A stretch of 64,000 bases of DNA from Nitrospiria bacterium (GTDB taxonomy: Bacteria; Nitrospirota; Nitrospiria; JACQBZ01). Below are positions 1 to 64,000 of the stretch, in pieces. The stretch covers positions 1 to 64,000 of the forward strand of contig DATKAN010000034.1 in assembly GCA_035498035.1 (NCBI GenBank). Direction: 5' to 3'. How positions within the stretch are numbered: position 1 is the first letter of the stretch; the number at the start of each line of letters is the position of its first letter. Position numbers and translations under genes: made by a program. A model generated the notes under the pieces. The model saw only the letters and a list, made by a program, of their open reading frames with translations, did no database searches and was not told where the DNA came from.

Positions 1-1263
1 GATCATTTCGATATCCATAAAAATTTCCTTGAGATTCCCCGCGATCGTGATTTCCTCCACCGGATAGGTCAACTCGCCGTTTTCGATCCAAAGTCCCATC
101 GCCCCCCGCGAATAATCTCCGGTGACGTGATTGACTCCGAACCCGATCGTCTCCACGACATACAGACCCCGCTTTACGGAGCGCAGGATCTCCTCCGGGC
201 TGTGCGTCCCCGGGACCAGGTAGAAATTCGTGTGCGATACGGACGGGACGTCTCCGACGCTCCGGGCCGCGTTGCCGGTGGAGCTCAGCCCCAATTTCCG
301 GGCGGAGTAGCTGTCCAGCAGATAACTTTCCAGGACCCCTTTCTTGATCACGGTCGTCTTCCGCGTCGGCAGGCCCTCTCCGTCGAACGGCCGGGAGCCC
401 AGCGCCGAGGGAATCAGACCGTTGTCCAGGACGGTGACGGACGGAGCGGCCATCGGCCGGCCCAGATTCCCGGCCAGGAACGATGCGCCTTTATAGACGG
501 CGTACCCCGACACGCAGGCGCTGAGGCTTCCGATCAACTCGGCCGCAGTTTCGGGATCGAAGATCACCGGTACCTCCCCGGTCGCGATCTTCCGCGCCCC
601 GAGTCTGCGGAGCGCACGCTGGGCGGCCGTGCGGCCGACCGACTCGGGAGAGGCCAGCTCCTTGACCTTCCGCTTGGCCGAGTACCAGTAATCCCGCTGC
701 ATCAAGCCGTTCTCCGTCGCGACCGGCGACACCGAAAACGAGACATGGCTGACCGGATAACTGCCGATCACATCGTTCGTGTTGGCGTACACCACGCGGC
801 GGGCGGCATGCGAAAGTCCCGCCCCTTCGGAATTGGCGATCCGGCGGTCGTATCCCAATGCGGCCGCTTCCGCCTGCACGGCCAGATCGATTTTGTCCTC
901 CATCTTCCACGCCGGCAGCGTGTCGTCGTAGAGGTCCAGATCCGGCAAGACCAGTGCGGTCGGCTCGGGAAGACCGGCATGCGGGTCCTCGGCCGTGCAT
1001 CGGGCCAGATAACAGGTATCCTCCACCAGTCGGTCGACGGACTCGACCGAAAAATCGGAGGTCGAACAGACCGCGCTCCGGTTCCCGAAAAAAAGCCTCA
1101 ACCCCAACCGCTTTTCATGGGCGTTGCTCAGCTTGTCGATCGATTTGAGCCGGACCTGAACGTCGAAGCTGTCGCCCTCCACGATCACGACATCGCCCGC
1201 CGTGGCCCCTTTGGTCCGGGCCTTTTTCAATACGGAAGTGACAAGATCCTCGTATGGAATCAT
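1..1263 (-). CDS. pmbA: PmbA/TldE-type metalloprotease subunit (3' end outside window)
   Basis: Leftward reading frame open from an ATG at 1263 to the window edge (421 codons seen, C-terminus missing). It reads as the TldE/PmbA half of the TldD-TldE protease, which in other bacteria degrades unfolded peptides and matures modified peptides such as microcin B17. Typical family blocks are visible: an N-terminal stretch ending in NRSAVCSTSDFS, a middle region with FDPETAAELIGSLS, and STGNAARSVGDVPS near the end. The HExxxH zinc motif of the partner TldD is absent here, as expected for the non-catalytic subunit. It starts 16 nt downstream of tldD on the same strand, so the two are co-transcribed and should form one hetero-oligomer. 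Confidence 0.9.
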   Translation of the reverse strand, partial: MIPYEDLVTSVLKKARTKGATAGDVVIVEGDSFDVQVRLKSIDKLSNAHEKRLGLRLFFGNRSAVCSTSDFSVESVDRLVEDTCYLARCTAEDPHAGLPEPTALVLPDLDLYDDTLPAWKMEDKIDLAVQAEAAALGYDRRIANSEGAGLSHAARRVVYANTNDVIGSYPVSHVSFSVSPVATENGLMQRDYWYSAKRKVKELASPESVGRTAAQRALRRLGARKIATGEVPVIFDPETAAELIGSLSACVSGYAVYKGASFLAGNLGRPMAAPSVTVLDNGLIPSALGSRPFDGEGLPTRKTTVIKKGVLESYLLDSYSARKLGLSSTGNAARSVGDVPSVSHTNFYLVPGTHSPEEILRSVKRGLYVVETIGFGVNHVTGDYSRGAMGLWIENGELTYPVEEITIAGNLKEIFMDIEMI

Positions 1264-1279
1264 TCCCGTGCTTTCCCGC

Positions 1280-2725
1280 CTATCCCGCCGTGCCGCCGAC
1301 GGTCATGCCGTTGATCCTCAGGGTCGGCAGTCCGACGCCCACCGGCACCGACTGGCCGTCCTTGCCGCAGGTGCCGACGCCGGCGTCCAATTGAAGATCG
1401 TTGCCGACCATGGTCACGCGCTTTAAAACATCCGGACCGTTTCCGATCAGCGTGGCGCCTTTCACCGGGGCGGTCACCTTCCCGTCCTCGATCCGGTAGG
1501 CCTCGCTGGCCGAAAAGACGAACTTGCCGCTCGTGATATCCACCTGCCCCCCGCCGAAGGACACGGCGTAAAGGCCGTTCTTGACCGAGCGGATGATCTC
1601 GTCAGGACGGGACTCCCCCGCCAGCATGAACGTGTTTGTCATGCGCGGCATGGGAATATGCATGAAACTTTCCCGGCGGCCGTTCCCGGTGGGCGTCATC
1701 CCCATCAGCTTCGCGTTCAAGCGATCCTGAAGGTAGCCCCTCAATATGCCCTTTTCGATCAAGACGGTCCGATGAGTGGGCGTTCCCTCATCGTCGATGT
1801 TCAAGGACCCGCGCCGTCCCGGGATGGTTCCGTCATCGACAATCGTGCAAAGCTCGGAGGCCACCTGTTTTCCGATCAGGTCGGTAAAGGCCGATGTCCG
1901 TTTTCGGTTGAAATCCCCTTCCAAACCGTGGCCGATCGCCTCATGCAGAAGAATTCCCGGCCAGCCCGGCCCCAAGACCACGTCCATCATGCCCGCCGGG
2001 GCCTCGACGGCCGAAAGATTCAGGATGGCCTGACGGGCGGCTTCCTTGGCGTACGTTTCAAAAAGGCGGTTCTCCAGGAAAAACGAGTACTCGACCCGAC
2101 CGCCCCCTCCGTGACTGCCAACCTGCCGGTTTCCGTTTTCTTCCGCGATGCAGGTCACGTTAAGACGGGAAAGCGGCTGGATATCGCCCACAATCCGGCC
2201 CTCGGAGTTGACGACAAGTACGGCTTTGTGCTCGCTGGCGAAGGAAGCCATCACCTTTTTGATCCTCGGATCGTAGCGGCGCGCCACGCTGTCGATCTGG
2301 TGCAGGAGGTCGATTTTTTCTTGAACTGAAATGTCCGAAACGGGCGTCCGAACCGGATAGAGATCCGGTCGGGCGACATCGCCATGGACCGGCACGGGCT
2401 TTCCGATGGATCGATCCGTCGTGATGTATCGCGCCGTTTGCGCGGCCGACTCCAGATTTTTTAATGTAATCTCATCCGAGTAGGCATAACCGGTTTTTTC
2501 ATCGGCCACGGCCCGAACCCCGACGCCCTGGCCGATTGATTTGGCGGCCTTTTTAACCATGCCTTCTTCAAGGCTGACCGATTCGTTCGTACGGTACTCA
2601 AAATAAAGATCCGCGTAATCAATCTGTTTTCCCAGCGCCTTTCCAATGGTCTGTTCCAGCTGGATCGTATTCAGATTGAATTTCCTAAGGAAAAACTCTT
2701 CGGCCTTCGTAAGCTCCTTGGCCAC
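1280..2725 (-). CDS. tldD: TldD metalloprotease catalytic subunit
   Basis: 481-residue protein of normal TldD length. The zinc-binding HEAIGH motif (HExxxH) sits at residues 261-266, followed by GLEGD, and the C-terminal part contains the usual GGGQVDITSGKFVF block. TldD supplies the catalytic zinc site of the TldD/TldE protease. The start is a GTG at 2725 with AAAGGA seven nucleotides upstream; no better start is visible. pmbA follows after 16 nt. A sigma70-like promoter lies just upstream (2766-2794), giving a leader of roughly 34 nt. Nothing is missing or odd; function is assigned from strong family resemblance. Confidence 0.95.
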   Translation of the reverse strand: MAKELTKAEEFFLRKFNLNTIQLEQTIGKALGKQIDYADLYFEYRTNESVSLEEGMVKKAAKSIGQGVGVRAVADEKTGYAYSDEITLKNLESAAQTARYITTDRSIGKPVPVHGDVARPDLYPVRTPVSDISVQEKIDLLHQIDSVARRYDPRIKKVMASFASEHKAVLVVNSEGRIVGDIQPLSRLNVTCIAEENGNRQVGSHGGGGRVEYSFFLENRLFETYAKEAARQAILNLSAVEAPAGMMDVVLGPGWPGILLHEAIGHGLEGDFNRKRTSAFTDLIGKQVASELCTIVDDGTIPGRRGSLNIDDEGTPTHRTVLIEKGILRGYLQDRLNAKLMGMTPTGNGRRESFMHIPMPRMTNTFMLAGESRPDEIIRSVKNGLYAVSFGGGQVDITSGKFVFSASEAYRIEDGKVTAPVKGATLIGNGPDVLKRVTMVGNDLQLDAGVGTCGKDGQSVPVGVGLPTLRINGMTVGGTAG

Positions 2726-2765
2726 AGCGTATCCTTTCTAATGATTTAAGGGATGTTTATACGGT

Positions 2766-2794
2766 ATTATACGGAGAAACTAAAGCGAAATCAA
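2766..2794 (-). promoter_or_regulatory. sigma70-type promoter of tldD-pmbA
   Basis: Reading leftward: -35 TTGATT (2789-2794), 17 nt, -10 TATAAT (2766-2771). Predicted start of transcription near 2759, leaving a short leader with an SD before the tldD GTG. Seen by eye only. Confidence 0.6.
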
Positions 2795-2901
2795 TAAGAA
2801 ATAAACCATAATTCCGTATAAAGCGGCGGGGGAATAAATATAACATATTATTTTATATAGATTAATAGCCAATTTTCCACCGCCGTTTTCGGTCTGAAAT
2901 G

Positions 2902-3318
2902 TCAGTGGGGAAGGCTCCGGATCAACTTTTCTATTTCTTCCTTTAATTCAGGTATTTCGGACATGTTATTTCGTATCGCTCCCAGGATTTTTTCCAGACG
3001 GGCCTTGCTTGTCATTCTTTTGTCTCGTAATACTTTTTCATCAAGCGTCCGATAGGCCCCGGAAAGACGCGGCTCCAATTCCGGACGCAAGGACTGAATA
3101 CCCTCATAAATCTGATGAATGGTGGGGTCGATCTTTGATACAACAGTAAAGGTCCCGTCCTCCATCAACAAAACGGCGCCTATTCCATCGTTCAGGGGGA
3201 CAACTTTGTTGATCTTCTTGCCCAAGGCTTCGGACCAGTTTAAGAATAACCCGGGGAACTTCTTAATGTAGGCCGCCTTTTCTTCATTGGCGGCCCATTT
3301 CTCCTCGATGGCGGACAT
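2902..3318 (-). CDS. conserved hypothetical protein, 138 aa
   Basis: Soluble 138-residue protein that I do not recognise. It is rich in charged residues, has no signal peptide or membrane segment, and has a helical, possibly coiled-coil C-terminus (Lys/Glu-rich stretch from about residue 100). A central segment with GIGAVLLMEDGTFTVVS looks like a small beta-sheet. The ATG at 3318 has AGGAGAAGG upstream, a good SD. It sits between the 2Fe-2S protein gene and tldD on the same strand. A 176-nt gap with its own promoter separates it from tldD, so it probably belongs with the upstream 2Fe-2S/deacetylase pair. Confidence 0.7.
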   Translation of the reverse strand: MSAIEEKWAANEEKAAYIKKFPGLFLNWSEALGKKINKVVPLNDGIGAVLLMEDGTFTVVSKIDPTIHQIYEGIQSLRPELEPRLSGAYRTLDEKVLRDKRMTSKARLEKILGAIRNNMSEIPELKEEIEKLIRSLPH

Positions 3319-3392
3319 TGGACCTTCTCCTGGGATCTTCCCCTGTTGGTTGTGGAAACCGAAAGGCGGCAGGGACGGTTCTAAAACCTCAC

Positions 3393-3719
3393 CTATTTTT
3401 TATTATTATCGGGCATCAAAAGACGCTCTACAATTTCACCCTTGACGATATGACGATCCATAATCTCATCGGCATCCTCGAGGGTCCGAACCGTATACCA
3501 GACACCTTCCGGATAGATCACAACCGACGGGCCGTATGCGCAATGGTCCAGGCAACCGGCCTTGTTGGCCCGAACCGTTCCTTTCAGACCCCGCCGCTTA
3601 ACCTCGGAGGAAAGGTGCTCCTGGATCTGTTTGGAGTTCTTCGCCGAACAACTTCCCCGCGGATCGTCCGGCGTCCGCTCATTGATGCAGACGAAGATAT
3701 GTTTTTTGAAGCCCGGCAT
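3393..3719 (-). CDS. (2Fe-2S) ferredoxin, thioredoxin-like fold
   Basis: Small ferredoxin of the thioredoxin-like [2Fe-2S] family, about 108 residues. Cluster ligand candidates are the Cys in HIFVCINER, the Cys in RGSCSAKN, and the GCLDHCAYGP motif (Cys-x3-Cys), the arrangement seen in NuoE-like and Azotobacter-type 2Fe-2S ferredoxins. Such proteins carry electrons or help cluster assembly; the partner is not evident here. An ATG at 3719 and a GTG at 3722 are both possible; GGAAAGGG upstream is better spaced for the ATG. The start overlaps the stop of the upstream deacetylase gene, so translation is probably coupled. Confidence 0.85.
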   Translation of the reverse strand: MPGFKKHIFVCINERTPDDPRGSCSAKNSKQIQEHLSSEVKRRGLKGTVRANKAGCLDHCAYGPSVVIYPEGVWYTVRTLEDADEIMDRHIVKGEIVERLLMPDNNKK

Positions 3720-4684
3720 CACGGTTCCCTTTCCGACGATAAATAGACTTCTAGATGGCGTTCCACCGATCGGGCCAGCGCATCCAGATTGTATCCCCCT
3801 TCAAGGCAGGACAGGACCTTTCCCCCGCAATAAAGGCCGGCCCATTCCATCACCTTGCGGGTCATCTCCCCGAAACCCTCTTCCGTAACGCGCATGTTGG
3901 CCAGCGGATCGGCCCGATGGGCATCAAAACCGGCGGAGACCAGTATGAAATCCGGACGAAAGGCCTCGACGGCGGGACGGAGCGATTTCTCGAAGACCGA
4001 AAGGTATTCCTCATCCCCCTGACCCGGCGACAGCGGACAGTTCAACGTATAGCCTTCACCCGCGCCGCGGCCGTGTTCGTCCGCCCGCCCCGTTCCGGGG
4101 TAGAGGGGAAACTGATGAACACTGAAATAGAAGACGGTCGGGTCTTCCTCAAAAATATGCTGCGTCCCGTTACCGTGATGGACATCCCAGTCGACGATCA
4201 TCACACGGGATACATGATGGCATACTTGGAGGTAGCGGGCCGCGACCGCGATATTATTAATAAGACAGAACCCCATCGAACGATTGGACTCGGCGTGATG
4301 GCCCGGCGGCCGAACGGCGCAAAACGCGTTTGTAAACCTTCCGGACATAATCCCGTCCGCCGCCGAAAGCGTTCCCTCCACGGCCAGGAGCGCCGCGTCG
4401 TAGGAATGGGGAGACATCACCGTATCCGCATCGATTCGGGCGAGGCCCTTGTCCGGCCCTAGGCGTTGGAGTCGTTCCTGGTAACCGGGCTTATGAACAC
4501 GGGCGATCCACTCGGACAGACCCGTCCGGGGCGGATTCGGAGAGCAAACCGTCAGCTTTTTAATCAATCCGGTTTCCTCCAGCCGACCGATAATCGCTTT
4601 CAGGCGGAGGGAGGATTCCGGATGCTGGGGGCCGGTGTCGTGCAAAAGGTAATCGGGATGATAGATCAAGGCGGTCCGTTTCAT
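3719..4684 (-). CDS. histone deacetylase family protein (AcuC/HDAC-like amidohydrolase)
   Basis: 321-residue zinc-dependent deacetylase of the class II HDAC/acetoin-utilisation (AcuC) superfamily. Visible catalytic blocks: RPPGHHAE (tandem His, about residue 125), VDWDVHHGNGTQ (zinc ligands Asp and His, about 165), and SAGFDAH with the second Asp ligand (about 250), then EGGYN. Bacterial members deacetylate small acetylated amines or acetyl-lysine; the substrate cannot be read from the sequence. The ATG at 4684 gives the usual family N-terminus. No SD is present. Instead a TTGTTC-17-TAGCAT promoter ends six nucleotides before the ATG, predicting a leaderless mRNA. The downstream 2Fe-2S gene overlaps its stop codon. 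Confidence 0.9.
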   Translation of the reverse strand: MKRTALIYHPDYLLHDTGPQHPESSLRLKAIIGRLEETGLIKKLTVCSPNPPRTGLSEWIARVHKPGYQERLQRLGPDKGLARIDADTVMSPHSYDAALLAVEGTLSAADGIMSGRFTNAFCAVRPPGHHAESNRSMGFCLINNIAVAARYLQVCHHVSRVMIVDWDVHHGNGTQHIFEEDPTVFYFSVHQFPLYPGTGRADEHGRGAGEGYTLNCPLSPGQGDEEYLSVFEKSLRPAVEAFRPDFILVSAGFDAHRADPLANMRVTEEGFGEMTRKVMEWAGLYCGGKVLSCLEGGYNLDALARSVERHLEVYLSSEREP

Positions 4685-4690
4685 GGGCCT

Positions 4691-4719
4691 ATGCTAACAC
4701 AGGAAGGGCGACAGAACAA
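4691..4719 (-). promoter_or_regulatory. promoter of HDAC-like gene, leaderless arrangement
   Basis: Leftward -35 TTGTTC (4714-4719), 17 nt, -10 TAGCAT (4691-4696). The -10 is followed by 6 nt and then the ATG at 4684, so the predicted +1 coincides with the start codon. Confidence 0.5.
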
Positions 4720-4872
4720 GGGATTCAACCCAGCGAAAAAGGCAAGCGAGAGCCGGTGAAAGCGAGGATCGGGCTTTGCACGTCCGAGCGCGGGGTGTGG
4801 GGGCATCGGAGGAGCGAAGCCCGCACGGGCCCCAACATCGGATTGTCGCGACCCGAGCCCCTATAAATAGCA

Positions 4873-4901
4873 TTGCGGATTTGGGCCAGTTCGGCTACAA
4901 T
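4873..4901 (+). promoter_or_regulatory. promoter of the VCBS lipoprotein gene
   Basis: -35 TTGCGG (4873-4878), 17 nt, -10 TACAAT (4896-4901). Predicted +1 near 4908 leaves a 20-nt leader containing AAGGAAG before the ATG at 4928. The GC-rich stretch 4740-4870 between this and the deacetylase gene holds no gene I can see. Confidence 0.5.
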
Positions 4902-4927
4902 GGGCTGAACCTTCTCAAGGAAGACCC

Positions 4928-6070
4928 ATGCCGAAGCCCTTTCCAGTCCTGGTCTTTCTCCTGATTGTCATCATGACCGGATGCCATCCCCGAACCCCGG
5001 CCCCTCCGCCGCCCAAATTATTCAGCGGACCGACGAGTTACCCGGTCGGCACCAATCCCACGGCGATCGCCGAGGCCGACCTCAACAATGACGGAAATCT
5101 GGACTTGATCACGGCCAACTTCGGCAGCAACGATCTTTCCATCCTGCTCGGCAGCGGCGACGGCACCTTTCAGGATCAGAAAATCGTCAAGGTCGGTGTC
5201 CAGCCCAAATCGATCGTGGTCGGCCGTTTCGACGCCGATCCCTATCCGGACGTCGCGGTGATCCACAACTCCGACGCGTCCTTGATGATTCTCGCGGGAG
5301 AAGGAAGCGGGAACTTCCACGTGACACAGCGTGAAGAATTCCACAAGACCCCGACGGCCATCGCGGCGGCCGATTTCAATCAGGACGGAAAGCCCGATCT
5401 GGCCGTTTCCCTGCTGCTGGACCGCGTCCTGATTTTTAACGGCGAAGGCCATGGACGCTTCACGGCCGGCGACAGCTTCGATCCCGGCGACACGCCCACC
5501 TCCCTGGAACCGATCGACCTCAACCACGACGGTCATCCGGATTTATTGATCGCCGACAACGGCGAAATGCAACCGGGAATCGCGGTCTTTCTGGGCCGGG
5601 GAAACGGCAGTTTTGAAAGGTCGCAATTCTACAAAACACGTCTCCGGCCTCTCATCGTCAGTACGGGGGATTATAACGGGGACGGCATCACCGACCTGGT
5701 GGTGATCTACAGCTCCCAGAGCACGATGGCCGTTTTTCTCGGCCGCAGCGACGGCACGTTTCAGGATGGGATGGAGTTCGGATCGGAGGGCGGCCCGACC
5801 GCCGTGCTCACGGGAGACTACGACCACGACGGCAAACAGGACCTCCTCACCACGAATGATCTCACCGGTAAATTTTCGATTTCCTTCGGAAAGGGGGATG
5901 GAACGTTTGCCTATCCGCCCTCAATGTACCCTTCCGGGGACGGTCCGTTCGCCGTCGTCACCGGAAAGTTCAACAAGGAAAGCCCAAACGGCCTGGCGAT
6001 CGCCAACAACGTCAGCAACACCGTTTCGATATTTCTCGCCAGGGAACGCCCAGCCGCCGGAAAACCGTAG
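4928..6070 (+). CDS. FG-GAP/VCBS repeat lipoprotein
   Basis: 380-residue exported protein. Residues 1-19 form a lipoprotein signal peptide ending in the lipobox MTGC, so the mature protein is probably lipid-anchored. The rest is a run of FG-GAP/VCBS repeats carrying the calcium-loop type motifs DLNNDGNLD, DFNQDGKPD, DLNHDGHPD, DYNGDGITD and DYDHDGKQD. These repeats build an integrin-like beta-propeller of about six or seven blades. Such proteins act at the cell surface in adhesion or as scaffolds, but no specific role can be assigned. It has its own promoter and SD, and tandem hairpins directly follow the stop codon. Confidence 0.9.
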   Translation: MPKPFPVLVFLLIVIMTGCHPRTPAPPPPKLFSGPTSYPVGTNPTAIAEADLNNDGNLDLITANFGSNDLSILLGSGDGTFQDQKIVKVGVQPKSIVVGRFDADPYPDVAVIHNSDASLMILAGEGSGNFHVTQREEFHKTPTAIAAADFNQDGKPDLAVSLLLDRVLIFNGEGHGRFTAGDSFDPGDTPTSLEPIDLNHDGHPDLLIADNGEMQPGIAVFLGRGNGSFERSQFYKTRLRPLIVSTGDYNGDGITDLVVIYSSQSTMAVFLGRSDGTFQDGMEFGSEGGPTAVLTGDYDHDGKQDLLTTNDLTGKFSISFGKGDGTFAYPPSMYPSGDGPFAVVTGKFNKESPNGLAIANNVSNTVSIFLARERPAAGKP

Positions 6071-6118
6071 GGGCGAATCTCGTATTCGCCCCCGTGTAGG
6101 CGATCACATGGATCGCCT
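6067..6118. repeat. two tandem hairpins of the GGGGCG palindrome type
   Basis: First hairpin: GGGGCGAAT (6070-6078) pairs with ATTCGCCCC (6084-6092). Second: AGGCGATC (6098-6105) pairs with GATCGCCT (6111-6118). The first arm resembles the palindromes at 6675-6702 and 41996-42019. They begin at the stop of the VCBS lipoprotein gene and may also act as transcript ends between two convergent genes. Confidence 0.6.
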
Positions 6119-6128
6119 CTGCCATCCA

Positions 6129-6614
6129 TCATCCCCGACGCACCAGCCGGAAGATCATGCTCATACCGGGTTGAAGTTGGTTCATCCTGGCAAAGCCGGC
6201 CGCGGCCTGCATCACATACAGGGCCTCGGGTTCCTTCGGCCCGTAGGTCGGACAGGGATCGTCCGCGCAGGGCGGGGCCGCCTCCTCAATATGCAGTATC
6301 TTTCGATCGCGATCGAGCCAGAGAATGTCGATGGGGAAATGACTGTTTTTCGTCCAGATGGGGTGTGAATCTTCGTCGTCGTAAATATAAAGCATCGCCT
6401 GGTCGGGCGAAAGCTCCCTGGTAAAAAATAACCCGACCACCTGTTTCTCGGGACTGTCGGCCACCTGGGCCAGTATCTGTTTCCCGTTGGGGAGCTCGAC
6501 CATAAAATAATTCGTCTCCTGATTGCCCATCATGAAGGGCATGGCGATCCCCATCGCGACTAGGGCGAGGACGAGGAGGATTCCTTTTTTAAGGTTTTCT
6601 TTATCAACCGCCAT
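6129..6614 (-). CDS. DUF192 family protein, membrane-anchored
   Basis: 161-residue protein with one N-terminal membrane segment (residues about 10-28) followed by a DUF192 domain. Family features are visible: the VELPNGKQ start, FFTRELSPDQAMLYIY, and FPIDILWLDRDRKILHIEE. The biochemical role of DUF192 proteins is not established. A short Cys-containing insert, PPCADDPCPTYGP, replaces the usual short loop. The ATG at 6614 is chosen because a TTGACA-17-TATCAT promoter ends seven nucleotides before it; the frame stays open upstream but into promoter DNA. No SD is visible, so this is another predicted leaderless gene. It converges on the VCBS lipoprotein gene. Confidence 0.85.
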   Translation of the reverse strand: MAVDKENLKKGILLVLALVAMGIAMPFMMGNQETNYFMVELPNGKQILAQVADSPEKQVVGLFFTRELSPDQAMLYIYDDEDSHPIWTKNSHFPIDILWLDRDRKILHIEEAAPPCADDPCPTYGPKEPEALYVMQAAAGFARMNQLQPGMSMIFRLVRRG

Positions 6615-6621
6615 GAGGTGT

Positions 6622-6650
6622 ATGATAGGTGTCCATGACCCAAATGTCAA
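6622..6650 (-). promoter_or_regulatory. promoter of the DUF192 gene, leaderless arrangement
   Basis: Leftward -35 TTGACA (6645-6650), 17 nt, -10 TATCAT (6622-6627), then 7 nt to the ATG at 6614. The close match to consensus, with no room for an SD, supports a leaderless transcript. Confidence 0.65.
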
Positions 6651-6674
6651 TTGTAACCGGGGCCCGTCCAGTAT

Positions 6675-6702
6675 GTAGGGGCGTAGCATGCTACGCCCCT
6701 AC
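6675..6702. repeat. perfect 28-bp palindrome
   Basis: GTAGGGGCGTAGCA is followed immediately by its exact reverse complement. Related GGGGCG...CGCCCC inverted repeats occur at 6067-6092 and 41996-42019. It lies between the DUF192 promoter and the terminator at 6711-6740. It looks like a REP-type dispersed element rather than an operator, because the copies share arms but not context. Confidence 0.7.
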
Positions 6703-6710
6703 GGCAGAAA

Positions 6711-6740
6711 AAAAGCCCCTCCGTCACCGGAGGGGCTTTT
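6711..6740. terminator. bidirectional rho-independent terminator
   Basis: Ten-base-pair stem AGCCCCTCCG / CGGAGGGGCT (6714-6723 and 6728-6737) with a 4-nt loop, flanked by A4 on the left and T4 on the right. It lies 20 nt past the stop of the leftward outer-membrane protein gene, which it most likely terminates. Confidence 0.85.
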
Positions 6741-6760
6741 GTGAAACAGGACTCCCGGCC

Positions 6761-8110
6761 TTATTTAAAGCGATACGTGGCCGAAAGTTTCGAGGACAGT
6801 GTCTCCGGAACACCCGAAATCGCGTAGGTGCCGCTGAAGATAACATCCTGGTTGATCACGGCATCGATCATCAGGTTATCCATAACCGCCCACCCGAGTC
6901 CCAAACTGAACGTCGCAGCCCCGTCTGAAACAGTATTCGACTTGTCCAGACCCCCGACAAAAATGGGGCAGCCCCCCCCGGTGGGTGTACTATCTTTACA
7001 ATTCGAACTATTGTAAAGAGGTTTAGACAATCCAATACGTGTCTTTACGACTTTAAAGGTTTGATGTTCAACTGCAATATTCACCGGGATCGCAAGGTTG
7101 TCTAACGTGACTTTGCCTCCACCTTGATTTACTTTTGCTTCACGGTTTGCACCCGCAAGGCCGATACCGGCCACAACCAGGGTGTCCGGATTCGGCTTGG
7201 AGTTCAAGGCCGTATCGAGCCTCCAGCCGAGGGTCGTGTCGTCAACCTTGACCCCCGTCCCGGACGAGTCCTTGGTCGAGGCATCAATCGATAGAATTTG
7301 GGCCGTGGTCAAGAGCTTGCTGTTGCCCATGTTTGCATGATGCCGGACCAAAATCGCAAAGCTGGGCCCCGCATCGCTTTTATACGTGTTGCCGCAGGAC
7401 GGGGCGGCATTACTGCACTTGGATGAGGGTACGGTAATATCCACTGTGCCATCCAGCATCCCACCGCCAAAGATCCCGCCGGCTCCTAGATTCCACTCCG
7501 TGGACTCGTCCTTGCTTGTGACACCACCCACGGTATTCTTCTGATATTGATCGGCATAGCTCAGATATAAACCTATCGGCGTTGCGCTGTGCAGTCCGTA
7601 GAAGAGATCAACCCGGTTATTGCCCAATGGGGACCCAGTACCCGAAGGACCAAAAGCTGCCTGCTGATTCATCATCCCCAGAGGGCCGCTCAAGTTAAAA
7701 CTGCTAAGTCCCAGAGGGGATGCTCCATTAATTGAGCCGTTGGTAGGTCTTCCAATATAAACGCCCCACGATCCGTAGGAGACGTCCATATTCATACCGC
7801 CCCACTGACTGCCCGAATTCATACTGTCATTGAAACCGGTCCCGGAAATCGCACCGCATCCGCCTACCCCTAAAGGAATACTCACACTACACGGCGACGA
7901 TGTCGACTCGGTTCCCAGCTCCCCGTAGATGTTGTTTTTGTAATTGGTGACCTGTGCGGGATTGATCCAGATATTGAAATCGTCCTCGATCTGCCAGTTC
8001 GCCACGCCCAGACCGTCCATACGGGCATTGGTCGAGGGATTCGTGATCACCTGGGCCGAGGCGGTGGAAGCGAAAAGAAGGGTGAAAATCACTGCAGCAA
8101 GCTTCTTCAT
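6761..8110 (-). CDS. outer-membrane beta-barrel protein
   Basis: 449-residue exported protein. Residues 1-19 are a classical signal peptide cleaved after ASA. The mature start contains NPSTNARMDGLGVANW and INPAQ, as in outer-membrane barrels of the PorV/TraF-like kind. The body is rich in Gly, Ser, Asn and alternating hydrophobics, and the protein ends in an aromatic-rich beta strand (YRFK). It is likely a porin or structural outer-membrane protein; cargo or partner is unknown. Two Cys pairs (SSPCSVS/GGCGA and SKCSNAAPSCG) may form disulphides. The ATG at 8110 has AAGGAGG. The mRNA has a predicted 240-nt leader with a hairpin and a mini-ORF, unlike any other gene here. Confidence 0.8.
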   Translation of the reverse strand: MKKLAAVIFTLLFASTASAQVITNPSTNARMDGLGVANWQIEDDFNIWINPAQVTNYKNNIYGELGTESTSSPCSVSIPLGVGGCGAISGTGFNDSMNSGSQWGGMNMDVSYGSWGVYIGRPTNGSINGASPLGLSSFNLSGPLGMMNQQAAFGPSGTGSPLGNNRVDLFYGLHSATPIGLYLSYADQYQKNTVGGVTSKDESTEWNLGAGGIFGGGMLDGTVDITVPSSKCSNAAPSCGNTYKSDAGPSFAILVRHHANMGNSKLLTTAQILSIDASTKDSSGTGVKVDDTTLGWRLDTALNSKPNPDTLVVAGIGLAGANREAKVNQGGGKVTLDNLAIPVNIAVEHQTFKVVKTRIGLSKPLYNSSNCKDSTPTGGGCPIFVGGLDKSNTVSDGAATFSLGLGWAVMDNLMIDAVINQDVIFSGTYAISGVPETLSSKLSATYRFK

Positions 8111-8350
8111 GCTCTGTTCCTCCTTGATAGGGTGTGTATACCGAGTTACGATATCAAACGATTGGTGCGGCTCTATTCCAATGCGGTCAAGTAAACAACC
8201 CTAAGACCTGCTGTATTTTGCGATCAGGCCCTTCACCTCCTTTCAAGTCCGTCCCATCCGACTAAGGCGTTTACGGCCGCGGCGGCCGTAAAACGACCGC
8301 GATCCGGAACCTCCCTCATGCCGAAGTCCGATCGTCCCCGATAGCAAAAT
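8111..8350 (-). promoter_or_regulatory. long structured 5' leader with mini-ORF
   Basis: Region between the predicted start of transcription (about 8351) and the ATG at 8110. It contains a hairpin with stem TTTACGGCC / GGCCGTAAA (8270-8278 and 8284-8292). Further downstream a strong AAAGGAGG is followed eight nucleotides later by a CTG that opens a 9-codon frame ending in TAG at 8201 (MIAKYSRS if CTG initiates). An in-frame GTG at 8236 overlaps the SD. No known riboswitch consensus was recognised. Confidence 0.4.
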
Positions 8351-8357
8351 CGGCGGC

Positions 8358-8386
8358 ACTATACCACGAGCCTGATGACGTGTCAA
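8358..8386 (-). promoter_or_regulatory. strong sigma70-type promoter of the outer-membrane protein gene
   Basis: Leftward -35 TTGACA (8381-8386), 17 nt, -10 TATAGT (8358-8363). An AT-rich tract (8387-8406) sits directly upstream of the -35 and could act as an UP element. Confidence 0.75.
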
Positions 8387-8607
8387 GCTTTTTTTCTTTT
8401 TTTATCAAGCCGGAAGCGGATCGGGCCCCACCGGTGGGGGATTGTGTCCCCGGCATCCCATATGAGGGGCTGCATTTAGTACGATTAATATACTTAGTAT
8501 ACCGGCGTATTCGGCCGTCTAACCGACACCATCGGTGCCCATAAACTTAAACATCCAGATTCGTCCCGGCGCACATCTCCTGGCATGCTTGTGGCATGCG
8601 GCATCAG
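8387..8607. other. intergenic region, no gene seen
   Basis: Stretch between the outer-membrane gene promoter and the end of the fatty-acid operon. It contains a small palindrome CCCCACCGGTGGGG near 8427, an AT-rich stretch near 8480-8500 and a GGCATGC inverted pair near 8580-8600. No reading frame, RNA or promoter for another gene is evident. Confidence 0.4.
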
Positions 8608-8653
8608 TGAAAAAGATCCTTCTGGACCGTCCAAGTCGTCCATCACACGGTCC
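8608..8653 (-). terminator. possible terminator of the fatty-acid operon
   Basis: Leftward: GGACCGT (8653-8647) pairs with ACGGTCC (8630-8624), followed after a short gap by T5 (8614-8610). The stem is only seven base pairs and the loop is 16 nt, so this is tentative. It lies at the stop codon of the last gene of the operon. Confidence 0.35.
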
Positions 8654-9320
8654 AGAGACGAGCCCTCGTTTTCCACGCCCAGAGCCGCTCCTCCCTTCGC
8701 TTATATCGCGGTGAGCGCTTGAACATCTCCAAGGCGGTCCGATAGGCCAAGACCGCCTTCGTCCGGTCGCCGGCCCGCTGATAGGCCATCCCAAGAAGGT
8801 AATGACCCTCGACGCTGGAAGAGAAGATGGATCGGAACTGCTCGAGCCGCTGGGCGGCCTCGTCCGCCCGTCCCCGGTGGAGCAGGAATTCGCCCCACCG
8901 GAGATAGGGCTCGCCGTACCGGAGCTTCGGACTCCGTTCCATGGCTTTCCGGATCAAGTTTTCTCCCTCCGTAACTTTGCCGGTCCAGAGATAGGCCAGT
9001 CCGAGGTCGCAGACCGTTTCGTCCGAGTCGGGCATCCGATCCATCGCCTTTTCGAGATGGGGAACCGCCTCGCCGAAACGGCGGGCCTCGATCAGAATCC
9101 TTCCGAGGTCGCGGCGGGCCGTCGCATCGTGAGGATTGACCGAAAGCTCCCGGTTGAGCGCCCGGACCATGCCGGCTCGCCGGAACCGCCCAAGCAAGCG
9201 CCGGGATATACCGATGAATTGGTAGTCCAGGGCGAGATAGACGGCCAGTATCACCAGGAGGGCGAACACCGGACTGCCGGTTAAAAGAGTGATCAGAAAA
9301 AATAGAAAGAGATTTCGCAT
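8643..9320 (-). CDS. TPR repeat membrane-anchored protein
   Basis: 225-residue protein with an N-terminal membrane segment or uncleaved signal (residues about 3-32), then tetratricopeptide repeats. Visible units include the one around DATARRDLGRILIEARRFGEA (residues 64-84), the next with DLGLAYLWTGKVTEGE, and VEGHYLLGMAYQRAGDRTKA near 180. TPRs mediate protein-protein contacts; the partner is unknown. The ATG is five nucleotides past the rnc stop with no SD, so translation is probably coupled to rnc. It is the last gene of the yceD-fab-rnc operon. Confidence 0.8.
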   Translation of the reverse strand: MRNLFLFFLITLLTGSPVFALLVILAVYLALDYQFIGISRRLLGRFRRAGMVRALNRELSVNPHDATARRDLGRILIEARRFGEAVPHLEKAMDRMPDSDETVCDLGLAYLWTGKVTEGENLIRKAMERSPKLRYGEPYLRWGEFLLHRGRADEAAQRLEQFRSIFSSSVEGHYLLGMAYQRAGDRTKAVLAYRTALEMFKRSPRYKRREERLWAWKTRARLWTV

Positions 9321-9325
9321 TTACA

Positions 9326-10042
9326 CTAAAGCGGCCGCCGGGTCAATTTCTCGAGCGCCTGCTTGGCCGCCTGCTGCTCGGCTTCTTTCTTGCTCCGCCC
9401 CCGGCCGATGCCGAAGACCTCTTCCTTGATCATGAGCTTGACTTCGAAAAGTTTCTGGTGATCCGGACCGGATTCGCGCAGAACCCGGTAGGTAGGCAGG
9501 ACATCAAATTCCCTCTGGCAGCATTCCTGGAGCTCCGTCTTGTAATCGATATCTTCCCGACCCTGGTCGAGACGACGAAACTCCTCCTCGAATATTTGAA
9601 TGAGAACGGCCCGGGCGGTTTCAAAACCGCCGTCCAGATAGACGGCCGCGATCACGGCTTCGAGCGCGTCCGCCAGGATGGAAGGTTTTTCCCGACCGCG
9701 GGTCCGTTCCTCCCCGCGTCCGAGCAGCAGGAATTCGCCGACACCGAGACCCCCTGCAACCCGCGCCAGCGTGACCTCGCTCACGAGCCGGGCCTTCATT
9801 TTGGAAAGATCCCCTTCGGTCGACAAGGGATACAGCGAGATCAGCCGCTCGCTGATGGCCAAATCCAGCACCGCGTCGCCTAAAAACTCCAGGCGTTCAT
9901 TATCCTGGGTCGCGCCCTCTTTTTCTGACGCCCGCAGCTCATTCAGATACGATTTATGGGTGAGGGCCGCGCGAAGATGATCCGGTTTGCGGAAAGAGTA
10001 ACCTAAGATTTTCTGGAACGTGTCGAGGGGTTCAAGCGACAT
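9326..10042 (-). CDS. rnc: ribonuclease III
   Basis: 238-residue double-strand-specific endoribonuclease that processes rRNA and other structured RNAs. The signature NERLEFLGDAVLDL lies at about residues 48-61 with the catalytic Glu and Asp residues, and ALEAVIAAVYLDGGF carries the second acidic cluster. A double-stranded RNA-binding domain follows (about 158-235, ending with the SKKEAEQQAAKQALEKL helix). Length is normal. The gene lies 9 nt beyond fabF in the fatty-acid operon, an arrangement known from several bacterial phyla. Confidence 0.97.
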   Translation of the reverse strand: MSLEPLDTFQKILGYSFRKPDHLRAALTHKSYLNELRASEKEGATQDNERLEFLGDAVLDLAISERLISLYPLSTEGDLSKMKARLVSEVTLARVAGGLGVGEFLLLGRGEERTRGREKPSILADALEAVIAAVYLDGGFETARAVLIQIFEEEFRRLDQGREDIDYKTELQECCQREFDVLPTYRVLRESGPDHQKLFEVKLMIKEEVFGIGRGRSKKEAEQQAAKQALEKLTRRPL

Positions 10043-10051
10043 GGCGCTGTT

Positions 10052-11293
10052 TTAATGTTCATCATGCTTTTGAAAGACCAGGCAGGCGTTCGTGCCTCCA
10101 AACCCGAAGGAGTTGCTCAAGGCCGCGTTTAATGACGCGCGCCGGGCGGTATTGGGAATGCAGTCCAGATCGCAATCCGGATCCGGATGTTCGTAATTGA
10201 TGGTCGGCGGAAGGATGCCTTTGACCAGCGCCAGGATCGTGAAGACGGCCTCGACGCCGCCGGCCGCGCCCAGGAGATGACCGGTCATGGACTTGGTGGA
10301 GCTGACCGGAATCCGTTTGGCGTGGTCCCCGAACACGGTCTTGATCGCCCGCGTCTCGATCTTGTCCGCAAAGGTGGAGGTGGCATGGGCATTGATATAG
10401 CCGATCTGGGCCGGCTGCAGTCCCGCGTCCTTGAGAGCCAGGGACATGCAGCGGGCGGCCCCGATCCCGCTGTCCGGAGGCGCCGTGATGTGGTAGGCGT
10501 CGGCCGTCATGGCATAACCGACCACCTCCGCATAGATCCGGGCTCCCCGCCGGCGTGCCGACTCCCGTTCTTCCAGCAGCAAGAGTCCGGCCCCTTCGCC
10601 CAACACGAAACCGTCCCGCTCCAGGTCAAACGGCCGACTGGCATGAACGGGATCCTCGTTGCGCGTGGAGAGGGCGCGCGAGGCCGCAAACCCGGCCACG
10701 CCCAGCGGCGTAATGGCGGCCTCGGTTCCGCCGGCGATCATGACATCCGCCTCGCCCCGCTGGATGATCCGAAAGGCATCCCCGATGCAGTTGTTTCCGG
10801 TTGCGCAGGCCGTCACCGCGGAGGAGTTCGGGCCCTGGAGCCCATACCGGATCGCTATCTGCCCGGAGGCCAGATTGATGATGGTCATCGGAATGAAGAA
10901 CGGGGTCACCCGCTTCGGTCCCTTTTCCATCAGAATGCGATGCCATTCTTCAATGGCATTCAGGCCGCCGATGCCGGACCCGACATAGACCCCGATCCGT
11001 TCCGCATTCTCAGAGGTGACCTTCAACCCGGAATCGTCCATCGCCATCTGGCCGGCGGCGAGGGCGTAGTGGATGAAGGTATCCATCTTCTTGATCTCTT
11101 TCTTATCGATATAATTCGCCGGATCGAACCCCTTGACCTCGGCCGCGATCCGCACCGGCATCTGGGCCGCATCAAAACGCGAAATGGGACCCACGCCGCT
11201 GACGCCATCGCATAAGGCCCTCCACGTCGGATCCACCCCGATTCCCAACGGGGATACGACTCCCAAGCCGGTGACGACCACGCGGCGACTCAG
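10052..11293 (-). CDS. fabF: 3-oxoacyl-ACP synthase II (FabF)
   Basis: Elongating beta-ketoacyl-ACP synthase of fatty-acid synthesis. The Cys-His-His triad is visible: TACATGNN (Cys 159 counted from the GTG at 11281), NAHATST (about 300) and GHLLGAAGG (about 338). The start is unusual. The only ATG/GTG/TTG giving a sensible N-terminus is a GTG at 11281, but it has no SD and removes the normal basic N-terminus. A CTG at 11293 would yield [11 protein letters not shown], typical of FabF, and has GGGGGTGGGG directly upstream. I therefore place the start at this CTG. The gene follows acpP and precedes rnc. Confidence 0.95.
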
Positions 11294-11373
11294 AACCCCA
11301 CCCCCTTCCTCAAAATGCCCGACACGATTGACATCGATCCATCCCTCAAAGACCGGCCTCCGGCGGATCTTCG

Positions 11374-11607
11374 TTAAACCCGTTCTTTGATGTAATCCAT
11401 GACGTTTTGCACCGTGAGGATCTTTTCGGCATCTTCATCCGGAATCTCGATGCCGAACTCCTCCTCAAAGGCCATGACCAATTCGACCGTATCGAGAGAA
11501 TCTGCGCCCAGATCATCGACAAAGGAGGCATCCGGCGTCACATCCTCTTCGTCCACTCCGAGTTGCTCCACAATGATCTTCTTCACCTTTTCATCCACGG
11601 CTGCCAT
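11374..11607 (-). CDS. acpP: acyl carrier protein
   Basis: 77-residue acidic four-helix carrier that holds growing acyl chains on phosphopantetheine. The attachment site is Ser37 in [10 protein letters not shown]. The ATG at 11607 is chosen over an upstream in-frame start at 11658 because it gives the canonical length and has GGGGAGGTG at proper distance. It sits between fabG and fabF, as in most bacteria. Its product serves all the neighbouring Fab enzymes and possibly the acyl-ACP reductase homologue at 21-22 kb. Confidence 0.97.
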
Positions 11608-11682
11608 TGGCTTGTACACCTCCCCTCTTGGGTTTATCCGATTTACTGCACCAATCAAATTGACGATGAATTCGCCATCGGT

Positions 11683-12426
11683 TCATACCATCAACATCCC
11701 GCCGTTGACATGCAGGACGTGTCCCGTTATATATCCGGCCTCCTCCGATACCAGAAATCGAACCGCATGGGCGATGTCCTGGGGCGTCCCAAGGCGGCCC
11801 AGGGGAATCTGTTTCATCAAACCCTCCCGAACCTCGGACGACAGGTTCTGGGTCATCGCCGTGTCGATGAAGCCGGGCGCCACTGCATTGGCGGTGATTC
11901 CCCGGCCGGCGTATTCGCGCGCCACGGACTTTGTAAATCCGATCAACGCGGCCTTCGATGCGGCGTAGTTGGCCTGCCCCGCATTGCCCATCACCCCCAC
12001 GATCGACGCGATGTTGACGATCCTCCCTCTTCGCTGCTTGCTCATCAGGGGCAACACCGATTTCGTGCAGTGAAAGGCCCCCTTTAAATTTACGTTCAAG
12101 ACCAGATCCCAGTCTTCCTCTTTCATCCGAAGAAGAAGGCCGTCACGGGTGATGCCGGCGTTGTTGATCAGGATATCGATCCGACCGAACTCCCGGATCG
12201 CCCGATCGACCATCCCGGCCACACCCTTGCCGTCGGTCACATCGGCCCCCACCGCCAGGCATCGGCGACCGGAGGTGGCCAGCTCATCGGCCGTCTGCTT
12301 CGCCTCCCCCAGATTGACGTCGGAGATGACCAAATGGGCGCCGTCTTGAATCAGGCTCTGTGAAATCGCTTTTCCGATGCCTCGGGCGCCTCCCGTGACA
12401 ATGGCCACGCGTTCCTTTAAAGTCAT
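11683..12426 (-). CDS. fabG: 3-oxoacyl-ACP reductase (FabG)
   Basis: 247-residue short-chain dehydrogenase that reduces 3-ketoacyl-ACP with NADPH. TGGARGIG (residues 11-18) is the cofactor-binding glycine motif, NNAG follows at about 88-91, and the catalytic Ser141, Tyr154 and Lys158 are present in NIAS and NYAASK. The ATG at 12426 has AAAGGG upstream and gives the normal length; a longer frame from 12444 is less likely. The gene is placed between fabD and acpP. Confidence 0.96.
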   Translation of the reverse strand: MTLKERVAIVTGGARGIGKAISQSLIQDGAHLVISDVNLGEAKQTADELATSGRRCLAVGADVTDGKGVAGMVDRAIREFGRIDILINNAGITRDGLLLRMKEEDWDLVLNVNLKGAFHCTKSVLPLMSKQRRGRIVNIASIVGVMGNAGQANYAASKAALIGFTKSVAREYAGRGITANAVAPGFIDTAMTQNLSSEVREGLMKQIPLGRLGTPQDIAHAVRFLVSEEAGYITGHVLHVNGGMLMV

Positions 12427-12459
12427 GTTACCCTTTCGCTCCAATGAGTGACCCCTGGA

Positions 12460-13392
12460 TTAAGCGGCCAGTGCACCGAGGGTCTCCTCCAAACTTTCCG
12501 GGTCCTCAATGTGATACGTTCTCGCCTCTTTGGCGATCCGCTTGACCAAACCGGACAAAACCGTCCCCGGTCCGATCTCGACAAACGTGGTGATTCCCTC
12601 TTGAACCATGCGTTGAATGGTATCGACCCAGAGAACGGGGGAGGCCAATTGCCGAACCAGCGCCTCCTTCGCCAAATCACCGGAGGTGATCGGCACGGCG
12701 TCCACATTCGTCACGACCGGTATCCTCAGCCGGAGGAGCTTCACGCCGTTTAAATCCCGGCTCAGGCGTTCCGCCGCCGGTTTCATTAAGGAACAATGGG
12801 AAGGAACGCTGACCGCCAACGGCATGATCCGCTTCGCTCCCCTCTCTCTGGCCAGCGCCATCGCCGCCTCGACCGCGGGACGTTCCCCCCCGATGACGAT
12901 CTGAACGGGAGAATTGATATTGGCCGCCGAAACGATGCCCTGGCCAGAAGCCGAACGGCAGATTTCCTCCACCGTCCTTCGGTCCAGACCGAGGACGGCC
13001 GCCATCGCCCCGATCCCGGCCGGAACGGCCTCCTGCATGTACCGCCCTCGGTTCCGGACAAGCGTTACGGCATCGGAGAAGGCCAATCCGCCGGAGGCGA
13101 CCAGCGCGGTATACTCGCCCAGGCTGTGCCCGGCCAGCATGGAGGCCGAAAGCCCTTTTTCCTCCGCCCATCTCAGGGCCGCGAGGCTGGTCGTGAGAAT
13201 CGCCGGCTGCGTATGCTCGGTCAGATCCAGCCGGTCGGCCGGGCCCTCATGACATAGCTTTGCGATATCAAAACCCAGCGCCTGCTGCGCCTCGCGGTAA
13301 ACCTGTCGGGCCGCATCGGATGCCGCGTATAACTTTGCGCCCATTCCGACATATTGAGACCCCTGGCCTGGGAACAAAAATGCAACCGTCAT
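12460..13392 (-). CDS. fabD: malonyl-CoA:ACP transacylase (FabD)
   Basis: 310-residue transferase that loads malonyl onto ACP. The nucleophile elbow GHSLGEY puts the catalytic Ser at residue 90, and VSVPSHCSLM carries the active-site His (about 200). The N-terminus FLFPGQGSQYVGMG is typical. The ATG at 13392 gives this start; the frame stays open to 13563 but the extra residues look like read-through of intergenic DNA. No clear SD is present. About 157 nt separate it from fabH, a larger gap than elsewhere in the operon, with no gene visible in it. Confidence 0.96.
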   Translation of the reverse strand: MTVAFLFPGQGSQYVGMGAKLYAASDAARQVYREAQQALGFDIAKLCHEGPADRLDLTEHTQPAILTTSLAALRWAEEKGLSASMLAGHSLGEYTALVASGGLAFSDAVTLVRNRGRYMQEAVPAGIGAMAAVLGLDRRTVEEICRSASGQGIVSAANINSPVQIVIGGERPAVEAAMALARERGAKRIMPLAVSVPSHCSLMKPAAERLSRDLNGVKLLRLRIPVVTNVDAVPITSGDLAKEALVRQLASPVLWVDTIQRMVQEGITTFVEIGPGTVLSGLVKRIAKEARTYHIEDPESLEETLGALAA

Positions 13393-13549
13393 CGTCAAAG
13401 TATTCAGATATTGCTTAAATCGGATCTCGAAGTCAACAAAAAAATATCGTTTTATCGCACGAAAACGAGCGGATGAACGGGAATGAGGGGGGTGCCTCCG
13501 CCGGGATGCCTTCGCCGTGGCGGAACCTTGGCCGCCCGGACCGGATCGC

Positions 13550-14527
13550 CTACCACCGGACAAGGGCCGAGGCCCAGGTTAAACCGGCGCCAAAGGCCTC
13601 GAACAGCAGCAGATCTCCGTCTTTGACGCGCCCTTGGCGAACCGCCTCGTCCAGGGCGATAGGGATCGACGCGGCCGACGTATTCCCGTACCGGTCCACA
13701 TTGAGAACCACTTTATCCATGGCCAATCCCAGCCGCTGAGCCACCGCTTGAATGATCCGAAAGTTGGCCTGATGGGGAATCATCAGGGAGATGTCAGAGG
13801 GTTGAACATGAGCCGACTTGAGGGTTTCGTACACCGCTTCCTCCAAGGTCCGGACCGCCACTTTAAATGTTTCATTCCCTTTCATTTTAATATACGGCTT
13901 CCTTTCGGCCAGCATCGAAGGAGAGGGAGGGATGCGCGACCCTCCACCCGGCACCTGAATGAGATCCCACAGCCGGCCGTCGGAACGGAGATGGGTTGAC
14001 AGGACCCCATGCTCGCTTTTCGTTCGCTGCAGGACGGCCGCCCCCGCGCCGTCCCCAAACAGGACGCAGGTATTTCGATCCGTCCAGTCGACGATCCGGG
14101 ACATTACCTCGGTCCCGATGATCAGCACGTTTTTATAAACGCCGTTTCGGATGTACTGGTCGGCAATGGAAAGGGCGTACAGAAACCCGGAACAGGCGGC
14201 GGAAAGATCAAAGGCCGCCGCCTGAGGCGCCCCCAGCCGGTCTTGAACCAGGCAGGCCGTCGATGGGAAAAACATGTCCGGCGTGATGGTCGCCACCAGA
14301 ATCAGGTCCAGATCTCTTTCATTCAGGCGGGCCATCTCCAGGGCCCGACGGGCCGCGGGGACCGCCAGGTCCGACGCCGCCTCGCCCGGGTCGGCGATCC
14401 GCCGCTCCCGGATGCCCGTTCGCTCCACGATCCAGTTTTCGGTCGTTTCCACCATCCGTTCCAGGTCCCGGTTCGTCATGACCCGTTCGGGAAGATAGGC
14501 GCCGGTACCGATGATTCGAGTTTTCAT
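13550..14527 (-). CDS. fabH: 3-oxoacyl-ACP synthase III (FabH)
   Basis: 325-residue initiating condensing enzyme that joins acetyl-CoA and malonyl-ACP. The triad is visible: Cys112 in AACSGFLYAL, His in IPHQANFRI (about 250) and Asn in VDRYGNTSAAS (about 280). The GTGIRERR block near the N-terminus is typical. Its start is directly next to the plsX stop, so the two are translationally coupled. Confidence 0.97.
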   Translation of the reverse strand: MKTRIIGTGAYLPERVMTNRDLERMVETTENWIVERTGIRERRIADPGEAASDLAVPAARRALEMARLNERDLDLILVATITPDMFFPSTACLVQDRLGAPQAAAFDLSAACSGFLYALSIADQYIRNGVYKNVLIIGTEVMSRIVDWTDRNTCVLFGDGAGAAVLQRTKSEHGVLSTHLRSDGRLWDLIQVPGGGSRIPPSPSMLAERKPYIKMKGNETFKVAVRTLEEAVYETLKSAHVQPSDISLMIPHQANFRIIQAVAQRLGLAMDKVVLNVDRYGNTSAASIPIALDEAVRQGRVKDGDLLLFEAFGAGLTWASALVRW

Positions 14528-15586
14528 TCAGTCTCGTCTGAGCGATTGGAGGTATTCTTCGTGTACTTTGCTGTAAAGGGTCATGCTCTCTTCGATGTCT
14601 TTCTGAATCCGTTCATTCACCCGGCCTTCGGCCTGGGTCTTGGCCACGCGGACGGCATTCTTGATGGCCTTGGCCGACGATCGTCCGTGACAGATGATCG
14701 AGATTCCATTCACCCCCAAAAGCGGCGCCCCGCCGTACTCGGCATAATCCAGCCGTCGACGGAAACGCTGAAAGGCGGATCGGAGGAAGAAATAACCGAA
14801 CTTTCCCCCGAACGTGGCCGCAATTTCACGCTTTAAAAGCTTCCCCAAGACATCCGCCAGACCCTCGCTGATTTTCAGGGCGACGTTTCCGATGAAACCG
14901 TCGCAGACGATCACATCGGCCGTCCCCGAATAGACATCGCGTCCCTCGACGTTTCCGATGAAATTCATGGGGCTCGCCTTCAGAATTTTAAACGCCTCTT
15001 TGGTCATTTCATTGCCCTTTGTATCCTCCTCGCCGATGCTGATCAAGCCGATTTTGGGATTCGACTTTTGCAGCACCCATTCGGCGTACTCATTTCCCAT
15101 GATCGCGAATTGAAAAAGATTGAGGGGTTTACAATCGACATTGGCGCCGACGTCGAGCAGGATCGAGTAACCCAATAAGGTCGGCATGATGGTGGCAATC
15201 GCGGGCCGCTCCACACCCTGGAGCGGGCCCAGGATGTATAGCGCCGTGGCCATCGTGGCACCGCTGTTTCCTGCACTGATCACGGCCACGGCATCGCCTT
15301 TGCGGACCAGCTCGGTCGCCACCCAGATCGATGACTCCCGTTTTCGGCGGATCACGACGGACGGAGCCTCATCCATCTCCACTTTTTGAGCCGCGTGTAC
15401 GATCGAAATGTCCAGACCCGAAGGGGAATGACGGTCTAATTCCTTCCCGAGAACGGCGGAATCCCCAACCAGGATAATACCGACCCCCAATTCCCGGGCG
15501 GCCAAGACCGCCCCTTCAACAATGGGTCCGGGCGCATCGTCCCCGCCCATTCCGTCGACGGCCAATTTCATGGTAATCGTCTTCAC
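14528..15586 (-). CDS. plsX: phosphate acyltransferase PlsX
   Basis: Enzyme that converts acyl-ACP to acyl-phosphate for phospholipid synthesis. The family signature LAVDGMGGDDAPG opens the protein, and SAGNSGATMA, LLDVGANVDCKP and VCDGFIGNVALK are clearly present. The GTG at 15586 has AGGGG eight nucleotides upstream; an ATG five codons later has none, so the GTG is preferred (352 residues). The position between rpmF and fabH is the classical rpmF-plsX-fabH order. Confidence 0.97.
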   Translation of the reverse strand: MKTITMKLAVDGMGGDDAPGPIVEGAVLAARELGVGIILVGDSAVLGKELDRHSPSGLDISIVHAAQKVEMDEAPSVVIRRKRESSIWVATELVRKGDAVAVISAGNSGATMATALYILGPLQGVERPAIATIMPTLLGYSILLDVGANVDCKPLNLFQFAIMGNEYAEWVLQKSNPKIGLISIGEEDTKGNEMTKEAFKILKASPMNFIGNVEGRDVYSGTADVIVCDGFIGNVALKISEGLADVLGKLLKREIAATFGGKFGYFFLRSAFQRFRRRLDYAEYGGAPLLGVNGISIICHGRSSAKAIKNAVRVAKTQAEGRVNERIQKDIEESMTLYSKVHEEYLQSLRRD

Positions 15587-15634
15587 TGTTCGAGCCCCTT
15601 GGGTATCCGGCTTTTCTCCGCTATCTGGCTACGA

Positions 15635-15817
15635 CTAGGATTCTTTGATCGCAATGATCGTCTGGCCTTTATAGGTCCCGCAATTCAGGCAGACATAATG
15701 AGGCCGCTTGGGTTCGTGACATTGAGGACAGGGAGCCAGGCTCGGGGCCCGTAATTTTTTATGGGTCCGTCGTTTATCTCTTCGGGATTTGGATATCTTG
15801 TGCTTTGGATGTGCCAT
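15635..15817 (-). CDS. rpmF: 50S ribosomal protein L32
   Basis: 60-residue basic ribosomal protein. The N-terminus MAHPKHKISKSRRDKRR and a zinc ribbon with two Cys pairs (CPQCHEP and CLNCGTYKG) identify the zinc-binding form of L32. GGTTGA precedes the ATG. It follows yceD after 17 nt. Confidence 0.97.
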   Translation of the reverse strand: MAHPKHKISKSRRDKRRTHKKLRAPSLAPCPQCHEPKRPHYVCLNCGTYKGQTIIAIKES

Positions 15818-15834
15818 AGGGAATCAACCTCACG

Positions 15835-16374
15835 TTATTTTTTGATGATTTTCTTCAATTTCTCCTGGAAACGGGTCATCGGGCGACGGACATCCTCCTC
15901 CACACAACCACAGGACGTTCGGTTCAAGTCCGCGCCGCATTGAGGGCAAAGTCCTCGACAGTTGGGCCGACACAACGGATAGGTCGGCAGGGACAACAAG
16001 ACTTGCTCTCTGACCACATCGGTCAGATCGATGATGTCGCCCGAATAGACGTACTCATCCAGATCCTTTTCATCGAGCTCGTGCCATTCCCCAGCCAACC
16101 GGTCGGGCTTCACTTCCATCGGCACCACGGTCATTTCGAACGAGGAATGGACCGGATAGAAAAGGGCCTCCAAGCAGCGAACGCACTGCAACTTCGCATG
16201 GGCTTGGGCTTCTCCCGAAACATACACGGAATGATCCGTCGGGACCAGCCGGGCCCGAACCCGAATGGAACCCTCAAACTCGGCGCCGGGACTTTTCAGG
16301 TCGAGGGTCGCGGGATCCGCTTCGTAGTCAAGATCAAGCCCCTCTTGCGGGATTTCGGACCGATGAATCTGCAT
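15835..16374 (-). CDS. yceD: YceD/DUF177 family protein
   Basis: 179-residue member of the DUF177 (YceD) family, whose genes almost always precede rpmF and whose plant relatives are linked to 23S rRNA accumulation. CVRCLE and the C-terminal pattern CRPNCRGLCPQCG...CGC form a likely metal site. It is the first gene of the fatty-acid operon. The ATG at 16374 has no recognisable SD, although the predicted leader is about 17 nt long. Confidence 0.9.
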   Translation of the reverse strand: MQIHRSEIPQEGLDLDYEADPATLDLKSPGAEFEGSIRVRARLVPTDHSVYVSGEAQAHAKLQCVRCLEALFYPVHSSFEMTVVPMEVKPDRLAGEWHELDEKDLDEYVYSGDIIDLTDVVREQVLLSLPTYPLCRPNCRGLCPQCGADLNRTSCGCVEEDVRRPMTRFQEKLKKIIKK

Positions 16375-16397
16375 TTAAATCATATTAAAACTTTCAA

Positions 16398-16426
16398 ATT
16401 ATAGGGATCATGCGGCAATTTGTCAA
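16398..16426 (-). promoter_or_regulatory. perfect-consensus promoter of the yceD-rpmF-plsX-fab operon
   Basis: Leftward -35 TTGACA (16421-16426), exactly 17 nt, -10 TATAAT (16398-16403): a full match to the sigma70 consensus. Predicted +1 near 16391. It is the strongest-looking promoter in the window, and no FapR- or FadR-like palindrome overlaps it that I can see. Confidence 0.85.
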
Positions 16427-16462
16427 GGAAATTGACCGCCTCGATGAATACACAATGCCGTA

Positions 16463-16491
16463 TTGCAAATCACGCGGAAAAGCATGATAAT
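16463..16491 (+). promoter_or_regulatory. promoter of the small membrane protein gene, near-leaderless
   Basis: -35 TTGCAA (16463-16468), 17 nt, -10 GATAAT (16486-16491), then 8 nt to the ATG at 16500. It is divergent from the yceD promoter, with about 36 nt between the two -35 boxes. Confidence 0.5.
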
Positions 16492-16499
16492 GTATTTTT

Positions 16500-16868
16500 A
16501 TGGAGATTTTCAACGCCCATTCTCCCGGAAAACTCCGCGTCGGTCTCCTCCTGTTTCTGACCCTGCTCGTGGGAGGGGTTTACCTCGGATTTCAGCTGAT
16601 CCCATATTGGATGGACGCCTACGACATGAAAAATTTCCTGGACGAGAAAGCCCGCACGGGCCAATTGGTGTCGGACGACGAAATCCGCGGATCCATTATC
16701 GCCAAGGCGCATGAGTTAGGCATCGAATTGTCGGACCGGGATATCGATATCCATCGATCCTCAACAGACATGTCCATCTCGACCGCCTGGGAGCTGGATT
16801 ATAATTTTTTCGGCCTTTACACTCATACGTTTACTTTCGCGCCCCAGGTCAACGTCAACTACCAATAA
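16500..16868 (+). CDS. small single-pass membrane protein (DUF4845-like)
   Basis: 122-residue protein with one membrane segment (residues about 14-35) and an extracytoplasmic domain ending in a beta-rich tail (FGLYTHTFTFAPQVNVNYQ). Length and layout resemble DUF4845 proteins, but I am not certain of the family. There is no SD; the ATG lies 8 nt beyond a -10 box, so a leaderless or nearly leaderless mRNA is expected. Its 3' end overlaps the convergent tsaD gene by 14 nt. Confidence 0.7.
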   Translation: MEIFNAHSPGKLRVGLLLFLTLLVGGVYLGFQLIPYWMDAYDMKNFLDEKARTGQLVSDDEIRGSIIAKAHELGIELSDRDIDIHRSSTDMSISTAWELDYNFFGLYTHTFTFAPQVNVNYQ

Positions 16869-17880
16869 ACCACGACCCGTCCAGAGGAGGCGCCGCCTGA
16901 GGACTCAACGTTAACAACGGGAAATCCCGTTCCCGATTAAAATGTCCGGCCGCCGCGATCATCGCGCCGTTATCCGTACAATAGGTCGGATTTGGTATGT
17001 AAAGCGATCGTCCGCTATCCTCACAGGCTTCGGTTAACCGTCGACGGAGAAGAGTGTTGGCGGCCACTCCACCCGTCACACACACGGATCGGACTCCGTA
17101 TCGCTCCGCCGCCGAAACCGTTTTTTCGACCAGGACATCCACGATCGCCTGTTGAAAAGCGCCCGCAACGTCCGGGATGCTCAGGTCCGACCCATCCGGG
17201 AAACCCGATCGTTCCAGATAATAACGCAGAGACGTTTTCAAACCGCTGAAGCTCATATTCAATGAATCGTTATTAAGGTAAGGCCTTGGAAAGTTGATCC
17301 GCATGGAATTTCCCGCCCTGGATACCCGATCGATCGCCGGTCCCCCCGGGTAGGGCAAGCCCAACATCTTGGCTCCCTTATCAAAGGCTTCGCCCGCGGC
17401 ATCGTCGATGGTCCACCCCACTAATTCAAAAGGACCTCGGGCCGGAACAAAGTAAATATTGGTATGTCCGCCGGAAACCACGAGGGCCACGGCGGGAAGA
17501 TCAACGGTCCGGTTTTCCAAATGGACGGCCGCAATATGGCCTTCAAGATGATTCACCCCGATCAGCCGCAGCCGGTGACGATAGGCGAGGGCCTTTGCGA
17601 ACGAAACACCCACCAGCAACGCGCCCATCAATCCGGGGCCTTGGGTCACCGCGACACCGGAGAGATCCCGAAGTCCGACACGGGCCTTGTCCAAGGCGGC
17701 ACAGACCACGTCCGAGATCACGGCGGTATGTTGACGGCAGGCCAATTCCGGAACCACCCCCCCGTATCGTTGATGAACCGGCTCCTGTGAATACAAAACA
17801 TTGGACAAAACCTCCCGTCCATCCTTAACGACAGCGGCGGCCGTTTCATCACACGATGTTTCGATACCTAACAGAAGCAA
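16855..17880 (-). CDS. tsaD: tRNA N6-adenosine threonylcarbamoyltransferase TsaD
   Basis: 341-residue ASKHA-fold enzyme that transfers threonylcarbamoyl to A37 of ANN-decoding tRNAs, acting with TsaB and TsaE. GIETSCDETAAAVV opens the protein, the metal-binding HLEGH (His-x3-His) lies near residue 110, and VTGGVAANTLLR and TDNGAMIAAAG are present. The start is a TTG at 17880 with AAGGAGG ideally placed; the longer frame to 17937 would add non-homologous residues. No other tsa gene is nearby. Confidence 0.95.
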   Translation of the reverse strand: MLLLGIETSCDETAAAVVKDGREVLSNVLYSQEPVHQRYGGVVPELACRQHTAVISDVVCAALDKARVGLRDLSGVAVTQGPGLMGALLVGVSFAKALAYRHRLRLIGVNHLEGHIAAVHLENRTVDLPAVALVVSGGHTNIYFVPARGPFELVGWTIDDAAGEAFDKGAKMLGLPYPGGPAIDRVSRAGNSMRINFPRPYLNNDSLNMSFSGLKTSLRYYLERSGFPDGSDLSIPDVAGAFQQAIVDVLVEKTVSAAERYGVRSVCVTGGVAANTLLRRRLTEACEDSGRSLYIPNPTYCTDNGAMIAAAGHFNRERDFPLLTLSPQAAPPLDGSWFIGS

Positions 17881-18301
17881 GCGGCCTCCTTGTGGATGCG
17901 TTGGACAAATCGCATCCAAAGCGCGGGCGGAATCCACATCCGTATGGCCTGGGTAAATGAAAAAGCTACGGCGGAAGATTCACATGTTTTTCTGACCCCT
18001 TGAGTGGTTTGCAGTCGATGATTATGCATTTCAAGGTGATTCACGGCCTGCAAATGAATCGGATCCATATGAATGGCCGTTGGGTGGACCCGATCAAAGG
18101 AAACTGGATACCGTTTTGAACAAGATAGAATTTTGGGGGGAGCGTGAATGTGGAAGAAAATCTAATGCTTCTCGGTCCTTCAAGCCTTGGCCCCGGGTTC
18201 TCATCCCGCCTCACTTTCTTCGGAGTCTCGTGCTAGATGCTTATCAAGCATCTTCGCCCGGGGAGCACCTCATTCCGCTATTTGCGTGTTGACCCAGCCG
18301 A
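17881..18301. other. intergenic region, no intact gene
   Basis: 420 nt between clpC and tsaD. Both strands contain only short broken frames. A GATGCTT/AAGCATC hairpin (18236-18252) lies about 60 nt beyond the clpC stop and could end that transcript, but no T-run follows it. I recognise no RNA gene. Confidence 0.4.
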
Positions 18302-20731
18302 TCAGACCTCCGCCATAACCTCGTCTTCAACAAAGGCAAGTAAATTGTCCTTGAGGATCACCTTAATCCGCTTGGCATCTTTAAAGCGCCCCTTCAACAA
18401 TTCCTCGGACAAAGGATCCCCGATGTTCTTCTGGATCACACGCCGCATCGGTCGCGCTCCATAAGCCGGCTCATAACCTTCTTTGGTCAGCCAAGCTTTG
18501 ACCTCGGGTGTCACATCCAATTGGATACCGCGATCCGCAAGACGCTGATTGACCTCCTCGATCAGGATATCGACAATTTTAATCAGGTGCTGCATCTCGA
18601 GGGGATGGAAGACCACCACTTCATCGATTCGATTGAGAAACTCCGGATTGAAGCCCTTCTTCAACTCGGTGAGCACGTCATCTTTCATACGGACCCGTTT
18701 TTCCTCATCCGCATCTTTCTGAAAACCCAGCGTGGCCCCTTTATGGATTAGCTTGGTGCCAAGGTTCGAGGTCATGATCAGCACGGAATTTTTGAAGTCG
18801 ACCTTGCGGCCGAGGCTATCGGTCAAGCAACCGTCTTCCAGAACCTGAAGAAGCATATGAAAGATTTCCGGGTGAGCCTTCTCAATCTCGTCGAACAAAA
18901 CGACCGAATAAGGCCGACGACGAACCGTTTCAGTCAATTGGCCGCCCTCTTCGTATCCGACATAACCCGGCGGGGCCCCCACAAGTCGCGAACCCGTGAA
19001 CTTCTCCATGTATTCCGACATGTCGATACGGATCAGGGCGTTCTCATCATCAAACAAGAACTCCGCCAGCGCCTTGGCCAGCTCGGTTTTACCCACGCCG
19101 GTCGGGCCCAGAAAGATGAACGACCCGATCGGTCGTTTGGCCTCCTTCAAACCGGCTCGGGAACGCCGGATGGCTCGACAGACGGCCGCAATCGCCTCTT
19201 CCTGTCCCACGATCCTTTTGTGAAGTTCCTCTTCCATGTGAAGAAGTTTCTGGGATTCCGCTTCCTCAAGTTTATACAAAGGAATTCCGGTCATCTTGGA
19301 TACGACATATCCCACATCCTCCTTCGAGATCACGGGCCGGTTTTTTTCCTGACTTTTCTTCCATTCCCGCTTGGCTTCTTCCAGTAACCGTTTGTGCCGC
19401 TCCTCTTCCTCGCGAAGCTTGACAGCCTCTTCAAAATTTTGAAGCGTAACGGCCAATTCCTTATCGCGTGTGACCCGTTTTAATTCCTGCTCCAATGATT
19501 TAAGCTCCTCGGGCAGCGAATAACTCTTCATTTTGGCCCGCGAACCGGTTTCGTCGATCACATCGATGGCTTTATCCGGCATGAAGCGGTCCGTAATGTA
19601 ACGGTCCGCGAGGCGCACGGCCTCTACGATCGCTTCTTCCGTAATCTCAACGCCGTGGTGCTCTTCATAGCGATCCCGGAGTCCTTTGATGATCCGAATT
19701 GTCTCATCCGCACTCGGCGGTTGAACAAAGATCGGCTGGAATCGCCGCTTTAGGGCGCCATCTTTCTCGATGTGCTTTCGGTATTCATCCAGCGTCGTGG
19801 CTCCGATGCATTGAATCTCACCCCGCGCGAGCGCCGGCTTGAGCATGTTGGACGCGTCAATGGAACCTTCGGCCGCGCCAGCCCCGACCAAGGTGTGAAG
19901 TTCGTCGATAAAAATGATGATATTCCCGGCTTGGACGATTTCCTTCATGACCACTTTAAGCCGCTCTTCAAATTGTCCCCGGTACTTGGTCCCCGCCACC
20001 AAAGAACCCAAGTCCAGGGCAATGACGCGTCGATTCAGGAGATTGTCCGGGACTTCGGTCGATACAATACGCTGGGCCAGACCTTCGACGATAGCGGTCT
20101 TGCCCACCCCGGATTCCCCGATCAGGGCCGGATTGTTTTTCGTCCGCCGACACAGGATCTGCAAAACGCGTTCAATTTCATCCGCCCGGCCGATCACGGG
20201 ATCCAACGCTCCTTCACTGGCCAATTGGGTCAGATCTCTGCCGAATTCTTCCAAGGCAGGCGTATTGCTTTTCTTCTCGCGCTCGCGGGGTACGGACTTG
20301 CGGAGGAAATTAACCGTGAGTTGACGCGCGGTAAGCAGATTGGCGCCCAAGCTTCGTAGGATTTTCCCTCCGATGCCTTCTTCCTCCCGGAGGAGCCCTA
20401 GAAGGAGGTGTTCGCTCCCGATGTGATTATGGCCCAGCAAGCGGGCCTCTTCAACGGCAAACTCGATGACTTTTTTTACACGGGGGGTAAAGGGAATTTC
20501 CCCGAACGTCATGGTGCTGCCCCCGCTGGGAAGATTGCGTTCGATTTCCAGGCGGACCTGTTCGGGGGAAAGCCCCATCTTCTTTAATATCGCAAGCGCG
20601 ATGCCGTCCGTCTCTCGTAAAATGGCTAGGGCCAGATGCTCCGTACCCAGATAATCATTCTGATGACGCTCGGCTTCTTCCCGCGCTAAGATGATGATCT
20701 TTCTTCCCTTATCTGTAAATCGTTCGAACAT
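18302..20731 (-). CDS. clpC: ATP-dependent Clp protease ATPase subunit ClpC
   Basis: 809-residue HSP100 unfoldase. Order of domains: two Clp-N repeats (about 1-150), first AAA+ domain with Walker A GESGVGKT (about 205) and IIFIDELHTL, a UVR-type middle helix (around 425-460, LQNFEEAVKLREEEERHKRL), second AAA+ domain with GPTGVGKTE (about 540), then the C-terminal D2-small domain. The UVR segment and overall length favour ClpC over ClpA or ClpB. It feeds substrates to ClpP, which is not encoded here. The ATG has AGGAGG upstream. A good promoter lies at 20898-20926; no CIRCE or CtsR site was recognised. Confidence 0.95.
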   Translation of the reverse strand: MFERFTDKGRKIIILAREEAERHQNDYLGTEHLALAILRETDGIALAILKKMGLSPEQVRLEIERNLPSGGSTMTFGEIPFTPRVKKVIEFAVEEARLLGHNHIGSEHLLLGLLREEEGIGGKILRSLGANLLTARQLTVNFLRKSVPREREKKSNTPALEEFGRDLTQLASEGALDPVIGRADEIERVLQILCRRTKNNPALIGESGVGKTAIVEGLAQRIVSTEVPDNLLNRRVIALDLGSLVAGTKYRGQFEERLKVVMKEIVQAGNIIIFIDELHTLVGAGAAEGSIDASNMLKPALARGEIQCIGATTLDEYRKHIEKDGALKRRFQPIFVQPPSADETIRIIKGLRDRYEEHHGVEITEEAIVEAVRLADRYITDRFMPDKAIDVIDETGSRAKMKSYSLPEELKSLEQELKRVTRDKELAVTLQNFEEAVKLREEEERHKRLLEEAKREWKKSQEKNRPVISKEDVGYVVSKMTGIPLYKLEEAESQKLLHMEEELHKRIVGQEEAIAAVCRAIRRSRAGLKEAKRPIGSFIFLGPTGVGKTELAKALAEFLFDDENALIRIDMSEYMEKFTGSRLVGAPPGYVGYEEGGQLTETVRRRPYSVVLFDEIEKAHPEIFHMLLQVLEDGCLTDSLGRKVDFKNSVLIMTSNLGTKLIHKGATLGFQKDADEEKRVRMKDDVLTELKKGFNPEFLNRIDEVVVFHPLEMQHLIKIVDILIEEVNQRLADRGIQLDVTPEVKAWLTKEGYEPAYGARPMRRVIQKNIGDPLSEELLKGRFKDAKRIKVILKDNLLAFVEDEVMAEV

Positions 20732-20817
20732 CGGTCCTCCTCACCCTTTTCCCCCCAGCAATTCGCACCCTCGAGTCACCCGGTCGGTACGACAGGATCT
20801 TGATTTCGCTACATAAA

Positions 20818-20853
20818 CGGCGGGAAACTTCCCGCCGATAATCTTTTTATTTT
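20818..20853. other. hairpin with T-rich tail in the clpC leader
   Basis: Stem CGGCGGGAA / TTCCCGCCG (20818-20826 and 20829-20837) with a 2-nt loop, followed on the plus strand by a T-rich stretch to 20853. It looks like a plus-strand terminator but no plus-strand gene precedes it. On the minus strand it falls inside the predicted clpC leader and may be a regulatory or stabilising hairpin. Confidence 0.45.
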
Positions 20854-20897
20854 ATTGCCCTTCTGGACACGAATTGAAAGCGAAGTCGTCTGAATTT

Positions 20898-20926
20898 ATT
20901 GTAACCATTGGCCAATCTATTGTCAA
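20898..20926 (-). promoter_or_regulatory. promoter of clpC
   Basis: Leftward -35 TTGACA (20921-20926), 17 nt, -10 TACAAT (20898-20903). The leader to the clpC ATG is about 160 nt and includes the hairpin at 20818-20837. Confidence 0.7.
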
Positions 20927-21023
20927 GATATTTCTCCCGAAACAGGGCACGGGTTCGAATGTCCGAAGATAACGGACAATGTGAGCGCCTGGACAAATCG
21001 GGGTAATTGTTCTGTCGGATTTA

Positions 21024-22181
21024 CTATACGACCGGATGTGGATCTTGAGTACGCGCAGCCCGAACGGTATCGAATTGAGAGGAATGGATCGCACGGCCCT
21101 GCCACTGGAACTCCGCCAGATCAAAACCAACCTCTAAGGCAAGTTTTTCCAATTCCAGGGCCAGTTCAAGGTCATTCTTTCCTTCAAGATGTCGATGTTC
21201 GTACATGCTGTCCCAGCAAAGCAGAATCGATTCTCCTAAACAGCCAAACACTTCATTCTTGTGAAGAAGCCCAAAATCAAAGGAACACTTCATATCGGAA
21301 AGATATCCAACTCCGCCTTCCACCACGACAATATCCGGCCGCTGTTCCATAAGGTTTAAAGGGGTACTGGTCGGCCGACTGTCATCGATAATCAGAGTCC
21401 CCGCGGGAAGCTCCGCAGGGCTCAATACGGCCGAGATGGCATTGGTTGCAGCTACAATGACATCGGCCTTCTGCGTTAAAGAAAGTCCTTTGGAAAGCAG
21501 TACCGGAGCTTTAACCTGTTTCGATAGCTCTTCTCCAAGTTCATTGAGCACCTTGACCCGCCGATCCACGAGGATCAGCTTTCCCACCCTATCGGCCAAC
21601 AACTTGCTTGTCAGGGACCCCACCAGGCCCGCCGCTCCCACAACAGCCACGGTGCACTCTTTCAATTCCAATCCCGCCCGCCGGGCCAAAGCCTCCGCCG
21701 CCTGTCTGAGCAAGACTGAAGTGTAGATGCTTCCACTCGTAATCAGGGCCTTGATTCCGTCCAAAGCTTCCCACTTTGTGCGCATGACGGATGCGGATAA
21801 TGCACCCAATCCGATCACTTTAGGTCCCAGTTTTTCGCCCAGCCGGACCGATTGAACGATCCGCCTTCGGGCTTTGTTGAGGTTCTTGAACATCAGCTCG
21901 GCCGTCAAGGGACAAAAAACGACGCGACCCTTCATCGGCCGCCCATCCCGGGTTTTTATCCCCGAAATGGAAGGTCCCAGCACCGGCCAAAGATGACGTG
22001 AAATGGCTGCGGTAAACCAGCCCGGAGCATACCGAAGCAATGGATATTTCCGACAAACATCGGATAGATAACGGGGATGCACGACAAATACATAATCGAC
22101 CGAACCGACCAGAAATTGCACAATCGACCGTGGCATCAATTGGAGTAACAGATCTCGGATCGTGCTGATCAGGTGCCTCAT
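21024..22181 (-). CDS. long-chain acyl-ACP reductase (AAR)-like NAD(P)-dependent oxidoreductase
   Basis: 385-residue protein. A Rossmann motif GAAGLVGS lies at residues 182-189. The region around residues 83-130 (MKGRVVFCPLTAELM, ARRRIVQSV, GLGALSAS) and FGCLGESILLCW at 312-323 match the pattern of cyanobacterial AAR, including the Cys that acts as the acyl-accepting nucleophile there (here Cys314). AAR reduces fatty acyl-ACP to fatty aldehyde with NADPH. An N-terminal extension of about 70 residues is not part of the cyanobacterial enzyme. Its own promoter and SD (AGGAAG) are present. No aldehyde-deformylating oxygenase is nearby, so the aldehyde's fate is unknown. A shikimate/glutamyl-tRNA reductase-like relative is the alternative. 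Confidence 0.7.
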   Translation of the reverse strand: MRHLISTIRDLLLQLMPRSIVQFLVGSVDYVFVVHPRYLSDVCRKYPLLRYAPGWFTAAISRHLWPVLGPSISGIKTRDGRPMKGRVVFCPLTAELMFKNLNKARRRIVQSVRLGEKLGPKVIGLGALSASVMRTKWEALDGIKALITSGSIYTSVLLRQAAEALARRAGLELKECTVAVVGAAGLVGSLTSKLLADRVGKLILVDRRVKVLNELGEELSKQVKAPVLLSKGLSLTQKADVIVAATNAISAVLSPAELPAGTLIIDDSRPTSTPLNLMEQRPDIVVVEGGVGYLSDMKCSFDFGLLHKNEVFGCLGESILLCWDSMYEHRHLEGKNDLELALELEKLALEVGFDLAEFQWQGRAIHSSQFDTVRAARTQDPHPVV

Positions 22182-22220
22182 GCTTCCTAGGACCCCAGTG
22201 AATTGCCGGTTTATACGTAA

Positions 22221-22248
22221 AGTGTACTTTGCCTCTCGCCATTGTCAA
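22221..22248 (-). promoter_or_regulatory. promoter of the AAR-like gene
   Basis: Leftward -35 TTGACA (22243-22248), 16 nt, -10 TACACT (22221-22226). Predicted +1 about 35 nt upstream of the ATG at 22181. Confidence 0.6.
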
Positions 22249-22359
22249 CCCCTTTTCCTCAGGTTTCTTCCTACTCAAACGGCGTTCTTTGTGATAATAT
22301 TAATATTGCTAATATTCTAAGGTTTGTTTTCGTTCTTCCAAATTATACGGTGAAAACAT

Positions 22360-24594
22360 ATGGAAACGAAAACCATAATCCTATTTTTAACAGCCGCCCT
22401 AAATCTCGCCCTCTCCTTAATCGTTTACAGCCGAGGAGGCAAAAACCCCATCACCCGCTCATACGCGGCCGCGGTGCTTTCGGTGGCCGCCTGGGCGTTT
22501 GGCCATGGCATGTTCACCCTTAATGACGACCCGTCCCCTCTCTTTTGGTTTTACTTCACCTACGTGGCCGGAGCCTTCATCGCGACCTTCTTTTTTCAAT
22601 TTGCAAGGATTTTTCCCAACGAGGTCGTTTCCCCTCTACCGGCTCTGCCGGCCAAGATATTGAGTATCGGCTTCCCGATTCTGGTCTCCGCCGGCCTGCT
22701 CATGCCGAACATCCTGATTCAATCCTTCACACAGCTGGATCATCACAGACAGGTCGTTTTTATCAAGTCCAGCTACCTATTCTATACCATCGGATTTTCC
22801 CTCCTGATGGGAGGGGGCTTTCTCCATCTCTTGAGTCGGTATCGGGGGTCGTCAGGACGCCAGAGGATGCAGATCCGCTACGTCGTGGCAGGAACCGGAA
22901 TCGCGGCAGGGTTCGGAAGCTACTTCAATCTATGGCTGCCCTGGACTGGGGATACAAGCCTGATGTGGCTGGGTCCTCATTTTTCCCTCATCATGATCGG
23001 CTTCATCGCGTATGCGATCATCAAACATCGCTTGATGGACATTCGCCTCATTCTGAGTCGAACGATCGTCTACTCGCTGCTCTTGGCCAGCACGTTGATG
23101 CTCTACGCCATGCTGATCCTCCTCGCGCAGCGATTCTTTCAAGACAAAACGGGCTACATGACCAGCCTCGTGATCGGCTCTCTCCTGATCGCATTGGGGT
23201 TCGAACCGCTGAAAAAATTATTCCAAAGAACGACCGAAAGAATCTTCTTCCGGGGGGAGTTGGATGCCCAACGACTGCTGGGTGAGTTGAGCGAAACCTT
23301 TAGCACGGTCAAAGATCTGGACAGCCTTCTTAGAAGCATCGCTCAGCAGCTGTGCCATGCCTTCCGTACGGATCACGGCATTTTAGCGGTCCTGACGGAC
23401 GCGGAGGAATTGTCGGTCGGCACCGACCGGGAAGGCCCCGGGCCGCGGGTCCCTCTTTATAGGAACCATCCCCTGATCCAGTATTACGCCTCCATTTCGC
23501 CGATGCATTATCTCAAGATGCCCACCAAACGGGAGGCCCTTCTCCAGGAGGAGTTGGTGGAAACCGCTCAGGCGATGGGATTGCTCGAGGAAGGGATGCG
23601 CGTGAACCTGCTCTCGGCCATGCAAGATCTTAACGTCGCCATATCGGTGCCCATCTTCTCCAAAGACCAGCTCAGCGGATTGATCCTTTTGGGCCACAAA
23701 CGATCGGGAGACAGTTTTTTCCTGGCCGACCTGAAACTGTTGGAGATCATCGCACGGCAAGCGGGGGTGACCATCGAAAATGCCCGCCTGTATAAAACCC
23801 TCCAGCAACAAATGGAAGAACTGAAAGGGAGCCAGACGCAGCAATTGATTCAATCCGCCAAGCTGGCCTCCATCGGAGAACTCGCGACCAACGTGGCGCA
23901 TGAGATCAACAACCCCCTCACCAGCATTTTGGGCTTTACGGCGCTCATGCTGGAGGACATGGAAGATCAGAATCCTCACAAGAAGGATTTAAAGATCATT
24001 CAAAGCGAAGCGATGCGTTCCCGGGACATTGTGAGAAATTTACTCGACTTTGCCCGCAAGCGGGGGATCAAGAAGGAGCTGATCGACATCAATCAACTGA
24101 TTCAGAATACATTGAACCTGCTTCGTCACCAAGCCGAGATTTCGAATATCGTTTTGAGAGAGGAGTACGGACACGACCTTCCCACGCTGATCATCGACGG
24201 CGACCAAATGAAACAGGTTTTTATCAATCTCTTGAAAAACGCCTTCGACGCCATGCCAAAAGGCGGAACGTTGACCGTGACGACCTTGGCCCACAATTAT
24301 GACGGTTCGTCAACTCAGCCGGGGTTCGGTGAAAATGAACCCGTTTTTTTCCGGAAGATGATCGAAATTCGGATCCAGGATACGGGCATCGGCATTGACA
24401 AAGAGCATCTTCCGAAGATTTTTGATCCGTTTTTCACCACCAAGGAAGGAATGGGAACCGGGTTGGGATTGGCGGTGAGCTATGGTATTATCGAAAGACA
24501 CGGGGGCCGGATTGCGGTTTTCAGCGAGGTGGGAGCCGGGGCGACGTTTGTCGTCAAACTTCCGGTTAAAGAAGAAGCCATGATACACCATTAA
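22360..24594 (+). CDS. sensor histidine kinase: 7TM N-terminus, GAF, HisKA, HATPase
   Basis: 744-residue hybrid-free sensor kinase. Seven or eight membrane segments occupy residues 1-275 (7TM histidine-kinase N-terminal type), a GAF domain lies at about 300-470, then HisKA with the phospho-accepting His in VAHEINNPLTSILGF (about 512) and an HATPase domain with the N, G1 and G2 boxes (NLLKNAFDAMP, DTGIGI, GMGTGLGL). Layout resembles PrsK-type kinases. The response regulator gene starts 14 nt downstream and is its likely partner. The ATG at 22360 has GGTGA. The upstream region 22285-22320 is strikingly AT-rich with a TAATATTAATATT palindrome-like run. Confidence 0.92.
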   Translation: METKTIILFLTAALNLALSLIVYSRGGKNPITRSYAAAVLSVAAWAFGHGMFTLNDDPSPLFWFYFTYVAGAFIATFFFQFARIFPNEVVSPLPALPAKILSIGFPILVSAGLLMPNILIQSFTQLDHHRQVVFIKSSYLFYTIGFSLLMGGGFLHLLSRYRGSSGRQRMQIRYVVAGTGIAAGFGSYFNLWLPWTGDTSLMWLGPHFSLIMIGFIAYAIIKHRLMDIRLILSRTIVYSLLLASTLMLYAMLILLAQRFFQDKTGYMTSLVIGSLLIALGFEPLKKLFQRTTERIFFRGELDAQRLLGELSETFSTVKDLDSLLRSIAQQLCHAFRTDHGILAVLTDAEELSVGTDREGPGPRVPLYRNHPLIQYYASISPMHYLKMPTKREALLQEELVETAQAMGLLEEGMRVNLLSAMQDLNVAISVPIFSKDQLSGLILLGHKRSGDSFFLADLKLLEIIARQAGVTIENARLYKTLQQQMEELKGSQTQQLIQSAKLASIGELATNVAHEINNPLTSILGFTALMLEDMEDQNPHKKDLKIIQSEAMRSRDIVRNLLDFARKRGIKKELIDINQLIQNTLNLLRHQAEISNIVLREEYGHDLPTLIIDGDQMKQVFINLLKNAFDAMPKGGTLTVTTLAHNYDGSSTQPGFGENEPVFFRKMIEIRIQDTGIGIDKEHLPKIFDPFFTTKEGMGTGLGLAVSYGIIERHGGRIAVFSEVGAGATFVVKLPVKEEAMIHH

Positions 24595-24608
24595 AAGAAG
24601 ATCAAGCG

Positions 24609-26123
24609 ATGCCGCAAGAAAAAGTTCTGGTTGTAGACGACGAACCGACGATCGTGGAGCTCTGTACCCGTTTCTTGAACAAAGAAGGGTACAACGTCAA
24701 AACCGCTTCGAACGGACTGCAGGCGCTTCAACACTTCCATGATGAACCGTTTGACCTCCTGTTGACCGACATCCGGATGCGCGGGATGAGCGGCTTGGAA
24801 TTGATCGATGCCGCCAAGAAGCACGATCCGGGGATTGCGATTGTCGTGATCACCGGCCACGGCACCGTGAATATGGCGATCGAGTCGCTCAAGCTCGGCA
24901 CCCTGGGCTTTGTCATAAAACCGTTTACGATGGAGGAGCTGCTCACCGCCGTTCGCCACGCCACGGAAAAGAATCGGCTGGTCAAAGAGAACATCCGCCT
25001 CCGATCCCTGATGCCTTTGTTTGAGATCAACCGACGGCTGGTGACCACCGACCTGGAACATCTATTTAAAGAAATCGCGCAGAGTGCCCGGCTTGAAACG
25101 AAGGCGGAGCGCGCCTCGCTCATGTTGTTTGACGAAACCCGTCAGGAGCTGGAATTGAAGGCTTATTCCGGTTTTTCCGTGGTCGTTCCCTCCAAGATGA
25201 CGAAGAAGCTCGGCCAGGGCGTGGCCGGTGTGGTGGCCCAAACAAGAAAACCGCTCATTATCCAGGGAGGCGTTCAGCAAAACCCAACCCTGGCGAACGT
25301 CCTGGAGGACGCCGAGGTTCTCTCTTCGGTTTCGATCCCGCTCATCGGAAAGGGGTATCCGAAGATGTCATCCCTCAGCCGTCCACCCGTGACGCACGAA
25401 CGTTTGATCGGGGTGCTGAACATCTCGAAAAACAGTCCCGGTTCCACGCCGTTTACCGAAAGCGATCTGGAGCTGGTGACCCTCCTGGCCGGGCAAGCCT
25501 CGGCCGCGATCGAGAACGCCCAGCTCTACCAGGACCTGCATCAAAGCTATGTCAAGACGATCCGGTCGCTCGTGGCCACCATCGAGTTAAAAGACACCTA
25601 CACCTCGGGCCATTCCGAAAATGTTTCAAGGTACGGCGCGGCCTTGGCCCGGGAAATGGGATTGTCGGCGAACGAAATCGACGAGATCGAAATCGGGGGC
25701 ATTCTGCACGACATCGGAAAGATCGGAAGCAGCGAAGATATCCTCTTGAAAAAAGACCGCCTGACCAAGGAAGAGTTTGAGATAATGAAGGCTCATCCCG
25801 CCAACGCCGTTAAAATTCTAAACCCGGTGGGCCTCTCCGAGAATATCCTCAAGATTGTTCTCCACCATCACGAACAATGCAACGGGAAAGGGTATCCGAC
25901 CGGTTTGACGCGCGAGCAGATTTCCTTAGGGGCGCGGATCCTGATGGTCGCGGATACGATCGATGCCATGACCTCCGATCGACCCTACCGAAAGGCCCAG
26001 CCCATTTCAAAACTCCTCGGCGAGCTCAAGAAATATTCCGGCCAGCAGTTCGATTCGGACGTGGTCGGGGCCTTCGAGCGTCTCTTACAAAAAGTCGGCC
26101 CGGATTTTTTCCGTCATCAATAA
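24609..26123 (+). CDS. response regulator with REC, GAF and HD-GYP domains
   Basis: 504-residue regulator. REC domain at 1-120 with the phosphorylation Asp in LLLTDIRM (about residue 55), GAF domain at about 150-305, HD-GYP domain at about 325-500 with HDIGKIG and the diagnostic HHHEQCNGKGYP. HD-GYP domains hydrolyse cyclic di-GMP, so this pair probably lowers c-di-GMP in response to the membrane kinase's signal. The Gly-Tyr-Pro residues are intact, suggesting activity. The last 7 nt overlap the convergent hspR-like gene. Confidence 0.93.
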   Translation: MPQEKVLVVDDEPTIVELCTRFLNKEGYNVKTASNGLQALQHFHDEPFDLLLTDIRMRGMSGLELIDAAKKHDPGIAIVVITGHGTVNMAIESLKLGTLGFVIKPFTMEELLTAVRHATEKNRLVKENIRLRSLMPLFEINRRLVTTDLEHLFKEIAQSARLETKAERASLMLFDETRQELELKAYSGFSVVVPSKMTKKLGQGVAGVVAQTRKPLIIQGGVQQNPTLANVLEDAEVLSSVSIPLIGKGYPKMSSLSRPPVTHERLIGVLNISKNSPGSTPFTESDLELVTLLAGQASAAIENAQLYQDLHQSYVKTIRSLVATIELKDTYTSGHSENVSRYGAALAREMGLSANEIDEIEIGGILHDIGKIGSSEDILLKKDRLTKEEFEIMKAHPANAVKILNPVGLSENILKIVLHHHEQCNGKGYPTGLTREQISLGARILMVADTIDAMTSDRPYRKAQPISKLLGELKKYSGQQFDSDVVGAFERLLQKVGPDFFRHQ

Positions 26124-26428
26124 TCTTCCGCGATTGGGGAAGGCCCCTTTTCCAACCGATCCAGGAGTCGAACGATCACCTCGATGCCGGCCAGGTTCAC
26201 CCCCAGGTCCCGCGTCAACGAACAGATCATTCGGATCCGCTGGAGGTCGCGATCCCCGTACAATACGGTTTTACGACCGTCCTCCAATATCCCCTCCTCA
26301 TGACGGATCAGTCCACGCCGTTCATAGATCCGGAGGGTCTGCGGCCGCAAGCGATAGACCTCACAGACGGTCGAGATCGTCACGTACCGTTGAACCGCTC
26401 GGGGCTTTTTCCTTCGTGTTTTCGGCAT
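26117..26428 (-). CDS. MerR-family regulator, HspR-like
   Basis: 103-residue helix-turn-helix protein: TISTVCEVYRLRPQTLRIYE is the MerR-type DNA-binding helix pair and GLINHxE-like GLIRHEEG the wing, followed by a short dimerisation helix. Its size and position right after a dnaJ-type gene match HspR, the heat-shock repressor that in actinobacteria is in the dnaK-grpE-dnaJ-hspR operon. No HAIR-type inverted repeat (CTTGAG...CTCAAG) was found by eye near the chaperone genes here, so regulation is unproven. It starts 3 nt after the dnaJ stop. Confidence 0.8.
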   Translation of the reverse strand: MPKTRRKKPRAVQRYVTISTVCEVYRLRPQTLRIYERRGLIRHEEGILEDGRKTVLYGDRDLQRIRMICSLTRDLGVNLAGIEVIVRLLDRLEKGPSPIAEDY

Positions 26429-26431
26429 CGC

Positions 26432-27484
26432 TCACTCCAGACCGTCCCGGATTTTTTTGTCCTCCCCGCGTTCGATCCTCAGCCGTCGGAGTTCGTTGAA
26501 AAGCTCCCGCTCCTTGGGGCTCAACCGATCCGGAACCATGATGCGTAGCTTGTAGTATAAATCGCCCATGCCCTCTCCCTGCGGCTTGGCCAGCCCTTTC
26601 TCCCTCAATCGAAGGCGCTGCCCCGATTGGCTGCCCGGAGGAACTTTCAAAAGAACCTTGTGATCCAATGTGGGAACGTTGATTTGGGCGCCCAGGGCCG
26701 CCTCATCCGTCCAGACGGGAAGGTCGGCTTCCAGATCGTACCCGTTGAGACGGAACAGACGGTGGGGAAGAACCTTGACCGCAAGGTACAGGTCCCCCGC
26801 CGGGGCGCCCTGCGCTCCTTTATCCCCCAGGCCGGCGAGTCGGATCTTCGAGCCTTCTTTAACGCCCTTGGGAATTTTAACGCGGACCTCCCGTTGTGTC
26901 CGGATCTGACCCCGTCCCCCGCAGGTTCCGCACGGCTGCGCGGAGGTGACGACCTGCCGCTTCCCCTGGCTGTAGGAAGAGGTCATGATCATCCCGCGGC
27001 CCTGGCATGTCGGGCAGGTTTCGGCCACGGAGAGATTCAACAATTTACGGGAGCCCCGATGGAGTTCTTCCAGGGACAATTCGATTTCCGATTGGAGATC
27101 CGCGCCCGGATGAGGACCCGCGGCGAACGGGCCGGTCTCGAATCCGGCCATCCGGTCTCCGAAAAACGTTGTAAAGAAATCACCGAGGTCGAAATTCTCG
27201 GTCGACCACTCGTATCCGGGGCGCGCGTATTGCCGCGCGTAATCGCGGTCCCGTTGAATCTGCTCCCAGTTTGAGCCGAGATCGTCATACTTCCGGCGCT
27301 TTTCGGAATCGCCGAGCACTTCATAGGCCTCATTGATCTCTTTAAAGCGCTCCTCGGCGGACTTGTTTCCCGGGTTAAGATCCGGATGGAATTCCCGGGC
27401 CAACTTCCGGTAGGCCTTCTTGATCTCGGACTCGGAGGCATTCTTGGCGATGCCCAGGATCTTATAGTAATCTTTATATTCCAT
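26432..27484 (-). CDS. DnaJ-type co-chaperone with reduced zinc finger
   Basis: 350-residue J-domain protein. The J domain (1-70) has the HPD motif at residues 33-35. A Gly/Phe-rich linker follows. The central region has only two CxxCxGxG motifs (CPTCQGRG and CGTCGGRG, about residues 155 and 185), half of the four found in canonical DnaJ. Two C-terminal beta domains with DLPVWTDEAALGA and LRLREKGL complete it. It is thus between DnaJ and the zinc-less CbpA. It lies 26 nt after the cytochrome b gene on the same strand and just before an hspR-like gene. No dnaK or grpE is in the window. Confidence 0.88.
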   Translation of the reverse strand: MEYKDYYKILGIAKNASESEIKKAYRKLAREFHPDLNPGNKSAEERFKEINEAYEVLGDSEKRRKYDDLGSNWEQIQRDRDYARQYARPGYEWSTENFDLGDFFTTFFGDRMAGFETGPFAAGPHPGADLQSEIELSLEELHRGSRKLLNLSVAETCPTCQGRGMIMTSSYSQGKRQVVTSAQPCGTCGGRGQIRTQREVRVKIPKGVKEGSKIRLAGLGDKGAQGAPAGDLYLAVKVLPHRLFRLNGYDLEADLPVWTDEAALGAQINVPTLDHKVLLKVPPGSQSGQRLRLREKGLAKPQGEGMGDLYYKLRIMVPDRLSPKERELFNELRRLRIERGEDKKIRDGLE

Positions 27485-27510
27485 CGAATGATTCGCGGGA
27501 GACCCGCGGT

Positions 27511-28869
27511 TTATTTGAGACTCAGCATATATCGCGTCAGATCGTCAAGTTCCGACGGAGACAAGGGAAAGGCCGGCATGATCGATCCCGGCGACACGGC
27601 TTGGGGATCCTTGAAATGACGGGTCAGCCAGTCCCGGTCCCGGGCTTTTCCCTCGTAGGAGAGGTCCGGCCCCACCGCCCCCCCCGATCCGTGAATGCGG
27701 TGACAGCCGTCGCATTGCAGTTTGGCGTACAGCTCCTGGCCTCTCACCACCGCGGGTTCGGTGATCGGGAGGGAGTAGATTTCCTGCAGCGAAACGGTCA
27801 TCAGGCCGAACACTCCGACCAGGAATAAAACTCCGACGAGTATCGCCGTCAGCCGGCGAACCGGATTGCGCGCCGGGTTACGATCGATGAACGGCAGGAA
27901 CATCAGGATCCCGTAAAAAATCGCGGGCAGAATCCAGGTGGCCAGGGGCTCGAGCGGGCCGTGAACGTATTTGAGCCCCTGATAGTAGAACAAAAAGTAC
28001 CATTCCGGAATCGGCTTGAAGCTCGTGTCGGACGGGTTGGCCTTGTCGGCCAAGGGAAAGGGCAGGTAGATCGCCAGGGCCACCACGATCAGAAAGACCC
28101 CGCCCATCACGACGGCATCCATGAAGACCTGCCTCGGATAGAACGGCTCACCCGCGGTGCGGCGTCTCCGTTCGGTCCGGGCGGCGGCCCCCTTCGCGGC
28201 GGCCCTCCGCTCTTCGAACATGCCGGCCGGACCGACCCGTCTTAAAATAAACAGGTGAAGGGCAATCAGGCCGAGCGTCAGGAGGGGCAGGAATAGGATG
28301 TGCAGGGCAAAAAAACGCGTCAGGGTGAGGGCGCCCAGGTGATCCCCGCCCCGGATGATCCGAACCAGGGCGTCCCCGATCCACGGCACCGTTCCGACCA
28401 TGTTGATCCCGATCTGGGTGGCCCAGTACGCCTTCTGATCCCAAGGCAGGAGGTAGCCGCTGAAGGCGAACGCAAGCGTCAGAAGGAACAACACGACGCC
28501 GACCATCCACATCACTTCCCGGGGAGGCTTGTAGGCCCCGTACAGATAGACCTGCAGCATGTGGAGCCCGATCGCCACGACCATGGCGCTGGCTCCCCAA
28601 TGATGCAGTCCTCTCACGAAAGCCCCGAAGGTCACCGACGACATGATGAACTGTATGCTGTCGTAGGCGTGGTCCGGGGTCGGCGCATAATATATCGCCA
28701 GAAACATCCCGGTCAGGAGTTGAAGTGAGAAAAGAAACAGGGTGGCGCTTCCGAAGACATACACCCAGCTGGTCCCGCCGGGTATCGGCTCGTTGAGAAG
28801 CATTTCCCCGATGGGCCCGAGCCGCAGCCGCCGGTCCAACCACTGATAGACGGCTCGAAACATCGTCAC
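27511..28869 (-). CDS. cytochrome b (b6-like) fused to a C-terminal cytochrome c domain
   Basis: 452-residue quinol oxidase core subunit. The N-terminal half has the four haem b His residues in two helices (LHHWGASAMVVAIGLHML and LHILFLPLLTLGLIALHL); 14 residues separate the second pair, as in b6. The middle contains PEWYFLF (PEWY quinol-site motif), corresponding to subunit IV. The C-terminal 80 residues form a monohaem cytochrome c domain (CDGCH at about 390, with a Met ligand candidate in PGSIMPAFPLS). It works with the Rieske protein whose gene overlaps by 4 nt upstream. No separate cytochrome c1 or f is nearby, so the fused haem probably takes that role. Confidence 0.93.
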   Translation of the reverse strand: MTMFRAVYQWLDRRLRLGPIGEMLLNEPIPGGTSWVYVFGSATLFLFSLQLLTGMFLAIYYAPTPDHAYDSIQFIMSSVTFGAFVRGLHHWGASAMVVAIGLHMLQVYLYGAYKPPREVMWMVGVVLFLLTLAFAFSGYLLPWDQKAYWATQIGINMVGTVPWIGDALVRIIRGGDHLGALTLTRFFALHILFLPLLTLGLIALHLFILRRVGPAGMFEERRAAAKGAAARTERRRRTAGEPFYPRQVFMDAVVMGGVFLIVVALAIYLPFPLADKANPSDTSFKPIPEWYFLFYYQGLKYVHGPLEPLATWILPAIFYGILMFLPFIDRNPARNPVRRLTAILVGVLFLVGVFGLMTVSLQEIYSLPITEPAVVRGQELYAKLQCDGCHRIHGSGGAVGPDLSYEGKARDRDWLTRHFKDPQAVSPGSIMPAFPLSPSELDDLTRYMLSLK

Positions 28870-29360
28870 AACTCGATTTGCTGGGGAGTGCCGGCCTTGA
28901 ATTCTTTATAGATGACGAACAGGCGGTCGTTCTCCACCTTGACGGGGAGGCGATCCAAAGGACGCGGGGCCGGGCCGGCGATGACTTTTCCGTTCACGTC
29001 GAATATGCTTCCGTGGCATGGACACTTGAAGGTTTGATCGCCGGTATCCCAATGGTACCCGCATCCGAGGTGGGTGCAAAGGGGGGAAAAAACCGTGACC
29101 GCCCCGTCGGGCTGTCGCACCGCCCAGACCGATTTGGTCGCGGTGGTCTTCAGCCATCCGTCGTCGAGCGTCACGACATAGGAGAGTTCCCGTGGCACCC
29201 CGACCGCCAACTCGTCCGGGCTGCCGGCCTCGGCCCATCCCTGAACCCGCCGGTGAAAGGCCGGGGAGATCACATAGCCGACCAGAGGGATCGCAAGGAT
29301 CGACCCGATCAAACCCATGATGGATCCCGTTATGCGAACGAGGAATGTCCGACGCTCCAT
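28866..29360 (-). CDS. Rieske iron-sulfur protein of the b/c complex
   Basis: 164-residue membrane-anchored Rieske protein. ERRTFLV followed by a hydrophobic helix (residues 3-32) is a Tat-type anchor. The cluster ligands are in CTHLGCGYHW and CPCHGSIFD. It transfers electrons from quinol to the cytochrome c domain. The stop codon overlaps the start of the cytochrome b gene (ATGA), so the two are translated together. Confidence 0.95.
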   Translation of the reverse strand: MERRTFLVRITGSIMGLIGSILAIPLVGYVISPAFHRRVQGWAEAGSPDELAVGVPRELSYVVTLDDGWLKTTATKSVWAVRQPDGAVTVFSPLCTHLGCGYHWDTGDQTFKCPCHGSIFDVNGKVIAGPAPRPLDRLPVKVENDRLFVIYKEFKAGTPQQIEL

Positions 29361-29452
29361 CCCTGTAATCTCATGATGAGTGAACGAGAAGTAGTGTAAC
29401 CCCTCGGCCGGCGGAAATCAAGAACGGCTGATGAAGACTATCGAAACCGGAT

Positions 29453-30604
29453 CTACCGAACCGCGATGATCTCCTCGGCAATCCGGTCCCAAAGACGAAG
29501 GCCTTTGGACGAAAGCCGGACACGCGGAGGATCCAGGACTATCAACTCGTCCAGGCTCCATTTTTCCAGGGTTTGTTGAAGGCGTCCGGAGTCGGTCGAT
29601 GGATACCGTCTCCGGATCTCATCCAGACGGATCCCGTCCGTTTTTCTCAGCCCGAAAATCAACGCCTCCCGGAACGCCAGGTCCGGGCCGATCGACTCGG
29701 ATTCCTCGATCGCGTCGCCGCCCTTCTCAATGTCCCGAATGTAGTCGCCGATATTCTCCAGCTTGGAAAAACGGCGCCCCCCCATGTAGGAGTGGGCGCC
29801 GGGACCGAGGCCGAGGTACTCCTGCTGACCCCAGTACCCCAGATTATGGCGACAGGCATAACCGGGCCGAGCGTAGTTCGATACCTCGTAGTGACGGTAG
29901 CCCGCGCCGGCCAACTTCGCCCGCGTCCACTCGTCAAAGCGGATCTGCCGATCCTCGTCGGGCAACACCAGAAGACCGCGGTCATAATCCGCACCGAACC
30001 GTGTCCCCTCCTCGATGGTCAGGGCGTAGGCTGAAAGGTGCTCCGGGCCGAGGCCGATTGCCTCGTCCAAGGTCCGGTTCCAATCTTCAAGACGCTGGCC
30101 CGGAAGCGCATACATAAAGTCAAGATTCACGTTTTCGAATCCGGCCGCCCGCGCGCTTCCGTAGGCCTCCCTCGCAACACGCGAGGTGTGCGCGCGCCCG
30201 AGCCAGGCCAGCTCCTGATCGTGAAAGGACTGCACCCCGAGGCTCAGCCGGTTGACTCCTCCCGCCCTCAGGGCCGTTAATTTTTCCCGATCGACGGTCC
30301 CGGGATTGGCCTCCACGGTCATTTCGAGGGCTCCTCCAAAATAAAAATGACGGCGTGCATGATCCAAGACATCCAGGATCTGATCCGCATGAAATATGGA
30401 CGGCGTCCCGCCCCCCATGTACACAGTGGCGATACGGCGTCCACGAATTTCGGGCCGGTCTCCGTACCGCGCGATCTCCTTTTTTAAGGCCGTAAGAAAA
30501 CGAAGGCTCTGTGGCTTGTCGTAGCGGATCGAGTTGAAGGCGCAATAATGGCACTTGCTCCAGCAGTATGGAAAATGGAGGTAGAGGGAAAGGGGATCGT
30601 TCAT
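29453..30604 (-). CDS. hemW: HemW-like radical SAM protein
   Basis: 383-residue radical SAM enzyme related to coproporphyrinogen III oxidase but of the shorter haem-chaperone (HemW) type. The 4Fe-4S Cys residues are at positions 14, 18 and 21 (CWSKCHYC), GGGTPS follows at about 62, and the C-terminal HemN-like domain is present. The ATG at 30604 is chosen because it gives the typical N-terminus; a TTG six codons upstream is possible. No SD exists; a TTGCTT-17-TATACT promoter ends six nucleotides before the ATG, so a leaderless mRNA is predicted. It may serve the neighbouring cytochrome complex. Confidence 0.92.
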   Translation of the reverse strand: MNDPLSLYLHFPYCWSKCHYCAFNSIRYDKPQSLRFLTALKKEIARYGDRPEIRGRRIATVYMGGGTPSIFHADQILDVLDHARRHFYFGGALEMTVEANPGTVDREKLTALRAGGVNRLSLGVQSFHDQELAWLGRAHTSRVAREAYGSARAAGFENVNLDFMYALPGQRLEDWNRTLDEAIGLGPEHLSAYALTIEEGTRFGADYDRGLLVLPDEDRQIRFDEWTRAKLAGAGYRHYEVSNYARPGYACRHNLGYWGQQEYLGLGPGAHSYMGGRRFSKLENIGDYIRDIEKGGDAIEESESIGPDLAFREALIFGLRKTDGIRLDEIRRRYPSTDSGRLQQTLEKWSLDELIVLDPPRVRLSSKGLRLWDRIAEEIIAVR

Positions 30605-30610
30605 GAAGTC

Positions 30611-30639
30611 AGTATACAACAACCGGGCGGGTCAAGCAA
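30611..30639 (-). promoter_or_regulatory. promoter of hemW, leaderless arrangement
   Basis: Leftward -35 TTGCTT (30634-30639), 17 nt, -10 TATACT (30611-30616), then 6 nt to the ATG at 30604. Confidence 0.5.
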
Positions 30640-30673
30640 AAGAGAATCCGGCTTTCCGGACCTTCGAGCGGAT

Positions 30674-32536
30674 TTAGTCGTGCGGCGGACGCGTCCGCGG
30701 CGAGACCTTGAATTGCGCGATGATCGCCCTCAACTCTTCTCCGGTGATCGTTTCTTTTTCTAGCAGCACCGAGGCCGCGTGGCGCAGGAGACCCTGCTGC
30801 TCCACCAGAATCTTCCGGACACGGGCGTACTGCTCGTCGATAATCCGGCGGATCTCGTCATCGATTTCCCGCGAGGTCTCATCGCTGTAATCCCCCGGCA
30901 ATGAAGGCTGCCCGGTTTGGAGAAAAAGCGGCTGACGTTCCATGTCGAAGGTCACCTGCCCCAATTTTTCGCTCATGCCGTAGGTCTTCACCATGCTTTT
31001 GGCGATCTGGGTGGCTTTGAGAAGATCGTCCTGGGCCCCGGTCGAAACTTCATGGTAGACGACTTCTTCGGCGATCCGGCCGCCCAGCAACACGGCGATC
31101 TTGTTCTCCAGCTCCGATTTGGTCATCAAAAAGCGTTCCTCCGTGGGCAGCTGGAGGGTATATCCCAGTGCGGCGATCCCGCGAGGGATGATCGAGACCT
31201 TCTGGACCGAATCCGTCCCCGGGATCGAGAGCGTCACCAGGGCGTGCCCCACCTCGTGATGCGCAACCCGCTCTCGTTCGGCTTTATTGAGGACCCGGTT
31301 CTTTTTCTCCAACCCGGCGATGACCCGCTCCACCGCCTCCTGCAGCTCGGGAAGACCCACTGTGTCTTTTTTCCGCCTCACCGCGAGGAGCGCCGCCTCG
31401 TTGACGATGTTCGCCAGATCGGCCCCCACGAATCCGGGGGTCATGGAAGCAATCACTTCAAGGTCGGCGGCGGATTCCAGCGGGACATTCCGCGCGTGGA
31501 TCTTTAGGATCGCCAATCGGCCGTTCTTGTCCGGCCGATCCACCAATACATGGCGGTCGAAACGACCCGCGCGCAGCAGGGCCGGATCCAGGATCTCCGG
31601 CCGGTTCGTCGCGGCCATCAGAATGACCCCCACGCGAGGGTCAAACCCGTCCATCTCGGACAGAAGCTGGTTCAAGGTCTGCTCCCGTTCCTCATGCGCC
31701 ATGGGGCCGATCCCGCGGGCCTTGCCCAGCGCATCGAGCTCGTCGATGAAAATGATGCAGGGGGCCTTCTCCTTGGCCTGCGTAAACAAATCCCGAACGC
31801 GCGCGGCGCCGACGCCCACGAACAATTCGACAAACTCCGAACCGCTGATCGAAAAGAAAGTCACCCCGGCTTCACCGGCCACGGCGCGCGCCAGCAGCGT
31901 CTTGCCGGTTCCCGGAGGCCCCACCAGCAGGATGCCTTTTGGAATCTTTCCGCCCAGGCGGCCGAATTTTTCGGGGGTCTTTAGGAACTCGATCACCTCC
32001 TGCAATTCAATCTTGGCCTCGTCCACGCCGGCCACATCGTTGAACGTGACCTTGACCTCCTTTTCCATGTAGATCTTGGCCTTGCTCTGACCGACCGTCA
32101 TAAATCCGCCCTGACCCTGACCCAGCCGTCTCATGAGGAAGAGCCAGACCCCGAAGAAAAGCGCGATCGGGACGATCCAGGACAGCAACTGCTTCAAAAA
32201 GGTGCTTTCGATCACGCCGACCACCTTGACATGGCCGGCCATAAGATCCCGGACCAGTTCGGGGTCCTCGACACGCACCGTGTCGAAGACCCGGCCCTTG
32301 GCTTCCCCCCCGACCTCGGGTTTCATTTGGCCATGAATGACGACCGAGGCGATCGAGACCTCGGCCACCTTGCCGGCGGCCACCGCGTCCTTAAACTCGC
32401 TGTAGGAAATTTCGGTCGGGTTGAAAATGGGGGCCACAAAGAGCTGAAAAAGGGTCAGAAGCCACAGGGCCACCACGATATACCAGATTGAAAATTTCCA
32501 ACGTTTGGTATCCATCTCGGGTATCTTGCTCGGCAT
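30674..32536 (-). CDS. ftsH: ATP-dependent zinc metalloprotease FtsH
   Basis: 620-residue membrane AAA+ protease. Two membrane segments (about 12-32 and 115-135) flank a periplasmic domain; the AAA domain has Walker A GPPGTGKT and [12 protein letters not shown], and the peptidase domain has the zinc motif HEVGH (about residue 430). It removes damaged membrane proteins and some regulators. The ATG at 32536 has GGGAGG about 14 nt upstream; an internal ATG seven codons later is a weaker choice. A TTGACA-type promoter is seen at 32582-32610. Confidence 0.96.
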
Positions 32537-32581
32537 GGGGGTGTTTCAGGCCTCCCGGCCCTTCGACGTTCTTTGTTCTCA

Positions 32582-32610
32582 AGTTAGCAGGTCGGCGGTC
32601 TCGCTGTCAA
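32582..32610 (-). promoter_or_regulatory. possible promoter of ftsH
   Basis: Leftward -35 TTGACA (32605-32610), 17 nt, -10 CTAACT (32582-32587); with 18 nt the -10 would be TAACTT. The -35 is perfect, the -10 only fair. Confidence 0.4.
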
Positions 32611-32646
32611 TGCACGGAGGCCTCGGATTAAAAGCGGTCCCGCGGA

Positions 32647-34533
32647 TCACCGGCTCAGGTGGTACGGAACGCTCGTGACCACCACGTCCTTATGGAACAG
32701 CAGCGCGCCCTTGAGCAGGAGCGCGGTTTGGTTGTGGAGCAGGTGATGCCACCACCGCCGAGGGACAAACTCGGGAAGAACGACGAAGACGAAGCCGTCG
32801 CCCTGCTCCTTTTGGACCCGGTCGATATAATCCAGCAACGGACCGGTCACCGAACGATACGGCGAGTCGAGGATCACCAGATCGATTCCCGGATTCCAGC
32901 GCTTCCACATCGATTCCATCCGTTCCACCGCGGACGCATCGGTGTTGACATAGACGGCCCGGACCTTCGTCGAGATGGATCGGGCAAATTCCAGGGCCGT
33001 CAGTACCGGCTGCGTGATCCCGGAAATGGGGACCAGCACGGTATGAACGACAAGCCGAGGGGGCTCCGTCGGGCGCACGCTCAGCTGACGCTCGACCAGC
33101 TGATAGTGGAAGCGAATGCGACGAAACATCGAGACCAACACCGGAATGATCACCAGCACCACCCACGCCCCATGGATGAACTTGGTCATCGCGATCACGA
33201 TCAGGACGGTTCCGGTCGCGAGCGCCCCGAAGCCGTTGACCGCGGCCCGCCATCGCCATCCCGGGTCCCGACGCCGAAACCACCGGACCAGCATCCCCAG
33301 CTGCGACAACGTGAACGCGAGAAACACCCCCACCGCATACAGGGGAATCAGGGCGTGGGTGTCGGCGCCAAAGAGAATCAGCAGCACGGCCGCCATTCCT
33401 CCGAGAAGAAGTATCCCGTTGGAGAAAACGAGGCGATCGCCCAGATGGGCCAGCTGCTGGGGCAGAAAGCGATCCTGGCCGAGCAACGAGGCCAGGCGGG
33501 GAAACCCGGTGAAGCTGGTATTGGCCGCGAGCAACAGGATGATCGCGGTCGTCACCTGGACGAAATGGTACTCGAGGGGGGATCCGAGAACCGCCCGGCT
33601 GAGTTGGGAGAGAACGGTCTCCTCCGGACGCGGACGGATTCCGTAGTCGAGCGCCAGAAAGGTGACGCCCAGGAACAGCGTTCCCAGCGTCGCCCCCAGC
33701 AGGATCAGGGTTCTTCCGGCATTCCGGGTCGGAGGATCACGAAAAGCGGGAACGGCGTTCGCAATCGCTTCCACCCCGGTCAGCGCCACGCTCCCGGAGG
33801 AGAACGCCCGGAGAATCACCCACCAGCCCACGGCCGACGCCGCTTCGGAGGGAATGACGGGGGCGACGAGATCGGTCACGGTCCGCCCGTGCCGGATCAG
33901 CTCGAGTACGCCGCTTCCGACGACCCAAACGACGCTGAAGATGAAAAAGTAGGTCGGCAGCGAGAAATAGGCACCCGCTTCCCGGACGCCCCGCAGGTTT
34001 CCGAGCGTGATCAACAACACGAATGCGAGCGCCATCGTCACGCGATGTTCATATAGGCCCGGATAGGCCGAGACGATCGCGGCCACCCCCGCCGCCACGC
34101 TCACCGCCACGGTCAAGACGTAATCGACGACCAGGGCCGCGGCCGCGATCAGCGCGGGGTGGAGCCCCAGGTTCTCCCGGGCCACGTTGTAAGCTCCGCC
34201 GCCCGCGGGATAGGCGTGAACGGTCTGATAGTACGAGGTGAGAACGATCATGAGGAGGAGGGCGATCACGACCGCGATGGGCGCCCCGAAGGACACGGCG
34301 GCCGCCTCCACTCCGAAAAGAACCAGCAACATCTCCTCCGTCGCATACGCGATCGAGGAGATCGCATCCGACGCAAAGGCCCCCAGCCCCACGAGAACCG
34401 ATACGCGTTCTCTTTTGGCATGGATGCTTCGGAGCGGATGGCCGACCAGAAAACGCTTGAAGCGGGTCAGCGGAGTTTCCCGGGAAGGCGGATACGGCAT
34501 TCTTGGATCGAACGAATGGGGCATTCGGCTCAT
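32647..34533 (-). CDS. APC-superfamily permease, KimA-like potassium transporter
   Basis: 628-residue membrane protein with about 12 transmembrane helices and a C-terminal cytoplasmic domain of roughly 150 residues with a USP-like beta-alpha pattern. LVGLGAFASDAISSIAYATE and AYPAGGGAYNVA are typical of KimA (YdaO), a proton-coupled high-affinity K+ importer. The ATG at 34533 has GGAGGGGTGGG upstream and is preferred over a TTG at 34596 that abuts the previous stop codon. In Bacillus, kimA is controlled by a c-di-AMP riboswitch; here the gene follows an MFS gene after 63 nt and no riboswitch space exists. An amino-acid permease is the alternative. Confidence 0.8.
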   Translation of the reverse strand: MSRMPHSFDPRMPYPPSRETPLTRFKRFLVGHPLRSIHAKRERVSVLVGLGAFASDAISSIAYATEEMLLVLFGVEAAAVSFGAPIAVVIALLLMIVLTSYYQTVHAYPAGGGAYNVARENLGLHPALIAAAALVVDYVLTVAVSVAAGVAAIVSAYPGLYEHRVTMALAFVLLITLGNLRGVREAGAYFSLPTYFFIFSVVWVVGSGVLELIRHGRTVTDLVAPVIPSEAASAVGWWVILRAFSSGSVALTGVEAIANAVPAFRDPPTRNAGRTLILLGATLGTLFLGVTFLALDYGIRPRPEETVLSQLSRAVLGSPLEYHFVQVTTAIILLLAANTSFTGFPRLASLLGQDRFLPQQLAHLGDRLVFSNGILLLGGMAAVLLILFGADTHALIPLYAVGVFLAFTLSQLGMLVRWFRRRDPGWRWRAAVNGFGALATGTVLIVIAMTKFIHGAWVVLVIIPVLVSMFRRIRFHYQLVERQLSVRPTEPPRLVVHTVLVPISGITQPVLTALEFARSISTKVRAVYVNTDASAVERMESMWKRWNPGIDLVILDSPYRSVTGPLLDYIDRVQKEQGDGFVFVVLPEFVPRRWWHHLLHNQTALLLKGALLFHKDVVVTSVPYHLSR

Positions 34534-34596
34534 CGGCTCCCACCCCTCCTGCTCCGTCGTTCTGAAATATCCCGTCTTCCATTGTTCAAAACCCAA

Positions 34597-35877
34597 TCAA
34601 ACGGGTTCATCATATACAACCCCCAGCCAGAGGAGACTTCCCAAAAAGGCCGCGGCGGCCGCCACGGCCAAGGCCGCCGGCCACCCCCACGCCTCGCCGA
34701 TCATCGGGGTCAGCGTCGGCGAAAGGGTCCCGCCCAAATTGGCCCCCATGTTCATCAGGCCGGACAGGGCCCCGGAATGCCTGTGGGACAGATCGATCGT
34801 GCTGGCCCAATACGCGCCCACCGTTGAATAAAGGATCCCGGCGCCGAGCGAAAGCAGGACGATCGCGATGTAAGGATCCCGGGCCATGGCCCCGGCGAAA
34901 ATCAACAACCCGGTCAGGAGCATCCCGGCACCTCCGACGCCGGCCCGCCCTTTTCGTCGGCCGTACTTCTGCGTCAGCGCGTCGCTCACCCACCCGCCCA
35001 AGGGGCAGAAGAGGGCCATGGCGATGAATGGTCCGCTGGCCCAAAACGACCCTTGCAGAACCGTGAAATGACGCACATTCACCAAATAAAGAAAAAACCA
35101 GGAAAGATAAATATAGGCGATATAACCCAGCATCGTATAGCTGAGCGTGAGAAACCAGACCGATCGAATTTTTAACAAGGCGGCCATGGAGGGCTTGGAG
35201 GAAGAAGGGGTTTGAGATTCTCCGGCGCTCCGGGTGATCCAGTCCAACTCCCGCTGATCGACCCCGGGATGCTCACGAGGATGGTCCCGGGAAAAAAGAT
35301 ACCACCCCGCCGCGACGAGCAGGCCGATGCAGCCGGTCACGTAAAAGGCCGTTTTCCATCCGTACCGGATCATCAGCCAGGCGACCAGGGGCGGCGTCAC
35401 GGCCGAGCCCAACCCGATCCCCCCGATTGATACCCCCATGCCCAAGCCCCGTTCGGAAGGCGCCAACCAGTTCGCCACGGTTCGATTGAAATTCGGAAGG
35501 GCCGCCGCTTCGCCGACCCCGATGAGAAACCGGATCAGGAGCAAGGAACCCAAGACGCCGAGCCATGCGCTGAAAAACAGACGATCGGCCTCGGCCGTCA
35601 GTACGGTGAAAAGAGACCACCAGAACACGGCCAAGGTCAAAACGCTCCGGGCCCCCCATTTATCGCCCAGCCAGCCTCCCGGGATTTGAAAAAGGGCGTA
35701 TCCCAGGACAAAGGACGAGAAAACGGCGCCCATCTGGACGGAGGACAGACCGAACACCGGCATCAGCTCTTTTCCCGCGACCGAGATGTTGACACGGTCC
35801 ATATAGGTGACCACGCTGATCAGAAAGAGCAACCCAAGAATCTGCCAGCGGACGCGACTTCGCCTATTTTCCACCAT
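34597..35877 (-). CDS. MFS transporter, anion:cation symporter (ACS) type
   Basis: 426-residue major facilitator with 12 predicted membrane segments. The N-terminal YMDRVNISVAGKELMPVFGLS and GYALFQIPGGWLGDKWGAR are characteristic of the ACS family, which moves organic acids such as hexuronates, glucarate or phthalate with protons. The substrate cannot be read from sequence. ATG at 35877; a TTGACA-18-TAGAAT promoter lies 35 nt upstream. It shares the transcript with the KimA-like gene. Confidence 0.88.
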   Translation of the reverse strand: MVENRRSRVRWQILGLLFLISVVTYMDRVNISVAGKELMPVFGLSSVQMGAVFSSFVLGYALFQIPGGWLGDKWGARSVLTLAVFWWSLFTVLTAEADRLFFSAWLGVLGSLLLIRFLIGVGEAAALPNFNRTVANWLAPSERGLGMGVSIGGIGLGSAVTPPLVAWLMIRYGWKTAFYVTGCIGLLVAAGWYLFSRDHPREHPGVDQRELDWITRSAGESQTPSSSKPSMAALLKIRSVWFLTLSYTMLGYIAYIYLSWFFLYLVNVRHFTVLQGSFWASGPFIAMALFCPLGGWVSDALTQKYGRRKGRAGVGGAGMLLTGLLIFAGAMARDPYIAIVLLSLGAGILYSTVGAYWASTIDLSHRHSGALSGLMNMGANLGGTLSPTLTPMIGEAWGWPAALAVAAAAAFLGSLLWLGVVYDEPV

Positions 35878-35911
35878 TCCGTTGTATCGTCACCAGGTTA
35901 AACAGACCGTT

Positions 35912-35941
35912 ATTCTATCCAACACGGTCCGGTCCTGTCAA
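35912..35941 (-). promoter_or_regulatory. promoter of the MFS-KimA unit
   Basis: Leftward -35 TTGACA (35936-35941), 18 nt, -10 TAGAAT (35912-35917). The sequence from the -35 to the -10 resembles that of the ankyrin gene promoter (38411-38440), including an identical TGTTGGATAGAAT at the -10 end. Confidence 0.65.
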
Positions 35942-36463
35942 AGACAAGGGATAAATTTTCCCCATAGGGTACCGGAACTTGAATATTCCGGACCGCGATT
36001 GAACCTTTCGAAGGTGACTGTTGATGGATTTTTTTGGGGAGGGTTGGGATTTTAATGGCGGGTCATCCGGGGCCGGACGTGAGCTGCAAGACGCGGCGTA
36101 CCGCGAAGCTCGCACGCTACGGTAAATTTGCAGATAGCCACCGCACTCTTGTCCGGTTACTTTACTGTATTTGAGCCCATGGCGGCTCTCACGCTTGAGA
36201 CCTTTCGGTACATCCAATAATAGAAACAGATCCAATCAAGCGACAGGCGGTATCGGACCCGGTCATAAAGGCTCATGGCCTACTCCCTTCTTACGAAAAA
36301 CGAAACAATTTGGGAAAGCGGATCGTACGCTATCTGCGTTATAGGAAAATTTACCCCTGAAAAATCCGGGGGTCAATAACCCTTTAGTGGGTTTCTTCGA
36401 ACCGGAGGGATAAAATCATGAAGGCGGATATACCGAACCGCCTGAATGGAAGGAATACCACCC
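35942..36463. other. intergenic region with no recognised gene
   Basis: About 520 nt between the MFS promoter and the VanZ-like gene. Apart from the 39-codon frame at 36157-36276 only short broken frames occur. An 8-bp CCGGACAA/TTGTCCGG-like half-site and a GGGTTATTGACCCCC stretch near 36367-36385 were noticed but form no clear terminator or RNA. Confidence 0.4.
36157..36276 (-). CDS. possible small protein, 39 aa
   Basis: Short frame from an ATG at 36276 with AAGGGAG seven nucleotides upstream to TAA at 36157. The peptide is rich in aromatic and basic residues (SLDWICFYYWMYRKVSSV in the middle), which could form a membrane-associated helix. No family recognised. It could be chance; only the good SD and the aromatic core argue for it. 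Confidence 0.25.
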   Translation of the reverse strand: MSLYDRVRYRLSLDWICFYYWMYRKVSSVRAAMGSNTVK

Positions 36464-36850
36464 TTAAGGGGTGTCCGGCTTCCTTTTATTCCAAAGGACC
36501 CAGACCCAAGAGACCAAAATAGCGCCCCCCCCGTCGGCCAGGACATCGAATACTTCGGAGTCCCGATGCGGGACAAAGGACTGGTGAAACTCGTCCGAGG
36601 CCCCGTAAGCCACCGCGATCAACACGGCCGATACCGCGATGGCCGGCGAAACGGCGCGGGGAAAGGCTTTTCGCAAGGCCCGCAACAATAAAAAACAGAA
36701 CAGGGCGTATTCGGTCGCGTGCGCGAACTTGTCCCATTGCGGAAACGGGCCTTGGCCTATGAAATCCAAGGATTGGGAGGAAAGGATGAAGATCATCCCG
36801 GCGTACAACAGGACGGGCCCCCAGACAGTCCAAAAGGCTTTAAAATCCAA
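36464..36850 (-). CDS. VanZ-like family membrane protein
   Basis: 128-residue protein with four membrane segments. The pattern FILSSQS, then DKFAHATEYALFCFLL (DKxxHxxxYxxL) and DEFHQSFVPHRDSEVFDVLADGGGA, is characteristic of the VanZ-like family. VanZ itself gives low-level teicoplanin resistance; most relatives have no known function. The start is a TTG at 36850 with only a weak SD, so a slightly different start is possible. Confidence 0.85.
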   Translation of the reverse strand: MDFKAFWTVWGPVLLYAGMIFILSSQSLDFIGQGPFPQWDKFAHATEYALFCFLLLRALRKAFPRAVSPAIAVSAVLIAVAYGASDEFHQSFVPHRDSEVFDVLADGGGAILVSWVWVLWNKRKPDTP

Positions 36851-36944
36851 GCGACGAATAGGCCAGCCCCCTGCCGGATCCGGATGGGCCGGTCCCGCCG
36901 CGGTCCAGTGAAGGAATTTTCATGGAAGGCTCGATCGCCTCCGG

Positions 36945-37493
36945 TCAACGGCCGTAACGAGCCAAGAGCTTGGCTTTGGCCAAAGCATTCTGATTCAAGT
37001 AGTAACCCACCATCGCCCCGCTCGCGTCTTCTTTGAGCGGCAACTGATCCACTTTCAAAGCGTACACGGTAAAAATATAACGATGGGGCTTATCACCCGC
37101 CGGCGGACAGGGACCGCCGTAGCCCGGCTGGCCATAATCGGTCTTGCTCTGAACACTGCCTTGAGGCGCCAACCCGCTGTCCGGCTTTCCGGCATTGGCG
37201 GAAAGTTTGTTGACCGAGGGTGGAATATTGAAGATGATCCAATGCCACCAACCGCTTCCGGTCGGCGCATCCGGATCATACACAGTGACCGCAAAGCTTT
37301 TGGTATCCTTGGGGGCATTCTGCCATTGGAGTTCCGGAGAAACATTGCCCCCCGTGCAGCCAAAACCGTTGAAGACCTGTTCGTTCGCGACCTTCCCATT
37401 GTCTTTGACCACCGGGCTGCTTAAATGAAAACCCGCCGCAAAACATGGAACGGCGATGAGAACAAAAAACAAGGTTAACGCAATTCGAGTCAT
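36945..37493 (-). CDS. YbhB/YbcL family (PEBP-like) periplasmic protein
   Basis: About 182 residues. A signal peptide (residues 1-18, ending CFA-AG) is followed by a phosphatidylethanolamine-binding-protein fold: SPELQWQNAPKDTKSFAVTVYDPDAP and the GPCPPAGDKPHRYIFTVYAL block are the ligand-pocket motifs of YbhB/YbcL. Bacterial members have no firmly known ligand. Several ATGs lie close together. AAAGGAG sits six nucleotides before the ATG at 37493, so I chose that one over the ATGs at 37499 and 37520. Confidence 0.9.
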   Translation of the reverse strand: MTRIALTLFFVLIAVPCFAAGFHLSSPVVKDNGKVANEQVFNGFGCTGGNVSPELQWQNAPKDTKSFAVTVYDPDAPTGSGWWHWIIFNIPPSVNKLSANAGKPDSGLAPQGSVQSKTDYGQPGYGGPCPPAGDKPHRYIFTVYALKVDQLPLKEDASGAMVGYYLNQNALAKAKLLARYGR

Positions 37494-37593
37494 CTTCATC
37501 TCCTTTCGTCGATTGAACATAATGGGTTAAGATTCCCTTATTTGGCTCGAAGGCCCGCCGTTTGAAAATCATGCCCGATGAAACGGAGGTGAC

Positions 37594-38343
37594 TTATTCC
37601 TTCGCCCCGGCCTGCCGCAGCAGGTTCGCGACGACCGCATGGTCTTTTCGCGTCGCACGCGTGAGGGCCGTCATCCCCCCGTCGTCCTTCACGTTAACGT
37701 CCGCGCCGTGGACCAGGAGGATTTTCACGGTTTCCGTCTGGCCCTGATCCGCGGCCAGGATCAAGGCGGTCGCTCCTCGATGGTTTTTCGCCTGGACGTC
37801 CGCGCCGGCCGCCAGCAATAGGTTCACGGCGTCGGATTGTCCTTTCATCGCGGCCCACATCAAGGGCGTCGTGCCGTCGCCGCCTCGTTCATTCGGATCG
37901 GCCCCCCGACCCAGCAAAACCTTCACGGTTTCGGGGTAGCCGCTCTGGACGGTGTAGATCAGGGCCGTCGACCCCTGCCTGTTTTTGGCGTGGACGTCCG
38001 CGCCGGCCGCCAGCAGGATTTTCACGACATCGGCGTGGCCGTTGAGGGCCGCGTACATCAAGGCGGTCGTTCCGAACGCATCGGTCGTTTCCACCCCCGC
38101 CTTCCGGTCCAACAAAACGTGAACAGTATCGGCGTGGCCGTTCTCGGACGCCCACATCAAGGCGGTCGTGCCGTTTTCGTCCTTCGCCTCGATCTCCGCC
38201 CCCCGATCCAGCAGGCGCTTCACGGCATCGGTCTCACCGTCTCCCGCCGCCAGGATCAAGGGGGTTGCGCCCCCCTTCTCGGCGGCTCCGTGTTCTTGAC
38301 TCGGCGCGGCCTCCGGAATACCGAAGAGGATGAAAACGGCCAT
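37594..38343 (-). CDS. exported ankyrin-repeat protein
   Basis: Seven or so ankyrin repeats of 33 residues (each with a GxTALMWAxxNGHxxxVxxLLxxGAD pattern) fill the protein after a short hydrophobic leader ending APSQ. The role is a protein-binding scaffold, probably periplasmic. The start is unresolved. An ATG at 38412 overlaps a good -10 box, so it cannot be transcribed from that promoter. The ATG at 38343 used here is 27 nt from the AGGAGG at 38371-38376. An in-frame ATC at 38361 has the best SD spacing (9 nt) and would give a normal signal peptide. Non-ATG initiation should be considered. Confidence 0.85.
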   Translation of the reverse strand: MAVFILFGIPEAAPSQEHGAAEKGGATPLILAAGDGETDAVKRLLDRGAEIEAKDENGTTALMWASENGHADTVHVLLDRKAGVETTDAFGTTALMYAALNGHADVVKILLAAGADVHAKNRQGSTALIYTVQSGYPETVKVLLGRGADPNERGGDGTTPLMWAAMKGQSDAVNLLLAAGADVQAKNHRGATALILAADQGQTETVKILLVHGADVNVKDDGGMTALTRATRKDHAVVANLLRQAGAKE

Positions 38344-38410
38344 GATGAGCGTGCGTGCGATGGTCCTCTTCCTCCTGATCAACAAAAAACGACGAAGTCG
38401 GGTTCGACTC

Positions 38411-38440
38411 ATTCTATCCAACAGAAACCGACCCTGTCAA
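38411..38440 (-). promoter_or_regulatory. promoter of the ankyrin-repeat gene
   Basis: Leftward -35 TTGACA (38435-38440), 18 nt, -10 TAGAAT (38411-38416). About 25 of 31 positions agree with the MFS promoter at 35912-35941. Confidence 0.6.
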
Positions 38441-38503
38441 AGAATTACGTCCTACGCCGGGCACCCATCGCGGCTTACGGTTGCATCCGCAACGGGGAGT
38501 CCC

Positions 38504-40216
38504 TCACGGGGCCGACCGGCCCCGGAGCTTTTCGATGGCGATCTCCCGCATCCGGAATTTCTGAATTTTCCCGGTGACGGTCATCGGGAACTCCTCCACG
38601 AACCATATATAGTGCGGGATTTTAAAATGGGCGATTTTTCCCTTGCAGAACTCCCGGATGTCATCCCCGGTAGCGGTCTCGCCCGGATGGAGCTGAATCC
38701 AAGCGGCCACTTGTTCGCCGAAATATTCGTCCGGGACGCCGAAAACGGCCGCTTCAGCCACTTTGGGATGCGTGAAAAGGTAGTCCTCGATTTCCCGCGG
38801 GAAAATCTTCTCCCCGCCGCGAATGATCATTTCCTTCAACCGGCCGGTGATCCGGACGTAACCCTCCGCGTCCATCGTCCCAAGATCGCCGGAATGAAGC
38901 CAGCCCTGTGGGTCGATGGCCTTCCGGGTGGCCTCCTCGTCGCCATAATACCCCCTCATGACATGATAGCCGCGAAAACAGATTTCACCGACCCGACCGA
39001 GCGGCACGGTTTGTCCCGTGGACAGATCCACGACCTTGACCTCCTGATGCGGCAGGTTCTTTCCAACGGTCTCGGTGCGGCGTTCCGGGGTATCCTCCCG
39101 TGTCGCGATATGGGTGATCGGGGACGACTCGGTCTCTCCGTAGGCGATCAGCATCTCAGGGCAATGCATCTCCTCCATCACCCGCTTCATGATCGCCGGG
39201 GGGCAGGGCGCGCCGGCCATGACGCCCGTTCGAAGCGTCGAAAGATCGAACTCCCGGAATCGGGGGTGTTCCAGCTCGGCGATGAACATCGTGGGCACGC
39301 CGTGGAGGGCGGTGGCCTTTTCTCGCTCAACGGCTTGCAGGACCTGCCCCGGATCGAAATGCTCGCACGGGATGACGAGGCAGGCCCCGACCGACAGGCA
39401 CATCAGGGTGGACACCACCATGCCGAAGCAATGGTAAAACGGCACGGGGACGACCAAGCGGTCCGTCTCCGTGAAATGAAGGGCCTGGGCGGTGAAGTAG
39501 GCGTTGTTCAGAATGTTGTGATGCGTTAGAACGACGGCCTTGGGAAAACCGGTCGTGCCCGACGTGTACTGGATATTGATGGGATCGTCCCGATCCAACA
39601 GGGCCGTCATCGCCCGGAGCCTGTCCTCCGTGACCGGACCGCCGGCGGTGAGCGCATCCCGCCAGGTGAGAAACCCGGCCCGCGGACGTTCCGTTCGATC
39701 CGGCGCCGCCGGATTGTAGACAACGACTTGACGAAGGGCGGGAAAGGCCTTGCTCTTCCATTGGCCCGGGGCACCGTCTTTGAGTTCCGGGATGAGCTCG
39801 ACGAGCATCGCGATGTAGTCGCTGGTGCGAAAGCTTGGGATCACGAAGAGACACTGCACCTCCGAGCGTTGCAGCGCGTACGCGACTTCCCGGGAGCGGT
39901 AGGCCGGATTGATATTGACCAGGACGGCGCCGATGCGCGCGGTCGCCAGCTGCAAGAGGAGCCACTCGATGTTGTCCGTGGACCAGATCGCGATGCGATC
40001 CCCTTTGCCAAACCCCATTCCGATAAGCCCGCGCGCCAGGAGATCGATCGCACGCGCCAACTGCGCATAGGTCAATCGACGGTTCTGATGGACCGAGACC
40101 ACCGCTTCCTGATCCGGAAACCGTCCCGCCACTTCGGCGAAGTGTTCCGGGATCGTCGCGCCGAGCAGCGGCTCGAGACCGCCGCGATGAAAATAGCTGG
40201 TTTGGGTGTGGGTCAT
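38504..40216 (-). CDS. AMP-dependent acyl-CoA synthetase (fatty-acid:CoA ligase)
   Basis: 570-residue adenylate-forming enzyme. P-loop-like core YTSGTTGFPKAVVLTHHN (about residue 216), AYGETESSP (A5), GWLHSGDLG (A7), RLKEMIIRGGEKIFPREIE (A8) and the catalytic Lys in MTVTGKIQKF (A10) are all present. Closest in style to medium/long-chain fatty acyl-CoA ligases. It would activate free fatty acids with ATP and CoA; it is the only lipid-degradation gene in the window. ATG at 40216 with no obvious SD (an AAGGAA lies some 20 nt upstream). Confidence 0.93.
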   Translation of the reverse strand: MTHTQTSYFHRGGLEPLLGATIPEHFAEVAGRFPDQEAVVSVHQNRRLTYAQLARAIDLLARGLIGMGFGKGDRIAIWSTDNIEWLLLQLATARIGAVLVNINPAYRSREVAYALQRSEVQCLFVIPSFRTSDYIAMLVELIPELKDGAPGQWKSKAFPALRQVVVYNPAAPDRTERPRAGFLTWRDALTAGGPVTEDRLRAMTALLDRDDPINIQYTSGTTGFPKAVVLTHHNILNNAYFTAQALHFTETDRLVVPVPFYHCFGMVVSTLMCLSVGACLVIPCEHFDPGQVLQAVEREKATALHGVPTMFIAELEHPRFREFDLSTLRTGVMAGAPCPPAIMKRVMEEMHCPEMLIAYGETESSPITHIATREDTPERRTETVGKNLPHQEVKVVDLSTGQTVPLGRVGEICFRGYHVMRGYYGDEEATRKAIDPQGWLHSGDLGTMDAEGYVRITGRLKEMIIRGGEKIFPREIEDYLFTHPKVAEAAVFGVPDEYFGEQVAAWIQLHPGETATGDDIREFCKGKIAHFKIPHYIWFVEEFPMTVTGKIQKFRMREIAIEKLRGRSAP

Positions 40217-40307
40217 AATTATCGCGACCGGGTATTTTCCTTATTCACGATTCAATATTTACCAAAATTTCCCGCATAGAAAGTAAATCGTAAATTGTAA
40301 ATAGGGA

Positions 40308-40329
40308 AAATTTCCCTGGCGGGAAATTT
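40308..40329 (-). terminator. hairpin beyond the tRNA-Arg fragment, probable former tRNA terminator
   Basis: Perfect 9-bp stem AAATTTCCC / GGGAAATTT with a 4-nt loop; on the minus strand it is followed by TTTT. It lies directly downstream (in tRNA sense) of the displaced tRNA-Arg 3' end at 40333-40380, where the original tRNA terminator would have stood before the element integrated. Confidence 0.5.
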
Positions 40330-40332
40330 TTT

Positions 40333-40380
40333 GCCCCCCCGGGGGGGGATTTGAACACCCGGCCAACGGTTTAGGAAACC
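40333..40380 (-). repeat. displaced 3' half of tRNA-Arg (attachment-site copy)
   Basis: Contains 33 bp (40348-40380) identical to 41922-41954, the anticodon-loop-to-T-arm part of the intact tRNA-Arg(CCT) gene, in the same orientation. The outer part has drifted: runs of seven C and eight G replace the acceptor and T-arm sequence. This is what remains of the original tRNA 3' end after an element inserted into the gene. Confidence 0.85.
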
Positions 40381-40501
40381 AAAAAAGCCAGTTGGGACCA
40401 ATAAACACCAAGTACCATTAAATACTATAGACGCTTGGTATGTCAATGGGTTAAGTGGAATTTCATCGTGATAGATTGTGATTGGATGTTACCACTAGCC
40501 G

Positions 40502-40536
40502 GGACTAAACTGGGGACCGAACCGTGACAAAAACCG
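40502..40536 (+). repeat. 35-bp imperfect direct repeat, left copy
   Basis: About 28 of 35 positions agree with 41821-41855 (shared core AACCGTGAC and AAAACCG). It lies 122 nt inside the left attachment copy. Function unknown; could be an arm-type recombinase site or the remnant of a duplicated integrase end. Confidence 0.5.
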
Positions 40537-40592
40537 TGACTTAAAACCGGGGGGAATAGGGGAAGGAATCCCTCCTTAGGGAATCTAAAAAC

Positions 40593-40970
40593 GTGCGATT
40601 CACCCCTAAAACAAAATGGACGATAAATTCTCCGTTACTGGTGTTATTGCTTACGTTATCGTCTTGCGCTTATCCTGTCCCTATTGAAGATGCCGGTTAC
40701 CCTAAGCTCGATGCAACAAACGCAGAAGGTAACGCTTATTTTAAATCGCGCGAACAACCCAGGGGGCACTGGCAATATAAACTAATTTCAATGAGAGTAA
40801 CAGAAACTGGCGAAGAAACCGGTTACCTTTATTACTGGGTCGGTTCCTCCAATGTGTCCATCTGGAAGATGATTTTCAGAAATGATAAGCTCATCTCACA
40901 TGAATTAGTACCGCCTGCTGACCTAGGCTCCCGAACAAACTTCCGTTCTCAGGGTCAATCTCTAGATTGA
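40593..40970 (+). CDS. small lipoprotein of unknown function
   Basis: 125-residue protein with a lipoprotein signal peptide ending in the lipobox LSSC (Cys 25). The mature part has no recognised domain; it contains ETGEETGYLYYWVG followed by SIWKMIFRNDKLISHE, suggesting a small beta-sheet protein. Codon use is more AT-rich than the surrounding chromosome. It is the only apparently intact gene of the tRNA-Arg element and is transcribed away from the left end. No clear SD precedes the ATG. Confidence 0.6.
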   Translation: MRFTPKTKWTINSPLLVLLLTLSSCAYPVPIEDAGYPKLDATNAEGNAYFKSREQPRGHWQYKLISMRVTETGEETGYLYYWVGSSNVSIWKMIFRNDKLISHELVPPADLGSRTNFRSQGQSLD

Positions 40971-41056
40971 TTCTTCCGGGAATAAGTTCAACGGATCAAT
41001 TCATCGACCTCTTGAGCCGTCATTTTCATTGATCGTCCCTCTTTAAAATGCTTTTT

Positions 41057-41485
41057 CTATAGTGCCTTCCAGAGTATCTTTCCATTCTTGTCAAACAGAA
41101 CCAGGGATGAGGATCGAATAAGCCAAGGCCCGGATCACCGGTCTCCCCCATACTCTGGACGCAGGATAGGGTGAGGTTTGCGGTTCTTGTCGGGCAAGGC
41201 AGAGACTGGACTACCGCTCCCATTCAGATTCAGGCTAGTGTGAGGTTTGCCGTCCTTGTCGACGAGTATGAGGGCTGGGCCATCATCCGCCACATCCAGG
41301 ATGGCCCGATCCCTCCCGTTCTTGTCGACCAGAACGAACTTTTGCGCCCTGACCTCTTTTTGCGGCGTGGGATTATCACTCGCGAGAACCGTTTGTCCGC
41401 CCCAGAAGGCCATGAACAAACCCAGGGTAGCCAGCGATGATGTTAAAGATACCCCGACAATCAGCCAAAGTTCCTTTCGATTCAT
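41057..41485 (-). pseudogene. membrane-anchored repeat protein interrupted by an in-frame stop
   Basis: Starts with an ATG at 41485 and a strong AAGGAGGAGG. Residues 8-30 form a membrane anchor. The rest consists of short repeats of the type VDKNGRDRAILDV and VDKDGKPHTSLNL. The frame hits TGA at 41135 after 116 codons. The same frame continues past it with SLVLFDKNGKILWKAL and ends at TAG 41057, so the last repeat lies behind the stop. This supports an original 143-codon gene damaged by a nonsense mutation. A functional 116-residue form or TGA read-through cannot be excluded. Confidence 0.6.
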
Positions 41486-41570
41486 GGCAACTACCTCCTC
41501 CTTTTTCAGTTCGCCCTAATCCAAAATATTCGTAATCGATGGCATTCAGGATTGGTTCATTGAATAACCC

Positions 41571-41743
41571 TTACTTGTTTGTGTCATGCCGGACCTGTAA
41601 TCTCCTTACTTCCGACAAATCTTCCTTCTTTTTCAAAAGACCCTTAGTATGGAGAAGATTGACAAGAGCTTCTTGGGTATAGATCAGAGATCCTAAAATT
41701 TCATTTAGCGATGCAACTTCTTTACCCTCATTTTTTTGGCCAC
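41571..41743 (-). pseudogene. small protein gene with a frameshift in an A7 run
   Basis: AAGGAG is followed by GTG at 41743, GCC, then seven A residues (41731-41737 as T on the plus strand). In the GTG frame a stop arises after 12 codons. One more A would join GTG-GCC to a long open frame ending at 41571 and give a 57-residue protein with EVASLNEILGSLIYTQEAL and KGLLKKKEDLSEVRRL. The helix-rich product and good SD suggest a real gene with a one-base deletion, a sequencing error, or slippage-dependent expression. Confidence 0.5.
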
Positions 41744-41820
41744 GCGGTCTCCTTGTAATTGTTATTTCCCTTTATAAACCTCCGCATGATCCTTATGGGT
41801 CTTCCAATTTTCCTTTTATT

Positions 41821-41855
41821 GGACCAAACCGGGAGTCTAACCGTGACCAAAACCG
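41821..41855 (+). repeat. 35-bp imperfect direct repeat, right copy
   Basis: Partner of 40502-40536, 67 nt inside the right attachment copy, same orientation. Confidence 0.5.
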
Positions 41856-41906
41856 GAAAAATTGAGGAGTCCGAAAATGATGATGTTGCACAATTCGTTG
41901 AAAACT

Positions 41907-41983
41907 TGGTGCCCCCGGGGTGATTTGAACACCCGGCCAACGGTTTAGGAAACCGCTGCTCTATCCAACTGAGCTACGGGGGC
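41907..41983 (-). tRNA. tRNA-Arg (anticodon CCT)
   Basis: 77-nt cloverleaf read leftward: acceptor GCCCCCG/CGGGGGC, D arm GCTC...GAGC, anticodon stem GCGGT/ACCGT with loop TTCCTAA (anticodon CCT), T arm GGGTG-TTCAAAT-CACCC, discriminator A and an encoded CCA (41909-41907). It decodes AGG. Its 3' half is the recombination site of the adjoining element, which has kept the gene intact. Confidence 0.95.
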
Positions 41984-41995
41984 AAAAATGTTCGC

Positions 41996-42019
41996 AGGGG
42001 CGGTTTGCGAACCGCCCCT
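41996..42019. repeat. GGGGCG-type palindrome next to tRNA-Arg
   Basis: Ten-base-pair stem AGGGGCGGTT / AACCGCCCCT with loop TGCG, 12 nt upstream of the tRNA 5' end. Same arm type as 6067-6092 and 6675-6702. Confidence 0.65.
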
Positions 42020-42175
42020 ACCGTTTTAATCTGTCATTGAATAAGGAGACAAAAAAATCCGTACTGGATGATACCCTGATCTAGGGATGGAATCAAGAAG
42101 GGAGATGAGCACAAGGCGCTTGATTTCAAGGCTAAGGCACAGCCAAGTTGTTTGGCCCCATTCCATATACCACAC

Positions 42176-42204
42176 TTGACATAATCGATGGGAGAACATA
42201 CACT
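42176..42204 (+). promoter_or_regulatory. promoter of the NfeD-stomatin operon
   Basis: -35 TTGACA (42176-42181), 17 nt, -10 TACACT (42199-42204). Predicted leader of about 35 nt with GGTGA before the ATG at 42246. The stretch 42020-42170 has no gene I recognise. Confidence 0.65.
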
Positions 42205-42245
42205 TCTGGCGTAGATCCAGGACAATCACGGTGACGTAACAACCT

Positions 42246-42698
42246 ATGAGCGCCTATCTCACACCGGCCATTATATGGCTCAGTCTCGGAGTGCTTCTCC
42301 TGATCATTGAGGTCGCGACCAGCGGCTTTTGGATGGGATTTTTCGGGGCCGGCGCGCTGATAACCTCCTTGGCCGTCTGGATCGGTGTTACCGAAGGAAT
42401 TGACACCCAGATCGCCATCTTTCTGGTGACCTCCATCCTGCTTCTTTTAGCCCTGCGTGGACCGCTCACCCGCTGGTTGAACCGCGGGGCGCCTTCAACA
42501 ACATTTGGCGATACAGGCCAGGCCGCAGTGGTCGTGCAGGAGATTCCTGCGGGCGGGATGGGGCGAGTTTCCTATCAGGGAAGTACTTGGGATGCGGAAT
42601 CCGATCGGGGCCAAGCCATCCCGCGCGACACTCGAGTTCGGATTGTGCGTCAAAAAGGGATCCGGCTCTACGTGCGGGCCGATCATGCATCTTCATAA
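42246..42698 (+). CDS. NfeD-like membrane protein
   Basis: 150-residue protein of the short NfeD type. Two or three membrane helices (about 8-75) contain IIWLSLGVLLLIIEVATSGFWM, then an OB-fold beta-barrel (about 85-148) with GQAAVVVQEI and GRVSYQGSTWDAES. NfeD proteins pair with stomatin-like proteins in membrane quality control. The stomatin gene follows after 18 nt, confirming the usual pairing. Confidence 0.92.
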   Translation: MSAYLTPAIIWLSLGVLLLIIEVATSGFWMGFFGAGALITSLAVWIGVTEGIDTQIAIFLVTSILLLLALRGPLTRWLNRGAPSTTFGDTGQAAVVVQEIPAGGMGRVSYQGSTWDAESDRGQAIPRDTRVRIVRQKGIRLYVRADHASS

Positions 42699-42716
42699 TC
42701 TTCAGCGGGAGATCGG

Positions 42717-43691
42717 ATGGAACCCATGGGAATACCAATCAATGTAGCCTGGCTTCTTCTTATCGCGCTCGCCATTTTGCTCTATGCGCTCGGCGTCCGT
42801 ATCGTGCCCCAGCAAAGCGCATTCATCGTGGAACGACTGGGGCGGTATCACGCGACGCTCGCAGCCGGCCTGAATTTCATCGTGCCCTTCATCGATCATG
42901 TCAGCTACCGTCACACCTTAAAGGAACAGGCCATCGATATTCCGGAACAGATCTGTATTACCAAGGATAATGTCCAGGTCGGCGTGGATGGCGTGCTTTT
43001 CCTTCGCGTCATCGACGCCCAAAAGGCGTCGTACGGCATCACGAATTATCAATTTGCCATCACGCAGTTGGCGCAGACAACGCTTCGGAGCGAAGTGGGA
43101 AAAATTCCACTGGATCGGACCTTCGAGGAACGAAGCACCATTAACGCGCTGGTGGTCACCGAATTGGATAAAGCGACCGAGCCCTGGGGTGTGAAGGTCC
43201 TCCGATACGAGATTAAAAACATCAAACCTCCCGATGACGTCTTAAGCGCCATGGAGAAACAGATGCGGGCCGAACGCGAGAAGCGGGCGGTGATCTTAAC
43301 CTCCGAAGGAGAACGGGACGCGAAAATCAATCAGGCGGAAGGTCAAAAGCAACAGGTCATCAAACAATCGGAGGCTACAAAGCAGCAACAAATCAATGTG
43401 GCCCAGGGCCAGGCGGAGGCGATCCGAGAAGTCGCCGAAGCGACCGCTCAGGCCGTGCGCCAGGTTGCGGCGGCCATTTCAAGCCCGGGCGGGCTGGAGG
43501 CGATCAACCTCCGCGTGGCCGAGCAATGGGTCTCTCAATTCGGCAATGTGGCCAAGACGGGAAATACGTTGATCCTGCCGGCCAATTTCGGCGACATGGC
43601 TTCGTTAATTGCCGCGGCGATGACGACGATCAAATCCACCACTCCTGATGGGCAGGGGCCGGAACAGCCAGGCCCGAAGCGCGCGTCATAG
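42717..43691 (+). CDS. SPFH/stomatin-like protein (QmcA family)
   Basis: 324-residue band-7 protein. One N-terminal membrane helix (about 8-26), SPFH domain (about 27-190) with VPQQSAFIVERLGRYHATL and DRTFEERSTIN, a charged coiled coil (about 190-250, Glu/Gln/Ala-rich) and a C-terminal region with GNTLILPANFGD. It forms oligomeric microdomains at the membrane and usually works with NfeD and FtsH-type proteases; ftsH is elsewhere in this window. The ATG at 42717 has GGGAGA upstream. Confidence 0.93.
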   Translation: MEPMGIPINVAWLLLIALAILLYALGVRIVPQQSAFIVERLGRYHATLAAGLNFIVPFIDHVSYRHTLKEQAIDIPEQICITKDNVQVGVDGVLFLRVIDAQKASYGITNYQFAITQLAQTTLRSEVGKIPLDRTFEERSTINALVVTELDKATEPWGVKVLRYEIKNIKPPDDVLSAMEKQMRAEREKRAVILTSEGERDAKINQAEGQKQQVIKQSEATKQQQINVAQGQAEAIREVAEATAQAVRQVAAAISSPGGLEAINLRVAEQWVSQFGNVAKTGNTLILPANFGDMASLIAAAMTTIKSTTPDGQGPEQPGPKRAS

Positions 43692-43778
43692 GAATAAGCA
43701 TATCCAGCTGAAATATTTTCGCGTTACAGGAATGGAATCGATCAGGGAATTCGGCGGGGCGAGGGGCGATTTTGCGGT

Positions 43779-44144
43779 CTATCGATTGTAGGGATCCGGA
43801 CTGGAAGAAAAGACGGGCTTCGGCAACTGGGACTCCCGGTATTCCCGAATCATGTCCTTGACCGCGACGATCACGGCCTTCTTGGTTCGATGGAACAGTT
43901 GCTGTTCGATCGCGTTCAGCAGGTCGTGATAATCGTCCTTCAGAGACATGCCGACCATCATCGGCTTGAGCAACTTCAAAATCAAAGGCACGTTGGGATC
44001 GATTTCAACTTCCAACACCTTTCCGGTCGCCGCGTCCACCTCCGCGATCACCTGAAATACCTCGGCATCGGTGAACTCCTTCGGAAGCCGGGCCATTCCC
44101 CCGAAAATCATCGAAGTCCCTTTGGTCGTCCCTTTGGTTGGCAT
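43779..44144 (-). CDS. DUF3870-like protein
   Basis: 121-residue cytoplasmic protein. GMARLPKEFTDAEVFQVI, ATGKVLEVEIDP and KKAVIVAVKDMIREY fit the pattern of DUF3870, a small family with no known function. The ATG at 44144 is chosen because a TTGATT-17-TATAAT promoter ends six nucleotides before it; the frame continues to 44168 but into the promoter. No SD, so a leaderless mRNA is predicted. The promoter fills the 47-nt gap to the aldolase gene. Confidence 0.7.
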   Translation of the reverse strand: MPTKGTTKGTSMIFGGMARLPKEFTDAEVFQVIAEVDAATGKVLEVEIDPNVPLILKLLKPMMVGMSLKDDYHDLLNAIEQQLFHRTKKAVIVAVKDMIREYRESQLPKPVFSSSPDPYNR

Positions 44145-44150
44145 GGACCG

Positions 44151-44179
44151 ATTATACGATGAAGCCATATCGAAATCAA
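44151..44179 (-). promoter_or_regulatory. promoter of the DUF3870 gene, leaderless arrangement
   Basis: Leftward -35 TTGATT (44174-44179), 17 nt, -10 TATAAT (44151-44156), then 6 nt to the ATG at 44144. The -35 and the next three bases (TTGATTTCG) are identical to those of the tldD promoter. Confidence 0.65.
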
Positions 44180-44191
44180 GAGGGAGACGGA

Positions 44192-45115
44192 TTACTGAAT
44201 CTCCCCCTTGTAAATCTTCATGATCGTCTGGAGAAATTTGAGCGCGGCCGGCTTGGGACGCTGGAACGAGTTGCGGCCGATGATCGATCCGAAGCCCCCG
44301 CCGTCGCGGATCGCGCGGGCCTCGTTGAAGACGCGTTCATCGTCCTCCTTGGCGCCCCCGGAGAAGATCACGATGCGCCGGCCCTCGAAGGAGCTTTGGA
44401 CGACGTGACGGACGCGGTCGGCCAGCGTCTTGATCGGGATGCCCTGGGCCTCGTAAACCTTCTTGGCCGCGGCCTGTTCGAGATGATCCGTCGGGAGTTT
44501 CACTTTAATAATGTTCGCGCCCAGCTGCGCCGCGATCTGGGCCGCGTAGGCCACCACATCGACCGCGGTCTCGCCCTCCTTTGAAAGGCTCGAGCCGCGC
44601 GGATAAGACCAGACCACGACGGCCAGGCCGTTGGCCTTGGCCTCCTCGGCGATTCCGCGGAGCTGCTCGTACATCGTCTGACATCGGGACGACCCGGGAT
44701 AGATCGTGAATCCGACCGCGGAGCATCCCAGCCGAAGCGCATCGCGGACGGAAGCCGTCTGCGAGGGGAGCGGGTCCTTCTCATCGTGGAGGGTGTCGTG
44801 ATTGTTGACCTTGAGGATCAACGGGATCTCGCCCGCGAACCTCGCCGCGCCGGCCTCGATAAAGCCCAGGGGCGCCGCGTAGGCGTTGCAGCCGGCCTCG
44901 ATCGCCAGGTCGAAATGATACGACGGATCGTAGGCCGGCGGATTGGTCGCGAAGCTCCGGGCCGGGCCGTGCTCAAAACCCTGATCCACCGGAAGGATCA
45001 CCAGTTTGCCGGTGCCGCCGAGCGTGCCGTGGCGCAGGATGCGCGCCAGGTTGGTCCGGACCCCCGGACTCTCGCTGTCATACCCGCTCAGAATCTCACG
45101 AACACGGTCCTTCAT
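44192..45115 (-). CDS. fbaB: class I (archaeal-type) fructose-bisphosphate aldolase
   Basis: 307-residue Schiff-base aldolase of the FbaB/archaeal type (DeoC/LacD fold). VILPVDQGFEHGPARSF near the N-terminus and the Lys in NIIKVKLPT (catalytic lysine region, about 215), SYPRGSS and FSGGAKEDDE (phosphate binding) are visible. It cleaves fructose-1,6-bisphosphate or forms it in gluconeogenesis. The ATG at 45115 has GGAGG and gives the normal length; an upstream extension to 45277 overlaps the promoter. It supplies hexose phosphates to the glycogen genes beside it. Confidence 0.93.
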   Translation of the reverse strand: MKDRVREILSGYDSESPGVRTNLARILRHGTLGGTGKLVILPVDQGFEHGPARSFATNPPAYDPSYHFDLAIEAGCNAYAAPLGFIEAGAARFAGEIPLILKVNNHDTLHDEKDPLPSQTASVRDALRLGCSAVGFTIYPGSSRCQTMYEQLRGIAEEAKANGLAVVVWSYPRGSSLSKEGETAVDVVAYAAQIAAQLGANIIKVKLPTDHLEQAAAKKVYEAQGIPIKTLADRVRHVVQSSFEGRRIVIFSGGAKEDDERVFNEARAIRDGGGFGSIIGRNSFQRPKPAALKFLQTIMKIYKGEIQ

Positions 45116-45163
45116 ACCCCCCTCCGCTCTTTCCGGTTTGAACGACGGATCTGTACGCCTTCG

Positions 45164-45192
45164 TTTATAACAAACTCCCGAAGAACTGTCAA
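45164..45192 (-). promoter_or_regulatory. promoter of the aldolase gene
   Basis: Leftward -35 TTGACA (45187-45192), 17 nt, -10 TATAAA (45164-45169). Leader of about 42 nt. Confidence 0.7.
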
Positions 45193-45220
45193 TCAAAGGC
45201 GGCGGTAGCGCGATCCTGCC

Positions 45221-45249
45221 TTGACATCTGGATCGGATTCGGGTTAGAT
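45221..45249 (+). promoter_or_regulatory. promoter of the DUF4912-branching enzyme operon
   Basis: -35 TTGACA (45221-45226), 17 nt, -10 TTAGAT (45244-45249); with 18 nt the -10 is TAGATT. Divergent from the aldolase promoter, with the two -35 boxes 28 nt apart. Confidence 0.55.
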
Positions 45250-45294
45250 TCCCGTGGGTCGATTTCAACCTGTTCAAATGGAGCTGCGGACGCC

Positions 45295-46095
45295 ATGAAA
45301 CCCTCCCGTCGAAAGCCGGCCTCCAAAACCTCCCGGAAAGTTTTTCGTCTCCGGCCGGAAAGCCGCCGCGCCGAACTGTTGTCCCTGGCGAAATCGTACG
45401 GGATCAAGGGGCTGCACCGGATGAACAAGCCCCAGTTGATCCAGGCGATCCAGTCCCATCAGAAAAAATCCCGCGTGACCCGTGCGGTGCCGGCGCGCGC
45501 CCATCCGCCGCCGGCCGCCGCCCGCCCGAAACAAAGCTACGACGATCTCCCGTGGTCGTACGGCGAGACCGAGCTGGTCCTGATGCCCGTCGATCCCTTC
45601 CAGGTTTACGCCTATTGGGATTTCTCTCCGGAGGACTGGAACGCGGTTCTCGCCCGGAAACAGCGGGTTGTCCTCCGGGTTTACGACGTCACGATGATCC
45701 GGTTCGACGGTTCGAACGCCCATTCGTTTTTCGACGTCCCCGTCGCGCTCGAAGCGCAGAACTGGTACGTCAATCTCTGGAGCGCCGAAAAATCCCTCTG
45801 CGCCGAGCTCGGCTGGATGCTCCCAGACGCTTCGTTCCAGCGCATCGTCCGTTCCAATTTCATCCAGACCCCTCGCGCGGGGGTCTCGATCTATGAGGAC
45901 GCCCGCTGGGTCGAGATCCGGTGGACCCGTCGGCGGCCGGCCCGGTTCATCCGACGGAAAAGACCCGGACCCCGTTTACGGCCCGCTTTCTGGCCCCCTT
46001 TGGAGGCCGGGGCGGCCGGGATTACAAGCGCGACGGCCGAAGAATTCTCGTCCCGTTTGATCGGGATGAAACCTCCCCTGAAGCGGCCGGCCTGA
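45295..46095 (+). CDS. DUF4912 protein with N-terminal Rho-N/SAP-like segment
   Basis: 266-residue basic protein. Residues about 25-58 (LAKSYGIKGLHRMNKPQLIQAI) form a Rho-N/SAP-like helical segment. Residues about 85-210 are the DUF4912 domain with LVLMPVDPFQVYAYWDFS and EDARWVEIRW. DUF4912 is commonly encoded next to GH57 glycosidases and may bind glucans or regulate them; the function is not established. Its stop is 7 nt before the branching enzyme ATG, so the two are coupled. Confidence 0.85.
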   Translation: MKPSRRKPASKTSRKVFRLRPESRRAELLSLAKSYGIKGLHRMNKPQLIQAIQSHQKKSRVTRAVPARAHPPPAAARPKQSYDDLPWSYGETELVLMPVDPFQVYAYWDFSPEDWNAVLARKQRVVLRVYDVTMIRFDGSNAHSFFDVPVALEAQNWYVNLWSAEKSLCAELGWMLPDASFQRIVRSNFIQTPRAGVSIYEDARWVEIRWTRRRPARFIRRKRPGPRLRPAFWPPLEAGAAGITSATAEEFSSRLIGMKPPLKRPA

Positions 46096-46101
46096 CCGAC
46101 G

Positions 46102-47685
46102 ATGCCCACCGGTTATCTCAGTCTGGTCCTCCACGGCCACCTCCCGTATGTACGACATCCGGAACACGATTACTTCCTTGAAGAGAACTGGTTTTATGAG
46201 GCGCTTTCGGATACCTACCTCCCGCTTCTGGAGGTCTTCGAGGGGCTGGTGGAGGACGGAATCCCGTTTCGCCTGACCCTCTCCCTCTCGCCGACGCTCA
46301 TGTCCATGATGGCCGATTCGCTCCTCCAGACCCGCTACCTGCGACATCTGGATCGCCTGATCGAGCTGTCCGAAAAAGAAATCCGTCGGACCCGTCATCA
46401 AGCGGACTTTCAGGCCGTCGCGCGAATGTACCACGAGCGCTTCAGCCGGAGCCGGGACCGGTTCCAAAACCGATACCGCCGGAACCTCCTTCAGGCCTTT
46501 CGCCGATTGGAGGAAGAGGGCGTTCTCGAGATCATCACGGCCGCCGCGACCCACGGCTATCTCCCTCTGTTGAGCGCGCGGCCCTTCGCCGTACGGACCC
46601 AGGTCCGGGCCGCGGTCGATTACTTTCGGCAGACGATGGGCCGGTTCCCGGACGGCCTCTGGCTTCCCGAATGCGGCTATTATCCCGGGCTGGATGCCGT
46701 CCTCCGGGAGGAAGGCCTCCGGTACTTCTTCGCCGAAACGCACGGCCTCGTCTACGCCCAGCCCCGCCCGCGATACGGAAACTATGCCCCGATCTATTGC
46801 CCCTCCGGCGTGGCGGCCTTCGGCCGGGATCTCGAATCCTCCAAGCAGGTCTGGAGCGCCGAGGAAGGTTACCCGGGCGACTACGATTACCGGGAATACT
46901 ACCGGGACATCGGCTTCGACCTGGACCTGGAGACGATCCGCCCCTACATCCACCCCGACGGGATACGGGTCAACACCGGTATCAAATATTACCGGATCAC
47001 CGGCAAGACCGAGGACAAGCAGGTCTACCATCGCTCCCGCGCGATCGAGAAAGCCGCGGCGCATGCCGGGAATTTCATGTTCAACCGGCAACGCCAGGTC
47101 GAATACCTCGCCTCCACGATGGACCGGACGCCCTTGCTGGTCGCCCCCTACGACGCCGAACTGTTCGGACATTGGTGGTTTGAAGGACCGGAATGGCTCG
47201 ATTTCCTGATTCGCAAGCTGGCCTGTGATCAGGACACCGTGGAGCTGGTCACCCCGTCGGATTACCTGGACGAGTTCCCGGTCAATCAGGAAGCCGCCCC
47301 GTCCGGGTCGAGTTGGGGGTTTAAAGGATATAACGAGGTCTGGCTGAACGGGCGGAACGATTGGGTCTGGCGTCACCTCCATCAAGCCGCGCGCCGGATG
47401 GAAGAGATGATTCATGAGCATCCGAAGGCAAACGGGACGCTGCGTCGCGCGATGAACCAGGCCGTTCGGGAATTGTTATTGGCCCAGAGCTCCGATTGGC
47501 CCTTCATGATGAAGACGGGCCAGCAGTCGGAGTACGCCGTGAAGCGGTTCAAGGACCACGTGCTGCGCTTCACGCGTCTTGCGGACGAGATCGAATCAAA
47601 ACGGATCGACGAGGGGTGGCTGAAGGAATTAAGCGACCGGGACAATCTTTTTCCGGAGATGGATTATAGGCGGTTTCGTTTCTAA
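46102..47685 (+). CDS. GH57 1,4-alpha-glucan branching enzyme
   Basis: 527-residue GH57 enzyme that makes alpha-1,6 branches in glycogen. Conserved GH57 regions: HGHLPYVRHPE (region 1), ATHGYLPLL (2), LWLPECGYYPG with the nucleophile Glu (3), and YDAELFGHWWFEGPEW with the acid/base Asp (4); a helical C-terminal domain follows. The length and the C-terminal region fit the Thermococcus/Thermus-type branching enzymes. It ends at a terminator overlapping the convergent glgA gene. Confidence 0.93.
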   Translation: MPTGYLSLVLHGHLPYVRHPEHDYFLEENWFYEALSDTYLPLLEVFEGLVEDGIPFRLTLSLSPTLMSMMADSLLQTRYLRHLDRLIELSEKEIRRTRHQADFQAVARMYHERFSRSRDRFQNRYRRNLLQAFRRLEEEGVLEIITAAATHGYLPLLSARPFAVRTQVRAAVDYFRQTMGRFPDGLWLPECGYYPGLDAVLREEGLRYFFAETHGLVYAQPRPRYGNYAPIYCPSGVAAFGRDLESSKQVWSAEEGYPGDYDYREYYRDIGFDLDLETIRPYIHPDGIRVNTGIKYYRITGKTEDKQVYHRSRAIEKAAAHAGNFMFNRQRQVEYLASTMDRTPLLVAPYDAELFGHWWFEGPEWLDFLIRKLACDQDTVELVTPSDYLDEFPVNQEAAPSGSSWGFKGYNEVWLNGRNDWVWRHLHQAARRMEEMIHEHPKANGTLRRAMNQAVRELLLAQSSDWPFMMKTGQQSEYAVKRFKDHVLRFTRLADEIESKRIDEGWLKELSDRDNLFPEMDYRRFRF

Positions 47686-47709
47686 ACCATCCAGGGCGAC
47701 CCGGCGGGT

Positions 47710-47738
47710 GGCCCCTACCTATGCGGGGCCTGTTTTTT
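47710..47738 (+). terminator. terminator of the branching enzyme operon
   Basis: Stem GGCCCC / GGGGCC (47710-47715, 47725-47730) followed by TGTTTTTT. It overlaps the last codons of the convergent glgA gene. Confidence 0.6.
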
Positions 47739-49212
47739 CCGGCTTCGCCGGGCCGGACTCCCTCCCGATCGCCAGGCGGTAGAGCTTCTCGTATTCTTTG
47801 GCCGAGTGATCCCACGAAAAGTCGGCCGCCATGCCGGCCCGCATCATCCGGTACCAGGGATCCTTTTCCCGGAACAGCTTCAGGGCCAGTTGCACCGTGG
47901 TGAGCAGCTCATGGGAGCTGGCCTGCTCGAACACAAACCCGGTGGCCTTTCCCTCCGCCACGTTGGACGGGGTCGCGTCGACGACGGTGTCGGCCAGCCC
48001 GCCGGTCTTTCGCACCACGGGAATCGTCCCATAGCGCAGACTGTACAACTGGTTCAATCCGCAGGGTTCGTAGCGGGACGGCATGAGAAACAGGTCCGAC
48101 CCGGCCTCGATGCGGTGGGACAGGGCCTCATCGAAGGCGAGGTGGACCGATAGTTTCTCCGGGTAACGCTGCATTGCCTGCTTGAGTTTTTGCTGAAGGG
48201 CCGGGTCTCCGGTGCCGAGGACGACCAGCTGGAGATTCAAGCGCATCAACTCATCCAGCACCTCGATCACCAGGTCCGTCCCCTTCTGCGGCGTCAGTCG
48301 CGTAATCATGCCGATCAGCGGAACGTCCTTCACCGGGAGACGACACTCCTTCTGCAGCGCCTCCTTGCACGCCCATTTTCCTTTCAGGTTCCGGGCGTCA
48401 TACGCCTGGGCGATGGAGGGGTCATGGGCCGGATCCCACTTCCGGTAATCCACGCCGTTGACGATCCCGAAGAGGTCCGGCCGGCGGGTCTGGAGCACCC
48501 CTTCCAAACCCTGGCCGAACTCCCGGGTCTGGATCTCCCGGCTGTAGTTCGGGCTGACCGTGTTGAGGATACCGGCAAACACCAGCCCGGCCTTCAGCAG
48601 ATTCAGTTTCCCGAAAAACTCCAGCCCGTCGGGGGAGAAATATTTGGGAGGGAGGCCCAGCCGGGCGAACTCGCTCCCCGGAAACAGGCCCGGGTAGCCC
48701 AGGTTGTGAATCGTAAACAAGAGGCCGGTCCTGAGGTAGAGGGGTTCGGCGGGAAAGAAAACCCGCCGGTAGACGAAGACCAGCGCCGTCTGCCAGTCGT
48801 TCCCGTGCAGAACGTCGGGCGACCAGTCCAGCCGTTTCGGTATTTCCAGTACGGCCCGGCTGAAGGCCGCGAACCGCTCCAGATTATCGGGATAGTCCTT
48901 GCCTTTTTCCTGGTACAGCTCCTGACGCCCGAATAGACCCTCGTGCGACACAAACAGGACCTCGACCGGGGTATCGGGAAGGGGCGCGGACCAAAGTCCG
49001 AATGGATAGTCTTTCCCCGCCAATCGAACCGTGAAATCGCCCCGCGACCGGAGTCCCCAGCGTTTTTCATCCACCGCGCCGTAGCGGGGCATCACCACCT
49101 TGACCTCGTGCCCCGATCGGGCGAGGGCGGCCGGGAGCGCCCCGGCCACATCGGCCAGGCCGCCGGTCTTGGCAAAGGGAGTGACTTCCGATGCGGCAAA
49201 AAGGATCCGCAC
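47719..49212 (-). CDS. glgA: glycogen synthase (GT5)
   Basis: 497-residue ADP/UDP-glucose-dependent starch/glycogen synthase. KTGGLADVAGALP at residues 15-27 binds the donor, HNLGYPG and NGVDYRKWDP follow, and MPSRYEPCGLNQLYSLRYGT is the C-terminal GT5 signature. The GTG start at 49212 overlaps the galT stop (TAGTG). With the branching enzyme it builds glycogen. Confidence 0.95.
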   Translation of the reverse strand: MRILFAASEVTPFAKTGGLADVAGALPAALARSGHEVKVVMPRYGAVDEKRWGLRSRGDFTVRLAGKDYPFGLWSAPLPDTPVEVLFVSHEGLFGRQELYQEKGKDYPDNLERFAAFSRAVLEIPKRLDWSPDVLHGNDWQTALVFVYRRVFFPAEPLYLRTGLLFTIHNLGYPGLFPGSEFARLGLPPKYFSPDGLEFFGKLNLLKAGLVFAGILNTVSPNYSREIQTREFGQGLEGVLQTRRPDLFGIVNGVDYRKWDPAHDPSIAQAYDARNLKGKWACKEALQKECRLPVKDVPLIGMITRLTPQKGTDLVIEVLDELMRLNLQLVVLGTGDPALQQKLKQAMQRYPEKLSVHLAFDEALSHRIEAGSDLFLMPSRYEPCGLNQLYSLRYGTIPVVRKTGGLADTVVDATPSNVAEGKATGFVFEQASSHELLTTVQLALKLFREKDPWYRMMRAGMAADFSWDHSAKEYEKLYRLAIGRESGPAKPEKTGPA

Positions 49213-50228
49213 TAATCCCCCGTCTCCACTTCGCGGAGGAACTTTGCGGCCTCTTCCGGGGGCGTCGGGTTGATGTAAAACCCCGTTCCTCTTTCGAAAC
49301 CCGCAATTTGAGTCACATGCGGCATGATCTCCAGATGCCAGTGATAATAATCCTCATCGTGATAGGCTTGATTAAACGGCGAACTATGAATGATGAAATT
49401 GTAGGGGGGGTTGTTGAGGGCCTTGTTCTGGCGCTTCAACGTATCGCTTAAAATTCGGGAGAGCGCCTCGAATTCATATTTCTGCGAATCTTCAAAATAC
49501 GGATCGTGGGTCTTGGGAAGGATCCAGGTCTCGAAGGGAAAGCGGGCCGCATACGGGGCGATGCAGACATAATGCTCATTCTCGCTCACCAGGCGGACCT
49601 TGGAAGTCAGTTCCTGGCGAACGATATCGCAAAAGATGCATCGTTCCTTGAAATTGTAATACTCCTTTGCACCCTTGAGCTCATCGAGCACGTTTTGGGG
49701 GACGATGGGCATGGCGATCAGCTGAGAATGTCCGTGCTCAACGCTGGCCCCCGCCGCCTCGCCGTAGTTCTTGAACAGCAGGATGAAGCGAAACCGCTTG
49801 TCTTTTTTCAAATCCAGGATCCGGTCGCGGAAGCTCCACAGGACATCCTCCACCTGCTTGGCGGCGAGAGTGGCCAGGGTCTGCTTGTGATCCGGAGTTT
49901 CGATGAACACTTCGTGCGCGCCCACACCGTTCATCTTGTCGTAAATCCCTTCTCCTTCACGATTGAGCCCCCCTTCGACCCGAAGGGCCGGAAATTTGTT
50001 CGCAATCACCCGGACGGTCCACCCCGGCGTGTTCGGTCTCGAGCCTTCCGGGCGGTAGGCCAGTATCTCGGGCGGCGTCTTGTCCTCGTTGCCGGGGCAG
50101 AACGCGCAAAAACGGGGTTCCATCCCCGGGGCGGGGCCCACGGGACGATAGTCGTTGGATCGCTTGCCGCGTTCGGTGGCGATGATCACCCATCGTCCGA
50201 CAATCGGGTCTTTCCGCAACTCAGGCAT
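49212..50228 (-). CDS. galT: galactose-1-phosphate uridylyltransferase family protein
   Basis: 338-residue HIT-superfamily nucleotidyltransferase. Zinc ligand motif CAFCPGNE (about 40), the catalytic HGHSQ (about 164, His-x-His) and a second Cys pair RCIFCDIV are present. True GalT exchanges UMP between UDP-glucose and galactose-1-P; members beside glgA may instead act as ADP-glucose or sugar-1-phosphate phosphorylases, so substrate is open. The ATG has AAAGGAGGAG 10 nt upstream. It is in one transcript with the GH57 amylase before it and glgA after it. Confidence 0.9.
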   Translation of the reverse strand: MPELRKDPIVGRWVIIATERGKRSNDYRPVGPAPGMEPRFCAFCPGNEDKTPPEILAYRPEGSRPNTPGWTVRVIANKFPALRVEGGLNREGEGIYDKMNGVGAHEVFIETPDHKQTLATLAAKQVEDVLWSFRDRILDLKKDKRFRFILLFKNYGEAAGASVEHGHSQLIAMPIVPQNVLDELKGAKEYYNFKERCIFCDIVRQELTSKVRLVSENEHYVCIAPYAARFPFETWILPKTHDPYFEDSQKYEFEALSRILSDTLKRQNKALNNPPYNFIIHSSPFNQAYHDEDYYHWHLEIMPHVTQIAGFERGTGFYINPTPPEEAAKFLREVETGD

Positions 50229-50247
50229 CGTCGGTAAACTCCTCCTT

Positions 50248-52422
50248 TCAAACGCTCCACATCAACTGTTCAAAGTCCCGATCCGGCACCTCAAGCGTGA
50301 GGTAGCCGTTGGGAGGATAGGTGGCGATCACCTTCTCTTTTTCCCGGATCTCGAGAATAAAATGCCGCCGTTCCTTCGGCTTCCAGCCCAGCCACGCGAA
50401 GGGAAGGGCCAGCTCGATGATTTTACCCATGGCCAGGGTGCCCGCCTCTCCCAACGGCTCGTAGCGAATCCCGTCCGAGCTCCGGTGGACGACCACCCGC
50501 GGCGCTTCGGCCGGGGCGCAGGGGATCACCCAGCGATACTCCACCGGACCGTTGAAGAAATGGATATGGAGCTCATACCGTTTGCGTTTTTCCGGACCGC
50601 AACCCTCCGCCGGATCGATGCGCAAGTAACAATGCGTCTGATCAAATCCATAGAAGATGGCCGAGATCAGGATCGCCTCTCCGAACCGCGTGCTGCGACG
50701 CGTCGCGTCGTAGAAACCGGCCCCCCGCCACTCAAAATAGGTGGTGCGCTTTCCGTCCAAGGTGGGATGGATGAAGTTCACCGGCTCGTCCACGTGCTTG
50801 GCGGGGTGGAGGTGGATGATGGGCCGCGACAGGTATTCGGGGACCTCCCGTCCCAGATGCCGGAAGGCGCCGGCGAGGTGATCCCGGAACAGCCGGTCGA
50901 ACTCTTCGTCGTGCGCGCTGGAGAAATCGTCCCCGTACCACCAGAACCAGTCGCTGCCCTCGGCCGCGTAGATCGCCTCCCGCGCCGCCTCGCGCCGCGC
51001 CGCCGGGACGGCGCCGTCGTTGAGGAGAGGGCCGAGCGCCCTGCGAGTGCGGTTCAGGTAATCCCAGGCCTGGTTCTCTTCCTCGGAGCCGATCCAGATG
51101 TCGAAATCATGATGAATCCAGGAGCCGGAATGGAGACGGCCGATCCGCTGCGCGGGCGGTTGGGATTCGATCGCGTCCGTGATTCGGGCGGTCCGGAAAC
51201 GATCTGAGGCGGAAAGGCGTCCGTACAGTTCGTTCAGAAAATGTTTTCCGCCCTCGGGATAATACTCCCATGGATTTTCCCCGTCCAGGATGATCGTCGC
51301 CAGCGCGCGGCCGGCCTGACCGGCCGTGGCATCCTGGATGGCCTGAAACCGCTTGAATAAGTCGTCGACGGCCGAGCGGGGGTCCATGCGCCCCATCGAA
51401 AATCCGATCCGGTTGGACAGATCCTGGTCCCGGAACACGATCGCCAGCTCCCGGCCTTCGGACTCCACAAGATAGGGCCGGTAGAGCGCCTCGAGCCGGG
51501 AACGGGTCGGCAACGACTGCAGCAGGATCTCCTCGTCCGTCGCGATCCACCGGATGCCGGCCTCGGCCAGGAGCGGGATGATCTCGGGACAGACCGATCC
51601 TTCCGACGGCCAGCAGCCCAGGGGCCTGCGTCCGAGCCGCCGGGCGTGGTACTCCACCGCCCGCAGGATTTGCGCCCCCGCGTCCTCCGGCGCCTGGAAA
51701 CGCTCCGGCAGGGTCGCGTGCGGCATGCACCGGCGCGCGATATCGGTGTCGTAGATTAAGGGCAGGATGGGGTGGAAAAACGGACTGGTGGTCAGCTCGA
51801 TCTGACCGGCCGACTCCAGGTCACGGTAAAGCGGGATCACGCCCCGGAGCACGTCCTGCTGGCATCGGATCACCTCGGCCTTGTCCGCTTCCGTAAAATC
51901 CCGGCCTTTTCGCCGGAGCTCCTGAAGCGTCGGCGACCGCTCCACGGCCTTGAACCCGAACCAGACCAGGTTGAATAGCACCTGGAGGTCCCGATAATCC
52001 TTCGGCCCGAATCCCCCGGCGACGGATCGCAGGCCGTCCTCATCCCAACGGACTCCGCGTCGCCGCAGGAGCTCGTCGTACCGCGGCCAGGGTTCCACCA
52101 TCGTCTCCCGGTTGGCCATGAAAAAATACCGCAAAAGGAAACGCCGCTCTTCCGGATCAAGGTCCGCGGCCGGCTTGAGCGTCTTCTCCAGAAACAAATC
52201 CCTGGCCCTCCCCTCCTCGTAATCCTGCAACTGGAGCAGCAACGACGGGACCAGGTTCACGGTGACGCGGATCTCCGGAAAGTCTTTTAACACCGCGGCC
52301 ATGTCGTGATAGGCCCGGATCGCGTGCAAGCGGACCCACGGAAGCCTGTAGTCGCCGGTGAGCGTGTCTTTATAATAGGGCTGGTGGTGATGCCAGAGAA
52401 AGGAGATCCCGAGAGGTTCCAT
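50248..52422 (-). CDS. GH57 alpha-amylase/amylopullulanase-type glycosidase
   Basis: 724-residue GH57 enzyme. FLWHHHQPYYKD is region 1, WPSEGSVCPEIIPLL contains the nucleophile Glu (about 290), and LDGENPWEYYPEGG the catalytic Asp (about 390). A C-terminal beta-rich domain follows. Architecture matches glycosidases annotated as amylopullulanase or alpha-amylase; it probably breaks down or debranches intracellular glycogen, since no signal peptide is present. The ATG at 52422 has GGAAGG; an upstream in-frame ATG at 52461 gives an unlikely extension. Confidence 0.9.
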   Translation of the reverse strand: MEPLGISFLWHHHQPYYKDTLTGDYRLPWVRLHAIRAYHDMAAVLKDFPEIRVTVNLVPSLLLQLQDYEEGRARDLFLEKTLKPAADLDPEERRFLLRYFFMANRETMVEPWPRYDELLRRRGVRWDEDGLRSVAGGFGPKDYRDLQVLFNLVWFGFKAVERSPTLQELRRKGRDFTEADKAEVIRCQQDVLRGVIPLYRDLESAGQIELTTSPFFHPILPLIYDTDIARRCMPHATLPERFQAPEDAGAQILRAVEYHARRLGRRPLGCWPSEGSVCPEIIPLLAEAGIRWIATDEEILLQSLPTRSRLEALYRPYLVESEGRELAIVFRDQDLSNRIGFSMGRMDPRSAVDDLFKRFQAIQDATAGQAGRALATIILDGENPWEYYPEGGKHFLNELYGRLSASDRFRTARITDAIESQPPAQRIGRLHSGSWIHHDFDIWIGSEEENQAWDYLNRTRRALGPLLNDGAVPAARREAAREAIYAAEGSDWFWWYGDDFSSAHDEEFDRLFRDHLAGAFRHLGREVPEYLSRPIIHLHPAKHVDEPVNFIHPTLDGKRTTYFEWRGAGFYDATRRSTRFGEAILISAIFYGFDQTHCYLRIDPAEGCGPEKRKRYELHIHFFNGPVEYRWVIPCAPAEAPRVVVHRSSDGIRYEPLGEAGTLAMGKIIELALPFAWLGWKPKERRHFILEIREKEKVIATYPPNGYLTLEVPDRDFEQLMWSV

Positions 52423-52485
52423 CGCGGCCTTCCGAATGGATATAATTGTAGCACAAATCAACGCGGGGACATAGGCGCGAGGGGG

Positions 52486-53034
52486 TCAATACTGGATCAG
52501 GGAGAGGATATCGTGATCCTTTAATTTATCACGACCCTTCAGTTCGGTGAGCTCCACCAGGAAGGCCAGGCCGCAAATCTCGCCGCCCAGCTGCCGGACC
52601 AGGTCCACCGCCGCCGCCATCGTGCCGCCCGTCGCCAGCAGATCGTCCACGAGAAGAACGCGCTCGCCCCGCGCGATCGCATCCCGATGCACGGCGATCG
52701 TGTTTTTTCCGTACTCCAGGGAATAGGTGGACTCGTACACGTCCGCCGGCAATTTTCCCGGTTTCCGCATCGGAACGAACCCGGCGTTCAGCAGGTGCGC
52801 CAGCGGGGCCCCGAAGATGAAGCCCCGCGCCTCGATGGCGACCACTTTATGGACGCCGGTGTTTTTGTAGGCAAGGGTCAGGGCCTCCAGGATCGCGGAG
52901 AAGGCCTTCGGGTCCTTGAGCAGGGTCGTGATATCGTAGAAAAGGATCCCCTTCTTGGGGAAGTCCGGGATTTCGCGAATCGCCGATTTCAGGCCGTTGA
53001 GCCGGCCCGGGCGTTGAGGACGCGGGGGGTTCAT
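52486..53034 (-). CDS. apt: adenine phosphoribosyltransferase
   Basis: Purine salvage enzyme forming AMP from adenine and PRPP. Core blocks: IPDFPKKGILFYDITTLLKD, EARGFIFG and the PRPP motif VLLVDDLLATGGT. The ATG at 53034 gives 182 residues and overlaps the sigma-factor stop by one base; a TTG eleven codons later would give the usual 171 residues. The PRPP loop is intact. Confidence 0.95.
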   Translation of the reverse strand: MNPPRPQRPGRLNGLKSAIREIPDFPKKGILFYDITTLLKDPKAFSAILEALTLAYKNTGVHKVVAIEARGFIFGAPLAHLLNAGFVPMRKPGKLPADVYESTYSLEYGKNTIAVHRDAIARGERVLLVDDLLATGGTMAAAVDLVRQLGGEICGLAFLVELTELKGRDKLKDHDILSLIQY

Positions 53035-53981
53035 CAGAGGATCTCCTCCGGTTTGATCGTCTTCTGGTCGATGATCGCGCGCAGCTTGGTGATGGCCGAG
53101 TGCTCGATCTGCCGAACCCGCTCCCGCGTCAGGCCGAAAACATTTCCGATCTCCTCCAAGGTATGCGACATCTCGCCGGCCAGGCCGAAGCGCAGGGTGA
53201 CCACCTTGCGTTCGTTCTCTTTGAGCGTCGCGAGCCATTTTTCGATCTCTTCCCGGTTTCGGATTCCGATGGCCATGATCGAGGGCGGCATCTGCGACGT
53301 GTCCTCGATGACGTCCTTCAGCGAGGTGTCCTCCCGGCCCCCGATCGGGCTGTCCAGCGAATAGGTTTTTCGAATGAGCTGCTGGATTTCCAGGATTTCG
53401 TCCTCTTTGACCTTCATCCGGCGGGCCACTTCCTTCGCGCTGGGAACTTGATTTATCTCCTGCATCAACTGCTCCGAGATGGCCATGTAGTGGTTGAGCT
53501 TCTCGACCACATGCACCGGCAGACGGATCATCTTGCTCTGATTGATGATCGCCCGTTCGATGGCCTGCCGGATCCACCAGGAGGCGTAGGTGCTGAACTT
53601 GAAACCGCGCTTGTAATCGAACTTTTCAACGGCGCGGATCAGCCCGATGTTTCCTTCTTCGATGATGTCCGAGAAGGGCAGGCCGCGGTTGATGTAGCGC
53701 TTGCCCATGCTCACCACCAAACGGAGGTTGGACTCGATCATCTGACGGCGGGCGTCCTCGTCCCCTTGCTCCTGAATCCGCTTTCCAAGATTCTGCTCCT
53801 GCTCAAAGGTCAGCAGGACCGATTTGCGGATCTCTTTCAGGTAGCTCTTGATGGCGTCCATCGTTTCGGCCGGCTCGGCCTCGGGCTTCTCCTCCGCCCC
53901 CTCGTCCAGGCCGGCCTCGACCGGCTCGGACTCCTCGTCCAGGCGGTTGGATTTATCCTCGTCGTCGGAAAAACTGGTCAT
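53034..53981 (-). CDS. sigma70-family sigma factor, RpoS/group 2-like
   Basis: 315-residue sigma factor. After an acidic N-terminal tail (1-40) come region 1.2 ([12 protein letters not shown]), region 2 ([21 protein letters not shown] and [16 protein letters not shown], which melts and reads the -10), region 3, and region 4 ([20 protein letters not shown], which reads the -35). It lacks the large region 1.1 and insert of a primary RpoD, so it is a group 2 factor similar to RpoS or SigA-like alternatives. Coupled to apt through overlapping stop and start codons. Confidence 0.92.
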
Positions 53982-54030
53982 GTCGGAGCCCCTCTGCTTT
54001 TGGCGTTGGCCGCGTCGTGATGACGGACGG

Positions 54031-54312
54031 CTAGGAACGATATCGGATCGAAAAATCCTTAAAGCCTTTCTCGCCCGTTTTCCAGTTGACCTGGATCGCC
54101 TCGACCTTCGCGCGTGGCGGTCCGATTCGCAATTGATCGATCAGGATCTCGATCACCTCCCGGTCCCCCTCCGCCACCACCTCAACGGCGCCGTCGGCCA
54201 GGTTGCGGCAGAAACCGGTCAGGCCCAGTCGTAGCGCCGCCTCCTGCGCGAACGCCCGGAAATAGACACCCTGAACCCGCCCGCTGACAAGAATCTCGGC
54301 AAAAACAGGCAT
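54031..54312 (-). CDS. acyP: acylphosphatase
   Basis: 93-residue acylphosphatase that hydrolyses carboxyl-phosphate bonds. The signature [18 protein letters not shown] (catalytic Arg in GRVQGVYFR) and [17 protein letters not shown] (catalytic Asn) are both intact. The ATG at 54312 is the normal start; the frame stays open upstream to 54540 but without homology. No SD and no convincing -10 spacing were found. It lies 50 nt before the sigma-factor gene. Confidence 0.93.
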
Positions 54313-54549
54313 AAACGAATAAAGACACGACCCTTCTCCCGGTTTTCGAGATCTGGGGGAAAAAGATGAGCGAATCGAGACCGAACTTCGATGGCGGTTA
54401 TTGTAATAAACAACGGCCCGTATGGCAAGAAAATTCATCGGGCGCCGACCGAAGTCTCGGGGAGGACCGGTCGGGCGAGGCGACCGGATTAGGCTTGAGA
54501 CCGGAGGGTGGGATCCATGGCGGGGGGACGGGAAATACACGGGGGAGGA

Positions 54550-56685
54550 TCAGGTGATTTTGAATCTGGCCATCTCCTCCCTCAGCCGTTCCGTCTGTTT
54601 TAAGACCTCCTCCACCGACCGGCTCATCTTCTGGGCCATCGGCACACTCTGCTGGGCGATCTGATGAATTTCCAGAATCGACTTCCGGATCACCTCATGG
54701 CCCTGCTTCTGTCCGGTCATGGCCTTGGCGATCTGTTGAATACGCAGGGTCACGTTCCCCATGGCGCCGCTGATTTGTTTGCTGCCGTTGGCCTGCTCTT
54801 CCGTGGAGATTTTGACCTGTTCTGTGATCGATCGCATCCTGGCGGCGGCCTTCATGATATTGAGGATGCCGCTTTCCATTTCTTTCATGATCGCGTTGAC
54901 CTCTCCGGTCAAGGCGTTCATTTTTTCCATGAGCCGAACGGCCTGGACGGTGGACTGAACCTGATCAACGGTCAGTTTTTCAATGCGGCGCGACATTTCG
55001 GAGGACTGTTTGGATCCGACCAGAATCTTGGCGAGCGAATCCCGCGCGCTGCCGGAAAGACGGATTCCGTCTTCCACGCTCCGGGCGCCTTCCTGGATCG
55101 ACGCGACCGCCTCTTTGGCCTCCGATTGAACGTCCTGAATCAGCTGGGCGATCTGCTTCGTGGAGGCCGAGGTTCGGTCCGCCAGCTGTTTGATCTCGCC
55201 GGCCACGACGGAAAAGCCCTTCCCCTGCTCCCCCGCCTGCGCGGCCAGGATGGCGGCGTTCAGGGCCAGCAGATTGGTTTGGTTTGTCACATCTTCGATG
55301 ACCGTCAAAATCGTCCCGATATGCTCGGTGCGCTCGCCCAGCTTATGGATTACCTGCGACGCCTTTTCGACGGTCATCCGGATCCGTTCCATGCCCTCGA
55401 TGGTCTTCTCGATGGATACGGTCCCCAGCTCGCCGGCATCCTGGCTAACCGTTTCCGTCAAGCGAGCGGATTCCTTCGCGCTGGTTTCCACGTCCCGAAT
55501 GGACCTGTTCATATGCCCGAACGACGCGGTGGTCTCCCGGGCGCTGCTTGACAGGGCCTCGGCACGCTCCACCACCCGCCGGATGGAGTCGGACATATGA
55601 CCCAGGGAAGCGGCGCTTTCCTCCACCGATGCGGAGAGCGTGGTCGCGTTTTCGGACACCTGGTCGATCGAGGCGCTCATCTCCAGCAGCGATGAAGAGG
55701 TCTCTTCCGCGGAGGAGGAGAGGCTGTCGAGGTCCTCCGAGGTGCTCTCGACGGCGTCGTTCATCTCCTCGATCGAAAACGATGTTCTTTCGGCCTCCCG
55801 GGCTTGACGGTCCGCACCCTCGCTGACCCGCTTGGCATCGGCCAGCATTTCCCCCGCCACGGAAGCCACCTGCTGGGAGAGGCGGTGGATCTGCTGTATC
55901 ATTCCTTTCAGGCTGGTCGACATTTGCGAGAAAGCGCCCGCCAGAATCCCAACCTCGTCGTCCGTGGCGGCTTCGACCGTGTGGCTGAAATTCCCGCCGG
56001 CGATCTGGGAGGCGACCTGCGTCATCCGTTGCAAGGGTGCGATCATGAGCCGGACGAAAAACAGGGATATAAACACCCCCGATCCGACCAGAATTCCCAG
56101 GACCGAAACCGTCAGGACGAGCGAGTGCCGTAATTGATCCTCCAGGCGCTGCAGCGAAACCCCTAGACGGACCACTCCGGCCTTATTGGAACCCGGGGCC
56201 GCTTCGCCCTTTTGACCCTCCGAGGGCGCGGAAGGATCGCCGGTAAAGACGGGGGCCGCGATATCGTAAAAGTCCTTCGACCCCAGAGTATAACGGAAAA
56301 CGTTGGGTCGGTCGATCCTCAGGGCCTGCTGGGTGAGAGGATCGTTGAGGGTTTTTCCGACCTCCGATTCATCCGTGTGGGCCACGACCTCGCCCATGGA
56401 ATTCACCACGACGATATAGGCCAGATCGGTTTCCTCACCGATCCCCTTGATCATCTGTTTCAGGGAAGACGGGTCCTTTTGCAAGATCGCGTCCAGGCTG
56501 CTCCGCGCGATATTATTAACGATCACCAGGCCCCGCTCCTGGAGCTGTTCCTGGGAGGACCGGTTGAAACCGATGATGAGGATGACGGCCAGGATCGAGC
56601 CCATGACGATGAAGAGCGAGTTCACAAAGAGCATGAACTTTAAGGTCAGACTCAGCCCCGCCCTTTTATGATTCGCCCGGCTCAC
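54550..56685 (-). CDS. methyl-accepting chemotaxis protein
   Basis: 711-residue chemoreceptor. TM1 at about 13-37, periplasmic sensor about 38-188 (single-Cache-like, with [20 protein letters not shown]), TM2 about 190-212, HAMP about 213-265, then a long coiled-coil signalling region with the hairpin tip [21 protein letters not shown]. The C-terminus has no NWETF-type pentapeptide. No che genes are nearby, so it is an orphan receptor. The start is a GTG at 56685 with only a weak SD, 12 nt after a -10-like TAAATC. Confidence 0.92.
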
Positions 56686-56697
56686 GAAGCGGTCCCA

Positions 56698-56725
56698 GAT
56701 TTAGGATGGATGGGAAGACAGTCAA
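56698..56725 (-). promoter_or_regulatory. possible promoter of the chemoreceptor gene
   Basis: Leftward -35 TTGACT (56720-56725), 16 nt, -10 TAAATC (56698-56703); the leader would be only about 5 nt. Located just past the terminator of the MHYT gene. Confidence 0.4.
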
Positions 56726-56730
56726 GATGG

Positions 56731-56763
56731 AAACCCCCGAGCCCGGAAAGCACTCGGGGGTTT
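56731..56763 (-). terminator. terminator after the MHYT gene
   Basis: Eleven-base-pair stem AAACCCCCGAG / CTCGGGGGTTT (56731-56741, 56753-56763) with an 11-nt loop, 8 nt after the MHYT stop. The T-run is short on the minus strand and slightly better on the plus strand. Confidence 0.7.
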
Positions 56764-56771
56764 TGAACCGT

Positions 56772-57569
56772 TCAATGCGAGACCCCGGCCTGCTTCGGCA
56801 CGTGGGAATCGGTCTTCCGATTCAGAAAGGAGCTCACCAATGCAAGACACAGAATCAAACCCGTCGTTATCCCCACCGCCGCGGCCAGCCCGGAACGTCC
56901 CGAGGCGGCGGCCGCCCCCTGGACCCCCATCGATGCCGCGGTGGGCGTGAAGTTGGTGGCCAACTGACCCGTGAAATGCATGCCCACGATCGCCGCCCCC
57001 ATCACCAGCGCGCTCACGATCTTTTGCAAGGTCCCGATTCCGCTGGTCTCGCCCCGTAGATGGAAGGCGAGCCACAGCGCGACCAGCGACACCACGATCG
57101 CCACGACAATGGACGCCGCAAAGAAGGTCCTGTCGTACCACATGGTGGCGTCAAGCCGCATGGCCGCCATTCCGGTATAATGCATCGTCCCGATGCCGAC
57201 CCCCATAAGAACGGATCCGGAAACCAGCGGGACCAGGCCCATGGCGTCCCGGCTCACGATGAACAGCGCGATTCCGGATGTCGCGACCGCGGCCAGCAGC
57301 GAAGCCGCCGTCGTCATCGTGTCATAGGAAACCGTCACCGGCAGACTGAACGCCAGCATGGCGATAAAGTGCATCGACCATATTCCAACCCCCATGGCGA
57401 TCGCCCCCCCCATGAGCCAGAGTTTCCGGGCCGAACCTTGACTGGCCGTCACGCGCCCGGCCAGATCGAGCGCGACGAATGAGGCCACGGCCGCGATAAC
57501 ATAAGACAGGAAGACAAGGCTCATATCGTAACTGCCCACCATCGTTACGGTCATATCTGCGGATTTCAT
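56772..57569 (-). CDS. MHYT-domain membrane sensor protein
   Basis: 265-residue protein with about seven transmembrane helices and nothing else. The three MHYT-type motifs that give the family its name are visible as MHFIAMLAF, MHYTGMAAMR and MHFTGQLAT. These His/Met residues were proposed to bind copper and sense gases such as O2 or NO. Most MHYT domains are joined to GGDEF/EAL or kinase domains; this one stands alone, so its output is unknown. GGAGGGTGA precedes the ATG; promoter at 57620-57648. Confidence 0.92.
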   Translation of the reverse strand: MKSADMTVTMVGSYDMSLVFLSYVIAAVASFVALDLAGRVTASQGSARKLWLMGGAIAMGVGIWSMHFIAMLAFSLPVTVSYDTMTTAASLLAAVATSGIALFIVSRDAMGLVPLVSGSVLMGVGIGTMHYTGMAAMRLDATMWYDRTFFAASIVVAIVVSLVALWLAFHLRGETSGIGTLQKIVSALVMGAAIVGMHFTGQLATNFTPTAASMGVQGAAAASGRSGLAAAVGITTGLILCLALVSSFLNRKTDSHVPKQAGVSH

Positions 57570-57619
57570 CGTTCACCCTCCGTTCCCGGGTTTCCAACAC
57601 CCGAACGCTCAATTAATAA

Positions 57620-57648
57620 AAAATAGCGGAGAGTTTGATTGCTGTCAA
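57620..57648 (-). promoter_or_regulatory. promoter of the MHYT gene
   Basis: Leftward -35 TTGACA (57643-57648), 17 nt, -10 TATTTT (57620-57625). Leader of about 45 nt. Confidence 0.6.
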
Positions 57649-57789
57649 GAAAGTCGGCGGGTTGCTTCGAGCAGAAATAAGGATCAAACCGCATGAAAAG
57701 ACAAAAAAACGGGCCCCTTCCAGACGACGTGACGTCTATACAGGACCCGTCAATAAAATTCGGATCGATTCGTTTTCAAATAAAACCGG
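57649..57789. other. intergenic region, no gene seen
   Basis: Part of the roughly 350-nt gap between the MHYT gene and tRNA-Pro. It contains the small palindrome GACGTGACGTC near 57725 but no reading frame with an SD and no RNA gene that I recognise. Confidence 0.4.
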
Positions 57790-57807
57790 TCGGGGCGCGC
57801 GGATTTG
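57790..57807 (-). repeat. 18-bp copy of the tRNA-Pro 3' end
   Basis: TCGGGGCGCGCGGATTTG, identical to 57917-57934 at the 3' end of tRNA-Pro and in the same orientation, 127 bp away. It may be a scar of a past integration or a small local duplication. Confidence 0.5.
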
Positions 57808-57829
57808 CATCACGCAGCCGATCCCTGAA

Positions 57830-57890
57830 CATTAGAGCAATGGAAAATGGACCGCATTGTGGGCCCTGTCCATTTTCCAATGCTCCAATG
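57830..57890. repeat. large imperfect inverted repeat downstream of tRNA-Pro
   Basis: Arms of 23 nt (57830-57852 and 57868-57890) pair with two mismatches around a 15-nt loop; the inner 11 bp (TGGAAAATGGA) are perfect. It lies between the tRNA-Pro gene and the 18-bp repeat. It may terminate the tRNA transcript or be a MITE-like remnant. Confidence 0.6.
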
Positions 57891-57916
57891 ATCCAAAAAT
57901 TTTCGGTGCAAATTTT

Positions 57917-57990
57917 TCGGGGCGCGCGGATTTGAACCGCGGACATCCAGCTCCCGAAGCTGGCGCGCTACCGGGCTGCGCTACGCCCCG
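57917..57990 (-). tRNA. tRNA-Pro (anticodon CGG)
   Basis: 74-nt cloverleaf read leftward: acceptor CGGGGCG/CGCCCCG, D arm GCGC...GCGC, anticodon stem CCAGC/GCTGG with loop TTCGGGA (anticodon CGG), T arm CGCGG-TTCAAAT-CCGCG, discriminator A. CCA is not encoded. It decodes CCG. Confidence 0.96.
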
Positions 57991-58005
57991 TTTTTCAAAG
58001 TGAAT

Positions 58006-58063
58006 AGTAAGTAGTGAGCAGTGAGGAGAAAACGTATCGTCTCCTCACTCCTCACTCTTTACT
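58006..58063. repeat. inverted repeat after alanine dehydrogenase gene
   Basis: Arms of 24 nt (58006-58029, 58040-58063) pair with three mismatches around a 10-nt loop; arms consist of GTGAGGAG-like units. It starts 3 nt past the ald stop and probably ends that transcript or is a REP-type element; no T-run follows. Confidence 0.55.
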
Positions 58064-58065
58064 CC

Positions 58066-59172
58066 TCACCGCCATTCCTCGTATTTCAATCCATGGGCCT
58101 CGGCCACCCCCGCACTCGTGACCTTTCCCTTGTAGATATTGACCCCCTTGGCCAACGCGGGATCGCGGCGACAGGCCGCCGCCACACCCAGATCGGCCAA
58201 TTCCAATAGATACGGCAGCGTGACGCCGACCAGGGCCGATGTCGCGGTCCGCGGAAAGGCCCCCGGCATGTTGGCGACGCAATAATGGATCACGCCGTCC
58301 ACGACGTAAACCGGATCCGAATGGGTCGTCGCTCGGGAGGTCTCGATGCACCCGCCCTGATCAATCGAGACATCCACGATCACGGAACCGCGGCGCATCC
58401 CGGCCACGAGGCTCCGGCCGACCAGTTTGGGGGCCTTCGCCCCGGTCACCAGCACGGCGCCGACCACCAGATCCGCGCTCTGGACCGCCTGCTCGATCAG
58501 CTCCGGTTTCAAGAGCCGAAGGATGACCTTGCCGGTCACCGCCGCCTCTTCCAGGTTCTGAAGGCGATCCGTCTCCCGATGGAACAGAGTCACCTGTCCG
58601 CCCAGTCCCAATGCCATCTGGACGGCGTTGGTTCCGACCGTCCCGGCGCCCAGAACGACGACGCGGGCCGGCGGCACGCCCGGAACCCCGGGCAGGAGCA
58701 CCCCGCTCCCCCCATGAATCTTCTGGAGATAGAAGGCGCCCATCAGGACCGACATCCGCCCGGCGATCGCGCTCATCGGTCGAAGCACCGGCAACGATCC
58801 GTCCGGCGCTTGGATCGTCTCGTAGCCGATGGCGATCACCTCGCGCTGAAGCAGCGCCTCGGTCAAGCGCCGGTCGGCCGCGAGGTGAAGAAAAGTGAAG
58901 AGCGTCTGGCCCTTTTGCAGCAGGGAATATTCGGAGGCCTGGGGCTCCTTGACCTTCACGACCAGATCGGCCTCCCCGAACAACCGGGCCCGATCGTTTA
59001 CGATCTCCGCGCCGACTGCAAGATAGGCCTGGTCGGAATACCCGCTGCCTTGGCCCGCGTTCCGCTCCACCAATACCCGATGGTCCGAGCGGACGACCGT
59101 GCGGACCGCCTCCGGCGTCAGGGAAACCCGATACTCGTTGTCCTTGATTTCTTTCGGGACCGCGATGACCAT
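58066..59172 (-). CDS. ald: alanine dehydrogenase
   Basis: 368-residue NAD-dependent L-alanine dehydrogenase, which interconverts alanine and pyruvate plus ammonia. VPKEIKDNEYRVSLTPEAV at the start, VKVKEPQASEY with the catalytic Lys region (about 75), TFLHLAAD (His about 95) and the Rossmann motif VLGAGTVGTNAVQMALGLG (about 173) are typical; VDVSIDQGGCIETSRATTH follows. The ATG at 59172 lies 12 nt after a -10 box with no SD, so its leader is very short. It is divergent from mtnA. Confidence 0.96.
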   Translation of the reverse strand: MVIAVPKEIKDNEYRVSLTPEAVRTVVRSDHRVLVERNAGQGSGYSDQAYLAVGAEIVNDRARLFGEADLVVKVKEPQASEYSLLQKGQTLFTFLHLAADRRLTEALLQREVIAIGYETIQAPDGSLPVLRPMSAIAGRMSVLMGAFYLQKIHGGSGVLLPGVPGVPPARVVVLGAGTVGTNAVQMALGLGGQVTLFHRETDRLQNLEEAAVTGKVILRLLKPELIEQAVQSADLVVGAVLVTGAKAPKLVGRSLVAGMRRGSVIVDVSIDQGGCIETSRATTHSDPVYVVDGVIHYCVANMPGAFPRTATSALVGVTLPYLLELADLGVAAACRRDPALAKGVNIYKGKVTSAGVAEAHGLKYEEWR

Positions 59173-59184
59173 AGACGAGGTTTG

Positions 59185-59213
59185 AGAATATCAGGTCGAA
59201 TGCGAAATGTCAA
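59185..59213 (-). promoter_or_regulatory. promoter of ald, very short leader
   Basis: Leftward -35 TTGACA (59208-59213), 17 nt, -10 TATTCT (59185-59190), then 12 nt to the ATG. No SD fits in the predicted 5-6 nt leader. Confidence 0.65.
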
Positions 59214-59324
59214 TGAAACTACGTTTGACCTGTGGGGCCGAGCCCCCGGTCCGGGTCCGATCCCGGCCGACGTCGTGCCCGGGCCGACGCCGACTCGGTT
59301 TCGCACGCGGCCTCCGGCCTTCGC

Positions 59325-59354
59325 TTGACCGGGGCGCTGATTTTTTATTACAAT
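59325..59354 (+). promoter_or_regulatory. promoter of mtnA, leaderless arrangement
   Basis: -35 TTGACC (59325-59330), 18 nt, -10 TACAAT (59349-59354), then 6 nt to the ATG at 59361. Confidence 0.6.
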
Positions 59355-59360
59355 GCCTTC

Positions 59361-60416
59361 ATGTTCTCACCGATCGAATGGCACCTGGGGGCCAACGGCC
59401 CCGTCGTCCGCATGCTGGACCAGACCCGTCTTCCGGGCGAAGTGGTCTGGGTGGACTGTCCCGATCATCAGACCGTGGCGAAGGGGATCAAGGAGCTGTG
59501 GGTGCGGGGCGCGCCGGCCATCGGCATCGCGGCGGCCATGGGCTACGCGCTCGGAGCCAATGGGATCCGGGCCGGCACCTACGACGACCTCGCCCGTCAG
59601 CTCAAACCGATCCGTGACACTCTGGCCTCGACGCGCCCCACGGCCGTCAACCTGTTCTGGGCCCTCAACCGCATGAACGAGGTCCTCCAGATCCACAAGG
59701 ACCGGCCGGTCGAGTCGATCAAGGAACGGCTCGTCCAGGAGGCCCGGGCGATCCACGACGAGGACATCCAGCGGAACCTCGCGATGGGCCGCCACGGCGC
59801 ACGGCTCGTCCAGGAGGGGGATACGATCCTCACCCATTGCAACACCGGCGCCCTCGCGACCGGCGGACACGGAACCGCGCTGGGCGTCCTATTCACGGCG
59901 TGGGAAGAAGGAAAACGGTTCAAGGTCCTGGTCGACGAGACACGGCCGGTCCTCCAGGGCGCGCGGCTCACCATGTGGGAGCTCCAGCAGAACAAGATCC
60001 CGGCCACCCTGATCGCGGACAACATGGCCGGGGCCTTCATGAAGAAGGGAACGGTCCGGCTCTGCCTCGTCGGGGCCGACCGGATTGCGGCCAACGGGGA
60101 CACCGCCAACAAGATCGGCACTTATTCCGTGGCGGTGCTGGCCAAGGCCCACCGGATCCCCTTTTACGTCGCGGCGCCGACCTCCACGATCGATTTCTCG
60201 ATCGCCTCCGGCGAGGCCATCCCCATCGAGGAAAGGAACCCGGAGGAGGTGACGACGATCTTCGGAAAGGTCCGGGTCGCCCCCGCCAACGTGGAGGCCG
60301 CGAACCCGGCCTTCGACGTCACCCCCGCGAAATACATTACCGGGATCATCACCGAAGAAGGCGTTTTCAAACCGGGCGAGCTGAAGCGGAAACTGGACGC
60401 CCGGAAGCGGGCTTAG
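59361..60416 (+). CDS. mtnA: S-methyl-5-thioribose-1-phosphate isomerase
   Basis: 351-residue enzyme of the methionine salvage pathway. Catalytic residues are visible: Cys in [11 protein letters not shown] (about 160) and Asp in [17 protein letters not shown] (about 240); [11 protein letters not shown] is the phosphate-binding loop. eIF2B-like fold. The ATG at 59361 gives the family start and directly follows a promoter with a six-nucleotide gap, so the mRNA should be leaderless; upstream in-frame codons back to 59232 are non-homologous. No other mtn gene is present in the window. Confidence 0.95.
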
Positions 60417-60445
60417 GCTTGCTTCGGGGCGGGGGAGACGGGATC

Positions 60446-61432
60446 ATGCAAAAAAGACCCCTGGGAAATGGCGGACTGGCCGTCTCGGCGATCGGGCTGG
60501 GCTGCATGGGAATGTCCGAGTTTTACGGCCGGCACGACGACGCGGATTCGATCAAGGCGATCCACCGCGCGCTGGACCTCGGGATCGATTTTCTGGACAC
60601 GGCCGACATGTACGGGGTCGGGCGCAACGAGACGCTGGTCGGCCGGGCGATCCGGGACCGCCGCGACCGCGTGGTCCTGGCCACCAAATTCGGCAATGTC
60701 CGGGGAAACGACGGCAGCTTTCTTGGAATAAACGGGAAACCGGACTATGTCAAATCGGCCTGCGAGGCCAGCCTCAAGCGGCTGGGCGTGGAGGCGATCG
60801 ATCTCTACTATCAGCACCGGGTCGATCCGGCCACGCCGATCGAGGAAACGGTCGGGGCGATGGCCGGGCTTGTGCGCGAGGGCAAGGTGCGGTATCTGGG
60901 GCTCTCGGAGGCGGGACCGAACACGATCCGCCGCGCCCGGGCGGTCCATCCGATCGCGGCGCTTCAGACCGAGTATTCGCTCTGGAGCCGGGAGCCCGAG
61001 GACGAGATCCTGCCGCTGTGCCGCGAGCTGGGCATCGGCTTCGTCGCCTACAGCCCGATCGGGCGCGGGTTCTTAAGCGGAAAGATTCGCAAGGCCGAGG
61101 ACCTGGAGCCGGACGACCGCCGCCGGATCTTCCCCCGCTTTCAGGGCGAAAATTTCCGGCGGAACCTGGGCCTCGTGAAACGGATCGAGGAAATCGCCGG
61201 CCGGAAGCATTGCCGGCCGTCGCAGCTCGCGCTGGCCTGGCTGCTGACCCGCGGAGCCGACATCGTGCCGATTCCGGGAACGACCCAAATCCCCCATCTG
61301 GAGGAGAACGTCGGCGCGCTCGCGATTCAACTGACGAAGGACGATCTCGCCTCGATCGATGAAGTCGCGCCCCTCGGCGCGGCCGCGGGGACGCGCTATC
61401 CCGAACAGCACATGCCGGCGCTGAACCGCTGA
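60446..61432 (+). CDS. aldo-keto reductase
   Basis: 328-residue (beta/alpha)8 NADPH-dependent reductase. The catalytic tetrad is visible: Asp and Tyr in [14 protein letters not shown] (about 48-53), Lys in VLATKFG (about 79) and His in [13 protein letters not shown] (about 122). [13 protein letters not shown] is the cofactor loop. Closest to YajO/AKR13-type reductases acting on small aldehydes. SD GGGGGAGA before the ATG. It follows mtnA by 29 nt and may share its transcript. Confidence 0.93.
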
Positions 61433-61502
61433 TCCGGCGCCCCGTTTCGCCTACCCGCTTGTAAAGATAAAAAACTCCCCTACGGGATCCTCCGGGCCTG
61501 GA

Positions 61503-62357
61503 CTAGGCAAACGGGTTGTGATCCATCTGTTCCCGGGCCGTTGTGGCCGGGCCGTGGCCGGGAAACAATACCGTGTCTTCCGGAAGGGCGAGCAGTTTTT
61601 CCCGAACGGAGGCCAAATGCACGGGGTAGAGCGAGGGGGGATTGGAACGTCCGATGGACCCGGCAAAAAGGGTGTCCCCGACAAAGCAGAAATTCCGCCC
61701 GGCGGGGGACACACGGTAGCAGTATCCTCCAAGGGTATGGCCCGGCGTGGCCAGGGCCTCCATTTTCAGGGTTCCAACCCAAAGGGTCGTCCGGTCTGAA
61801 AGAGGGGCGAGCAGGCCCTCCGGCGGTTTCGAGGAAAGCAGCGCACGGTCGCCCTCACCCAGATAGACCGGCACCGGCCATTCCGCCACGATGCGATCCA
61901 GTCCCCCGGCATGATCGGCGTGGCCGTGGGTTAAACAGACCCCGGTCAGCCTCAGGCCGCGCCGCCGGACCTGCGCGAGCATCTCGGTCGCATCGTATGC
62001 CGTGTCGATCAGGACCGCCTCCCTCGATACCGGGTCAAAACAGATATAACCCTTGACGGCATACCCGCCGTAATCCCCCCGGACGGTCACGACCGGACCG
62101 TCCGTATCGACCCACGCCCCCGGCGGCTTCGGCCTCCAGCCCCGGATCGCGATATCCTCCAGGGCGTGGACCCGCAGGCCCAGGGCCTCGCCGAGGGCCC
62201 GGACCTCCGGCCCTGTCGGAGGGCGCTCCCCGCTTTCGAGGCGTCGGACCTCGGTCTCCGGACGGCCGACTTCTTGGGCCACCTCGGCCAGCGACCGCCC
62301 CTGGCCGGTCCGGGCCTTTTTTATGATGTCGCAAAAATCGTCCTCCAAGGCCGTCAT
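61503..62357 (-). CDS. XRE-type HTH fused to metallo-beta-lactamase-fold hydrolase
   Basis: 284-residue two-domain protein. Residues 1-65 form a Cro/CI-type helix-turn-helix (RSLAEVAQEVGRPETEVRRLESGE). Residues 75-280 form a metallo-beta-lactamase fold with the metal motif THGHADH (about 165-171), TPGHTLGGY (about 220), FVGDTLFAG and FPGHGPAT, the pattern of glyoxalase II-like hydrolases. The fusion suggests either a self-regulating enzyme or a metabolite-sensing regulator. The ATG at 62357 has GGAGGGGG; an upstream frame to 62453 is not homologous. SDR gene 31 nt upstream. Confidence 0.88.
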   Translation of the reverse strand: MTALEDDFCDIIKKARTGQGRSLAEVAQEVGRPETEVRRLESGERPPTGPEVRALGEALGLRVHALEDIAIRGWRPKPPGAWVDTDGPVVTVRGDYGGYAVKGYICFDPVSREAVLIDTAYDATEMLAQVRRRGLRLTGVCLTHGHADHAGGLDRIVAEWPVPVYLGEGDRALLSSKPPEGLLAPLSDRTTLWVGTLKMEALATPGHTLGGYCYRVSPAGRNFCFVGDTLFAGSIGRSNPPSLYPVHLASVREKLLALPEDTVLFPGHGPATTAREQMDHNPFA

Positions 62358-62388
62358 GAATCCCCCTCCGATCCGGCCCGGTCCCTCT

Positions 62389-63084
62389 TCACCACCCGAT
62401 CTCCTTCCGGTCGCGGATGAACTTCCCGTTCGGGATCTTCGGATCGGTCGCAAGCCAGACGATCGATTCGGCCCCCCTCTCGACGCTCCGCGGCGCCCCC
62501 GGCCCGCCCATCCCGGTCCGGACCCAGCCGGGGCAGACCGAGTTCACCCTGACCCGGCCGCCGAGATCCTCGGCGAACTGGACCGTCATCATGTTGAGCG
62601 CGGCCTTGGAGATGCTGTAGGCGGGGTAGCCGCCCCCGCCGTCACTCAGCTGGCCCAGGCCGCTCGATACATTGATGATCCGGGCGTCGTCGCTCTTCCT
62701 CAGCAGCGGAAGCAGCGCCTGGGAAAGCTCAAACGGGCCGAAGAAGTTCGTCTCCATCGTGGCGCGAAGCGTCCCGATCGGGACGCGGTCCGAACCCCTG
62801 TCGTCGTCTTCCAGGATTCCGGCGTTGTTCACCAGGACGTCCAGCCGGCCGGGGTCGGCCGCAAGGTCGCGGGCCAGGCGACGGATCGATTCGGGGTCCG
62901 AAACATCCAGCCAATGAAACCGCACGTCGAATCCGGGGCGGGCGAGGTCCTCGACGGCCTTCCGGCCCTTCGCCTCGTCGCGCGCCGTCAGGATCACCGT
63001 CCAATTCCTCTCGGCCAGCTGCCGGGCGACTTCATACCCGATTCCCCGGTTGGCCCCCGTCAGGAGTCCGATTCGTTGATTCAT
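62389..63084 (-). CDS. short-chain dehydrogenase/reductase, carbonyl-reductase type
   Basis: 231-residue SDR. TGANRGIGYE (residues 9-18) binds the cofactor, NNAG lies near 87, catalytic Ser in NVSSGLGQ and Tyr-x3-Lys in YSISK (about 157). The pattern resembles plant/animal carbonyl reductases that reduce reactive aldehydes or ketones with NADPH. AGAGAGGG precedes the ATG. Probably co-transcribed with the HTH-MBL gene, suggesting a shared role in handling reactive carbonyls. Confidence 0.92.
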   Translation of the reverse strand: MNQRIGLLTGANRGIGYEVARQLAERNWTVILTARDEAKGRKAVEDLARPGFDVRFHWLDVSDPESIRRLARDLAADPGRLDVLVNNAGILEDDDRGSDRVPIGTLRATMETNFFGPFELSQALLPLLRKSDDARIINVSSGLGQLSDGGGGYPAYSISKAALNMMTVQFAEDLGGRVRVNSVCPGWVRTGMGGPGAPRSVERGAESIVWLATDPKIPNGKFIRDRKEIGW

Positions 63085-63102
63085 AAAGCCCTCTCTTCCC
63101 GT

Positions 63103-63657
63103 TCAGGGGCATTCGGTGGAAAGCGATCCGTACACCTTCGGGATCTTTTTCGGATCCTGATACAACGGCCGGTGATCGAGGTACCCGTTGAAACAGGCCG
63201 TCCCACCGCCGTCGATGGAGAGAGCGGCCGCGATGGCGAACACGACGCAGGCGTTCCCGTTCGCCGGATCGATCATCACGCAGGTGAGGGTGCCGCCTTC
63301 CACCTTCCCCTCATGGGCGGGCAGTCCCCACAGGGCCCAATCCACCGCCCGATCAGGGTTGGGAATGAGATCCGCCGTCCCCCCGAGAACCGTCGGAAGC
63401 GGGTCGTGATTCACGGCGCTCCAGAACAACCCTGTGGCGGAGGGATTCCAATCCACCCGGCCCCGGAACCCCCCGATGAAGATCGCGGCGCCGCACACGC
63501 TCTGAGGACAGAGTTCCGGCCCCTCGATCAGGACGTCGATCCCCTGCGGCAGGGCCTGGGAATCCGGCGCCGCCGATACGGGATGGACCGCGAACAGGAC
63601 GGAGACGAGAATTCCAAGAAGCGAAGACAACGAAGACTTCCAACGAGCAGGGCTCAT
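63103..63657 (-). CDS. secreted protein of unknown function
   Basis: 184-residue protein with a signal peptide (1-29, cleaved after VSA). The mature part has five or six Cys residues (CPQSVCGAA, TCVMIDPANGNAC, AACFNGY-like TACFNGY, TECP), suggesting disulphides and a periplasmic or extracellular place. I recognise no domain. AAAGGAGAAGG before the ATG is a strong SD. Same strand as the SDR gene, 18 nt upstream of it. Confidence 0.8.
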   Translation of the reverse strand: MSPARWKSSLSSLLGILVSVLFAVHPVSAAPDSQALPQGIDVLIEGPELCPQSVCGAAIFIGGFRGRVDWNPSATGLFWSAVNHDPLPTVLGGTADLIPNPDRAVDWALWGLPAHEGKVEGGTLTCVMIDPANGNACVVFAIAAALSIDGGGTACFNGYLDHRPLYQDPKKIPKVYGSLSTECP

Positions 63658-63723
63658 GACCTTCTCCTTTCGATTTGAGGTTTGGCGTCGATGGAACCGT
63701 TCGGCCTCGAACGAGGGAACGCG

Positions 63724-64000
63724 CTACCGGGCCGTGGGGGCTCCCTGAAGATCCTTCAGCAAGGCCTTGAACTCCGGAGACTGGCGCAGCAGTTCCCCTC
63801 CCTTTTGAACCAGTCGGTCCACGACCGACGGGTCCAGCTTGAAGCTCGTGGGAAGCGACAGGAATTCCTCCCGTTCTCCGGGATCGGCGATGTTTTCGAA
63901 ATTCACCTCGATGATGTAAAACGTCATCCCCTTGAGCGCCGGCGGAGGGGCCGCCGCCGGGCAGCGCTGGGCCAGGAGAGCCCGGCAGTCCCGGACCGAC
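63724..64000 (-). CDS. patatin-like phospholipase, C-terminal part (5' end outside window)
   Basis: Frame open from the window edge to TAG at 63724. The visible 92 residues match the C-terminal end of bacterial patatin-like phospholipases: FYIIEVNFENIADPGERE, then LSLPTSFKLDPSVVDRL and LLRQSPEFKALL. The catalytic GxSxG and DG(A/G) motifs would lie outside. An internal ATG at 63927 is not the real start because homology continues upstream. RDCRALLAQRCP near the edge is unusual in carrying two Cys. Confidence 0.7.
   Translation of the reverse strand, partial: SVRDCRALLAQRCPAAAPPPALKGMTFYIIEVNFENIADPGEREEFLSLPTSFKLDPSVVDRLVQKGGELLRQSPEFKALLKDLQGAPTAR

Follow-up and report, generated by a model that had tools for sequence, protein, structure and literature searches.

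Six genes in a 64,000-nucleotide window of a Nitrospiria genome (the whole stretch analysed, positions 1 to 64,000 of contig DATKAN010000034.1) very probably belong to a class of roughly 60–100 leaderless genes, which makes up ~3–5% of the called genes and is served by sigma-70-type promoters. A preliminary description of this stretch had reported six promoters placed shortly before start codons that lack an SD, and when the sequence was read on both strands every hexamer, spacer and distance agreed with it (Table 1). The SD scores of the six genes lie between -0.6 and -4.2, all below 0, compared with 4–8 for many other genes in the window. Using an E. coli sigma-70 matrix, the caller picked out precisely these six of the 49 genes called in the window, where the background of the genome itself at equal score predicts 0.8 (Poisson P ~1.5e-4). 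The gene named ald in the same description had been placed near this geometry, and TATTCT does lie 12 nt upstream of its ATG; the -10 position would correspond to a leader of ~5 nt, and the gene is divergent from mtnA.

Table 1. Promoters and predicted leaderless genes in the window (positions of the window; distances are from the -10 box to the ATG).
Feature	Position	Strand	Details
HDAC-like promoter	4691..4719	-	-35 TTGTTC 4714-4719; -10 TAGCAT 4691-4696; spacer 17; 6 nt to ATG 4684
HDAC-like (Hist_deacetyl) gene, predicted leaderless	3719..4684	-	Pfam PF00850, 1e-102
DUF192 promoter	6622..6650	-	-35 TTGACA 6645-6650; -10 TATCAT 6622-6627; spacer 17; 7 nt to ATG 6614; score 14.2
DUF192 gene, predicted leaderless	6129..6614	-	Pfam PF02643
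Small membrane protein promoter	16463..16491	+	-35 TTGCAA 16463-16468; -10 GATAAT 16486-16491; spacer 17; 8 nt to ATG 16500; score 9.4
Small membrane protein gene (122 aa), predicted leaderless or with a 1-2 nt leader	16500..16868	+	Conserved within family
hemW promoter	30611..30639	-	-35 TTGCTT 30634-30639; -10 TATACT 30611-30616; spacer 17; 6 nt to ATG 30604
hemW-like gene, predicted leaderless	29453..30604	-	Pfam Radical_SAM and HemN_C; N-terminus conserved
DUF3870 promoter	44151..44179	-	-35 TTGATT 44174-44179; -10 TATAAT 44151-44156; spacer 17; 6 nt to ATG 44144; score 12.8
DUF3870 gene, predicted leaderless	43779..44144	-	Pfam PF12986
ald (name from the preliminary description)	59173..59190	-	-10 TATTCT 59185-59190; 12 nt to ATG 59172; promoter score 12.3, no SD
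mtnA promoter	59325..59354	+	-35 TTGACC 59325-59330; -10 TACAAT 59349-59354; spacer 18; 6 nt to ATG 59361; conserved in relatives
mtnA-like (IF-2B family) gene, predicted leaderless	59361..60416	+	Pfam PF01008; start MFSPIEWH conserved

On sequence evidence, leaderless transcription is the best reading of these starts. The housekeeping sigma-70-type RNA polymerase would bind the -35/-10 pair and, since the -10 box ends 6–8 nt before the start codon, transcription would begin at the A of the ATG or within 1–2 nt of it. The resulting mRNA would carry neither a 5' leader nor an SD, and, as elsewhere among bacteria, its 5'-terminal AUG would presumably be recognised either by 70S ribosomes or by 30S subunits together with IF2 and initiator tRNA. 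At a spacing of 7–8 nt, a leader of 1–2 nt is indistinguishable from none. We are most confident of mtnA, hemW and DUF192; confidence in DUF3870 is good, and that in the HDAC-like gene and the small membrane protein is moderate. The HDAC-like gene, whose homologues occur in 38 of the 40 genomes searched, has a weak -35 box and the weakest promoter of the six (total score 6.5 at a cut-off of 6), with a TGT just before its TAGCAT that is like an extended -10. The weak point of the small membrane protein is its GATAAT box at 8 nt; the protein has conserved counterparts in G001, G002, G003, and G005, four of the family's six further genomes, and gave no match in a Pfam search.

The preliminary description had made its proposal depend on whether this spacing is enriched across the genome, and it is. 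The bacterium represents an uncultured lineage of Nitrospirota, probably of class Nitrospiria; the named records closest to its mtnA are "Nitrospiria bacterium Hainich-H32-bin115" and a "Nitrospirae bacterium" from groundwater, whose sequences upstream of mtnA are identical to those in G004 and G003 of the same family. The genome comprises 2.67 Mb in 67 contigs, of which 66 were analysed (2.47 Mb, 92.5% of bases), and 1911 genes were called by hexamer coding score. For each plausible ATG, a fixed sigma-70 matrix from E. coli, external to the host (-35, spacer 15–19, -10), was then used to score every -10-to-ATG distance, with a strict cut-off of a promoter score of at least 8 and a looser one of 6. 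A free EM search for the -10 motif had ended in an unspecific AT-rich pattern, so this matrix took its place, and choosing starts from coding potential alone blurred the signal. Among SD-poor genes at the strict cut-off, each distance from 0 to 5 nt held 1–4 genes, while 6, 7, 8, 9, and 10 nt held 32, 17, 13, 16, and 12, against a background mean of 5.2 genes per distance at 11–45 nt. The 6–8 nt total is therefore 62 genes vs. 15.7 expected (P ~1e-18), an excess of ~46 genes that rises to 64 when 6–10 nt are counted; at the cut-off of 6 the excesses are 56 and 90. Starts with a strong SD showed no peak, with 0–2 genes per distance at 6–8 nt at any threshold. Both start types coexist in this genome, as had been proposed from the window, with ~940 genes having SD-scored starts vs. 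~60–80 leaderless calls.

The identical pipeline was applied to two control genomes, both as small samples. In 350 kb of E. coli K-12, which was compared gene-based since raw pattern counts there were too few for use, it found five genes at 6–8 nt vs. 6.7 expected, and none vs. 1.4 expected at the stricter cut-off. Deinococcus deserti is a species with known leaderless mRNA, and 300 kb of its plasmid 1 gave five vs. 0.8 expected. These counts bear on the reading that the boxes are chance AT-rich hexamers resembling a -10, six of them hand-picked, with the real promoters further upstream and leaders that have no recognisable SD. An SD-less start alone says little, as 788 of the 1786 genes having an ATG candidate lack both a good SD and a called promoter, and about a third of the 6–8 nt calls at score 6 are background. 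However, chance would not be expected to produce a sharp peak at 6 nt that is missing from SD starts and from the E. coli sample, nor a spacer length that is conserved in relatives (below), and we regard this explanation as very unlikely. Approximately one quarter of the strict calls are themselves expected by chance, thus a single call may be false where the gene is not among the conserved ones.

Leaderless calls also differ from SD-led starts in signatures other than spacing. The usual initiator step is a pyrimidine followed by a purine. The base before the ATG is a pyrimidine in 24 of the 30 strongest 6-nt cases, compared with 41% of control starts (P 1.5e-5), as expected if the A of the ATG is +1. 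With regard to gene orientation, 54% of leaderless calls are divergent from the upstream gene and only 2% lie <30 nt from a same-strand gene, whereas SD starts are divergent in 15% of cases and that close to a same-strand gene in 32%; where an SD gene has its promoter at a greater distance upstream, the shares are 39% and 2%. By these figures, the leaderless calls look like first genes in transcription units, which is a requirement for leaderless genes. A further consideration is whether the leaders are very short, at 1–5 nt, and not zero. The promoter excess persists at 9–10 nt (33 and 21 genes at the cut-off of 6, vs. a background of ~10), and ald with its 12 nt points the same way, so that the leaderless class grades into genes with leaders of 2–5 nt. 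As a general account of the class, short leaders seem unlikely, for the maximum falls at 6 nt, the spacing that places +1 on the A of the ATG, and it is also there that the pyrimidine-purine step is found.

Comparison with relatives also indicates that the -10-to-ATG distance matters in leaderless starts. For hemW, TATACT-N6-ATG is present in all six family members with a readable start, while the six intervening nucleotides differ (GACTTC, TCCTTC, GCGAAC, GGGTCC, GGGGCC, and GACGTT) and the -35 box, TTGCTT here, is TTGATT in several relatives; this comparison was restricted to the family, as divergence outside it is too high for reliable start placement. For DUF192, the starts of the orthologues in G002, G003, G005, and G006 are preceded by the same box with the same 7-nt spacer, making five genomes with its own, and the promoter pattern search (up to 2 mismatches) landed exactly on starts located independently by protein search. 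The 30 mtnA orthologues divide into nine with a strong promoter at 6–7 nt and no SD, 12 with an SD and no such promoter, and nine with neither at the cut-offs used; none have both. The nine promoter-bearing orthologues, from several families, carry TACAAT or TAAAAT 6–7 nt before the ATG, and a weaker box, TTGCAC-17-TACAAG or TAGAAG, recurs ~6–8 nt from the ATG in seven of the nine orthologues that have neither feature. Spacing is thereby conserved between species in all three genes, and a conserved spacer length combined with a changed spacer sequence is hard to explain unless this distance matters.

Within one mtnA-bearing genus (g3), one sequence (L142) reads TACAAT-GCGCTT-ATG, the leaderless geometry, whereas two others (L143 and L145) retain TACAAT and have their ATG ~20 nt further on, behind GAGGAG. 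By sequence, the start type of mtnA has thus changed within the genus while the promoter has not, and mtnA is an unusually clear case of start-type switching. The same two sequences lend some support to the possibility that the promoters are real and the annotated starts too early, so that the first ATG would mark only the start of transcription and ribosomes would initiate at an in-frame codon further along, preceded by an SD, leaving a short leader. Alternative in-frame starts exist for both DUF3870 and DUF192, and for DUF3870 an internal ATG at 44111 is preferred by the coding-plus-SD score; its similarity to relatives begins at residues 7–8, and its start codon is less certain than that of hemW or mtnA. 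However, mtnA and hemW align with the proteins of relatives from the first ATG onward, and for several other called genes the Pfam match starts in the first positions of the model (e.g., Cons_hypoth95 residues 1–177, DUF2203 4–125). We therefore give scarcely any credence to misplaced starts as the explanation, and retain leaderless initiation at the annotated codons.

The geometry is not confined to this genome. Raw counts of the pattern take in every ATG, and those that are not starts dilute them; such counts were used only across genomes with matched distances, as TTGAC-N17-19-TANNNT followed by an ATG at 6–8 nt or at 15–17 nt. The 40 genomes of the class gave 1476 vs. 673 occurrences, and in a phylum-wide draw the counts were 1178 vs. 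563 for 37 genomes of the class and 3164 vs. 1408 for 81 genomes of other classes. The enrichment is ~2.1–2.25-fold overall in the 40 relatives and the 118 Nitrospirota genomes, and 116 of the 118 have more occurrences at 6–8 nt than at 15–17 nt. In the genome studied here the ratio is not an artefact of the control, as the 15–17 nt distances are not depleted relative to its general background. We lean slightly toward the view that a minority of genes throughout the phylum Nitrospirota has long been started without a leader, and that individual genes such as mtnA switch in either direction between a leaderless and an SD-led start when the start codon shifts a little relative to a promoter that stays the same.

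Leaderless genes have been reported in 207 of 953 bacterial genomes, with TANNNT ~10–12 bp before the start, in Actinobacteria, Deinococcus-Thermus, Aquificae, Acidobacteria, Proteobacteria, and others, at shares of ~40% in Deinococcus-Thermus and ~20% in Actinobacteria (Zheng et al., 2011; PMC3160421). Nitrospirae are unnamed in the main text and Table 2 of that study and could sit under "Other Bacteria"; the same authors present changes of start type between orthologues as generally occurring (Zheng et al., 2011; PMC3160421). The genes described here resemble its TA-led genes in their sigma-70 TANNNT -10 box, missing SD and coexistence with SD genes, but differ in that a recognisable -35 box is also present in this genome. 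The promoter-to-ATG geometry is likewise that of D. deserti and M. tuberculosis, although in these species leaderless transcripts have been mapped experimentally and are far commoner than the 3–5% predicted here from sequence. The part of the StartLink paper dealing with GeneMarkS-2 gives 21.6% of bacterial species as predicted to use leaderless transcription (PMC9581028), and as far as this account extends, the GeneMarkS-2 leaderless class shares with our genome the mixture of SD and leaderless starts (Lomsadze et al., 2018).

The preliminary description held that such mRNAs are seldom described in Nitrospirota, which agrees with our search of one open-access library, where we found neither a description of leaderless genes in Nitrospira, Nitrospirae or Nitrospirota nor a transcription start-site study for Leptospirillum, although this does not prove absence. 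We describe a type of gene start that is familiar from other bacteria and seems to be undescribed in this phylum. The finding extends a known alternative translation start to a phylum that plays an important part in nitrification and in groundwater, and provides a list of start codons that SD-tuned annotation tools may misplace. Additionally, mtnA within a single genus offers a natural experiment on the change between leaderless and SD-led starts.

With regard to gene content, the other strongest calls in the genome include riboflavin synthase, UvrC, PriA, a HisZ/HisS-like protein, RmuC, and an RsmD-like methyltransferase (Cons_hypoth95). Further strong calls are an LptF/G permease, a PutA-like proline dehydrogenase, SelR, a YacP-like protein, and regulators; no common function stands out among the strongest leaderless calls. 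A second DUF192 gene in the genome (L073) was likewise called leaderless.

Across the genome, at a promoter score of 6, the excess of promoters persists at distances of 9-10 nt from the ATG, with 33 and 21 genes compared to about 10, and because the excess extends this far a further group of genes with leaders of 2-5 nt is suggested.

Other leaderless-type calls were made in the same genome (see table). The promoter of its second DUF192 gene consists of TTGACA followed by CATACT 6 nt before the ATG, and both members of a divergent amidase/YacP-like pair, whose starts lie 83 nt apart, received the call. A divergent arrangement is also seen for ald and mtnA, where strong promoters lie very close to both starts (12 nt for ald, 6 nt for mtnA), neither of which has an SD.

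Comparison of mtnA upstream regions in genus g3 revealed one species with a predicted leaderless start (L142) and two others with SD-led starts (L143 and L145), in which the -10 box is as in L142 and the start codon lies approximately 20 nt further downstream. In family f2, a weaker box, TTGCAC-17-TACAAG/TAGAAG, is common to the mtnA upstream regions of the tabulated members, approximately 6-8 nt before the ATG, and the SD is absent alongside it.

The FGGY kinase call falls inside a 39-nt block that is kept almost entirely, including the spacer, in 7/7 genomes of the family, with two copies in G005; this block may not be an ordinary promoter. For the DUF2203 gene (L120), pattern matches closely similar to its box recur in four other family genomes (G001, G002, G003, and G005), probably marking its orthologues, with spacers of 7 nt each and differing sequences.

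Locations of the promoter-associated features
Feature	Location
FGGY kinase 39-nt block	L090:9994-10032
Second DUF192 gene	L073:421-855
Divergent starts of the N-acetylmuramoyl-L-alanine amidase and YacP-like genes	L040:8908-8992
Region between the divergent ald and mtnA starts	window 59173-59360
Family f2 weaker mtnA box	upstream of mtnA in L149, L152, L153, L159, L160, L164, L166
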